A DNA stretch of 39,397 nucleotides from Pseudomonadota bacterium. GTDB lineage: Bacteria > Desulfobacterota > Desulfobulbia > Desulfobulbales > Desulfocapsaceae. Every line of letters begins with the position of its first letter. The stretch's first letter is position 1. The notes under the pieces are model-generated. The model made no database searches and was not told the origin of the DNA. It saw nothing but the letters and a program-made list of their open reading frames with translations. Position numbers and translations under genes: made by a program. This document shows, one piece after another, positions 1 to 39,397 of this stretch. Where the stretch lies: the NCBI GenBank assembly GCA_018821785.1, contig JAHJLI010000262.1:1-39397 (forward strand). Direction: 5' to 3'.

Positions 1-918
1 CTTTTTCCACAGCTTCCAGGAACCGGATTCTGAAATTCCTTTCAATTGAGCCGGGGTATCCCAAGACCCATTGTCTGTACTGTCGGTTATTGAACCGTTG
101 GTAAAAAATACAAAATCATTTTTGCCAAGGACTATTTCACTCTTGTCTTTGAAGTGCAGCGCGGTTGCAGTTTTCTTTTCCTCTGAAATGTCAAAATCAA
201 TATCGACAACTTCCTTATCCATACTGAATGTGACACCTTTTTCTTCGAGATATCTTTTCATGGGTCTAATAACAGAATCATATTGATTGTACTTGGTACG
301 CATGACTCCGCCTAACTTATGAAGGCCAGCAACAAGATGAATAAAACGTTTCATATATCGTCTCATTTCGGCCAGACTGCTCCATTTTTGGAATGCAAAC
401 ATTGTTGACCAAATAAACCAGAACTTCGTCTCAAAGAAACTTTCGTCAAACCAGTCTTCGATTCGTTTATTTCCCAAAGAACTTTCAGAAACGAAGGTGA
501 GTTTTAAAAAATCTGCCTGTTGAGAGAGTGATAATTCATATGATGATACGTCTAATTTTTCACCCTCCTTCAGAAGCCTTGCCTGGGCATTTGAAACAAA
601 TCGTTCATTAAATTCATATGATTCATCACGCACTGAGATGTTTGGGTCTTCCAATGAAGGTAAGTGCGAAAGTAATTCCCAATAACATTCATAATGCATT
701 TCATGCATTCTTCCTCCTCTTACAACAAAACCTTCTTCTTTATTACCAGCTCCATCACAGGCTCCACCCGAGATTTTGTCTTTTTCAAAAATATGGATGT
801 TCTTTCCTGGTACTCTGGCATCTTTTTCCAAATATACAGCGCTTGCAAGAGAGGCAATCCCACTACCAATTAAATACACGTTTGCATCTTTGGGATTTTG
901 ATTCTTTTTTGTGTTCAT
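1..918 (-). CDS. ohyA: Oleate hydratase (MCRA family), 5' part, runs off the window
   Basis: Translating the minus strand from ATG 916-918 gives 306 open codons that leave the window at base 1, so only the N-terminal half is present. The FAD-binding glycine motif GSGIASLASAVYL lies at residues 18-30, and the family motif RGGRMHEMHYEC at 67-78 carries the conserved acidic residues. Further on come the typical 'TMFAFQKWSSLAEMRRYM' block and a conserved YNQYDSV. Oleate hydratases are FAD-containing enzymes that add water to the cis-9 double bond of unsaturated fatty acids, giving 10-hydroxy acids, at the inner face of the membrane. An AGGAG sits 6 bases before the ATG. It is the first of three family members in the window. 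I see no sigma-54/enhancer pair upstream of this copy, unlike the other two. The family call is firm; the exact substrate is not visible. Confidence 0.9.
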   Translation of the reverse strand, partial: MNTKKNQNPKDANVYLIGSGIASLASAVYLEKDARVPGKNIHIFEKDKISGGACDGAGNKEEGFVVRGGRMHEMHYECYWELLSHLPSLEDPNISVRDESYEFNERFVSNAQARLLKEGEKLDVSSYELSLSQQADFLKLTFVSESSLGNKRIEDWFDESFFETKFWFIWSTMFAFQKWSSLAEMRRYMKRFIHLVAGLHKLGGVMRTKYNQYDSVIRPMKRYLEEKGVTFSMDKEVVDIDFDISEEKKTATALHFKDKSEIVLGKNDFVFFTNGSITDSTDNGSWDTPAQLKGISESGSWKLWKK

Positions 919-1178
919 AAATACTCCTTTTGTTTGTCCGTATGCTGATAAGCGGACATTAGATTCAGCGTCACTTAGCTGTTTTTTTTGGTATTGAGTT
1001 TAAAACATTTTGACAAATGAAGAGCAATCAAGCTGGAACATAGCATTCAAGATGTTTCGACAAAAAATCTTTAACAGGACATCTTAAAGTGAACCGCATA
1101 TATTGCTGCGGCAAAAACCCGCCAGTGGCGTTGTAAATAATTTGTTAGATCTTTGGCATAATGGCCACTTACTGAGAA

Positions 1179-1712
1179 TTAAAACGTGTAAGATAATGCC
1201 AGCTGATGCATATTCAATCCGGCATTATAGTCATAGATTCCGGCGTTTGATTGGTGGAAATAGAAATACCCAAAGTTCCAGTGCTGCCCCAGCATGAATT
1301 GAAGGCCAATCTTTGAATCAAACAGCATCGCCCCACCCAGATTGTGGTTTGTAAATTTGGTGTTTCCTATCATAAAACCGGCTCCGAATCCAAAAATAAA
1401 ACTGACGTTCCGGTTGGGGCTGAAAATCAGTTGGGGCATGACTGAAATTCTGGCAGGTTCATCATTCGTGCTCTGGGCCTCAGTGATCATTGCCATGCCA
1501 ACCTCAACGGCAGACAGTATCTTGAAGTCGTGATCGAACTCCCATTTGAATGGCAATGGCTCTCGTACATAAACCTCATATTGTTCTATATTGCTGTTAT
1601 CACGAAATTCTTTACCGTACCCAAACCCTAATTCCGTCGACATCACAAGGGAGGGCGATGTAATATACAAATAGATTATGCAATTTAAAAAGATAATCTT
1701 TATCGCCTTCAT
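1179..1712 (-). CDS. PagL-like lipid A deacylase / acyloxyacyl hydrolase family outer-membrane protein
   Basis: A 177-residue exported beta-barrel-type protein. An N-terminal hydrophobic segment (about residues 5-24) acts as signal peptide. Alternating aromatic and polar strands follow, and the protein ends in LALSYTF, with the terminal Phe usual for outer-membrane barrels. The motif FHQSNAGI near residue 153 matches the PagL active-site His-x-Ser-Asn. PagL enzymes remove the 3-O acyl chain of lipid A in the outer membrane. The position equivalent to the PagL catalytic Glu (14 residues after the His) is Asn here, so activity or the identity of the third catalytic residue is uncertain. The gene is preceded by a strong sigma-54 promoter (1825-1840) and a tandem enhancer site (1941-1971), and is probably transcribed alone. 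Confidence 0.75.
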   Translation of the reverse strand: MKAIKIIFLNCIIYLYITSPSLVMSTELGFGYGKEFRDNSNIEQYEVYVREPLPFKWEFDHDFKILSAVEVGMAMITEAQSTNDEPARISVMPQLIFSPNRNVSFIFGFGAGFMIGNTKFTNHNLGGAMLFDSKIGLQFMLGQHWNFGYFYFHQSNAGIYDYNAGLNMHQLALSYTF

Positions 1713-1824
1713 ATCTCTTGTTGGTCACATTTTTAGGTGGAATTTTGTAGATGATTCCGCTTGTTGGAACCATCTATATAACATAGAGGAAATGATTTAT
1801 TTTCGAAGCTACTCTCCTTTACTA

Positions 1825-1840
1825 AAGCAATCATTGTACC
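1825..1840 (-). promoter_or_regulatory. Sigma-54 promoter of the PagL-like gene
   Basis: Minus-strand TGGTACAATGATTGCT has the invariant GG, ten bases, then GC of a -24/-12 element. It lies 113 bases before the ATG and its GG is 102 bases from the tandem palindrome at 1941-1971. Confidence 0.8.
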
Positions 1841-1940
1841 AATTTTGAATTTTAAATATCACATCAGGCAGCATTCTGATTTATATTGATATATGGCAAA
1901 ATTGAATTGTGTTGGAGGCAGTTAATCGCCAAACAATATT

Positions 1941-1971
1941 GGTTGTATTTAACCAATGATCATATGTGGCC
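1941..1971. promoter_or_regulatory. Tandem 14-bp palindromes: enhancer (UAS) of the sigma-54 regulon, copy 1
   Basis: GGTTGTATTTAACC (1941-1954) and GATCATATGTGGCC (1958-1971) are separated by 3 bases. Both match the consensus GGTYANATATGACC found eight more times in the window. The site points to the PagL-like gene. A weaker GG-N10-GC element at 2056-2071 on the plus strand (GG 86 bases away) could be a divergent promoter, but no convincing gene follows it. Confidence 0.8.
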
Positions 1972-2124
1972 ATAGATTAACTATGATTTTTTTATATCTT
2001 GACCACTATAATGCTGATTGAGTAGCAAATTTTTGAGAGGAGTGAAAAATATTGTTGGCAAAATATAGGCTGATATAAAAATATGGATCTTGCTGTGATC
2101 ACAAAAAGAGAAAAATCAGTGGCT

Positions 2125-2243
2125 ATGTACGGTTTTGTTCGAGCATTGAAGATCATTGGCGAAACAGTTGTCAATGGTCAGAATGCTAAAGGATACAAGA
2201 TGTCATGGAACGGCTATACGTTGCATCTGAATACAAACGATAT
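2125..2243 (+). pseudogene. Possible transposase scrap
   Basis: The plus-strand frame reads GYKMSWNGYTLHLNTND. This resembles the 'KxxWxGYKLHLDVxDxGIP' region of IS5/IS1182-type DDE transposases. Nothing upstream or downstream in this frame extends the similarity, and the right end meets the ric/scdA remnant near 2240. No terminal inverted repeats were seen. The identity rests on one short motif. Confidence 0.35.
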
Positions 2244-2347
2244 CGGTTTTCCTCCACAGCAGAAGTCTATCCCGTGATCCTCAAAGACCTGGCGATCCGA
2301 AAGTCCTTAGCGACGATTTCGCCGATTGTTCTTTTTGACTCGTTCAT
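2235..2347 (-). pseudogene. Remnant of ric/scdA/ytfE (iron-sulfur cluster repair protein), frameshifted and truncated
   Basis: A ribosome site GAGGTGA precedes ATG 2345-2347, which starts a peptide beginning MNESKRTIGEIVAKDFRIA. Its frame then breaks near 2290. In the neighbouring frame the sequence continues as VFEDHGIDFCCGGKP. Joined, these are the N-terminal ScdA domain (DUF542) of the di-iron Ric/ScdA/YtfE proteins, including the diagnostic GIDFCCGG. The hemerythrin-like domain is absent. Homology stops near 2240, where the plus-strand transposase-like scrap begins. Ric proteins repair iron-sulfur clusters after nitric-oxide or oxidative damage, so this copy has lost that function. Confidence 0.75.
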
Positions 2348-2472
2348 TATCTTCACCTCATTCCCCCTGGCTTTTACCGTCTCGATTCTTTGGTCGGGTA
2401 GTTTTGCACTCTCTTTAGATGCAATAAGCCAGGAGGTTTACGATTAAATAGTCTCTGAGCTTCTCTCAAACA

Positions 2473-3042
2473 TCATATAGCTTCATAGGAAAATTTCTGT
2501 CCTCCGAGTGAAAGCTCATACATGAGCCCGCCCATCGAATGCACGAAGGTAATCGTTCCTTTGAAATACTTGGGATTGGCTTGAACATCAGACTTTGGCC
2601 CGGCACTTGCGCCGGCACTGACACCCGTGGTTCCGCCCTGTACTTCGGCTCCCACCGTTACAGCGATTGCCTGAGCAGTAGCGTCGAACTCAAAGTTGCC
2701 GCTGATGAATTCATCGTAAGCGCTTTTGTCCTTAAAAAAGATTATCTCACTGAACGCCTTACCGCCAGCCTGGAAGCCTATTGAGCCCTCAATAACCGAT
2801 GATTTTCCGGTTGCCTTGCCACCGCGATAAACCTGTCCAACCCCGTAGGAGCCACCGACTACAAAGCCAGCCTTGCCAATAGTTGGAAAGACGGCATAAC
2901 CGTAGGCGGTCTTGAAGTATTCTGCAGGGATGGGTGAATCTCGAAACACATTTATGGTGCTCGAATAGTCCTCAGCTGCAGCAGCGAAGGTCGAAATACC
3001 GAAAACTAAAGCGGCGATGACTAATAATGCTAATTTTTTCAT
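2473..3042 (-). CDS. Exported YSC84/SYLF-domain lipid-binding protein
   Basis: A 189-residue protein with a clear signal peptide (residues 1-22, ending in AAAAE). The SYLF domain covers almost all of the mature part: 'AYGYAVFPTIGKAGFVVGGS' near 46-65, a glycine-rich SIGFQAGG segment, and a C-terminal stretch near 160-185. SYLF/YSC84 domains bind phosphoinositides in eukaryotes; bacterial members are periplasmic or outer-membrane associated with no settled role. An AGGAG lies 7 bases before the ATG. The gene follows two other small genes on the same strand (lipoprotein, DUF302) but with a 217-base gap, so cotranscription is only possible. No sigma-54 site was found directly upstream. Confidence 0.88.
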   Translation of the reverse strand: MKKLALLVIAALVFGISTFAAAAEDYSSTINVFRDSPIPAEYFKTAYGYAVFPTIGKAGFVVGGSYGVGQVYRGGKATGKSSVIEGSIGFQAGGKAFSEIIFFKDKSAYDEFISGNFEFDATAQAIAVTVGAEVQGGTTGVSAGASAGPKSDVQANPKYFKGTITFVHSMGGLMYELSLGGQKFSYEAI

Positions 3043-3259
3043 TCATGCACTCCTTTTTAATGTTATGTGTTTTTATCAAAAGATGATTCCGATTATTTGC
3101 ACCTTATCTGTTCAGCATAGAAGCCCTCCATTCTTCTAGAGTTAGTATCTTTCCTAAACTTTTGCATACCTGTTGTTGTTTCCAGAAAGGATCAATGAAA
3201 AACAACGGAGCAATGTCGCACATCACCTTGACTACTTATGAATTCATAGGCCCGGCCAA

Positions 3260-3649
3260 TTATCCTCCTGTCGCTTGCTTCATGATTGCAATAATGGAGT
3301 CTTCAACTTCCTGGTCCGCCTTGGGCAGTTGCGGAGCATCAAACATCGCAGCCAAAAGTGCGGTAGGCCTTAAGGTCGCCAAGACCGTCCTATCATCTTC
3401 CGTGTAGACAAATATCCGGCAGGGAAGCACAGTAAAGATGCTGACGTTCTGTTCAGAAGCCTTTCCATCCTGCTGGATCTGACCAACCTCGAAGACCATA
3501 CATTGACGAACGAACTCCACTCCATGTTTTGTCATCAGTTCTTGAATGTCGTGAACCTGAACGATGTTGAAACGATGGTTTGGTACGGCAAGCGTCAAGG
3601 CAACCACAACTTCGGGAACAGTCTTGACGGTTGAAAATTTGATCAGCAT
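3260..3649 (-). CDS. DUF302 family protein (copy 1)
   Basis: 129 residues starting at MLIKFSTVKTVPEVV. The longer in-frame start at 3736 is rejected because AAAAGGAGAAAC stands directly before ATG 3649. DUF302 proteins are small alpha/beta proteins of unknown function, often near envelope or sulfur genes. Here the typical elements are an N-terminal beta strand, 'FNIVQVHDIQELM', 'FEVGQ', a central 'LPCRIFVYTEDDRTVLATLRP' region and a C-terminal helix. No signal peptide is visible. A second copy lies at 4338-4724, and the two are clearly paralogous along their length. The lipoprotein gene ends 97 bases upstream, so both probably share the sigma-54 promoter at 4144-4159. Confidence 0.85.
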   Translation of the reverse strand: MLIKFSTVKTVPEVVVALTLAVPNHRFNIVQVHDIQELMTKHGVEFVRQCMVFEVGQIQQDGKASEQNVSIFTVLPCRIFVYTEDDRTVLATLRPTALLAAMFDAPQLPKADQEVEDSIIAIMKQATGG

Positions 3650-3745
3650 GTTTCTCCTTTTATGTTTGAGATTCTTTTCTTTTTTGGGTTTGCTAGTAAC
3701 AATCAATGAGCTTTTGCAAGTTGCGGAAGATACCAATGACCTGAA

Positions 3746-3961
3746 CTACTGTGCTCGATAATCATTTCCTGAATCCCTGTAGAAATATTGACTCCCACTC
3801 CTATCATGTCCGTCACCTTTACCATGTCTCTCTCCCCTGTCGTGTCTCTCACCCCTATCAGGCCGTTCACCTCTGTGACGATCGGGAAAATCGAGATAAC
3901 ATCCGCTAAGAGAAACAAGAACAATTATTGACAATAACCCCAATACACTGGTTTTTTTCAT
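3746..3961 (-). CDS. Small lipoprotein with charged RGER/HDRG repeats
   Basis: 71 residues from ATG 3959-3961. A lipoprotein signal (MKKTSVLGLLSIIVLVSLSGC) ends in the lipobox LSGC, so Cys21 would be lipidated. The mature part holds three to four imperfect repeats of the type RGERxD/H (residues about 27-50), very rich in Arg, His, Asp and Gly, then an aromatic tail with QYFYRDSG. The upstream in-frame ATG at 4042 is not used in this call because the signal peptide begins at 3961. It is the first gene after the sigma-54 promoter 4144-4159. A His/Asp-rich, unstructured, membrane-anchored peptide could bind metals or polyanions, but no function is known. Confidence 0.65.
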   Translation of the reverse strand: MKKTSVLGLLSIIVLVSLSGCYLDFPDRHRGERPDRGERHDRGERHGKGDGHDRSGSQYFYRDSGNDYRAQ

Positions 3962-4143
3962 TTTTATATCAAAGACTCCAATACCGTGGCAGGTATGTGC
4001 TTTTGCCGAATCGGCGCCAATCTTTGCTTTATAAACTCCCAAGAAGTCCTCACCAGGCGGACAATTTCAAACAGCCGTGGTGAAAATGGCGGCCAGAAAT
4101 CATCCAGCGAGAAGAATTGTGTTACGGTTATAACCTGAGATGC

Positions 4144-4159
4144 TTCAAATATTGTGCCA
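4144..4159 (-). promoter_or_regulatory. Sigma-54 promoter before the lipoprotein/DUF302 genes
   Basis: Minus-strand TGGCACAATATTTGAA has a perfect -24 half (TGGCAC) and a TTG -12 half with GA in place of GC. Its GG is 100 bases from the enhancer pair at 4258-4288. The leader to the lipoprotein ATG is about 170 bases. Confidence 0.7.
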
Positions 4160-4251
4160 GCTCTAAATATTCCATTAGTTACCAGCTATCATACTGTTTT
4201 TATGTGTTATATGTAAAAACAGACACGTGCCGATGTGCTCAAAAAACACCT

Positions 4252-4294
4252 GGAGATGGTCAAATATGCTCGGTGGGCATATTTGACCATCTCC
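4252..4294. promoter_or_regulatory. Enhancer pair, copy 2, inside a perfect 18-bp inverted repeat
   Basis: GGTCAAATATGCTC (4258-4271) and GGGCATATTTGACC (4275-4288) show the 17-bp offset of the other copies. In addition the whole element is a perfect 18-bp inverted repeat (4252-4269 and 4277-4294) around a 7-base centre. It lies between the end of DUF302 copy 2 and the sigma-54 promoter at 4144-4159. As RNA it would form a strong hairpin and could also end transcription of the phosphoketolase operon, but no T-run follows. Confidence 0.8.
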
Positions 4295-4337
4295 CCACCA
4301 TGGGGATGTCGACTTTGTCGGGTTTAAAACAGTCCAA

Positions 4338-4724
4338 TCAGCCCGAGGTCGCTTGCTTCATGATTTTGACGATAGTGTCTTCCACTTCCCGAGCCGAACC
4401 TGCCAACTGAGGAGTATCGAACATCGCCAGCAGTGTGGTTGGTTTTAAGGTTGCCAAAACGGTTTTGCCGTCCTCCTGGTAAATGGAGATTCGACATGGC
4501 AACGCAGTAGAGATGCTCATGTTCTGTTCGAGAACTTTCTTCGCCTGTTGCGGCTGACAGACTTCAAAGACCAAACATTCACGGGTAAACTCTACACCCT
4601 TTTTGATCATGCTCTCTTTGAGGTTATGAACCTGCATGACGCCAAAATGGTTGGCTGGAACAGCAAGCTGCAAGGCAGCCGCAACTTCAGTTACGGTTTT
4701 GTCGGTGGAGAATTTTATCAACAT
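4338..4724 (-). CDS. DUF302 family protein (copy 2)
   Basis: 128 residues beginning MLIKFSTDKTVTEVA. A GAGGG ribosome site lies 7-8 bases before ATG 4722-4724, so the upstream ATG at 4766 is not chosen. It is closely similar to copy 1 at 3260-3649 over its full length, sharing the start MLIKFST, the LPCRI centre and the KIMKQAT C-terminus. It follows the phosphoketolase gene by 102 bases on the same strand and may be the last gene of that operon. Function is unknown; no signal peptide or membrane segment is seen. Confidence 0.85.
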   Translation of the reverse strand: MLIKFSTDKTVTEVAAALQLAVPANHFGVMQVHNLKESMIKKGVEFTRECLVFEVCQPQQAKKVLEQNMSISTALPCRISIYQEDGKTVLATLKPTTLLAMFDTPQLAGSAREVEDTIVKIMKQATSG

Positions 4725-4826
4725 GATTTTCCCTCTTATGGTTGAGATTGTATACCTTTGCGCCAAGCGGTTATCTGTTGGCGTGGGATATCACCTTCTT
4801 TCCAATGGTTATCCTCTTAGTCCCTC

Positions 4827-7184
4827 TTACCATTTCCAGTTCAGTATCTCCGGCATGTCCTTACCGTATTTGTAAATATACAGTTTGTGGAGGATGAGCT
4901 TGTCCTTTATTGTCCTTTTCAGCGTGTCGCCATCTTTGCCCAACTGTGGCAGCCGATGGAGCACATCCAGCACCAGGTGAAAGCGGTCCAGATCGTTTAA
5001 GACCGTCATATCGAAAGTCGTGGTAATGGTTCCTTCTTCCTTATAGCCTCGCACATGCATATTGTCGTGGTTGGTCCTGCGATAGGTTAACCGATGAATC
5101 AGCCAAGGGTAGCCATGAAAGGCAAAGACGATTGGTTTATTTTGGGTGAAAAGCGCATCGAAGTCCTCATCACTCAACCCGTGCGGATGTTCGCTTGGCG
5201 GCTGCAGCTTCATCAAGTCGACAACATTGATCACCCGGATTTTCAAATCAGGCAGAGCTTCGCGGAGAATGGATACAGCGGCAAGAGTCTCGAGCGTCGG
5301 CACATCGCCGCAACAGGCCATCACCACGTCCGGCTCCATCCCCTGGTCGTTGCTAGCCCAGTGCCATACGCCGATTCCCTGGCGGCAATGGGCAACCGCT
5401 GCGCCCATGCTCAACCATTGCGGCGCCTGGTACTTACCGGCGATGACAACATTGACATAATCCCGGCTCCGCAGGCAATGATCCCAGACCGACAGCAGGC
5501 AGTTAGCATCGGGTGGCAGGTAAACACGAACAATTGACGCCTTTTTATTGACAACGTGATCAATGAAGCCGGGGTCTTGATGGGTAAAGCCGTTATGGGC
5601 CTGTTGCCAAACGTGGGAGGCAAGCAGGTAATTGAGCGAGGCGATTTTCCGGCGCCACAGCAATTCTGCGGTGATTTTCAGCCACTTGGCGTGCTGATTG
5701 AACATTGAATCGATGATATGAATAAAGGCCTCGTAGCTGGTAAGCAGCCCGTGTCGACCGGTGAGCAGATACCCCTCAAGCCAGCCTTCGCATTGATGTT
5801 CGGAGAGCATCTCCATTACCCTGCCATCCGTTGCCAGAAACTCATCATTCTCTTCTGTCCTGGCCTGCCACTGTCGGTTGGTGACCTCAAACACTGCGTT
5901 CAAACGGTTGGAGAGGGTTTCGTCGGGGCCAAAGATGCGGAAATTTCGCGCTTCCTGGTTGAGCTTGATGACCTCACGAAGAAATTCCCCCAGCACGTGG
6001 GTATCAGCGGCCTGGACTGATCCCGGTGTAGGTATCTCTACCGCGAAACTCTGAAAGTCGGGCATAGTCAGATCGCGCAGCAAAACACCACCATTGGCGT
6101 GCGGATTGGCGCCCATCCGCCGATCGCCCTGTGGTGCCAGCTCGGCCAGTTCCGCTATCAGCCGGCCATTTTCATCGAACAATTCTTCCGGCCTGTAGCT
6201 CTTCATCCAATCTTCCAGCAGCCGCAGATGCTTGGGATGCGCCGCATCCGCTAGAAGCGGCACCTGGTGCGCGCGGAAAGTACCCTCTATTTGCCGGCCA
6301 TCGACTACTTTCGGGCCGGTCCAGCCCTTGGGTGAATTGAGAACGATCATCGGCCAGCGCGGCCGGGAGGCATCGTCATTCTCCCTGGCATTGGTTTGAA
6401 TCTGCCTGATATCGACAATTGCCTGCTCCAGCACCGCTGCCATGAGCTGATGCATTTTTTCCGGTTCATCGCCTTCAACAAAGTAGGGAATCCAACCGTA
6501 ACCGCGCAGCAACTGGTCCAATTCTTCATGGGTGATGCGCGCCAGCACGGTTGGGTTGGCTATTTTATAGCCATTGAGATGCAGGATAGGCAGCACCGCA
6601 CCATCGGTAATCGGATTCAAAAATTTATTGGAGTGCCATGCCGTAGCTAAAGGGCCGGTCTCCGCCTCACCGTCACCGATGACGCAGGCAACGATCAGAT
6701 CCGGATTGTCGAACACGGCGCCGAAGGCATGGCTCAGCGAATATCCGAGCTCGCCCCCCTCATGAATTGATCCCGGGCACTCGGGTGAGACATGGCTGGG
6801 AATGCCGCCGGGGAAAGAGAACTGGGTGAAGAGTTTTTTCAGACCGTCCTCGTCCCGACTGATATCCGGGTAAATCTCGCTGTAGGTACCTTCAAGATAT
6901 GTGTTTGCGACCAACGCCGGACCGCCATGGCCTGGGCCAGAAATATAAATCATATCAAGATCATACTTGGTGATTACCCGATTCAGGTGCACATAGATAA
7001 AATTCTGGCCCGGGGTCGTGCCCCAGTGGCCGAGAAGTGTCGGCTTCACGTGTTCGAGCTGCAATGGTTCCCGCAGCAACGGATTGTCGTAAAGGTACAT
7101 CTGGCCGATCGCCAAATAATTGGCGGCACGCCAGTAGGCATCCATCTTGCCGAGTTGTTCCAGGGAAAGGGCTTCTGTCTGCAT
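4827..7184 (-). CDS. xfp: Xylulose-5-phosphate / fructose-6-phosphate phosphoketolase
   Basis: 785 residues, close to the usual 790-820. The enzyme uses thiamine diphosphate to split xylulose-5-P (or fructose-6-P) with phosphate into acetyl-phosphate and an aldose phosphate. Visible family motifs are [10 protein letters not shown] (50-59), GPGHGG (83-88), [17 protein letters not shown] (about 123-139) and the diphosphate-binding GDGEAETG (170-177). The C-terminal half has the expected length. The start at 7184 is chosen because AGAAGGAGAA lies just before it; an in-frame ATG at 7229 would overlap the end of glgP upstream and lacks a ribosome site. It lies 50 bases after glgP in the same operon, which suggests that glucose-1-P released from glycogen feeds this shunt and gives acetyl-phosphate. 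Confidence 0.95.
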
Positions 7185-7234
7185 GGTTCTTTTCTCCTTC
7201 TCTTTGTTTGCTTGCTTTTGACCTGACATGCTCT

Positions 7235-9763
7235 TCACCGCTGCCACAGGATTCGTGTATCTTCAAGGGGAATTGCTATTCCAGCCGAATTTGCGATCAT
7301 TCGTACCGTATACTCCTCCGGTGACCGCTCCGCAGAGACAGCCGCGATGTAAATAGTGGTGCCCGAAGTGGCATCAGAAAAGCCATATCTCTTCATCTCC
7401 TGCCGTACCGGTACACCACCGTTTATTGCATCGGCATACAACTCTATCCGCACTGTCGTCGGATCAAGGCCGGCAAGAAAGACATGAACCTCATAGTTAT
7501 GCTGTATTCCAAGAGTCTCGACCTTCACCTCACCGAAGTGCAGTGTGGCCCATTTCTGATCCAATACATGTTGCCAATCGACGATCTGCCTGCCAATTGC
7601 ACCTTTGCTCTCAGTGCGCAGGCGATAGGCGGCAGCGGCGGGAAGATAGTAGTTCTCGGTGTACTCACGCACCGCACGGTTGGCGGAAAATTGTGGCGTC
7701 AGGAGCGCCATACTTGCCCGCATCCGATTGACCCAAGCGATAGGAATACCATTCTCGTTTCGGTTGTAGAACTCCGGGATCACCTCCTGCTCAAGCAGGT
7801 CGTAGAGTGCATAGGCTTCCTGGACGTCCCATGCCGGATCATCGCCATGCTCCTGACTATCCCCCAATGCCCACCCCACCTCGGGAGTGTAGGCCTCGGC
7901 CCACCAACCGTCCAGTTCAGAGAGATTGAGCCCTCCGTTGACAAGCACCTTCATGCCGCTCGTACCGCATGCCTCCCAGGGACGACTGGGCGTGTTGATC
8001 CAGACATCGACCCCTTGCACCAGCTGCTCCGATAACAACATGTCGTAGTCGCTCAGAAAGACGATATGGTTGCGAATCTCCGGTCGGCGGCTGAAAAGTA
8101 TCCATTCATGAATCAGTGCCTGGCCTGCCTGGTCTTCCGGATGGGCCTTACCGGCAATGACCAGTTGCACCGGACGCTCAGGATTGGTGAGCAGGCGAAG
8201 CAGGCGGTCAGGATCATGCAAGAACAGGTTCGGTCTCTTGTAGGTTGCAAAACGACGGGCAAATCCCAGCGTTAACACACCGGGATCAAAGATTTCTTGC
8301 GCTATCTTCACCACCTCGGACGATGCGCCGGAGATGGCCAGTTGCCGAAACGATCGCTCCCGAACATGCGCTACAAGAGACTTGCTGGCGGCGAGGCGAA
8401 AATGCCAGAGCCTGGCATCGGAAATCTGGTAAATGTCATCTTTCAGGGTTTTCACTGTCCCCAGCCAGCGGTCCTTGCCGCAGGCCTCCGTCCAGAGATC
8501 GTCGGCCTCTGCCGAATCCCAGCTCGGCGTATGCACTCCGTTGGTTATATGCCGGACAGGTACTTCATCCACCGGCCATTGGGGGAAAAGAGGGGCAAAG
8601 AGATGACGGCTGACTTTGCCGTGCAGGCGACTCACGCCGTTCACCCACCCACTCCCCCGGATTGCCAAATAAGCCATATTGAATTTTTCCGACTCATCGT
8701 CTGCATCTTTGCGGCCGAGAGCCAGCAAGTCGTGGAGGGCTATTCCAAGCTTTTGTTCGGCATAGCCCTCAAGATATTGGGCGATCAGAGCCGGCGAGAA
8801 ACGATCAAAACCCGCGGCCACTGCCGTGTGAGTAGTAAAAAGATTACCGACTCGGGTAGCAGCCAGTGCAACCTCGAAGGGCTGTCCGGCTTTTTGCATG
8901 AAACTTCGGGCGCGCTCAAGCACGGCAAAGGCCGCATGCCCTTCGTTCAAATGACAAACTTCCGGTTGAATGCCAAGTGCATCCAGCAGTCGCCAACCAC
9001 CGATACCAAGAAGCATTTCCTGCTTGAGACGCAGTTCCGGCCCACCGCCATAGAGCTCGCTGGTAATGCCCCGATGTGCTGGGTAGTTGGCCGCATCGTT
9101 GCTGTCCAGCAAGTACAGCTTCACTCTGCCGACCTGAACCTGCCAGGCGCGCAGCCAGACAGAATACCCCGGCAAGGCAATCTCCAATCGCAACCACTCG
9201 CCGTTCGCCTGACGCAAAGGGGTGATCGGCAGCTGACCGGGATCGTTATAGGGATAGAGGGCCTGTTGCACACCATCTTTATCGATCACCTGGCGAAAAT
9301 AACCCTGCTGGTACAAGAGACCGACACCAACCACCGGCACACCCAGATCACTTGCCGTTTTCAACTGGTCCCCGGCGACATTGCCAAGTCCGCCCGAATA
9401 GATCGGCAAGGCCTCGCTCAACATGAATTCCAGGCTGAAATACGCAACGCAGGTCAAGGGGTTTGGCTCGTGATGCTGCTGAAACCAGGCAGGCACCTTC
9501 CCCTCCTGCCGCCTGGTCTGCACCTGGATGTCGACATTTTTACGAAAAACCGGATCGGTCAACACTTCCTTTATCCGGTCTCGCGACACCGTCTGCAGGA
9601 CAACCCACGGATTATGGGTGATTTCCCAGAGTTTTGCATCAAGCTGCCGCCATACTTCGTCGGTGGCATGATCCCACGACCAGCGCATATCCAGAGCCAG
9701 CTCGGCGAGAGTATCAAACCCTTCAATTTCCGTGGGGATAAGAGTATGTTTGGCATTTGTCAT
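7235..9763 (-). CDS. glgP: Alpha-glucan (glycogen) phosphorylase
   Basis: 842 residues. It releases glucose-1-phosphate from alpha-1,4-glucans using phosphate and pyridoxal phosphate (GT35). The N-terminal 110 residues match the DUF3417 domain typical of the bacterial 'short' phosphorylases ([20 protein letters not shown]). The pyridoxal-phosphate motif [15 protein letters not shown] is at 597-611, with Lys605 as the expected Schiff-base lysine. [11 protein letters not shown] (122-132) is the conserved substrate-site glycine loop. The ATG at 9763 fits the family's usual start; a GTG at 9787 overlapping the oleate hydratase stop codon is an alternative and would couple translation. It is the middle gene of oleate hydratase-glgP-xfp, downstream of a sigma-54 promoter. 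Confidence 0.95.
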
Positions 9764-9783
9764 GGCAATCACTGCCTCACCTT

Positions 9784-11358
9784 TCACGTAAACGCCTTCT
9801 TCAATGCCTCGAACTGCACGTGCAGCGACTTGGCGTGTTGGGTGACAGGTGGGATCTTTCGCTCGATACCCAGTAATTGGTAGACCGCCATCTGCGCCGC
9901 CCGGATTGAATATTCCACCGTGAAGACAACATCGTCCGGAATCTCGACAAACTGGCTGATAAACCCCAGGTTTTTCACACCGGGAGGCACTGGCAAAGGT
10001 CGGTCGTCCCGCATCCGGGGCATGAACATGCTGGTTATGTAGGGCATACGGCAGGGAATGCAGTTGGCCGAGGCGATGGTTTCCAAATCAAAGCGCAGGT
10101 GACCGCAGAGTTCCGCAAGAATTTCCGAGCCATTGCAGTCAGCCATTGGCTTAGCAACGAAATTGCCGATGCGGTCCGGAAACAATGCATATCCCCAGAA
10201 CACCTGAATACCCTCCGGTTGATTGAGAAAATGCGGTTGATAAACCAGGACAATCGACATCAACCAGTTCGAATCCTTGAACGTTATCAAGCCTCCGGTG
10301 CCGGATTCGTTGCCGCTGAACTGGTACATCTTGTCAAAGAATGCAGTATCCTTCAAGGTGACGGTAAAGGACTCCCAGCAAGACTGCGAAATGCAGCTGT
10401 TAAAAACTACCGGTCTGCCGAAATGAGATTGGCCTTTCGCCAGTTTTTCCCAGAGCGCCCATCCGCCGCTGTCTGCTTTTGTCAGCTTCTTGGGGGCAGA
10501 GGTCATTGAACCAACACTGGAGCCATCAGTCATGGAGCCATTTTGCACAAACACAAAGTCGCCGTCACCAACCCTGATGACTTCACTCTTGCCCTGCCCC
10601 TGACAGTGGATGCCGGTAACAACAAAGAGACCGTTTTCAAGCGTGTGGTCGAGGTCTGTCACCGTGCGATCGGTAAAAATCTGGACACCTTGGTCTTTGA
10701 GCCAGGCTTGCAAGGGCAAAACCAGGGAGTCGTACTGGTTGTAAACGGTCCGCTTGACGCCAGCGAGTGTTTCGATTCTGGCAAATTCGAGCATGAACCG
10801 GAGGAGGTAACGCTTGAATTCAACGGCGCTGTGCCAGGGCTGGAAGGCAAAGGTTGTCGACCATAAATACCAAAATTCAGTCTCGAAAAATCCTGGTGAA
10901 AGCCAGTCGGTGATACAGCTTGCGGCCAGGGTCTCATCTTCGTCGGCTTGGCTGAGTTTCAGCAGTTCGGTACGGTCTTGCATGGAGAACCCCATCGACG
11001 TCACCGGCACCTTGGCGCGCCAGCGGTCAACCAGTCTCGCCGATGAATAGGATTTATGCAGTTCATTGAATGCCACTGTCTCGTCGAAAACTGTCTTGCC
11101 TGCATCGCTGAGGGAAGGGATCGACTTAAAAAGATCCCAGGTACATTCGTAGTTGTCGGTGGTCATCATCCTTCCACCGCGCATGGAATAGCCTTGATCT
11201 GAATTGCCGGCTGCATCAAGGCTTCCGCCCATGTCGGACGCAGCTTCAAGGATAGAAATATTTTCGCCCGGCAGGTTACCGTCCCGGATCATGAAGGCGG
11301 CTGCGGCCAGAGACCCGATACCACCACCCACGAGATATGCTTTTGATTTCGTATTCAT
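9784..11358 (-). CDS. ohyA: Oleate hydratase (MCRA family), first gene of the glgP-xfp operon
   Basis: 524 residues, slightly shorter than the usual 560-590. It has the FAD glycine motif GGGIGSLAAAAFMIRDG (11-27), the signature RGGRMMTTDNYEC (60-72) with its Glu71, FAFQPWHSAVEFKRY near 167-181, YNQYDSL, and the C-terminal CIPCRMPYITSMFMPR and FVEIPDDVVFTVEYS blocks. All match FAD-dependent fatty-acid hydratases. An AGGAA lies 8 bases before the ATG. Its leader carries a sigma-54 promoter (11486-11501) served by the enhancer at 11601-11632. Cotranscription with glycogen phosphorylase (21 bases after its stop) and phosphoketolase is unusual, and suggests hydroxy fatty-acid formation is tied to the same stress signal as carbon-store use. 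The substrate is inferred from the family only. Confidence 0.92.
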   Translation of the reverse strand: MNTKSKAYLVGGGIGSLAAAAFMIRDGNLPGENISILEAASDMGGSLDAAGNSDQGYSMRGGRMMTTDNYECTWDLFKSIPSLSDAGKTVFDETVAFNELHKSYSSARLVDRWRAKVPVTSMGFSMQDRTELLKLSQADEDETLAASCITDWLSPGFFETEFWYLWSTTFAFQPWHSAVEFKRYLLRFMLEFARIETLAGVKRTVYNQYDSLVLPLQAWLKDQGVQIFTDRTVTDLDHTLENGLFVVTGIHCQGQGKSEVIRVGDGDFVFVQNGSMTDGSSVGSMTSAPKKLTKADSGGWALWEKLAKGQSHFGRPVVFNSCISQSCWESFTVTLKDTAFFDKMYQFSGNESGTGGLITFKDSNWLMSIVLVYQPHFLNQPEGIQVFWGYALFPDRIGNFVAKPMADCNGSEILAELCGHLRFDLETIASANCIPCRMPYITSMFMPRMRDDRPLPVPPGVKNLGFISQFVEIPDDVVFTVEYSIRAAQMAVYQLLGIERKIPPVTQHAKSLHVQFEALKKAFT

Positions 11359-11485
11359 AATAGAGTGTTCCTATAGGTATGTTGCTTTATTAAGGGGCGA
11401 TTAAGAACTTTTCCGGAACATTCCAAAAATCTCATCGGACACCACATTTCAGCCCCTTGGCGGCGACCGGCTCAATTCTTTATAT

Positions 11486-11501
11486 CGCAAGCAATGTGCC
11501 A
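11486..11501 (-). promoter_or_regulatory. Sigma-54 promoter of the ohyA-glgP-xfp operon
   Basis: Minus-strand TGGCACATTGCTTGCG is a near-perfect -24/-12 element (TGGCAC, N5, TTGC). Its GG is 101 bases from the enhancer pair 11601-11632. Predicted transcription would start near 11475, giving a leader of about 117 bases. Confidence 0.85.
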
Positions 11502-11600
11502 AGTGTCGCCCTCTCAACCTGATTATTCTATCACCCTGCTTTATTGTGAATAATTACCTGGCAGACAGAGATTCAAAAATAATGCACACTCATCTCAAAA

Positions 11601-11632
11601 GGTCATATATGACCATGTGGTGAAATATGACC
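11601..11632. promoter_or_regulatory. Enhancer pair, copy 3, shared by two divergent sigma-54 promoters
   Basis: GGTCATATATGACC (11601-11614) is a perfect 14-bp palindrome, and GGTGAAATATGACC (11619-11632) follows after 4 bases. The pair is 101 bases from the GG of the minus promoter (11486-11501) and 104 bases from the GG of the plus promoter (11735-11750), so it is centred between two opposite transcription units. This copy defines the consensus best. The 419-base gap 11359-11777 contains only these regulatory sites as far as I can see. Confidence 0.88.
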
Positions 11633-11734
11633 TGCGATGATATGCCCGGATGCTTTAGGTGAAGAAAATTTCGAATTGTAATATTTGATCGTAAATCAGA
11701 AGCTTGTAACAAATGGGACGCCACTAAACCGATC

Positions 11735-11750
11735 TGGCACGAAGTTTGGA
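11735..11750 (+). promoter_or_regulatory. Sigma-54 promoter of the secreted-protein gene
   Basis: TGGCACGAAGTTTGGA matches the -24 consensus TGGCACG fully; the -12 half is TTGG instead of TTGC. The ATG of the next gene is 28 bases downstream. Transcription would start near 11762, just before the ribosome site. Confidence 0.8.
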
Positions 11751-11777
11751 TATATAGTCATGGTGTGAGGAGCCAGC

Positions 11778-12311
11778 ATGAAAAGAGGAATTTTTATTTT
11801 GCTAATTTCGATTTGCCTAATGGTTGAAGTTCCTTTTTATGCAAACGGGGCTGATGCTGTCGGTGGATTTCGCGGTATTCAATGGGGAGAACAGTTTTCA
11901 AATATTCTGGAACCCCTTATTCCAGTTGGAAGCAGTCAAGGCGATTATGTAGCTTATTATATTTCCGGAGACAATCTAGAGATTGGCGTATCTCATCCTG
12001 ATTCAATAATTTATGAATTCTGGAAAAGGGAATTTGCAGCTGCGAAGATAACCGTAACAGGAACAGAGGAATTTAAAAGTCTCAAACTAGCAGTATTTCA
12101 GCAATTTAGGCACACACCCAAATTAAACGCCTCCTCCTGCCAAGAATGGATTTGGTTCTATGAATGGAATGAAGGAGATTCGCTTATCTCCCTTCATTTT
12201 GATGTATTTAAAAATCAGGGCCTGCTATCTCTTGTATCTTCTCAAATACTTTCCCAAGCTAAAGATCAAAGAAAACAGGAAGCGAAAAACGGAGCTAAAG
12301 AAGATTTTTAA
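11778..12311 (+). CDS. Secreted protein of unknown function
   Basis: 177 residues. A signal peptide (residues 1-24, ending in YANG-A) precedes a mature domain opening with GGFRGIQWGEQFSNI. That opening resembles a motif I recall from uncharacterised deltaproteobacterial exported proteins ('FRGIxWG'), but I cannot name a family. The rest has alternating strand-like segments and one Cys in 'SSCQEWIWFYEW'; the C-terminus is charged (KDQRKQEAKNGAKEDF). GGAG lies 6 bases before the ATG. A strong sigma-54 promoter and shared enhancer stand directly upstream, so it belongs to the same regulon as the divergent oleate hydratase operon. AT-richer than its neighbours. Confidence 0.75.
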   Translation: MKRGIFILLISICLMVEVPFYANGADAVGGFRGIQWGEQFSNILEPLIPVGSSQGDYVAYYISGDNLEIGVSHPDSIIYEFWKREFAAAKITVTGTEEFKSLKLAVFQQFRHTPKLNASSCQEWIWFYEWNEGDSLISLHFDVFKNQGLLSLVSSQILSQAKDQRKQEAKNGAKEDF

Positions 12312-12448
12312 TCCATTCACTCTCTCCTCTCCCTGATCAATTTAATCTGTCGGCTTGTATCCGGCTATGCAGAGACCCAACGAAATGGGTCGTAAATCTC
12401 GGCAACATGGGTGCACCGAAATAAACCAAATAAACCAGGAGAAACACC

Positions 12449-12628
12449 ATGAAATCAAGCACAAAGGACAACGCAAAAGGCAAGATGCACCAAGCAAAAG
12501 GTAAGCTCAAAGAAACCGTTGGGAAAATCATCAATAACGGCAAATTGGAAGCCGAAGGCATCGCCGAAAAAATAGGCGGGAAAGCTCAAGAAAAAATTGG
12601 CCAAATCAAGAAATTTTCTGGAAATTAG
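12449..12628 (+). CDS. CsbD family stress protein
   Basis: A 59-residue gene starting at ATG 12449, with AGGAG 6 bases upstream and TAG at 12626-12628. The peptide begins MKSSTKDNAKGKMHQAKGK and continues with KETVGKI and GKAQEKIGQIK. This is the lysine/glycine-rich amphipathic repeat pattern of CsbD-like proteins (YjbJ of E. coli, CsbD of Bacillus), which are abundant under general stress but whose biochemical role is unknown. It follows the secreted-protein gene by 137 bases on the same strand and may be cotranscribed from the sigma-54 promoter at 11735-11750. A 11-bp stem-loop follows at 12636-12668. Confidence 0.85.
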   Translation: MKSSTKDNAKGKMHQAKGKLKETVGKIINNGKLEAEGIAEKIGGKAQEKIGQIKKFSGN

Positions 12629-12635
12629 TATCTTA

Positions 12636-12668
12636 GAAATTCATTTCTTGTTTTTAAAAATGAATTTC
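12636..12668. terminator. Stem-loop between convergent genes
   Basis: GAAATTCATTT (12636-12646) and AAATGAATTTC (12658-12668) form a perfect 11-bp stem around an 11-base T/A-rich loop. It lies 8 bases after the CsbD stop and overlaps the stop codon of the convergent EEP gene (12654-12656). Low GC in the stem makes it a weak terminator candidate for either direction. Confidence 0.45.
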
Positions 12669-13421
12669 ATGGAGGGACTTATCCCCTCTGCTGCGGGAGG
12701 GGATGATAGTCCTTGGGTTGTGGGCGTTAGCCCGCTTTAGAGAGATGTCCATAACTAACGGCAAATGATCGGAAGCAACCAGGCTCAGCTTTGTCACGTG
12801 TGTTCGTAATGATACTATTTTTTCTGCTGGCTTGAGCCAGATTCGATCGAGTTTAAGCAATGGTCGGCGAGAGGGAAAAGTAGCGGGAGTTTGATAGGTT
12901 GAGAATATTTTGCCTAGTGCACCTAAGAGGCCGCCCAGTGGAAACCATTCATTAAAATCTCCGAGGAGGACGTTTATATTACTCTCGACCTCATTAACTA
13001 ATGCAAGCAATTCTTTTGTTTGAATGTGCCGTTCACGGATGCCTAAGCCCAGGTGAGTCGCCAGCACAACAACTGTCTGGCCATTAAGATAGAAATCCAC
13101 CCGGATCACACCACGAGGTTCTCTTCCTTTCACACTGATATCAGTAAGGCTGACAAATGCAACAGGTAATTTGGACAAGATAGCATTCCCATAGCGTGCG
13201 CCAGCTGCAGTAAGTGTGAAACCCTCAATTGCTACCATACCAACTGCTGCAGCTAAATATGCCAACACATCATCTGATTTTTCTGAATGAGAAGTGACTT
13301 CTTGAAGGGCAATAATATCGGCATCAATTTCAGAGAGAACAGCAGCGATTCGCAGGTAATCCTCGACACCGTCCCAGCCAACGCCTCGGTGAATATTATA
13401 CGTAGCAACTCTCAAGCACAT
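12654..13421 (-). CDS. Endonuclease/exonuclease/phosphatase (EEP) family protein, YbhP-like
   Basis: 255 residues with the EEP fold markers in order: VATYNIHRGVGWDG (6-19), DADIIALQEV (33-42, metal-binding Glu), a GNAILSK segment, ATHLGLG, LLGDFNEW (about 157-164) and ASDHLPLVMDI (about 220-230, catalytic Asp-His). The family hydrolyses phosphodiester bonds in nucleic acids or phosphoinositides. The start codon overlaps the stop of the upstream PLD/VTT gene by one base (TGATG), so they are translationally coupled. This resembles the ybhP-clsB pairing of E. coli and points to a membrane lipid-related job. The last 26 residues (RANAHNPRTIIPSRSRG onward) are encoded by a dispersed repeat and are probably not part of the ancestral protein. 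Confidence 0.88.
   Translation of the reverse strand: MCLRVATYNIHRGVGWDGVEDYLRIAAVLSEIDADIIALQEVTSHSEKSDDVLAYLAAAVGMVAIEGFTLTAAGARYGNAILSKLPVAFVSLTDISVKGREPRGVIRVDFYLNGQTVVVLATHLGLGIRERHIQTKELLALVNEVESNINVLLGDFNEWFPLGGLLGALGKIFSTYQTPATFPSRRPLLKLDRIWLKPAEKIVSLRTHVTKLSLVASDHLPLVMDISLKRANAHNPRTIIPSRSRGDKSLHEIHF
12681..12740. repeat. Dispersed REP-like repeat, copy 1, inside the 3' end of the EEP gene
   Basis: A stretch containing 'GGGAGGGGATGATAG', 'CTTGGGTTG' and the hairpin GTGGGCGTTAGCCCGC (12720-12735) is nearly identical to 27661-27717. It is read in frame as the C-terminal tail of the EEP protein. Its compact size, hairpin and intergenic second copy fit a REP/BIME-type element. Confidence 0.7.
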
Positions 13422-15556
13422 CAGGAACCACTGTGCTGTTTCTTACTAACATATCGGCTTTTTATCCATTTTCGAAAACCGATTAAACCTCCAGTGAAGA
13501 GTACAATCACCACAAGCAAAACTGTAAAATTTGAGAGGCCTGGTTGATGCAGAGATTCAGACAGTCTGTCAGAGATAAAAACTATTGCCACAATGCCAGG
13601 CACTATGCCAATCAGAGTACCTATAAAGAAATCCCGCAAAGTAATGGCTGACACTCCTGCAACGAGGTTAATTAGTGAAAAAGGCGCTATTGGAATAATG
13701 CGAAAAGCAATTACCGCAACAATACCTGACTCTGAAAGTCGCCCATTCACTCGGTTAATAAGGCTCCCAGCAAACTTGCCAACAATATTTTTGCCTAAAA
13801 CATGCCCAACAATAAACATCACCACGCCACTCAGTGTAGTCCCAAGCAGCGCATACCAGCCACCCAACCATGGACCGTAAACAATTATTGTTGTCATAAT
13901 CATTAATGTTACAGGAAAAGAAACCAGCCCTAAGACAATGTAGGTCAGAGGAACAAGCAAAGGACTAAGCGGGTAACCCTTCAGCCTCTCTGCGAATGTT
14001 GTTAAAGTGTCAAGGTTGAGCCAGTTACTAAGAGGAGTCCAGCGCCAAATCGCCGTAAGACCCAAGACCATAACTATCATAGCAATAATTTTAAGGAAAT
14101 GACGATAGGCTGGGCGTTGGTGCTCTGGTCGGATAAAGTTTTCCAGAAACTCTTCAGGTTCAATCGGCTTTTCCGGGTCGAGAAGAGCTGATTCAGGCAC
14201 CCACTGATCTACTTTTGTTTCTATTTCTCCTTCCAACAGTACCAGGGTACGATCTCCCCCTCGCAACGATTCTACTGCTTTTACAAGTGAATTGTGTCTG
14301 GCAATCGCCTCAGACACCTTTTTCTCTGTAACCCCCAGGTGTTCCGCCAGCAGCCTATTACGAAAAGACGCTATAGTCTCAGCGGTCTCGCTCTCATTGC
14401 TGCAGGCAACAGCAAGATCACATTCTGAATCAAAGCCAAGTGATCTATTACTGAGATTTGATGAGCCCACACGTGCAAAACATCGATCTATAACCATTAC
14501 CTTTGCATGCACCATAAGGGTGACATCGGGATGCCCTGCCAATTGAGGGTAATAAACACGCAGTCGATCGTGAATATCGGCCTGTCGAAGGGTACACAAC
14601 AACCTGTTGCGCAATACATCCATGGTATGCTGTTCCAGCCAGCCACCAGTCTGTAACGGCAGAACCATAACAACATCGGGTCCGTTTTCCTCACGCAGGC
14701 GCTCCGCAATCGCCTCTCCAATTCGATAAGAACTGAGGTATTGATTTTCAATATAAATAGAATGGTGCGCCCTTACAATGCTATCCAGGAAAAGCCTTTC
14801 AACCTCGCGCACCTCATCGTTTTCTTTGTATTGTGGAAATGTCCTTGATATTGCAACAGATATTTCTTTAAAATCTGGCTTCACACTGGCTGGCCATGGA
14901 TCACCTACCTTGGCGCGATCCACCTCAACCGGCAGCTCACCACAGGCTTGTTTCCATCTTTGCTGAACCAATTGACCAAGAGCTGCTGCAACCTGTCCAT
15001 CAACTATCATCTGTACATCATGAAACGGTGGATATGATTTACCGTCAGGACCTACACGCAGCTTATCATCTGGCAGGTGCGCAGAAGTATCCCAGCGCCA
15101 CTTGCTGATATCAAAACCACCAGAGAAGGCAACGGCATTATCAATAACAACCACCTTCTGGTGCTGGGATGCACCGACTGGATGTTCCCCATCAAGACAG
15201 AAATGGATGTTTTTATGTGAGCACCATTTTAATTTATATCGCGGAAAGAACTCGCGCTCCATGGCATAGATCATTGCAAAATCCCACAACAAGAGATAGA
15301 TATGAAGCCCATCAGTTTTTCTTGCCAGGAAATCGAGAAACTTGCCAAGGGTCTCTGGATACTTACCGCCTTTGCTGCTACGTATCAGGCGCAAGTCACT
15401 GTGCAAGTCCCAGCCAACAATAATGATCGATTGACTGGCCTGCTGCATTGCTTCATGCAAAGCTCGAAAATAGACCTCCCCATCAATCAGGAAGGAAGCA
15501 CGATGTGCTTTTTTAATCTGCCAGCAGTTTTCTTGTGGTTTGAAGATATCTTCCAT
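13421..15556 (-). CDS. Phospholipase D / cardiolipin-synthase-like protein fused to a VTT (DedA/SNARE-associated) membrane domain
   Basis: 711 residues. Two PLD catalytic motifs are complete: HQKVVVID (His132, Lys134, Asp139) and HAKVMVID (His350, Lys352, Asp357), the second followed by GSSNLSNRS. PLD-superfamily synthases exchange phospholipid headgroups by a phosphatidyl-enzyme intermediate. After a linker (about 440-480) the protein has a transmembrane segment and then a VTT domain (about 520-680) with the GPWLGGWYALLGTTLSGVV motif and a last helix before a basic tail. The fusion would tether a phospholipid-remodelling enzyme to a scramblase-like membrane domain. It is the first gene of a two-gene operon with the EEP gene, and has the sigma-54 promoter 15642-15657 and enhancer 15758-15788 upstream. 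Confidence 0.92.
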   Translation of the reverse strand: MEDIFKPQENCWQIKKAHRASFLIDGEVYFRALHEAMQQASQSIIIVGWDLHSDLRLIRSSKGGKYPETLGKFLDFLARKTDGLHIYLLLWDFAMIYAMEREFFPRYKLKWCSHKNIHFCLDGEHPVGASQHQKVVVIDNAVAFSGGFDISKWRWDTSAHLPDDKLRVGPDGKSYPPFHDVQMIVDGQVAAALGQLVQQRWKQACGELPVEVDRAKVGDPWPASVKPDFKEISVAISRTFPQYKENDEVREVERLFLDSIVRAHHSIYIENQYLSSYRIGEAIAERLREENGPDVVMVLPLQTGGWLEQHTMDVLRNRLLCTLRQADIHDRLRVYYPQLAGHPDVTLMVHAKVMVIDRCFARVGSSNLSNRSLGFDSECDLAVACSNESETAETIASFRNRLLAEHLGVTEKKVSEAIARHNSLVKAVESLRGGDRTLVLLEGEIETKVDQWVPESALLDPEKPIEPEEFLENFIRPEHQRPAYRHFLKIIAMIVMVLGLTAIWRWTPLSNWLNLDTLTTFAERLKGYPLSPLLVPLTYIVLGLVSFPVTLMIMTTIIVYGPWLGGWYALLGTTLSGVVMFIVGHVLGKNIVGKFAGSLINRVNGRLSESGIVAVIAFRIIPIAPFSLINLVAGVSAITLRDFFIGTLIGIVPGIVAIVFISDRLSESLHQPGLSNFTVLLVVIVLFTGGLIGFRKWIKSRYVSKKQHSGS

Positions 15557-15641
15557 TCACAAGCTCCTAGAGCATCATGAGTTTGCAATCCACCCATTTC
15601 CTATAAAACGAAAAGAATTTCCCGTCTACCCTGGTGAGTGT

Positions 15642-15657
15642 TCCAATTATTGTGCCA
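15642..15657 (-). promoter_or_regulatory. Sigma-54 promoter of the PLD/VTT-EEP operon
   Basis: Minus-strand TGGCACAATAATTGGA has a perfect TGGCAC half and TTGG at -12. The GG is 102 bases from the enhancer pair 15758-15788; the leader to the ATG is roughly 75 bases. Confidence 0.78.
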
Positions 15658-15757
15658 AGCTGATGCACAATAATTAACAACGCATATAGTTCTGTTCTGA
15701 TTGTATAACTATAAGAAAATATATATTCCTGGCCGCGGCGCGCACATACCCCAACAT

Positions 15758-15788
15758 GGTCACATATGCCCTGTGGTCAGATATGACC
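15758..15788. promoter_or_regulatory. Enhancer pair, copy 4
   Basis: GGTCACATATGCCC (15758-15771) and GGTCAGATATGACC (15775-15788), spacer 3 bases. It overlaps the 3' end of the open frame left by the truncated permease, so its bases are read as that frame's last residues. Confidence 0.82.
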
Positions 15789-16329
15789 ATTGCTGACCAC
15801 AACCATATGACAGGCTGCACCCGCTGCGCTGCTCATCTAGGCATCGCCATCCAGGGGAGAGATCATAGGAACCGATAGTTAGATATGACCACTTTTTAGA
15901 TTCATCTTTCGGCCCGGTAATGCCGATAATACTTCCCGTGACAAGAATATGTTTCCAAAAAAGCTGTGAAGCTGTTGGAAAGAAGGATGCTCCGTAGCTT
16001 CCGAAAGCATAGGCATACAGTGAGAGCATGATGATGTAACTTATCCAGAGCAAGATGTTCACGCTCCCCGTCAACAACCCTGAGCCGAATGCCTGGTCCA
16101 AGAATGCGGCTGTCCCCCCCTGACTCTGATAAGTGACAGAGAGCCGTACGTAAGAATAGGAGGTAACGAGGGCGACGATACCTGCAATCAGGAATGCTAC
16201 GGGCGCTCCTCCGCTGGTTAACTCAACTGCCAGGCCAAGAACAGCAAAGATTCCACCACCGACCATACCGCCGACACCTATTGCTGTTACCTCCCAAAAA
16301 CCGAGGCTCTTTTTTCCGGGCTTGCTCAT
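15760..16329 (-). pseudogene. Truncated APC-family amino-acid permease
   Basis: The open frame encodes 189 residues, but only about the first 138 resemble amino-acid/polyamine/organocation permeases. The diagnostic GVGGMVGGGIFAVLG motif is at 18-32, followed by three more hydrophobic segments. Family members have 10-14 membrane helices and 400-700 residues. After GSIIGIT the frame runs into unrelated sequence, including residues SYLTIG and SYLTTGHM that are merely translations of enhancer repeats. The upstream gene is vapC, 75 bases away. It is a 3'-deleted relic; the deletion may have occurred when regulatory DNA was inserted or recombined here. It is unlikely to transport anything. Confidence 0.82.
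15860..15890. promoter_or_regulatory. Degenerate tenth enhancer pair within the permease relic
   Basis: Minus-strand GGTCATATCTAACT, then ATC, then GGTTCCTATGATCT keep the 17-bp offset and most consensus bases. No sigma-54 promoter stands at the expected 100-base distance on either side, so this copy looks orphaned. It lies 102 bases from copy 4. Confidence 0.5.
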
Positions 16330-16404
16330 TTGGCTAGACCATTTCTGTATTTCTATAATAGGCGACTACGTTGAATTCAGAAAAAATCCCTTTTGCCTAT
16401 ATAG

Positions 16405-16818
16405 TCATTTTGATTCATCAGCCCAATTTTCAACAGTGAGCTTTGGCACTCTTTTAAAGTGTTTGTCGTTGTTGGTTACAAGGGTCATTCTTCGACTTCT
16501 GGCATGGGCTGCAATCATCATATCCATTGAGCCGATAATCTTTCCTTCAGTCTGGAGATATGCTCTAATGTTGCCGTAATGCTCTGCTGCTGCTTCGTCC
16601 CATGGAACAATAGTTAAGTGCTGGACAAAATCATCAATTACTACCCTGTTGAGTTTCTTTGATGATGAGTGTTCCACCCCATAAATAAGTTCTGCATATG
16701 TAACAACAGAGATACAGAGCTGTTCCATTTCAACTTGTTTGAAGTGCTCAAGCACCTGCAAGGGACGTTCTCTGATTATATAGCTACAAATATCAGTATC
16801 GAGCATGTAAATAATCAT
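16405..16818 (-). CDS. vapC: VapC toxin, PIN-domain ribonuclease
   Basis: 137 residues. The PIN-domain acidic residues are visible: Asp7 in MLDTDICSYI, the Glu in SVVTYAELIYGV (near 43), Asp99 in GSMDMMIAAHA and the Asn-Asn-Asp of LVTNNDKHF near 116-119. VapC toxins cleave specific RNAs, often initiator tRNA or rRNA, using Mg2+. The start overlaps the stop of vapB by four bases (ATGA), the usual arrangement. It forms a two-gene module with its own promoter and is not part of the sigma-54 regulon. It separates the truncated permease from the third oleate hydratase. Confidence 0.92.
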   Translation of the reverse strand: MIIYMLDTDICSYIIRERPLQVLEHFKQVEMEQLCISVVTYAELIYGVEHSSSKKLNRVVIDDFVQHLTIVPWDEAAAEHYGNIRAYLQTEGKIIGSMDMMIAAHARSRRMTLVTNNDKHFKRVPKLTVENWADESK

Positions 16819-17045
16819 TTAAAAATATCCCTTTCTTCTAATTCTGGTTGTTCTCGGTCCTGCATAAAATCAGGGGTAGGCTTATTGCCGGAAAGAAAAA
16901 AGCCTTCCCAAGAATCTGGTTTTTCAGACAATACAACCTTTGAACCTTCTCGATGTATAAAGACCTCTTTTCCTTTGAACCTGAATTCTTTCGGTAATCG
17001 TACCGCCTGACTACGACCATTCTGAAATATTTTTGCTGTTTCCAT
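16815..17045 (-). CDS. vapB: VapB antitoxin, AbrB/SpoVT-type DNA-binding protein
   Basis: 76 residues from ATG 17043-17045. The N-terminal swapped-hairpin domain METAKIFQNGRSQAVRLPKE is typical of VapB/MazE-like antitoxins and binds the operon operator as a dimer. The C-terminal acidic tail (DFMQDREQPELEERDIF) would wrap around the VapC active site. An in-frame ATG at 17081 is rejected: it lies upstream of the likely transcription start, and GGGTGA stands before 17045. Coupled to vapC by an ATGA overlap. Confidence 0.9.
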   Translation of the reverse strand: METAKIFQNGRSQAVRLPKEFRFKGKEVFIHREGSKVVLSEKPDSWEGFFLSGNKPTPDFMQDREQPELEERDIFK

Positions 17046-17081
17046 CGTTTCACCCATTGGTTTAGATAACTTGACAGGCAA

Positions 17082-17110
17082 AATATAATATATATCGCGG
17101 TATATATCAA
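17082..17110 (-). promoter_or_regulatory. vapBC promoter with overlapping palindromic operator
   Basis: Minus-strand TTGATA (17105-17110), 17 bases, TATATT (17082-17087) forms a good sigma-70 promoter. The spacer holds an 18-bp near-palindrome centred on CGCG (17089-17106, one mismatched pair), a likely binding site for the VapBC complex and autorepression. Confidence 0.55.
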
Positions 17111-17243
17111 GATGTTTTTTTGTTTTCCACTATAAACGACCCACCTCAAACAACATGGTTGTCCAAAAAATCCCTCTTACCTGTATGTCATATCTCCCTT
17201 CGCTCCATTTTTTCCACCCATGTACCTTCAGTAACGAAAGAAC

Positions 17244-17274
17244 GGTTACATATGACCATCGGTTACATACGACC
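17244..17274. promoter_or_regulatory. Enhancer pair, copy 5
   Basis: GGTTACATATGACC (17244-17257) and GGTTACATACGACC (17261-17274), spacer ATC. It faces the third oleate hydratase; the promoter GG lies 103 bases downstream. Confidence 0.85.
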
Positions 17275-17375
17275 TCTCCCGTGTGGAAGGTGACTGCCTC
17301 AATATCAATACTTTTCGTGTTACTTGTCCATTCATATCAGCAAGATGAATAACACCAAATACAAGGCAGGAAGGT

Positions 17376-17391
17376 TGGCCCAGAGCTTGCT
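17376..17391 (+). promoter_or_regulatory. Sigma-54 promoter of the third oleate hydratase
   Basis: TGGCCCAGAGCTTGCT: GG, ten bases, GC, with a single change (A to C) in the -24 half. Expected start of transcription near 17402, which excludes an upstream in-frame ATG at 17400 and supports ATG 17508. Confidence 0.78.
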
Positions 17392-17507
17392 TATCATACT
17401 TGAAACGGCACAGCTCTAAGGTTCTCATCAAGCACTTTATCAAATCTTCGGTGTCAGTTTTAAGCTTTTCACCGAGAAGTTTCCTAAAAAAAGAGAGGCA
17501 CACTAAA

Positions 17508-19145
17508 ATGGAAAAGAGAGAAGATTCTTCTGTCAAGGTTTATCTTAATGGTCTTGGCCTGGGCTCTATTGCTGCTGCGATGTATCTGATCCAGAAGGCG
17601 GACTTTAATCCATCCAATATCCATATCTTTGAGCAAAAAGGCGACAAGGATCTTGTTGGAGGAAGCTGTGATGCCTCAGAGATGATAGTGAATGACCAAC
17701 CGGCGTACTTTATGCGAGGCAGTCGCATGTTTGAAGACAAGGTATATCCCTGCACCAAAGAACTGTGGTCTATTACTCCGTACAATGATAATGAATCGTG
17801 TCTACAAGACCATCAGAAGAACCGTGAAGAATGCAGAATTCACACTGTCGTTCGCCTTCTGCATGAGAATGGTAAGAAGGACACCGGATATCAACTTGAT
17901 CTCAACACTGCTGAAAAATTGAAGATGGCAAAACTTCTAGCCACACCCGAGTTCTTGATTCCAGACGGTGCAAAGATTACCGACATCTTTGGAGAAGCGT
18001 TCTTCACCAGCAATTACTGGTACATGTGGCGGGCACTTTTTGCCTTCCAGCCGTGGCATTCAGCGGTGGAAATGAAGCGCTACATGCACCTCTTCTTTCA
18101 CGAGATGCCGAACATGAACACGATGGTGTCTCTGGAGCGTACTCGCTATACCAACTTCCACTCGTTCATCCTGCCCGCCCTGCTCTTCATGCAGAAGAAG
18201 GGCGTGAACTTCCATTACAACTGCAGGATCTCAGACGTAGACTTCGAGATCGACTCCGGCAGCAAGGAGAGGTGGATTGAGCGCATCCACCTCGAGACCG
18301 AGAGCGGCGAGCCCAGGCCCTCCATCCAGGTGCGCGACACCGACCTGGTCTTCCTGACCATCGGCTCCATAATCAGCAACTCCTCGTTCGGCGCCCACGA
18401 CCGCCCGGTGGACAAGCCCGCGGTCGGCAGCCAGAACCTTGGCGGAGCGTGGACGCTGTGGAAGAAGATCGCCGCCAAGCAGCCCGACTTCGGCCGACCC
18501 GAGCAGTTCCTGCGCGACATCTCGCAGTCCAAAATGATGACTTTCACCGTCACCTTCCGCGGAGGATTGTTCCAGCGCAAATTTGAGTGGTTAGTGGAAC
18601 GCCAGATGGGTCGCCAGAGCCCGCTGCCCCTCACCGCCTCCCCGTGGATAATGCACCTCCACACGTACCGTCAGCCCGTGTTCCCCGACCAGCCCCGCGA
18701 CACGTGCGTCATCTGGGTGACGGCGCTGGGGGACAACAACATCGGCAAGTTCGTGAAGAAGACCATGGCCGAGTGCACCGGTCGCGAGATCCTGGAGGAG
18801 CTGTTGGGCCACCTGCAGTTCGACCAGGACGAGGTGGAAAAAAACGAGATCCTCGACACCTCCACCTGCATCCCCTGCATGCTGCCCTACAGCATCAGCC
18901 AGTTCCTCAGCAGAGCCAAGGGCGACCGGCCTGCGGTGGTGCCGGCGGGCTCAAAGAACTTCGCATTCCTCGGGCAGTTTGTAGAGATTCCCAACGGCAT
19001 CGTGTACACCACGGAGTACAGCGTGCTGGGCGCGATCCATGCGGTCAAGAAGTTCGTCAAGCCGTCGCTGGTGGTGCCGCCAATGTACTTCGGGCAGTAC
19101 AACCCGCTCACGTGCATTTCAGTTGCGCGTGCTTTGGCCCGCTAG
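17508..19145 (+). CDS. Divergent oleate hydratase / MCRA-family flavoprotein
   Basis: 545 residues from ATG 17508, preceded by AGAGAGG. It keeps the nucleotide-binding glycine run GLGLGSIAAAMYL (15-27), the FAFQPWHSAVEMKRYM block, and the C-terminal CIPCMLPYSISQFLSR and FVEIPNGIVYTTEYS blocks. The active-site signature differs: RGSRMFEDKVYPC (70-82) has Ser for the second Gly and Pro where the other two copies have the Glu before Cys. It therefore belongs to a distinct subgroup that may act on another fatty acid or reaction. Base composition changes inside the gene: the first 500 or so bases look like the neighbours, while from about 18100 to the stop GC is much higher, with C/G-ending codons. 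The reading frame stays intact. It is under its own sigma-54 promoter. Confidence 0.85.
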   Translation: MEKREDSSVKVYLNGLGLGSIAAAMYLIQKADFNPSNIHIFEQKGDKDLVGGSCDASEMIVNDQPAYFMRGSRMFEDKVYPCTKELWSITPYNDNESCLQDHQKNREECRIHTVVRLLHENGKKDTGYQLDLNTAEKLKMAKLLATPEFLIPDGAKITDIFGEAFFTSNYWYMWRALFAFQPWHSAVEMKRYMHLFFHEMPNMNTMVSLERTRYTNFHSFILPALLFMQKKGVNFHYNCRISDVDFEIDSGSKERWIERIHLETESGEPRPSIQVRDTDLVFLTIGSIISNSSFGAHDRPVDKPAVGSQNLGGAWTLWKKIAAKQPDFGRPEQFLRDISQSKMMTFTVTFRGGLFQRKFEWLVERQMGRQSPLPLTASPWIMHLHTYRQPVFPDQPRDTCVIWVTALGDNNIGKFVKKTMAECTGREILEELLGHLQFDQDEVEKNEILDTSTCIPCMLPYSISQFLSRAKGDRPAVVPAGSKNFAFLGQFVEIPNGIVYTTEYSVLGAIHAVKKFVKPSLVVPPMYFGQYNPLTCISVARALAR

Positions 19146-19387
19146 GCGTCCTCGCCAGCCGGAGAATACCGGCCCCGCCGCCTGCAAGATGCTGATTGGG
19201 GTTGTAAGCTCAAGCACGCATTTTTTTCAGGGAACACAACCGATTCCCTGGTAGTGAAAAAGATTGTAAACTGTCTGAGGCTCTGATAAGAGCCAGGTGC
19301 ATCTGACATATTTCCCGTTGGCTCGAGGCTGCCACGGCAGCGTCTTTATTTTCCTCTTGAACAATTGAATCTGGAGTAGCCGGTGGC

Positions 19388-20995
19388 ATGAAAAACCAGG
19401 ATGAAAAAAGTGCTCAGGCAGGCGTGCTCTCGCGTCTGCGGTCCTGGTTTATCGACGATTTTCTCGGCATCATCCGCGACATGCGTTTGAGTTACGTCCC
19501 GCCACTGATGGTCTATTTTGCCGCAGGCATCTCCGGCTTCACCGGTATCGTCGAAAGTTTCTATGTCAAAAAGGAGCTCGGTCTCTCCGCGGTCTTCCTG
19601 GCCGGGCTCGGCTTCTGGGCAGGGTTGCCCTGGGCCTTTAAAATGCCTATCGGACACCTGGTCGATCTTTTCTGGCGACGCAAGGCGCTGTTTGTCTATT
19701 TCGGCGCCCTGCTCATGGCCTTCAGTCTGCTGATCATGGTCGGACTGACCGGACACAGGATACAGATGGAGCAGTTCCTCTCAGCGGGAACCTGGTACGT
19801 CATCGCCACCCTGCTCGCTCCCGTAGGTTACGTCATGCAGGATGTAGTTGCCGACGCCATGACGGTCGAGGCCGTGCCGACACTTGACGAGCGAGGCAGG
19901 CCAATCGAAGAAGAAGAACTCAAGCGCAAGCATACGACCATGCAAACCCTCGGCAGGATCGCCATTATCGGCGGCAGTGCGGTGGTTGCAGGACTGGGCG
20001 GATGGCTGGCCGAGACACTCTCCTATCAGACGATGTATGAGGTGGCCCTTGGTATTCCTGTAATTTCTGTTCTGGGTGTGACCTTCGGTCAGCTCAGCAT
20101 ACGGCAACGGCACCTGCGTATGGAGCAAGAGGGTATAGAGGAAGCGGATATCCGCCGGTCCCTTCACCAGGATGATCTTGCAGTGCAGCCAGACTACAGG
20201 ATCCTTGGCGGTAGCGCCGGTTTTGTGCTCTTGAGTGTAGGTCTTGGCCTATCTGATCTCACATTGAAAAAAGAAGCAATATTTCTCGGCTCGCTCACTG
20301 CAGTCGGCTACCTCATGTACGTAATCATGAAAGGGCTGGATGTCCGGAAAAAACGAGATATTCTGGGGATTGCCGTGATAATCTTCATTTTCCGTGCCAT
20401 GCCCACCATTGGCGCCGGTGCCAGCTGGTGGCAGATAGATGTCCTGCATTTCGACGAAACCTTTTTCGGCACCCTTCGCCAGATATCCTCGATCCTTGCC
20501 GTCATCGGCCTGATGGCCCTGCGGGGCTGGATGAGCAGGAGCCCCATTCCCTACCTGGTGGTCTTTCTCTCCTTCTACAGTACCGTCATGATGCTGCCCT
20601 TTGTCGGCATGTTTTACGGCCTGCACGAGTGGACGGCCACCCATCTCGGCTTTGGTGCACACACCATCGCCATTATCGACACCATGGCCGATTCCCCTCT
20701 GGGCCAGGTGGCCATGGTCCCCATGCTGGCCTGGATTGCCAGAGAGGCACCTGCCGACCAGAAGGCCACCTATTTTGCAGTAATGGCCGCATTCACCAAC
20801 CTGGCCTTATCGGCATCCAACCTTTTAACCAGCTATTTTAACCAGATTTTTATCATTGAGCGCGGCGATTACAGAGAACTCGGAATGTTGATGATCACCG
20901 TCATGATAACTGGTCTGATGTTGCCGCTGCTCACCGTGCTGCTGGTTAATGTCTGGCAGCGAACAGTAAAGGAGAAAAATGAACGTGCGCCTTGA
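19388..20995 (+). CDS. MFS transporter, folate-biopterin transporter (BT1)-like
   Basis: 535 residues with about 12 hydrophobic segments. After a polar N-terminus (1-30) come paired helices, a cytoplasmic loop rich in charge (about 170-190, ERGRPIEEEELKRKH) and the second half. 'MQDVVADAMTVEAV' near 150-163 resembles the D-x-x-A-D-x-x-V-E signature of BT1-type carriers; AmpG-like permeases are a weaker alternative. It would be an inner-membrane symporter, with the substrate unknown. A GGAG lies about 11 bases before the ATG. It starts 242 bases after the oleate hydratase stop, and no sigma-54 site is evident in the gap, where only a short CAGGGAA/TTCCCTG inverted repeat was noted. Convergent with the DHH gene. 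Confidence 0.8.
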   Translation: MKNQDEKSAQAGVLSRLRSWFIDDFLGIIRDMRLSYVPPLMVYFAAGISGFTGIVESFYVKKELGLSAVFLAGLGFWAGLPWAFKMPIGHLVDLFWRRKALFVYFGALLMAFSLLIMVGLTGHRIQMEQFLSAGTWYVIATLLAPVGYVMQDVVADAMTVEAVPTLDERGRPIEEEELKRKHTTMQTLGRIAIIGGSAVVAGLGGWLAETLSYQTMYEVALGIPVISVLGVTFGQLSIRQRHLRMEQEGIEEADIRRSLHQDDLAVQPDYRILGGSAGFVLLSVGLGLSDLTLKKEAIFLGSLTAVGYLMYVIMKGLDVRKKRDILGIAVIIFIFRAMPTIGAGASWWQIDVLHFDETFFGTLRQISSILAVIGLMALRGWMSRSPIPYLVVFLSFYSTVMMLPFVGMFYGLHEWTATHLGFGAHTIAIIDTMADSPLGQVAMVPMLAWIAREAPADQKATYFAVMAAFTNLALSASNLLTSYFNQIFIIERGDYRELGMLMITVMITGLMLPLLTVLLVNVWQRTVKEKNERAP

Positions 20996-21061
20996 AGGCT
21001 TCCTTGATAATCTCCTGTTGCTGACAGAACCCACAACTACCATATGCAGACAGAAAAAATG

Positions 21062-22051
21062 TCAACGCTGTTTAATCTTACCGGCAACATACTCACTGAT
21101 TTTCGATAAATTTTCTGTCTTATCCAAAAGAACCGAAACAGGTATCTCTGCCCTCGCGGCGCTCTTATGTCCCCCGGCTGAACCAAGCTTGCCGAACAGT
21201 CGCTTTGCTACCTTTCCCGCATCAAGCCGAAAACCAACATTCCTCATGATAATAATTAATTTCTTGCCATAAATTCCGGAGACGATGCACCAGGTAGCCT
21301 CCGCCATCTTCATAAAAAAATCGGCGAGAATCACCAGCGCATCGGCATCCTTTACCACACCCATATGGATATAGGCCGTATCACCGATAAATTGCAGTTC
21401 TTCGAAAGCCTTGCGAAATGCAGCCACGTTTTTCTTGTTGATTTCAGATGATTCAATTTTCTTAATAATATTGATATTGACGAGGGGATAAAGATACCGA
21501 AATGCTTTGACATCAGCGCAGGTTGACGTTCTGGTGAAGTTATCAGTGTCTGTTTTGATGCCGTAAAACAAAGCCGTGGCTAACTTTCTTGAAGGAGTAA
21601 CGCCTGCTGCCTTGAGGTATTCCGTCATAATGGATGAAACGGCACCGTATTTCGCGCGTATATCTTTGAAAGGGACTTTCAGCAAACGATCGGGCGGATG
21701 ATGATCGATGATAATACTAAAATCAATATTGTTTAAAGATTTATGGTGATGAGGCTGTGAGTCAACCATGGCCCACTTTGTCACCTCACTGGTGTTCACC
21801 TTTGTAATGTATGGCACGGTAATCTTCAAATCTCTGATCATAGTGAGATTATCCGAACGTTTGATGGCATTGACCCGGCAGACAATAGTCTTCTGGACCT
21901 TTCTCCATAACAGTCTTTTTAAAGCCAGAGCGCTGGCAATGGCGTCTGGATCGGCAACAATAGGGATACAGACGATATCATCGGTTGAAACAATCTCGAG
22001 AAGACTTTCATAACGGCCTTTATGGGTGGTTGTCGGGGCGAGAGGGCTCAT
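21062..22051 (-). CDS. DHH-family phosphoesterase (NrnA/RecJ-like)
   Basis: 329 residues. Motif I DPDAIASALAL (34-44) and the eponymous IDHHPPD (115-121) supply the Mn-binding aspartates and histidines. The C-terminal DHHA1 substrate-binding domain ends in GSAGGHKSAARAEIP. This layout fits the standalone NrnA-type enzymes, which degrade nanoRNA and cleave pAp or cyclic dinucleotide breakdown products. The first motif lacks the His and extra Gly usual in NrnA (normally 'HxxPDGDA'), so the exact substrate is unclear. It is monocistronic, convergent with the MFS gene and 81 bases upstream of a gene remnant. Confidence 0.88.
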   Translation of the reverse strand: MSPLAPTTTHKGRYESLLEIVSTDDIVCIPIVADPDAIASALALKRLLWRKVQKTIVCRVNAIKRSDNLTMIRDLKITVPYITKVNTSEVTKWAMVDSQPHHHKSLNNIDFSIIIDHHPPDRLLKVPFKDIRAKYGAVSSIMTEYLKAAGVTPSRKLATALFYGIKTDTDNFTRTSTCADVKAFRYLYPLVNINIIKKIESSEINKKNVAAFRKAFEELQFIGDTAYIHMGVVKDADALVILADFFMKMAEATWCIVSGIYGKKLIIIMRNVGFRLDAGKVAKRLFGKLGSAGGHKSAARAEIPVSVLLDKTENLSKISEYVAGKIKQR

Positions 22052-22132
22052 AAGGTATTTTTTCAGGTAGCAATGCTCCTGTCTCTGCTGGCCTGCCAGC
22101 CGGGAAGTGCATAATAAGTTTATTCCATTATC

Positions 22133-22321
22133 TTAAGATTCTGCGGTCGACTCATCTGTTTGTCCGGATTCGAGATGCAACAACTGAGCGTCGATATCCA
22201 CAAGTAATTTCTCATGGACAGGCTGACTGAGAATGCCGTTGCGAAAGGCCTCCATTACCGTAGGCTGCTCGTTCCTGGCGTCCACACACAATTCCCAGCC
22301 ATCGCAACAGTGGAGACATCG
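22133..22321 (-). other. Short unidentified open frame, probably a gene 3' remnant
   Basis: An open frame of about 62 codons without a good start ends at TAA 22133-22135. It contains CLHCCDGWELCVDARN and then a helical MEAFRNGILSQPVHEKLL segment and an acidic tail. The amino-acid make-up looks coding and the Cys cluster suggests metal binding, but I do not recognise the family. Frames on the other strand here look random. The 334-base gap 22052-22385 otherwise holds nothing I can name. Confidence 0.3.
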
Positions 22322-22385
22322 TCAACCCATGGACCAGGATAGTCAAAATGCCATAGACTATCTAAATTTGAACTATTGTTTCTGT

Positions 22386-22841
22386 TCAGCCTGGTTTGTT
22401 CTGTTGAGCCTCTTGAATTATCGGAGCCTTATCATAGATCTTGTCCCGGAGGTCAATCATCTCTTTTTCCATCATCGAGAGTTGTTGCCTGGTGCTTTTG
22501 GGATTTCTCACAGCCTCCATATACTCAAAACGTTTGTCGTGCATCTCCTTGCGCAGTTCTACCGTATCATCCTGGAATTTCTGATTTTGCTCGCTGGTCC
22601 AGCCGTTTCGTCCAAAGCCGGCAGCGCCCGGATAATGATACAGACCTTTATTGAATCCGTAATCTTCCATCATTCCCGATCCCATACCACAACCGCCACC
22701 CATCATGCCATAGCCGCCTCCGCCCATCATCATGCCATGCCCGCCATACCCTGATCCACCTCCGTTACCACGGGCATTTGCATAACCACCTGAAGTCATC
22801 AATCCAATAGCCAAAACAGTCGCAATTAAAATCCGTTTCAT
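22386..22841 (-). CDS. Periplasmic ZraP/Spy-like heavy-metal or stress protein, copy A
   Basis: 151 residues from ATG 22839-22841, with AAGGAG before it. A signal peptide (1-23) is followed by a Gly/Met-rich stretch (about 25-56, with GGHGMMMGGGGYGMM) and then a helical domain (about 75-140). That domain includes QNQKFQDDTVELRKEMHDKR and the RQQLSMMEKEMIDLRDKI segment typical of ZraP and other periplasmic metal-sensor/chaperone proteins. In enterobacteria zraP is controlled by the sigma-54 activator ZraR; here too a sigma-54 promoter (22959-22974) and enhancer (23075-23105) stand upstream. Copy B at 27741-28190 is nearly identical over most of its length. Confidence 0.85.
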   Translation of the reverse strand: MKRILIATVLAIGLMTSGGYANARGNGGGSGYGGHGMMMGGGGYGMMGGGCGMGSGMMEDYGFNKGLYHYPGAAGFGRNGWTSEQNQKFQDDTVELRKEMHDKRFEYMEAVRNPKSTRQQLSMMEKEMIDLRDKIYDKAPIIQEAQQNKPG

Positions 22842-22958
22842 GATTAGTCTCCTTTTTTTGTTTTTTATCTTATAACGATGTATCCCTCCAGCATTCACGG
22901 AATATGAATTCTGAACAGGTCACCATCGGTAAACCCTTCCTCCCACTCCCCTTATCAA

Positions 22959-22974
22959 AGCAATCTTTATACCT
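22959..22974 (-). promoter_or_regulatory. Sigma-54 promoter of ZraP-like copy A
   Basis: Minus-strand AGGTATAAAGATTGCT keeps GG, ten bases, GC; the -24 half is AGGTAT. Identical to the promoter of copy B. The GG is 102 bases from enhancer 23075-23105. Confidence 0.7.
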
Positions 22975-23074
22975 GAGTCAAAAAAATAACTCTATTTGCA
23001 CCCATAATACTGATTTCATATGACATATATAAAAACAAAAACCTGCAGGACAGTCAGTAAGAGCAATGTGAAAA

Positions 23075-23105
23075 GGTTATATCTAACCGATGGTCATATA
23101 TGATC
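23075..23105. promoter_or_regulatory. Enhancer pair, copy 6
   Basis: GGTTATATCTAACC (23075-23088) and GGTCATATATGATC (23092-23105), spacer GAT. It overlaps the 3' end of the truncated SpoIIAA-like gene, whose last residues SYMTIG are the translated enhancer. Confidence 0.82.
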
Positions 23106-23382
23106 TTTTCCTGATATCATGATTGTTAACGATAAGGAGTGAGAATACATGGTGTAGCTTCGCCAGGATGTGTTTCATGCCGAATATGAAGTCCTCCCAC
23201 GCCGCACTGAACTCCCAGCCGTGATAATCACTCATATCGAACAGCACGCGCAATTTTCCATGCTGCCCGATGAGTCGTTCAAACTCGGGCACAAAGTGTT
23301 CATAATCCGCTTTTTCCAACTTGCCGCTGACATGAATGACCAGCACCTTGCCGCTGTTTTCTTCATTGACTTGAATAGGCAT
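23083..23382 (-). pseudogene. SpoIIAA-like (STAS) protein, 3'-truncated copy
   Basis: The N-terminal 75 or so residues (MPIQVNEENSGKVLVIHVSG, LEKADYEHFVPEFERLI, LFDMSDYHGWE) closely match the intact 120-residue protein at 28989-29351. After FGMKH the similarity stops and the frame runs into the enhancer region of the ZraP-like gene, ending after 99 residues. The missing C-terminal part contains the conserved 'FCKPFTKATVRYFD' region of this family. The start and its ribosome site AAAAGGAG are intact, so a shortened protein may still be made. It reads as a deletion derivative of block B that also removed a PRC-barrel gene. Confidence 0.8.
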
Positions 23383-23545
23383 TCTTACTCCTTTTGAGTG
23401 TGTGGTTGCACGATCTCCCTAGCCTCGTTTCTCCTATGCTCAAGGTTCGCTTTATCCGCGTCAATATCGCAGGTGGGTGAGGAAGACATTTTAGTGATTA
23501 TATTATGCGAAGCTGCATTCCATAAAGCGATGATAATCACTTCTG
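23383..23545. repeat. Conserved leader upstream of the SpoIIAA-like genes (copy in block A)
   Basis: About 150 bases upstream of the truncated SpoIIAA-like gene are clearly similar to 29352-29510 upstream of the intact copy. Both keep an open minus-strand frame with SSSPTCDIDAD, NLE and QPHTQKE. In block A a stop precedes the gene start, while in block B the frame runs into the gene. It could be a leader peptide or only a trace of the duplication. Confidence 0.55.
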
Positions 23546-23638
23546 GATGCTGGAAGCTAAAGGCGAGGAATTTGGTCGATTGGCTCGTTCGGAGACTCGT
23601 GCAGGTATTTCCCCCTGCGGACAGCCGTCCAGACTGAT

Positions 23639-23835
23639 TCACAAATAAATTTCATAAGTGCGCGTAAACGGATTGTTCAGCATATCAGCAAACCGGATGT
23701 CCAAGAGATCTTTATCAAGGAATCTATCCTGATTATCGCCGCTGGCAATCATTGGAATATATGTGATATCGGTGTGTTGACTGGTGAACAGAGTACCGAG
23801 CAGGAAAAAAAAGATGATAACACCTATATCTTGAA
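23639..23835 (-). pseudogene. N-terminally deleted copy of the small membrane protein of block B
   Basis: Minus-strand frame reads [20 protein letters not shown], a strong match to [20 protein letters not shown] in the 82-residue protein at 29483-29731, then the DKDLLDIR and a new tail ending at TGA 23639-23641. The first 29 or so residues and the start codon are missing; the left side joins an HD-GYP remnant near 23830. Confidence 0.75.
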
Positions 23836-24037
23836 CGTCTTGTCATGGTCAAAGGCCGGTTTATAGGGTCGTTGACTCCGAAGGTCATCATACTGGTCCA
23901 CGAGCATGACGATCCTGCTCTCAATGGGGATTTCCTCTTCTTTAAGTCCCCCTGGGTAACCCCCACCATCCTACCGTTCATGATGAGTAAGGGCGAAGGA
24001 GGCAGCCATCTGGATACTGGGATAGGTTGAATCTGCG
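23827..24037 (-). pseudogene. Remnant of an HD-GYP cyclic-di-GMP phosphodiesterase with an amber mutation
   Basis: The minus-strand frame contains MAASFALTHHER, a TAG codon (23971-23973) where the family has Trp, then [32 protein letters not shown] and RPYKPAFDH. These are the HHExWDGxGYP and downstream signature of HD-GYP domains, which hydrolyse cyclic di-GMP and are often response-regulator outputs. The 5' end is cut at the acyl-CoA synthetase stop codon and the 3' end at the block A junction (stop at 23824-23826), so only about 70 residues remain. It is dead. Confidence 0.85.
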
Positions 24038-24043
24038 AGTCAC

Positions 24044-26731
24044 TCATTCGGTTGATCCGTTCCTTTGTTTTTCAAAGTGAATGACTAATTCGCTCTCTCC
24101 GGTGCCAGGCTCACTTTTTATGTCGAACCCCAACTTCTTGCCGAGGGTGAGCATGCTTCTGTTATCAGTCATGACGATGCCGTAGACCGTTTGAAAGCCT
24201 TGTTGTTTGGCGATTGACAAACATTTTTCCAGCAGATATGAGCCAATGCCTTTTCCTTGCCAGGGATCGCCGACCAGGACGGCAAATTCACCCGTCTTGC
24301 CATCCGAATCTCCGATTATTCTGGCAGTACCCAGTAAGCCGTTGGTTTGGGAGTCTTCATCAATGGCAACCAAGGCGACTTCGCGATCGTAATCGATCTG
24401 GGTGAATCGGGCCAGCATCTCAGGCTGCAATTCCTTGAGTTGCCCAAAGAAACGATAATGAATCGACGCGGGTGAAAGCACCTTAAATAAAGCGGTAAAA
24501 AGTGGTGCGTCCTCAGGCTTGACCGGTCGGATAAAAATGCGGCGCCCGGTAGCATCTACCATGTGCGACTCCTCCTCTTCGGGATACGGCCCGATCACCA
24601 GATGCAGGGAGGACGGTACCGCAAGCGGTGAGATGAGTATCCGGGCATCGACTGCGACCGGTTTGCCATCCTTTATCAGAATGGGGTTCATGTCCAGCTC
24701 GGCAATTTCCGGAAAATCCATCAGGAGCTGGGACAGGCGGATTATCATTTCTTCGAGGAGTTCCAAGTCGGCGGCGTGGCGGTTTCGGTAGCCTTGCAAC
24801 AGGGAAAATGCCTTGGTCTCCTGCATCAGGCGCAAGGCCAGCAGTCGGTTCATGGGCGGGAGCCCCAGAGACCTGTCTTTCAGCACCTCGGTGTAGATGC
24901 CTCCCATACCAAAGAGGATCACCGGCCCGAAATTGGCGTCCCGCTTGGCGCCCAGCAGAATCTCGTAATCGGGGTTGGCAAAATATGGCTGAATCATCAC
25001 GCCCTCGATCCGGGCGTCGGGTTTGAATCGGCCGGCCGAGGAGATGATTTCGTTGTAGGCCTTACTTACATCCGCATCACAACGCAGGTCAAGACGGACA
25101 CCACCTGCATCGGTTTTATGGGTGATATCCGGAGAGTGCAATTTCATGACCAGTGGATAGCCCATTTCCTCACCGATTCGCGAAGCCTGCGCCTCGGTCG
25201 TGGCGATTTCCGTCCTGATCATCGGCAGGCCGTAGGCCGCGAGAATATCTTGGGAATCCGATTCCGACAGAAATTCCTCCGGCGGTGCACCGGCGATAAG
25301 CTTACCGGCTTTTTCCTGATCGAAGTCCATGTCCCGAGTCAGCTTCGGCGGAATTTCCAGAAGCATTTCATTGCTTCGAGTATATTCAACCATATAGAGA
25401 AAAGCTCGAACCGCCCGTTCCGGCGTTTCATAAGTGGGGATCCCCGCACCATTCAAAATTTCCACGGCAGGTTCGATGATCTTTCCGCCCATCCAGCAGG
25501 CGAATACCGGATATCGCCGTTCTTGCAAGGCTGCTACCAGGGTCTCAGCTACGGCAATGGAGTCGGTCAGGGCCTGGGGTGAAAGAATAACCAGCACTCC
25601 GTCGAGATTTTTCGAGTTGAAGCAGACTTCGAGGGCGCGGCTATACCGCTCCGCCGAGGCATCTCCAAGGATGTCGATGGGGTTGCCTTTACTCCAGTAA
25701 GGCGGCAGGAACGCATCGAAAGCCTGCATGGTTTCAGAGTCAATCGGTGCAGGCTCATGTCCGTAGCGGGCGAGCGTGTCTACAGCCATCACGCCAGGCC
25801 CGCCGCCGTTGGTGAGGATCGCCAGTCGGCGACCTCTCGGTCGCGGTTGCTTGGCCATCAGCTCAGCGCAATCGAAGAGTTCTTCAATGGTCTCCACCCG
25901 TACGATACCGGCACGCTTGAAGGCAGCATCATAGACAACATCCTCTCCTGCCATTGCGCCGGTATGAGAGGCGGCGGCCTTTGCACCGGCGGGGCTTCTC
26001 CCGGATTTAAGGACGATAATCGGTTTGATCCGGGATACGGAACGCGCGGCACTCATGAATTTACGGAAATTCGTCAGACTTTCGATATACAACAGGATAC
26101 TCTTCGCCGATGGATCATTGCCGAGATAATCGATGATGTCACCGAAATCGATATCCAGCATGGAACCGATGCTGACAAAATGGCTGAAGCCGATGCGCTC
26201 CTTCGCCGCCAGATCGAGAATCGCCGAACAAATGGCGCCGCTCTGGGATACAAAAGCCAGATTTCCGGCGACGGGCATCTCGGAGGCAAAGCTCGCGTTG
26301 AGGTGTACCCCGGGCCGGATAATGCCCATGCAATTCGGTCCGACGATACGAAGCTTCCCGGCAAAGGCGATCCGCTGGATCTTCTCCTCTATCTCCCGGC
26401 CCTGTTCGCCGATCTCCTTTCCCCCCGCTGAAATAATGATGGCGCCGCCAATCTTTTTTTCAACGCATTCGCTGACGATTTCGGCAACACTCTGAATCGG
26501 CGTGGCGATTATCGCCAGGTCGACTCCCATCTCAAGAGAGGAAACCGATGCGAAGCATTCCTGCCCGTTTATGGTCTTATGCTTGGGATTTACCGGCAGC
26601 AATGTTCCTGGAAATCCGCCATCCAGAAGATTTTTCATGAGCGCGTTGCCAATGCTTCCTGCCTTTGTGCTGGCACCCACTACTGCGACATGACGCGGGT
26701 TAAAAATGCGGTTCAGATTGTATTGGCTCAT
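24044..26731 (-). CDS. ADP-forming acyl-CoA synthetase fused to a GNAT acetyltransferase (Pat/YfiQ-type)
   Basis: 895 residues. Domain order: CoA-binding Rossmann domain (about 1-130, VAVVGASTKAGSIGNAL), two succinyl-CoA-ligase-like flavodoxin domains (about 140-460, with SHTGAMAGEDVVYDAAF and the phosphohistidine-type SHTG), an ATP-grasp domain (about 480-700) and a C-terminal GNAT domain (about 725-890) with the acetyl-CoA loop PWQGKGIGSYLLEK. Full ADP-forming synthetases make ATP and acetate from acetyl-CoA, while the Pat branch of this fusion acetylates lysines of AMP-forming acetyl-CoA synthetase. The SHTG motif is retained, so synthetase activity cannot be excluded. AGGAG lies 6 bases before the ATG. 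Downstream of ppk2 by 60 bases, same strand. Confidence 0.9.
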   Translation of the reverse strand: MSQYNLNRIFNPRHVAVVGASTKAGSIGNALMKNLLDGGFPGTLLPVNPKHKTINGQECFASVSSLEMGVDLAIIATPIQSVAEIVSECVEKKIGGAIIISAGGKEIGEQGREIEEKIQRIAFAGKLRIVGPNCMGIIRPGVHLNASFASEMPVAGNLAFVSQSGAICSAILDLAAKERIGFSHFVSIGSMLDIDFGDIIDYLGNDPSAKSILLYIESLTNFRKFMSAARSVSRIKPIIVLKSGRSPAGAKAAASHTGAMAGEDVVYDAAFKRAGIVRVETIEELFDCAELMAKQPRPRGRRLAILTNGGGPGVMAVDTLARYGHEPAPIDSETMQAFDAFLPPYWSKGNPIDILGDASAERYSRALEVCFNSKNLDGVLVILSPQALTDSIAVAETLVAALQERRYPVFACWMGGKIIEPAVEILNGAGIPTYETPERAVRAFLYMVEYTRSNEMLLEIPPKLTRDMDFDQEKAGKLIAGAPPEEFLSESDSQDILAAYGLPMIRTEIATTEAQASRIGEEMGYPLVMKLHSPDITHKTDAGGVRLDLRCDADVSKAYNEIISSAGRFKPDARIEGVMIQPYFANPDYEILLGAKRDANFGPVILFGMGGIYTEVLKDRSLGLPPMNRLLALRLMQETKAFSLLQGYRNRHAADLELLEEMIIRLSQLLMDFPEIAELDMNPILIKDGKPVAVDARILISPLAVPSSLHLVIGPYPEEEESHMVDATGRRIFIRPVKPEDAPLFTALFKVLSPASIHYRFFGQLKELQPEMLARFTQIDYDREVALVAIDEDSQTNGLLGTARIIGDSDGKTGEFAVLVGDPWQGKGIGSYLLEKCLSIAKQQGFQTVYGIVMTDNRSMLTLGKKLGFDIKSEPGTGESELVIHFEKQRNGSTE

Positions 26732-26791
26732 CTGGCTCCTCGTCTTATCCCCCTCGAGGGAGGACTTTACTTAGTACCCCCTTGTGGGAGG

Positions 26792-27655
26792 TTAGAGCAG
26801 TTTGCGGATGGACTTCAATTCCCGACGACGTTTGGCGCTTGTCTCAGGATATTCCATCTCCAGGTCTTTGAAGGTATCAAGGATAATTTGCGACACACTC
26901 AGCCGGGCATTCTTCTTGTCATCGGCCGGTACGACATACCAGGGTGCATACCACGTGCTGGTCGCATGCAGGCAGGCCTCATATGCCTCCATGTACTGCT
27001 TCCAGTAGGTCCTCTCGTGAATGTCGGCAAGGCTGAATTTCCAGTTCTTTTCGGGCTCATCGATGCGCGCCTGGAATCGCTTTCGTTGCTCATCTTTGGA
27101 CAGATGGAGAAATATTTTGATGATCCGGGTGCCGTTGAGGTGGAGATGTTCCTCAAAGTTGACGATGGAGGAAAACCGCTCCTGCCAGATGGTTTTTTCA
27201 TTCAGCAGCGCGTCCGGAAGCCCCTGTCCCTGGAGGATCTCCGGATGCACGCGGGCAATAAGCACCTCCTCATAGTAGGAACGGTTGAAGATGCCTATCC
27301 GCCCACGTTCCGGCAGACATTTGGTCGTGCGCCAGAGAAAATCATGCTCCAGCTCTTCGACGCTCGGCTGTTGGAAGCTGAATACCTGACAACCCTGGGG
27401 ATTGACTCCGGACATGACATGCCGGATGGCACCGTCCTTGCCTGCGGCGTCCATTGCCTGAAAAATGACCAACACCGCATAACGATTGGAGGCATAGTGA
27501 AGACGCTGCAGCGTGCTCAGTTCCTCAATGTGCTTTTCCAGGATTTTGTGATACTTCTTTTTCGATTTGTAAAAGGGTTTCACTCTCGTCGGTCGTTTTT
27601 CGAGTTTGAGCTTTTCTCCGCGTCGTACCCGAAAATCTTTTATGGTAATCTTCAT
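26792..27655 (-). CDS. ppk2: Polyphosphate kinase 2 family protein
   Basis: 287 residues from ATG 27653-27655 (a GTG six bases earlier is an alternative; AGAGG precedes both). PPK2 enzymes transfer phosphate between polyphosphate and nucleotides. The Walker A-like loop [11 protein letters not shown] (67-77), the following [13 protein letters not shown], the Walker B-like [19 protein letters not shown] (121-139) and the lid region [16 protein letters not shown] are all present, followed by [16 protein letters not shown] and the [16 protein letters not shown] motif. This matches the single-domain class that phosphorylates nucleotides at the expense of polyphosphate. Pairing with an acyl-CoA synthetase suggests an ATP-buffering role. 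A REP-like repeat lies directly upstream. Confidence 0.94.
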
Positions 27656-27660
27656 TATCA

Positions 27661-27717
27661 CCTCTGATGTGGGAGGGGATTATAGCCTTTGGGTTGCGGG
27701 CGTTAGCCCGCTTTAGC
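27661..27717. repeat. Dispersed REP-like repeat, copy 2
   Basis: Between ppk2 and the ZraP-like gene. It matches 12681-12740 closely and has a perfect hairpin GCGGGCGTTAGCCCGC (27696-27711). It sits just before the ppk2 ribosome site. Related but shorter sequence ('CCCCCTCGAGGGAGG') occurs between ppk2 and the acyl-CoA synthetase gene at 26753-26767. Confidence 0.7.
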
Positions 27718-27740
27718 AGGACTATCTTGATTAATTTAAG

Positions 27741-28190
27741 CTATTGTTTCTGCGCAGTCTTTTGAATTTGCGGAGCCTTATCATAGATCTTGTCCCGGAG
27801 GTCAATCATCTGTTTTTCCATCATCGAGAGTTGTTGCCTGGTGGTTTTGGGATTTCTCACAGCCTCCATATACTCAAAACGTTTGTCGTGCATCGCCTTA
27901 CGCAGTTCTACAGTATCATCGAGGAATTTCTCATTTTGCTCGCTGGTCCAGCCGTTTCGTCCAAAACCGGCAGCGCCCGGATAATGATGCCCACCTTTAT
28001 TGAATCCGTAATCTTCCATCATTCCCGATCCCATGCCATAACCGCCCATCATCATGCCATAGCCGCCTCCACCCATCATCATGCCATGACCGTCATACTC
28101 TGATCCACCTCCGTTACCACGGGCATTTGCATAACCACCTGCAGTCATCAATCCAATAGCCAAAACAGTCGCAATTAAAATCCTTTTCAT
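27741..28190 (-). CDS. Periplasmic ZraP/Spy-like heavy-metal or stress protein, copy B
   Basis: 149 residues starting MKRILIATVLAIGLMTAGGYANARG, with AAGGAGATTAATC before the ATG. It has the same layout as copy A: signal peptide, Gly/Met-rich segment (GGHGMMMGGGGYGMMMGGYG replaces the Cys-containing version of copy A), and the helical QNEKFLDDTVELRKAMHDKR and RQQLSMMEKQMIDLRDKI region. The two proteins differ at about a dozen positions. Its own sigma-54 promoter (28302-28317) and enhancer (28417-28447) are conserved with copy A. Confidence 0.86.
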   Translation of the reverse strand: MKRILIATVLAIGLMTAGGYANARGNGGGSEYDGHGMMMGGGGYGMMMGGYGMGSGMMEDYGFNKGGHHYPGAAGFGRNGWTSEQNEKFLDDTVELRKAMHDKRFEYMEAVRNPKTTRQQLSMMEKQMIDLRDKIYDKAPQIQKTAQKQ

Positions 28191-28301
28191 GATTAATCTC
28201 CTTTATTTGTTTTTTGTCTTATAACGATTTATCCCTCCAGCATTCACGGAATATGAATTCTGAACAGGTCATCATCGGTAAATCCTTCCTCCTTTTATTA
28301 G

Positions 28302-28317
28302 AGCAATCTTTATACCT
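28302..28317 (-). promoter_or_regulatory. Sigma-54 promoter of ZraP-like copy B
   Basis: Minus-strand AGGTATAAAGATTGCT, identical to copy A's promoter; the GG is 101 bases from enhancer 28417-28447. Confidence 0.7.
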
Positions 28318-28416
28318 GAGTCATAAAATTAACTCTATTTGCACCTATGATACTGATTTCATATGGTATGGAAAAAATAAACACCTGCTGGACAGTCAGA
28401 AACAGCAATGTGAAAA

Positions 28417-28447
28417 AGGTCATATTTAACCGATGGTCATATATGAT
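28417..28447. promoter_or_regulatory. Enhancer pair, copy 7
   Basis: GGTCATATTTAACC (28417-28430) and GGTCATATATGATC (28434-28447), spacer GAT. Lies 24 bases downstream of the PRC-barrel stop codon. Confidence 0.84.
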
Positions 28448-28471
28448 CTTTTCCTGGTACAGTGCTTTATT

Positions 28472-28825
28472 TTACGAATGCCCCTCGGGAGTCAACGCAT
28501 CGACCCAGTAACCTCGGCGATTGTAGTGCAGATGCAGTCCATTCTCATACTCCCGTGTAAGCAGAGACTCCTCTGTGTATTCCGGTGACTGCCTGATGGA
28601 TTCAAGGGCAAGATTAATAAAGACTTTTGACTCACTCCAGCTCACACGATCGATCGATTGCGGTGAAACCAATACCTTTTTTCCCGACCACCAGTTCCGC
28701 GTATCGATGACCAGATACCGAATCGCCCACGTCTCATCATCGATGATAAAATCCTCGACGTGACCAATTTCTCCATCGGAACTTTCCAGCCTGTAACCCT
28801 GAAGCGTTTTGGTATTGATGAGCAT
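28472..28825 (-). CDS. PRC-barrel domain protein
   Basis: 117 residues. The PRC-barrel beta fold occupies residues about 2-75 (LQGYRLESSDGEIGHVEDFI, ETWAIRYLVIDTRNWWSGKKV). A second short conserved part follows, with TREYENGLHLHYNRRGYW. PRC-barrel proteins bind ligands or partner proteins; stand-alone bacterial ones are common near stress genes, without settled function. Strong ribosome site AAAAGGAG before the ATG at 28823-28825. It is the last gene of the series AAA/TPR protein, small membrane protein, SpoIIAA-like, PRC-barrel. A fragment of another PRC-barrel gene start occurs at 36626-36655. Confidence 0.88.
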   Translation of the reverse strand: MLINTKTLQGYRLESSDGEIGHVEDFIIDDETWAIRYLVIDTRNWWSGKKVLVSPQSIDRVSWSESKVFINLALESIRQSPEYTEESLLTREYENGLHLHYNRRGYWVDALTPEGHS

Positions 28826-28988
28826 GGGGGTACTCCTTTTGTTCTTTGAGGTTCGTATTTTTTATGCACTTTTAGCTCTCAATCGCATTCAGCATATGCA
28901 CATGATCCAGCTTTCAGTTTTTACTGTCGTGTATTTGGTGTATCGTCGCCAGGGGTGTACCTGCATATCAGTCGCAGCAGAAGCCCGT

Positions 28989-29351
28989 TTACACTTCACC
29001 CAACCACTTCCGCGCCTCAGCACCATCGACGTGATCAAAGTATCTGACAGTCGCTTTCGTGAAAGGCTTGCAGAATATCGCCATGCCATGCTGCCACCTC
29101 TCTTCTCCAACCATCGCCAGACGCTCGATGCTGCCGAAGTGTTTCATGCCGAATTTAAAATCCTCCCAGGCCGCACTCAACTCCCAGCCGTGAAAAGCGC
29201 TCATATCGAACAGCACACGCAATTTTCCGTGTTGTTCGATAAGTCGTTCGAACTCGGGTACTAAGTATTCATAATCCGCTTTTTCCAACTTGCCGCTGAC
29301 GTGAATGGCGAGCACCTCACCACCGTTTACTTCTGTGACTTGAATAGCCAT
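28989..29351 (-). CDS. SpoIIAA-like (STAS domain) protein
   Basis: 120 residues from ATG 29349-29351, chosen because AAAAGGAG stands just before it; the in-frame ATG at 29471 has no ribosome site. The family hallmark is a STAS-type fold: VLAIHVSGKLEKADYEYLVPEF, LFDMSAFHGWE, then a C-terminal WQHGMAIFCKPFTKATVRYF region. Proteins of this group resemble anti-sigma factor antagonists and lipid-binding SEC14-like folds, but no phospho-serine motif is obvious. It lies 131 bases after the small membrane protein gene; a truncated paralogue is at 23083-23382. Confidence 0.88.
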   Translation of the reverse strand: MAIQVTEVNGGEVLAIHVSGKLEKADYEYLVPEFERLIEQHGKLRVLFDMSAFHGWELSAAWEDFKFGMKHFGSIERLAMVGEERWQHGMAIFCKPFTKATVRYFDHVDGAEARKWLGEV

Positions 29352-29482
29352 TTTAAACTCCTTTTGAGTGTGTGGTTGCATGATTTCCCCGACCTTTTTA
29401 CCCCATTGCTCAAGGTTCGCTTCATCCGCGTCAATATCGCAGGTGGGAGAGGAAGACACTTTGGTGAACATATTGTGCGAAG

Positions 29483-29731
29483 CTACATTTCATAAAGCGA
29501 TGATAGGTAATTCCGGATGCCCAAGAGATCTTTGCCAAGGGATCTATCCTGTGTATCGCCGCTCGCTGTCAACGGAATATCTGTAATATCTGTCTGTTGG
29601 CTGGTGGACAAGGTGCCGAGCATGAAAAAAAAGATGATAACACCTATATAGACAACAATGAGGATACTCCCTGCATCGCCCCGATATGCTTTACTTTCGG
29701 ATGTTTCAAATTTGTATGCCTTTGATTTCAT
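29483..29731 (-). CDS. Small single-span membrane protein of unknown function
   Basis: 82 residues. One transmembrane helix (about 23-43, with [20 protein letters not shown]) separates a short basic/polar N-terminus from a 39-residue tail rich in Thr, Asp and Ser. It starts 9 bases after the AAA/TPR gene stop, with only a weak ribosome site, so it is probably translationally coupled to it. An N-terminally deleted copy is present in block A at 23639-23835, which supports its being a genuine gene. I do not recognise a family. Confidence 0.6.
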   Translation of the reverse strand: MKSKAYKFETSESKAYRGDAGSILIVVYIGVIIFFFMLGTLSTSQQTDITDIPLTASGDTQDRSLGKDLLGIRNYLSSLYEM

Positions 29732-29740
29732 GTTTTCATT

Positions 29741-32700
29741 TTATAGATTATCTAATTTCTCATATTCCTTTTTTTCACACTCCGGACAGATGCCATGACT
29801 GAACTCAGCACTTGAATGCTCGGCAATATACATTTCAACCCCATGCCAGTATCCCCTGTCATCCCTGATCTGTTTACACCATGCGCATATCGGCAGCAGG
29901 CCGGTTAATTGTTTGACCTCGGCCAGGGCATCCTGAAGCGCTTTATTGTTCTTTTCGAGTTCTGAAGAAAACCGTCGCAATTCTTGTTCAGCCTGCTTGC
30001 GCTCGGCGATCTCCACCCGCAGCCGTTGCAAAGCATCCGCCAGTTCATCGGCCTGCCTTGCCGACTCAACCCGCAGACTGGTCTGCTGCATCTGGGTTGC
30101 ATACCTGCGGAGGTGTGTGATCTGTCTCTCCACCAGAAGATTTTTGCTCTCGTATTCCGGTATCTCGCCATCTCTTTCGGCTCCATTACCATCATGAAAA
30201 GTTTCCACAAGGTTTTCCCGGTAAGCCGTTTCCATTGAGTGCACCTTGGCAACACCACCCCATCGGCTATAACAGACATAGGCCTGTTGCCAGTAGTTTT
30301 GGGCCATACGCTCACTTCCGAAACCCAGCCAAAAGTTGTACGCCCGTTCATTGGCCATGCCTTCCCACTGCAGAAAGCCGCCTTTCTGAGCTGCTTCCAC
30401 AGCATTGTCATAGAGCTGCATGGCATCAACCGGTCTGCCATCGATCCTGGCCAGTTCTGCCGCAGCCAGCAGGTATTTATGCCCATAATTCTCGGGGCAG
30501 TTGTCAGCCCAGATACGCAGCCTGGCGATAGCCCCTTCAAGTTCAGTGCGCCAGGTTGTTTGCCGGTTCCCATCAGCTTTTGTATAGAGCGCTGTGAGAA
30601 TCAAAAGGCGCGCGAAAACATGCTCGGGCCAGGGCAGGAGCCCCTGTGTTCCCACCGTGTACATGAGCGGTTCACTTTCGTCCGACACCACCAGGGCCCC
30701 TTCATAATCGCCGGACACCAGAAGGGAAAACGTTTTTAACACTTTGTAAATACATGTGACCTGGATATTCTGATGATCCTTGACCTGCTGCAGAAACGTT
30801 TCCTCCGACCAGGCGTCATTGGTGTTTACGGCGGGACGTTCGGCAGACAATACGCCAAACACCTGCAGCCCTGCCTCCAACAGGTCAATCGCCCATTGGT
30901 TGTGACGTGTCCGGCTGAATTCCAGGGAACGCTTTGTCTCCCGTATCAGGTCTGCCAGGGAGACACCCTGGTAGAACCGGCAGTACATGTTGTGCCCGAA
31001 GGCATACGCGGCGTATTGCAGATTGCCCGACAGCAACCCGATTTCGTAGGCATCTTTATAATCCTGGGTGCTGTATTTGAGATGTTTAAACCAGTGCCGT
31101 ATCGAGCTGCCGATCATCAGATAAAAGACGCTCTGATCTGACGGGGACCGGAACATGGTGGTCATAAGACGAGTCGCCAGCTCCCCAAACTCCCTTGCCG
31201 CAACATAATCGTCATCGACCCATCCCAGCAGCCCACCGAAAGCCGTGTGGCTGTACCCAACCTCGTCAATGTTACCGTAACGCAGCGTCAGATTCACCAC
31301 TTTGGGGACAAGCACGGCCCAGAGTCGCTGATGCGAGCGGTAGCAGGGTGGTCCCAAGGTGATAAGAATTTTCGAGGCCATGAGCATCTCGGGATCGCTC
31401 ATCGGAGGCAGCCCGACCAGCGAGGAAATCGTGCGGCTTTCCAGCGCCTGCCGCACCAGTGCGATCTCGGCATTGCGCGCCTCTTCGTAGCCGTCAACAG
31501 GCAGGCTGATGCCGAGCGCCTCCAGTGCCAGTCGTCCCGCCGCAATAGCCTCACCATACCGCGCCAGTAAGGTATATTGAACGATACGAAGGGTGAGGGC
31601 GCCTGCCTGTTCGAGCGCTGATTCAGCATGCGCCACGGCCTGTTGAATACACTCTTCGGCCTCATCCTTGCTGCCCTCGAGGAATTCACATTCAGCCCGT
31701 CCTTTGAAAAGCTCCATGGCCGAATCGTGGTGATCGCGCCACAGGTGATCGGCAAAAACTGGGTTTTCTAGAAAACGATTTGCGGCTCGGTAAAACTGCA
31801 GCGCTGCAGAGAAGGCCACAGCGGCGTAGGCCTTACGCGCAGCAATGATATTCAATTGAAGGACTTTCAGTTGTTCTGCTGGTTCCTGGATCAGTGGGTA
31901 CCCGGCATTCAGGTTGTTCACCACCTCGAACAAGCGCTTGTCGAGCTGTTCCACACCAAGACTGGCAAGCAGGAGCCTGCCGATCTTCAGCCGAATGGCT
32001 GGAAGCTCTGCAGGTGCTAGCAAACCATACGCTGCCTGCTGCACCCGGTCATGCAGGAATGTACCCGTCCGGGGGGAGGCAGGAGCCCCTGCAGAGGCGA
32101 TCGAACTGCCACCGTCATAGGGCAGGAGCAGGCCCGTTGCCTGCTGGGAGAACAGCAGCGTCAGGCACTCCTCGAGAGTCCGGCCGCTGATCATGCTCAG
32201 GATATCCAGATCAAAGCTATTTCCCAGGCAGGCGGCCAAGGAGAAAAGATTGCGGCTATCGGTATCAAGAATCCCAAGTTTCAGGGCAAAGAGTTCGAGG
32301 ACAGTGTCGGGCAGGGTCGCCCCGTCGATTATCCCATTGCGCCATTGCCAGCAGTTTCTGTCCTGGTCAAACCAGATCAGTTTGAATTCGTGGAGAAAAT
32401 TGATAAGCGACCGGACAAAGAATGGATTGCCGCGGGTTTTTTCATAGATCATCAGTGCCAGTCCTGCACTCTCTTCAACCACCGGTATCAGGGTGTCGGT
32501 AACAATCTCCCTTACATCATCGAGGGCGATATTTTTCACCTGAAGGAGTTCAACAGGAACAGCATGACTTCGAAGATCATCTATCATAGACAGCAGCGGA
32601 TGGCCGGGTTTCACTTCGTTATCGCGGTATGAGACGATTACAAGTAGATAGCGCAATGTAGACCCGATCTCCATCTGTTTGAGCAGTTCAAAGGATGAGG

Positions 32701-33220
32701 TTCCAGCCCATTGCCAGTCATCGATAAAGAGTGTCACGGGACGTTCGGGTTTGCAGATGACCTTGAGCAGGTTGCGAAAAACGCCGGCAAAGCGGTACCT
32801 GGCTTCCTGTGGACTGATGTTTTCCAGAGGTGGTTGAACTCCTAGAAGTGTCTCGAATTCCGGAACCGTATCAATCAGCACCTGACCAAGATTGCCGATG
32901 GCCGAAAGAATATCGACCTTGAAGTGTGAACGGTACTTCCCGGACAGTAACTCGCAGCAGAGTTCGGTCAGTGCCTGCCGAAAAGCGAAATAGGGGACAT
33001 TATGCTGGTATTGATCAACCTTTCCCTGGATGAAAATACCGTTTCTTTTCAGTACCGGCATCCGCAGCTCATGCACCAAGGCCGTTTTTCCAACTCCGGA
33101 AGGACCCGGAACCAATAAAACTTCGCCATGACCGCTGCTGACCCGCTCAAATGATTCCAGCAATCGGTTTATATCACGGTCCCGACCATAGAGTTTGCTG
33201 GAAATCGTCAGGTGTTCCAT
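29741..33220 (-). CDS. Large signalling ATPase: AAA/STAND-type domain, TPR-like region, coiled coil and C-terminal Cys motif
   Basis: 1159 residues. The N-terminal ATPase has Walker A GPSGVGKT (39-46) and Walker B TLFIDD (163-168), as in predicted STAND/MalT-like ATPases that accompany Ser/Thr- and histidine-kinase modules. A long alpha-helical, TPR-like region follows (about 430-1000), then a coiled coil (about 1015-1105). The protein ends in the motif LPICAWCKQIRDDRGYW ... HGICPEC, with Cys1112, 1115, 1145 and 1148 as a possible metal site; this tail is common after PAS domains of sensor proteins. Unlike the full-length multi-domain family, there is no protein-kinase, GAF or histidine-kinase domain. 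It follows the histidine kinase by 75 bases and probably receives or relays its signal. Confidence 0.82.
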   Translation of the reverse strand: MEHLTISSKLYGRDRDINRLLESFERVSSGHGEVLLVPGPSGVGKTALVHELRMPVLKRNGIFIQGKVDQYQHNVPYFAFRQALTELCCELLSGKYRSHFKVDILSAIGNLGQVLIDTVPEFETLLGVQPPLENISPQEARYRFAGVFRNLLKVICKPERPVTLFIDDWQWAGTSSFELLKQMEIGSTLRYLLVIVSYRDNEVKPGHPLLSMIDDLRSHAVPVELLQVKNIALDDVREIVTDTLIPVVEESAGLALMIYEKTRGNPFFVRSLINFLHEFKLIWFDQDRNCWQWRNGIIDGATLPDTVLELFALKLGILDTDSRNLFSLAACLGNSFDLDILSMISGRTLEECLTLLFSQQATGLLLPYDGGSSIASAGAPASPRTGTFLHDRVQQAAYGLLAPAELPAIRLKIGRLLLASLGVEQLDKRLFEVVNNLNAGYPLIQEPAEQLKVLQLNIIAARKAYAAVAFSAALQFYRAANRFLENPVFADHLWRDHHDSAMELFKGRAECEFLEGSKDEAEECIQQAVAHAESALEQAGALTLRIVQYTLLARYGEAIAAGRLALEALGISLPVDGYEEARNAEIALVRQALESRTISSLVGLPPMSDPEMLMASKILITLGPPCYRSHQRLWAVLVPKVVNLTLRYGNIDEVGYSHTAFGGLLGWVDDDYVAAREFGELATRLMTTMFRSPSDQSVFYLMIGSSIRHWFKHLKYSTQDYKDAYEIGLLSGNLQYAAYAFGHNMYCRFYQGVSLADLIRETKRSLEFSRTRHNQWAIDLLEAGLQVFGVLSAERPAVNTNDAWSEETFLQQVKDHQNIQVTCIYKVLKTFSLLVSGDYEGALVVSDESEPLMYTVGTQGLLPWPEHVFARLLILTALYTKADGNRQTTWRTELEGAIARLRIWADNCPENYGHKYLLAAAELARIDGRPVDAMQLYDNAVEAAQKGGFLQWEGMANERAYNFWLGFGSERMAQNYWQQAYVCYSRWGGVAKVHSMETAYRENLVETFHDGNGAERDGEIPEYESKNLLVERQITHLRRYATQMQQTSLRVESARQADELADALQRLRVEIAERKQAEQELRRFSSELEKNNKALQDALAEVKQLTGLLPICAWCKQIRDDRGYWHGVEMYIAEHSSAEFSHGICPECEKKEYEKLDNL

Positions 33221-33295
33221 AGTGTGCCTTTTGTCTTGAATATTGTTTAGATAAGATGCTGTGCCATACCGCCGAAAAGCTTCTCACCTTTAAAG

Positions 33296-36200
33296 TCACC
33301 TATCTAGAATCTCCCTCACCTTTATGAGAAGATCTTTCGACTGAAACGGTTTATGGATAAAGTCAAAACCGGTCTCCATTACTTCTTTGGCCTTGACAAC
33401 ATCCATTGTGTAACCGCTGGTTAAAAAAATTTTCATCCCAGGACTGATTTTTTTGATCGCCTCACTGACCTCTTTGCCGTTTTTCTTCGGCATTATCATA
33501 TCAAGCAGGACGATATCAATCCGGTCACTGTTTTTCTTAAATTTTTCAATAGCCTCATCACCGTCCTCTGCCATTATTACCTCATAGCCAAAGGACTCCA
33601 GTGTTCTTCGTATGAATTTTCTGAGCGAGGCGTCGTCCTCAGCCACAAGGATAGTCTCATTTCCCCCTTTGATGGAAACAGCGGCCTTTTCCATTTTTGA
33701 AGCGGATACAGCTTCCCCACAAAGTGGCAGGAGTATCTTGAACACCGTACCATCCCCGGGTTCGCTGTAGACCTTGATGTATCCGTCATGCTGTTTAATG
33801 ATGCCGAAGGAAATTGCCAAGCCAAGGCCTGTCCCTCGTCCAATCTCTTTGGTGGTAAAGAAAGGTTCGAAGATATTTTTCTGTGTCTCCTTATCCATAC
33901 CCTGCCCGGTATCGGCGACAGTAATAAACGCATACGTCCCGGGCTTGCCATAGCCATAGGCTGCAGCATAGTTATCATCGACTTCCACAAGGCCTGTGCT
34001 TATCGTCAACCATCCACCCTCCGGCATGGCGTCCCTGGCATTTGCGGCAAGATTAATCAGAACCTGCTCTATCTGCCCAGCGTCAGCCGGCACTATCAAG
34101 GGCTGTTTTGTCAGGTTCAGAGTGAGATCAGTACTCTCTCGGACAATTTGTTTAAGCATTTTCTGCAGGTTTCGGAGAAGGTCGTTGAGATTAATGGGCA
34201 CTACTGCAATAACCTGTTTTCTGCTGAAAATAAGCAATCTTGCAGTAAGATCCACGGCCCTTTTAGCGGCAGTGATCATCTCCTTCATATCTTCCCTTGC
34301 AGGACTCCCGGCCTCCAGATCATCCATGACAATTTCGCCATATCCCATGATCACACTCAGGATGTTATTGAAATCGTGGGCAATACCCCCTGCCAGGGTG
34401 CCTAACGCCTCCATCTTCTGAGAGTGATGGAGTTGGGCCACAAGATTTTTTTGTTCGGTAATATTGTCGAATACGACAATAAAGTGATGTTTTTCATAAG
34501 TGTAGGCGGAGACACTTCGCCATCCGCCCATGGACTCTGTATAAGTTTCAAACCGTTCCGGGATGCCGGTCGAAATCACCCTGCTGTACACACCCAACAA
34601 CTCCGGGTTCGACTCATGAATAGTGGGGATTATCTCACTGATTTTCTTGCCTTTGACATCCTTCATGCCGGTCAGCTGTTCAAAGGCTTTATTGACCTCG
34701 AGATAGATAAAGTCGTACGGATTTCCATCTTGATACACCATTTTGCAATAGGCAACGCCTTCAAGCATATTGTCGAATAAATAGTGATATCGCTCTTCGA
34801 TCAGCCGCAGCGCCGATTCTGCCTCAGCATGGGCGGCACGTTGCCTTAAAGTGGCGATGCCGTACGATAAATCTGCGGCCAGATCACTGAGCAGCTGCAC
34901 TTCGTCTTCGGAAAATGGACATCGGTGTCTGGAATAAATGTTGAGAGAACCGAAGGCCTCGCCCCTCTCCAGAAGAGGGACACCGATCACTGCGGCATAT
35001 CCCCTCTTGACGGCATTTTCACGCCAGGGTGCAAATGCGGGAATGTCGCTGATAGGCTGAAAAACTGCAGGTTTCCCCGTTCTGATTGCCGTACCGACAG
35101 GCCCCCGGCCTCGTTCCGTGTCCGTCCAGGTAATCTTGGCCGTATCGAGATAGCCTTCGTCACCACCTGCCTGGGCCACCGGTCGCACGGTTTTACCCTC
35201 ATCCTGCTCCGCCATTCCAATCCAGACCAAGGCATGGCCGCAGTCTTCGACAATGATCCGGCAGACCTCATTGAGATACCCTACCTCGTCCTCGGCACGT
35301 AACATGGCCTTACTGCTATGACTGCGCGCCAGTAATGTCCTGTTCAGCCTCTGGATAGCCCCTTCTTTTCTTTTCCGATCGGAGACATCGCGAATATTGC
35401 ATTGCGCCACCTTTGCCCGGTCAACCAGATATATGTCCGTCCAGATATCTTCCCCTGCCTTGGTTTTTGTCGGAACATCCTCATAGTTCAGAATGCCCTG
35501 CCTGTCCAGAGACTGCATCATCCCGGCAAAATCACTGGTGTCGAGCGCGACACCCATAGCCCTCAGACTTTTCCCGAGATACTCGACCTCGGAATACCCC
35601 AACATTGTCTCGGTCGCCAAATTGGCTTTAACGATATGCCCTTGCCCTTTTTCAAGAAGTACTATCCCGTCACTTGCGGTCTCAAAAATACGTCGATAGC
35701 GCTCTTCGGAATCTGCAAGCAAGTTTTCTAGTTGCCTTCGCTCGGTGATGTCCTCGATAGCCAGAAGAATGATCCGCTCCTCGCCCAACCTTCGCTTTAT
35801 TTGCCGGGCATTGAGCAGCATGATGCGCCTGCCGATGGTGGCAAAATCGTGTTCCACCTCATAGTCATCAAAGCTGGTTTTTTGGGGTAGGATGGTTTCC
35901 AGCAGTTCCCTCAGTCTTGGGATGTCCCACTGTTTATTGCCCAGGTCATAGACAAGCTTCCCCACGGTCTCTTCAGGTTTTACCTTGAAAAAGTCATAGA
36001 ATGAACGGCTGACGGTGATCACCCTGAGATCTTGATCCAAAGAAATCAAGGGTTCGCGCACGGTATTGATGACGCTGTCCGCGAATTCATGGGCTTCATC
36101 CGCGAATTTTTTAATAACCTCCAGTTCTTTTCGCGTCTTTTCAATGCCTGCTTCAGTCTCTTTGCGCTCGGTGATGTCCTCTATGGCCAGCAGGATGATC

Positions 36201-36547
36201 CGCTCCTCGCCCATCGCTCGCTTTATTTGCCTGGCATTGAGCAGCATGGTGCGTCTGCCGATGGTGGCAAAATCGTGTTTGACCTCATAGTCATCAAAGC
36301 TGGTCTTTTCGGGAATGATGGTTTCCAGCAGTTCCCTCAGACTGGGGATGTCCCACTGTTTATTGCCCAGGTCATAAATAAGCCGCCCCACAGTCTCTTC
36401 AGGTTTTACCTTGAAAAAATCATAGAATGAGCGGCTGACGGTGACCACTCTGAGATTTTGGTCCAGCACCAATAAGGGTTCACGCACAGTGTTGATAATG
36501 CTCTCGGCGTAATCTTCAGATCGTGTGATGTCTTCTCCGTTGATCAT
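33296..36547 (-). CDS. PAS/GAF hybrid sensor histidine kinase with receiver domain
   Basis: 1083 residues, no membrane segment, so probably cytoplasmic. Order: two near-identical PAS-type domains (14-131 and 156-271, period 142 residues), a third PAS (about 277-395), GAF (about 400-570), a fourth PAS (about 580-700), HisKA with GGIAHDFNNIL and phospho-acceptor His724, HATPase with NLAANARDAM (832-841), ADTGQGMD and GRGTGLGLAI, and a C-terminal receiver with Asp1016 in VLLDMIMPKKNG and the LTSGYT/HKPF residues. No output domain or partner regulator is encoded nearby. It begins the set HK-AAA/TPR-membrane protein-SpoIIAA-like-PRC. Upstream is a decayed stretch with a sigma-54-like promoter and an enhancer pair. 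Confidence 0.93.
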   Translation of the reverse strand: MINGEDITRSEDYAESIINTVREPLLVLDQNLRVVTVSRSFYDFFKVKPEETVGRLIYDLGNKQWDIPSLRELLETIIPEKTSFDDYEVKHDFATIGRRTMLLNARQIKRAMGEERIILLAIEDITERKETEAGIEKTRKELEVIKKFADEAHEFADSVINTVREPLISLDQDLRVITVSRSFYDFFKVKPEETVGKLVYDLGNKQWDIPRLRELLETILPQKTSFDDYEVEHDFATIGRRIMLLNARQIKRRLGEERIILLAIEDITERRQLENLLADSEERYRRIFETASDGIVLLEKGQGHIVKANLATETMLGYSEVEYLGKSLRAMGVALDTSDFAGMMQSLDRQGILNYEDVPTKTKAGEDIWTDIYLVDRAKVAQCNIRDVSDRKRKEGAIQRLNRTLLARSHSSKAMLRAEDEVGYLNEVCRIIVEDCGHALVWIGMAEQDEGKTVRPVAQAGGDEGYLDTAKITWTDTERGRGPVGTAIRTGKPAVFQPISDIPAFAPWRENAVKRGYAAVIGVPLLERGEAFGSLNIYSRHRCPFSEDEVQLLSDLAADLSYGIATLRQRAAHAEAESALRLIEERYHYLFDNMLEGVAYCKMVYQDGNPYDFIYLEVNKAFEQLTGMKDVKGKKISEIIPTIHESNPELLGVYSRVISTGIPERFETYTESMGGWRSVSAYTYEKHHFIVVFDNITEQKNLVAQLHHSQKMEALGTLAGGIAHDFNNILSVIMGYGEIVMDDLEAGSPAREDMKEMITAAKRAVDLTARLLIFSRKQVIAVVPINLNDLLRNLQKMLKQIVRESTDLTLNLTKQPLIVPADAGQIEQVLINLAANARDAMPEGGWLTISTGLVEVDDNYAAAYGYGKPGTYAFITVADTGQGMDKETQKNIFEPFFTTKEIGRGTGLGLAISFGIIKQHDGYIKVYSEPGDGTVFKILLPLCGEAVSASKMEKAAVSIKGGNETILVAEDDASLRKFIRRTLESFGYEVIMAEDGDEAIEKFKKNSDRIDIVLLDMIMPKKNGKEVSEAIKKISPGMKIFLTSGYTMDVVKAKEVMETGFDFIHKPFQSKDLLIKVREILDR
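35735..36508. repeat. 426-base tandem duplication inside the histidine kinase gene
   Basis: The stretches 36155-36508 and 35735-36082 are highly similar at DNA level (for example the shared 'GCCGATGGTGGCAAAATCGT'). They encode the first two PAS-type domains. The high nucleotide identity, with mostly silent or single changes, indicates a fairly recent duplication. Confidence 0.85.
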
Positions 36548-36625
36548 TATCTGCCTCTTTTTAGTTTTTCAGATCTGAGTCATGCAATCGCTATAACCGG
36601 AAGCTCAATGAAAAAGGTTGTCACG

Positions 36626-36655
36626 CTACCTTGAAGTTTTTGTTTTGATCAGCAT
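36626..36655 (-). pseudogene. Start of a PRC-barrel gene, broken after nine codons
   Basis: AGAAGGAGTACC and ATG 36653-36655 followed by codons for MLIKTKTSR and TAG. This repeats the leader and first residues (MLINTKT) of the PRC-barrel gene at 28472-28825. The preceding 30-40 bases (GTTCTTTGAGGTT, TTTTTTATGC) also match that gene's upstream region. Confidence 0.6.
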
Positions 36656-36690
36656 AGCGGTACTCCTTCTGTTCTTTGAGGTTGATTTTT

Positions 36691-36858
36691 TTATGCGCTG
36701 TTGGTGCTCAATTGATAACGGGTTTGGAAACTCTGTCTCATGGTGGTCTGCACCGACCACACCGTATTCTCAATGGTAGCTTTGGTGTCATGGGTCAGAT
36801 GAGGATTGACCTCCAGACTGACATTGCCGTCTTGGCCGTTGGTCTGAAATAAACCTAT
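36691..36858 (-). pseudogene. Transaldolase fragment
   Basis: A minus-strand frame without a start codon reads LFQTNGQDGNVSLEVNPHL then THDTKATIE. This matches the first conserved block of transaldolases of the Tal / Tal-Pgi type ('DGxVSLEVSPxLAxDTxxTIxEA'). Thereafter it diverges into a tail ending at TAA 36691-36693. Only about 30 residues are recognisable. Transaldolase acts on the same sugar phosphates as phosphoketolase, so a pentose-phosphate gene once stood near this promoter. Confidence 0.7.
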
Positions 36859-36873
36859 GCATTTATTCAGCCA
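36858..36873 (-). promoter_or_regulatory. Possible sigma-54 promoter of the decayed locus upstream of the histidine kinase
   Basis: Minus-strand TGGCTGAATAAATGCA keeps GG, ten bases, GC. The match is weaker than the others and the enhancer is 93 instead of 100-104 bases away. It overlaps the start of the transaldolase fragment. It could still transcribe the histidine kinase gene 311 bases downstream. Confidence 0.5.
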
Positions 36874-36964
36874 AACACTAAATACATTACCTATCTCATT
36901 GTTTATTAGGAATTATTTCAAATTACTGAAAGGGCAAGGCAGGAGGTAACGGCCCCACACAAAT

Positions 36965-36996
36965 GGTCATATTTGCGAAAGTGGTGATATGCGACC
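36965..36996. promoter_or_regulatory. Enhancer pair, copy 8 (intergenic to glgB and the histidine kinase)
   Basis: GGTCATATTTGCGA (36965-36978) and GGTGATATGCGACC (36983-36996), spacer 4 bases. The outer flanks form an inverted repeat ACACAAATGGTC/GACCATTTGTGT. It sits 28 bases after the glgB stop codon. Confidence 0.72.
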
Positions 36997-37024
36997 ATTT
37001 GTGTCTGGCTGGATTTTAAAGATG

Positions 37025-39031
37025 TTACTGCTCCGCTTCAAATGCATTTTCGGTTCGCTCGGCTGCATGCGCTAGGCTTATCTCAGTTTTCTTGCAGAGC
37101 TCAATGGTGCTCTCGTTCTTCAAAAATACAATACCGAGAGGCGGTATAACTAAAGAAAGAGAATAGCATCTTCCATGACACGGCACAGTTGTTGCCTCGA
37201 CACCTCCAAGATTCCCCTGTCCGCTCCCGCCGTATTCGCCTGCGTCGCTGTTGAGCATCTCCTTCCAGTATCCTGCGCTTGGGACACCCACTCGGTAGTT
37301 GTCTCGTGTAACCGGAGTAAAATTACAGATGACCAGTATGGAGTCGCCCGGGGTCTTTCCTTTTCTGAGAAAGCTGATGATACTTTTTTCCCAGTCGGTG
37401 CAGTCTACCCACTCAAAACCTGCGGGTTGACAGTCGAGTTCGTGCAGAGCAGGTTCTCCTCTGTAGAGAATGTGTAGCTGTTTCAACCAGCTTTGAACAC
37501 CCTTATGCCCTGAAAATTGCAGGAGATGCCAGTCCAGACTGTCTTCATGTGCCCATTCCTTTCCCTGCCCGAACTCGCCTCCCATAAACAGGAGTTTCTT
37601 CCCTGGATGTGCGTACATATATCCGAGCAGAAGCCGCAGATTGGCAAATTTTTGCCAGTCGTCTCCCGGCATCTTGTTCAGCAGAGAACCCTTCCCATAG
37701 ACCGCTTCGTCATGAGAAAGAGACAGCATGAAGTTTTCGGTGAATGCATAGAGGATACTGAAGATAAGCTGATTATGGTGATACTTTCTGAAAACCGGCT
37801 CTTTCGAAAAATACTCCAGGATATCGTGCATCCAGCCCATATTCCACTTCATGCCAAAACCAAGTCCCCCCGTATACACAGGTCTCGACACCATCGGCCA
37901 GGCCGTCGATTCCTCCGCTATGGTCTGGACATCGGGAAACTCCCGGTACACCTCCTCGTTCAGTTTCCTCAAAAAGGCAATCGCTTCAATATTTTCATTT
38001 CCCCCATAGACGTTCGGAATCCACTTCCCCTCCTCCCTGCCATAGTCGAGATAGAGCATCGAAGCCACCGCGTCAATCCTCAGCCCATCCGCATGGTATT
38101 TCTCAAGCCAGAATACGGCGCTGCTGCCGAGGAACGCCCGCACCTCATTCCGGCTGTAGTTGAAGATATAACTGTTCCAGTCAGGATGAAAACCTTTCTT
38201 CGGGTTCGCATGTTCATAGAGATGGGTTCCGTCAAAGAAGACCAGGCCGTGCAGGTCGTCGGGAAAACTGGCAGGGACCCAGTCGAGAAACACCCCGATG
38301 CCATACTGATGCAGACAGTCGATAAGAAACATGAAGTCCTGCGGTGTTCCATATCGGCTCGTAGGGGCAAAATACCCAATAGTCTGATACCCCCATGAGC
38401 CGTAAAACGGGTGCTCCGTGACCGGGGTAAATTCGACATGGGTAAACCCCATGTCTCGGACATATTCAGGGAGATATTCCGCCATTTCCCGATAGGTCAG
38501 CGGCCGGTTGTTTTCTTCTGGCACTCTTCTCCAAGAACCAGGATGTATTTCATACACCGCAATGGGAGAAGACAACGAGTTGTTTTGTCTACGGTTTTTC
38601 ATCCAATCCGTGTCCTGCCAGTCATAATCCAGATCAGACACCACCGAGGCGGTCTTCGGGGCAACCTGCCAGAGAAAAGCAAAGGGGTCGCCCTTATCGG
38701 CCTGATAGCATTCATACCGTGAGCTAATATGATACTTGTAAAGGACGTCTTTGCCGATTTCAGGGATAAAGCCCTCCCATATTCCTGTGTCATCCGCTCT
38801 GATCTTCAAGGGGTGAGATGCCGTATCCCATTCATTGAAATCGCCGGTGACGGATACCTCTGCCGCATTTGGAGCCCAGACCGCAAAGTGGATGCCTTTT
38901 TGACCAGCCACCGTCATCCTGTGCGAGCCCAGCTTTTCATACAGTCTGAAGTGATTTCCCTCTTTAAATAAATAGATATCTTGATCTGTCAATGTGCTGA
39001 CATCATGTAGAATTCTTGGATGGTTTGACAT
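37025..39031 (-). CDS. glgB: 1,4-alpha-glucan branching enzyme
   Basis: 668 residues from ATG 39029-39031, with AAGGGGA just before; an in-frame ATG at 39148 lies in unrelated sequence. It transfers alpha-1,4-glucan chains to alpha-1,6 branch points of glycogen (GH13). An N-terminal CBM48-type domain (FAVWAPNAAEVSVTGDFNEW, 49-68) precedes the catalytic barrel. That barrel has VEFTPVTEHPFYGSWGYQ (199-216), the nucleophile Asp320 in GLRIDAVASM, the acid region AEEST (372-376) and LSLSHDE (436-442). The C-terminal all-beta domain is complete. No sigma-54 promoter was found upstream, so unlike glgP it may be expressed differently. With GlgP it completes part of glycogen turnover. Confidence 0.94.
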   Translation of the reverse strand: MSNHPRILHDVSTLTDQDIYLFKEGNHFRLYEKLGSHRMTVAGQKGIHFAVWAPNAAEVSVTGDFNEWDTASHPLKIRADDTGIWEGFIPEIGKDVLYKYHISSRYECYQADKGDPFAFLWQVAPKTASVVSDLDYDWQDTDWMKNRRQNNSLSSPIAVYEIHPGSWRRVPEENNRPLTYREMAEYLPEYVRDMGFTHVEFTPVTEHPFYGSWGYQTIGYFAPTSRYGTPQDFMFLIDCLHQYGIGVFLDWVPASFPDDLHGLVFFDGTHLYEHANPKKGFHPDWNSYIFNYSRNEVRAFLGSSAVFWLEKYHADGLRIDAVASMLYLDYGREEGKWIPNVYGGNENIEAIAFLRKLNEEVYREFPDVQTIAEESTAWPMVSRPVYTGGLGFGMKWNMGWMHDILEYFSKEPVFRKYHHNQLIFSILYAFTENFMLSLSHDEAVYGKGSLLNKMPGDDWQKFANLRLLLGYMYAHPGKKLLFMGGEFGQGKEWAHEDSLDWHLLQFSGHKGVQSWLKQLHILYRGEPALHELDCQPAGFEWVDCTDWEKSIISFLRKGKTPGDSILVICNFTPVTRDNYRVGVPSAGYWKEMLNSDAGEYGGSGQGNLGGVEATTVPCHGRCYSLSLVIPPLGIVFLKNESTIELCKKTEISLAHAAERTENAFEAEQ

Positions 39032-39047
39032 TATTTCCCCTTTGTGT

Positions 39048-39197
39048 TCAATGCTTCGAAATCGGAGATGGAGTGTAGAACAGTTCCTCGTCGATGCCAC
39101 TCTGGCGCAAACGATGGAACGTTCGGTTGAGATCCTCCAGCAATTCATCTTCTCGGCGGAAAAGAATACATCTTAAAGGATGGGGCAATGGTGATCC
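39048..39197 (-). other. Unidentified 3' gene remnant upstream of glgB
   Basis: An open frame of 49 codons between stops ends at TGA 39048-39050, 17 bases before the glgB start. It contains LFRREDELLEDLNRTFHRLR and SGIDEELFYTPSP, a pattern recalling the C-terminal helix of periplasmic solute-binding proteins, but it has no start codon and no firm match. Probably a decayed gene end. Confidence 0.3.
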
Positions 39198-39322
39198 TTA
39201 GTCAATCTGCCCTAAACAGGACCAATACTGTCAAAGAAGATGATAATAAAAACAGGTGTAAATTCTCACAATCAAATCCAGTAATTATCTCAACAACCAA
39301 TACCAGCCAATAAACAAACAAG

Positions 39323-39352
39323 ACAGCCGGTTGGATCACTTCAACCGGCTGT
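39323..39352 (-). terminator. Rho-independent terminator, minus direction
   Basis: ACAGCCGGTTG (39323-39333) and CAACCGGCTGT (39342-39352) form a perfect 11-bp GC-rich stem with an 8-base loop. On the minus strand it is followed by CTTGTTTGTTTATT. It would end transcription of a minus-strand gene lying beyond the right edge of the window and so insulate glgB from it. Confidence 0.7.
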
Positions 39353-39397
39353 TGTTGTGTGTAGACAGCAGTCTACCGCACCGAGTTATCCCTTGGC

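Follow-up and report, generated by a model that had tools for sequence, protein, structure and literature searches.

A repeated palindrome pair in the genome of a Desulfocapsaceae bacterium probably serves as the enhancer for sigma-54 activators of one small clade, which would drive an island-borne, general-stress-like regulon; we give this reading a probability of about 75%. Computation identified the operator, its rigid spacing from -24/-12 promoters, a spacer box, an activator clade that co-occurs with the operator, and the list of target genes. The window, that is, the whole stretch of 39,397 nucleotides analysed, contained eight paired 14-bp palindromes with an offset of 17 or 18, as follows.

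Operator 1: 1941..1971, offset 17, matrix score 32.6
Operator 2: 4258..4288, offset 17, matrix score 31.5
Operator 3, serving divergent promoters: 11601..11632, offset 18, matrix score 40.1
Operator 4: 15758..15788, offset 17, matrix score 37.9
Operator 5: 17244..17274, offset 17, matrix score 39.3
Operator 6: 23075..23105, offset 17, matrix score 38.1
Operator 7: 28418..28448, offset 17, matrix score 40.2
Operator 8, the weakest: 36965..36996, offset 18, matrix score 18.0

The palindromic-matrix pair scores thus ranged from 18.0 (36965) to 40.2. A sequence-only reading of the same DNA had counted nine copies; its eight paired sites were recovered at its coordinates, with 28417 corrected to 28418, whereas in the ninth (15860) one half was good (15877-15890, 11/13) but the first was poor, and no promoter occupied the set distance; the count therefore became eight pairs with nine promoters. 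Matches at other offsets were few, and each overlapped an operator. When the same contigs were mono-shuffled, 0.7 pairs per replicate were obtained (offsets 13-23, cut-off 12). In the 5.47 Mb genome, scanned at offset 17, 17 places matched the pair with three or fewer mismatches, 16 of them on four contigs, and the reversed-pattern control gave 0; offset 18 was scanned on contigs C315, C132, C97, C125 and part of C241. C241:38717 and C132:9402 were rejected as operators, neither having a promoter score of 8 or more near 102 bases.

Elements of the -24/-12 type lay upstream of the genes, and 103 such promoters were scored with a hand-weighted sigma-54 matrix. Those in the window are listed with the distance from the inner operator edge to the promoter GG.

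Operator 1: 1826..1841, minus strand, score 15.4, 101 bases
Operator 2: 4144..4159, minus strand, score 14.2, 100 bases
Operator 3, leftward: 11486..11501, minus strand, score 15.2, 101 bases
Operator 3, rightward: 11735..11750, plus strand, score 13.5, 104 bases
Operator 4: 15642..15657, minus strand, score 12.9, 102 bases
Operator 5: 17376..17391, plus strand, score 14.3, 103 bases
Operator 6: 22959..22974, minus strand, score 10.9, 102 bases
Operator 7: 28302..28317, minus strand, score 10.9, 102 bases
Operator 8, weak: 36858..36873, minus strand, score 8.7, 93 bases

Seven of the eight operators thus had a promoter at 100-104 bases and one at 93, within one base of the distances first proposed; the operator at 36965 and its promoter were the weakest of the window. 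Across this genome, 19 of the 20 operators scoring at least 20 had a -24/-12 element at 98-106 bases, which strongly supports the earlier proposal of a sigma-54 regulon with one operator and shows that the pairs are not placed at random without promoters. The matrix built from this genome was then applied to relatives, in regions fetched because operators or the activator were present there. In 15 genomes, 87 of 100 operators had a promoter at 98-106 bases, as compared with 52 of 4000 random positions (1.3%), and ten of the 13 exceptions were one helical turn off, an 11-bp period being the best among four tried. The reversed control, the shuffled sequence and the random-position null rule out a chance origin of the operators. 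The naturally occurring spacings (about 91, 102 and 113) lend themselves directly to work on how helical phasing and bending act in enhancer looping.

The genes downstream of the operators in the window, with ORFs called by a simple script, are given below.

Operator 1, first gene: 1179..1712, minus strand, PagL-family lipid A 3-O-deacylase (PF09411, E 3e-17)
About 260 bases past it: 1-918, truncated oleate hydratase (PF06100)
Operator 2: 3260..4042, minus strand, 98-aa ORF and DUF302 gene (PF03625)
About 220 bases beyond that unit: 2473-3042, weak Ysc84-like gene (PF04366, below its cut-off)
Operon 4338..11358, minus strand: oleate hydratase, glycogen phosphorylase, phosphoketolase and DUF302 (PF06100, PF00343, XFP, PF03625)
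11778..12311, plus strand: 177-aa protein without a Pfam match
Downstream of the rightward operator 3 promoter: 12467..12610, plus strand, CsbD-like gene (PF05532, 54.1 bits)
Operator 4: 12654..15556, minus strand, PLD-VTT fusion and Exo_endo_phos gene
Operator 5: 17400..19145, plus strand, second oleate hydratase (PF06100, E 2e-153)
Operator 6: 22386..22841, minus strand, ZraP-like protein copy 2, 88% identical to copy 1
Operator 7: 23733..28190, minus strand, ZraP-like copy 1, PPK2, CoA ligase-GNAT protein and 104-aa ORF
Operator 8: 28989..36547, minus strand, PAS-GAF hybrid histidine kinase, 1159-aa AAA_16 protein, 82-aa ORF and SpoIIAA-like gene

The set of targets proved wider than the one listed earlier. 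The ZraP-like gene found no sequence support, including in a sequence search for ZraP among solved structures, but weak fold support was obtained, as ZraP occupied Foldseek ranks 1-6 (probability 0.91-0.99, E at least 0.33). The AlphaFold model of the 177-aa protein was poor (pLDDT 38), and scanning the window for tRNAs and Rfam families gave nothing informative.

The wider targets included BON, CsbD, YflT, DnaJ, DUF5670, SpoIIAA-like, PRC-barrel, PPK2, glycogen phosphorylase and a RelA/SpoT-domain protein. All three BON-domain genes of the genome and two of its three CsbD genes lay downstream of operators; the CsbD comparison among genomes covered 15 hand-picked ones (nine of 16 activator carriers and six of 41 others). 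Stress families, including superoxide dismutase families, were also found downstream of operators in the relatives among the loci searched. One family search took in 119 of 120 downstream ORFs, omitting one 520-aa ORF of G035; a second, overlapping the first, took 38 of 61 downstream ORFs picked by eye and five from other families. An NCBIfam search of the target pool was swamped by response regulators. Content varied across genomes, oleate hydratase being present in only five of 16 carriers, once as a fragment, and some targets, such as kinases and transporters, are atypical stress genes. RpoS was over the cut-off in none of the 57 genomes, and the promoters are of sigma-54 type, which sets the regulon apart from those under a dedicated stress sigma factor of the RpoS, SigB or EcfG kind. 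Judged by gene content, these observations point to a stress-protection regulon, whose induction by stress is predicted. The same activator clade may instead govern a narrow response to oxygen and to envelope or lipid damage, as the oleate hydratases, PagL, PLD-VTT, the ZraP-like fold and the superoxide dismutase families would fit; since glycogen phosphorylase, CsbD, YflT, DnaJ, PPK2, the RelA/SpoT-domain protein and the SpoIIAA-like gene are not envelope genes, we regard this as unlikely, though it is the strongest of the alternatives.

A third element, missed by the sequence-only reading, lies at a constant position in the enhancer-promoter interval and resembles an IHF site. Of 103 promoters, 83 yielded this IHF-like box de novo at -51/-50. 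It has the fixed form WATCARNNNGWTR, one position of which departs from the IHF consensus, so that the IHF site here is putative. With a consensus derived partly from the same promoters, the box stood at its place in 81 of 103, whereas two control windows gave 0 and 6; half of the eight short-spaced promoters lacked it at either place. The boxes of the window are as follows.

Operator 1: 1869..1881, minus strand, 9/10 consensus positions
Operator 2: 4187..4199, minus strand, 9/10
Operator 3, leftward: 11529..11541, minus strand, 9/10
Operator 3, rightward: 11694..11706, plus strand, 9/10
Operator 4: poor box, 7/10
Operator 5: 17335..17347, plus strand, 10/10
Operator 6: 23003..23015, minus strand, 9/10
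Operator 7: 28346..28358, minus strand, 9/10
Operator 8: 36892..36904, minus strand, 9/10, at -32, one turn closer to the promoter than usual

Somewhat less probable again is that the box is bound by a different protein or bends intrinsically: an A replaces the first T of the IHF consensus in most copies, and 46 of 103 spacers matched the E. coli IHF consensus, only about double the rate in shuffled spacers (20.7%). Nevertheless, the WATCAR core with its AT-rich upstream flank, the fixed position midway, the 12 HU/IHF-family domain matches in the genome, and the requirement of the Desulfovibrio vulgaris orp promoters for IHF described in PMC3897727 argue for an IHF site.

Two paralogous activator genes were found on contig C132. 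The PAS type (PAS-AAA+-HTH, 5103-6620) sits between operators 4976 and 6738, and the receiver type (about 9596-11116) adjoins a five-PAS hybrid kinase. Both carry the AAA+ domain and Fis-type HTH of sigma-54 enhancer-binding proteins (PF00158 and PF02954: 237.7 and 29.1 bits in the PAS type, 238.1 and 37.5 bits in the receiver type). The GAFTGA loop of the PAS type reads GSFTGS, retaining the FTG core; loop variants such as GSFTGA are tabulated in PMC4641369. The two proteins are 80% identical over residues 140-506 and fall in the same clade, which speaks against a single activator. The palindrome pair is likely to be the enhancer of both the PAS-type and the receiver-type activator, as judged from sequence; of the earlier claim that one activator coordinates these genes, the single operator of sigma-54 type stood, but there are probably two activators with near-identical DNA-binding ends.

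In the tree, one side of a branch with support 100/97 was made up of 26 activators whose genomes or loci bear operators, and the recognition helix of this operator-linked clade reads L[DNE]RSTLRARM. No pair scoring 17 occurred in the 1.17 Mb covered around other activators (78 loci). Among the 57 relatives, all 16 activator carriers had operators; among 93 genomes, 27 had both clade and operator, 56 neither and 10 were discordant (Fisher p 8e-14). Seven of the 93 had a 17-offset match and no activator above 500 bits among the best 16 candidates scored per genome: four are 59-84% complete, the match in G032 looks like chance, and G062 and G111 are 100% and 95% complete. G084 had an activator at 503 bits and no 17-offset match. 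At the island borders, no tRNA was found in four G019 pieces, and the four tRNAs in three G017 and G000 pieces were not tied to an edge. Palindromes of such size also fit repressors, and operator binding by the activators is a prediction; still, that another protein binds the palindromes while the activators merely share the island is very improbable, given the rigid distance to the -24/-12 promoters and an operator distribution that closely matches one activator clade and its recognition helix. That the repeats are copies of a recently duplicated promoter cassette of no regulatory meaning can hardly be entertained. Operators 23075 and 28418 do form a near-identical pair, promoters and first genes included. 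Across 90 promoters, however, the operator-promoter stretch shows little conservation beyond the box and its flank, which speaks against duplication for the copies other than these twins, and the module is present in 15 genomes.

For the preferred reading, a sigma-54 enhancer of this activator clade, we infer binding, bending, activation and stress as the signal. Two activator dimers would occupy the 31-32-bp operator next to each other, the fixed stretch from there to the promoter would be bent by an IHF-like protein, and the activator hexamer would then touch the sigma-54 polymerase at the -24/-12 element of targets forming a general-stress-like regulon in a lineage without recognisable RpoS. 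Because the receiver-type gene ends a gene run starting under an operator, this activator probably amplifies its own synthesis. This group of sulfate reducers thus appears to switch on broad stress-protection genes via one repeated operator and sister sigma-54 activators. We give even odds to the fuller proposal that sigma-54, rather than a stress sigma factor, runs a complete general stress response, with PAS-sensing and phosphorelay-fed sister activators converging on a rigid operator-IHF-promoter cassette, and with regulator and targets gained and lost together as an island in one family of RpoS-less sulfate reducers. Sigma-54 must be activated at the expense of ATP and stays inactive until its activator acts; the default state of such a response would therefore be off, with phosphorelay or ligand as its only switch. 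With the operator defined, both activators named and the targets listed, it becomes possible to test how a general stress response is run in anaerobes that lack RpoS.

The general stress responses of RpoS, SigB and EcfG are led by a dedicated sigma-70-family factor, to which other bacteria usually assign the control of stress protection, and their target types include BON/OsmY-like, CsbD and small membrane proteins. These types overlap those of the present regulon, but sigma-54 and an AAA+ activator would lead here. The enhancers of NtrC, ZraR and NorR are, like the present operators, palindromes that precede -24/-12 promoters by about 100 bases, but the sequence here is another, the pair lies only 17-18 bp apart and the promoter distance is almost fixed. 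The DVU2106/orp region of D. vulgaris combines sigma-54 promoters with palindromic sites for the activator and with IHF sites that are functional, a layout like the present one with its putative IHF site, but, as described in PMC3897727, it is a single pair of divergent operons and no regulon. DVU3305 of D. vulgaris is a sulfate-reducer sigma-54 response regulator that its authors link to general stress (PMC3333781, PMC4641369); the descriptions in these papers set it apart by its loop, GAFSGA as against GSFTGS here, and by its partner genes, the targets being the operon to which it belongs, which includes a lon-protease-type regulator, an adjacent operon that includes UspA-type genes, and two more. 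CbrB of Pseudomonas putida, a sigma-54 activator directly controlling at least 61 genes, resembles the present system in that its subsites are clustered and that IHF acts between its enhancer and promoter, where the putative IHF site lies here; in the account of PMC6296734, however, its subsites are non-palindromic, 20-25 bp apart and relaxed in sequence, and its cue is carbon limitation rather than stress.

Eight paired 14-bp palindromes (offset 17 or 18 bp) were located in the window where a sequence-only reading had placed them, with symmetric-matrix pair scores of 18.0 to 40.2. The set distance it had proposed between the inner operator edge and the GG of a -24/-12 (sigma-54) promoter was borne out as follows:

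1941, operator, promoter at 101 bases
4258, operator, promoter at 100 bases
11601, operator, promoters at 101 and 104 bases
15758, operator, promoter at 102 bases
17244, operator, promoter at 103 bases
23075, operator, promoter at 102 bases
28417, operator, promoter at 102 bases
36965, operator, promoter at 93 bases

The ninth, degenerate copy of that reading proved to be one half site only. A scan of the whole 5.47-Mb genome (315 contigs), allowing at most three mismatches to the 17-offset pair, returned 30 rows representing 17 places, of which 16 lay on the window contig and contigs C132, C97 and C125 and one, weak, on contig C241; the reversed control pattern gave no match in the same scan. 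Twenty operators scored at least 20, the weaker one at window 36965 being additional; this count includes 17-offset pairs from the whole genome and offset-18 pairs from the contigs named above. The reversed control gave four matches in 57 relatives (up to three mismatches), none in 93 genomes (up to two) and none in 395 (up to one). In some relatives, three palindromes in a row (17 or 18 bp) replace two (fetched pieces L134:652, L139:6773 and L124:5479). Window positions 22386-23105 and 27741-28448 hold near-identical twin genes whose proteins are 88% identical; their promoters and operators are nearly the same too, suggesting a recent duplication inside the regulon. In G019, a single-contig genome, the eight operators found lie within 2,420,242-2,463,231, as do all 11 rows given by the whole-genome scan at offset 17, and no tRNA was found in four fetched pieces around this probable island.

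The paired motif had been expected to be accompanied by sigma-54-type promoters, and 19 of the 20 operators of the subject genome had a -24/-12 element (score of at least 8) at 98-106 bases; the sole exception, C132:41676, sits 149 bases from operator C132:41856. With 68 of 80 operators in fetched regions of 14 relatives, the figure became 87 of 100, as compared to 1.3% (52 of 4000) of positions drawn at random from these sequences. Among the 13 exceptions, six had a promoter at 89-93 bases and four at 113-116. The 16 promoter distances in the range 75-135 but outside 98-106 were phased; among four periods compared, one of ca. 11 bases fitted best (R 0.69, approximate p 5e-4).

De novo motif discovery in 103 operator-linked promoters yielded a 22-base motif with the core WATCAG-NNN-GATR; in 83 promoters, its start lies at -51 or -50 relative to the GG. 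When scored as WATCARNNNGWTR within -45 to -38, the box matched at least 8 of its 10 positions in 81 of the 103 promoters, as compared to 0 and 6 for the two control windows; in the subject genome, it was in place at 19 of 21 promoters. The E. coli IHF consensus, given as WATCARxxxxTTR in PMC3897727, has its first T replaced by A in most box copies. This consensus (8 or 9 of 9) occurred anywhere in the spacer in 46 of 103 cases versus 20.7% of shuffled spacers, and in 43 of 366 other sigma-54-like sites. In four of five long-spaced promoters, the box-to-promoter distance was the usual one; among eight short-spaced ones, the box kept this distance in two, lay one turn nearer in two (including window 36965) and was found at neither place in four. 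We read the box as a putative IHF site; the subject genome has 12 HU/IHF-family domain matches.

Of the 52 sigma-54-activator domain matches in the subject genome, none lies on the window contig, C97 or C125, and two are located among the operators of C132. These candidate activators, a PAS-AAA+-HTH protein encoded between operators 4976 and 6738 and a receiver-AAA+-HTH protein, share 80% identity (residues 140-506). The gene of the latter comes after that of a hybrid kinase in which five PAS stretches are combined with two receivers and an Hpt domain. Leftward from operator C132:20169, an 85-aa ORF, CheB-CheR-PAS, a RelA/SpoT-domain protein, the hybrid kinase and the receiver-type activator succeed one another with gaps of less than 100 bases, so that this activator is probably under the operator; a similar order (operator, 1618-aa ORF, 213-aa ORF, activator) occurs in G031, another genome. 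The RelA/SpoT-domain protein of this run (405 aa, L048:15680-16894, on C132) makes an alarmone link possible. CheB-CheR-PAS (L048:16833-19658) and a stand-alone CheB (L054:13070-13681) are both downstream of operators.

Activator homologues of at least 590 bits were present in 16 of 57 relatives, with none above 451 in the remainder. All 16 carriers had operators, 14 by the 17-offset search and G026 and G027 by offset-18 pairs; seven of 41 non-carriers had one 17-offset place each. The one of these seven that was inspected for promoters, in G001 (84% complete), looks real, flanked on both sides by promoters at 103 bases. Among 93 family genomes (activator line, 500 bits), 27 had both, three the activator only (including G026 and G027), seven the operator only and 56 neither (Fisher p 8e-14, uncorrected for kinship), and the distribution within the genus was patchy. 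In a tree of 62 rows, the activators of operator-bearing genomes or loci, 26 in number, all fell to one side of a branch with support 100/97; they have the helix L[DNE]RSTLRARM in common. The adjacent branch (G008 and G022) reads LKRSTLRAK, and neither genome had a 17-offset match with up to two mismatches; the 78 loci of other activators taken from the genome collection, 1.17 Mb in all, contained no pair with a score of 17 or more. Two named carriers, a Desulfobacteraceae MAG and Desulfosarcina sp. Hel50_75_bin69 (pieces L153 and L154), each had an operator with a promoter, 103 bases away in the former and 101 in the latter. Across the phylum (395 genomes, up to one mismatch), seven genomes matched, four of them outside the family, and all five places examined of the six in these four had a promoter at 99-105 bases. 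Judged by eye, the operator is followed first by a CsbD-like gene in G419 and by an ABM-like one in G473. At the sequence level, the operator, the rigid cassette and the activator clade are well supported.

Downstream of operators, the subject genome has two oleate hydratases and further enzymes (glycogen phosphorylase, phosphoketolase, PagL, PLD-VTT, PPK2 and a CoA ligase-GNAT protein); another oleate hydratase, truncated at a contig end, comes ca. 260 bases after PagL. The remaining genes encode DUF302, SpoIIAA-like, kinase, BON, YflT, DnaJ, PRC-barrel, CheB, cytochrome-c-like, AAA and OPT transporter proteins. Two C132 genes past the first genes of operator 4976, one trehalose-synthesis-like and one MarR, may lie outside the regulon. 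Oleate hydratase was found in five of 16 carriers (one a fragment), and in three non-carriers the only matches above the cut-off were weak and partial (23-25 bits). The truncated oleate hydratase at the left window end (1-918) covers profile positions 3-303, and C191:3-599, on another contig, begins with positions 298-495, so the two contigs are probably adjacent. Just past the last operator, 37025-39148 encodes a CBM48-containing alpha-amylase-type protein that is probably a glycogen branching enzyme. On C125 (ca. 14.8-28 kb), a gene run flanked by operators 12372 and 30676 has some gene starts that resemble, by eye, an extra ATP synthase.

All seven BON-domain matches of the subject genome lie in three ORFs, each first or second downstream of an operator (one counted via a promoter at 114 bases), and two of three CsbD genes are downstream of operators. 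CsbD was present in nine of nine carriers versus one of six non-carriers among 15 chosen genomes. The 119 downstream proteins of relatives include 8 receiver, 7 BON, 5 ABM, 4 DsrD, 3 superoxide dismutase and 3 CheR proteins. A set of 43 mostly small proteins (7 from the subject genome, 31 from relatives, 5 from other families) includes 7 BON, 4 DUF5670, 3 DsrD, 3 CsbD and 2 ABM, with SpoIIAA-like, DUF3309, DUF3096, LTXXQ, Transgly_assoc and DUF883 as singletons. Proteins of these kinds are common in RpoS, SigB and EcfG regulons; RpoS was over the cut-off in none of the 57 genomes and in one of 14 control genomes. This gene content strongly suggests a stress function. DsrD is a protein of the dissimilatory sulfite reductase locus, and DsrD-like proteins under the operator in three genomes (L122:14432-14671, L135:12186-12425 and L146:16104-16343) hint at a second role for its paralogues.

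Our literature search, which reached few subscription papers and no figures, found no publication describing the operator or a regulon of this kind. Among the sources compared (PMC4641369, PMC9723704, PMC3333781, PMC3897727 and PMC6296734), the nearest precedents of the regulon were those of DVU3305 and CbrB.
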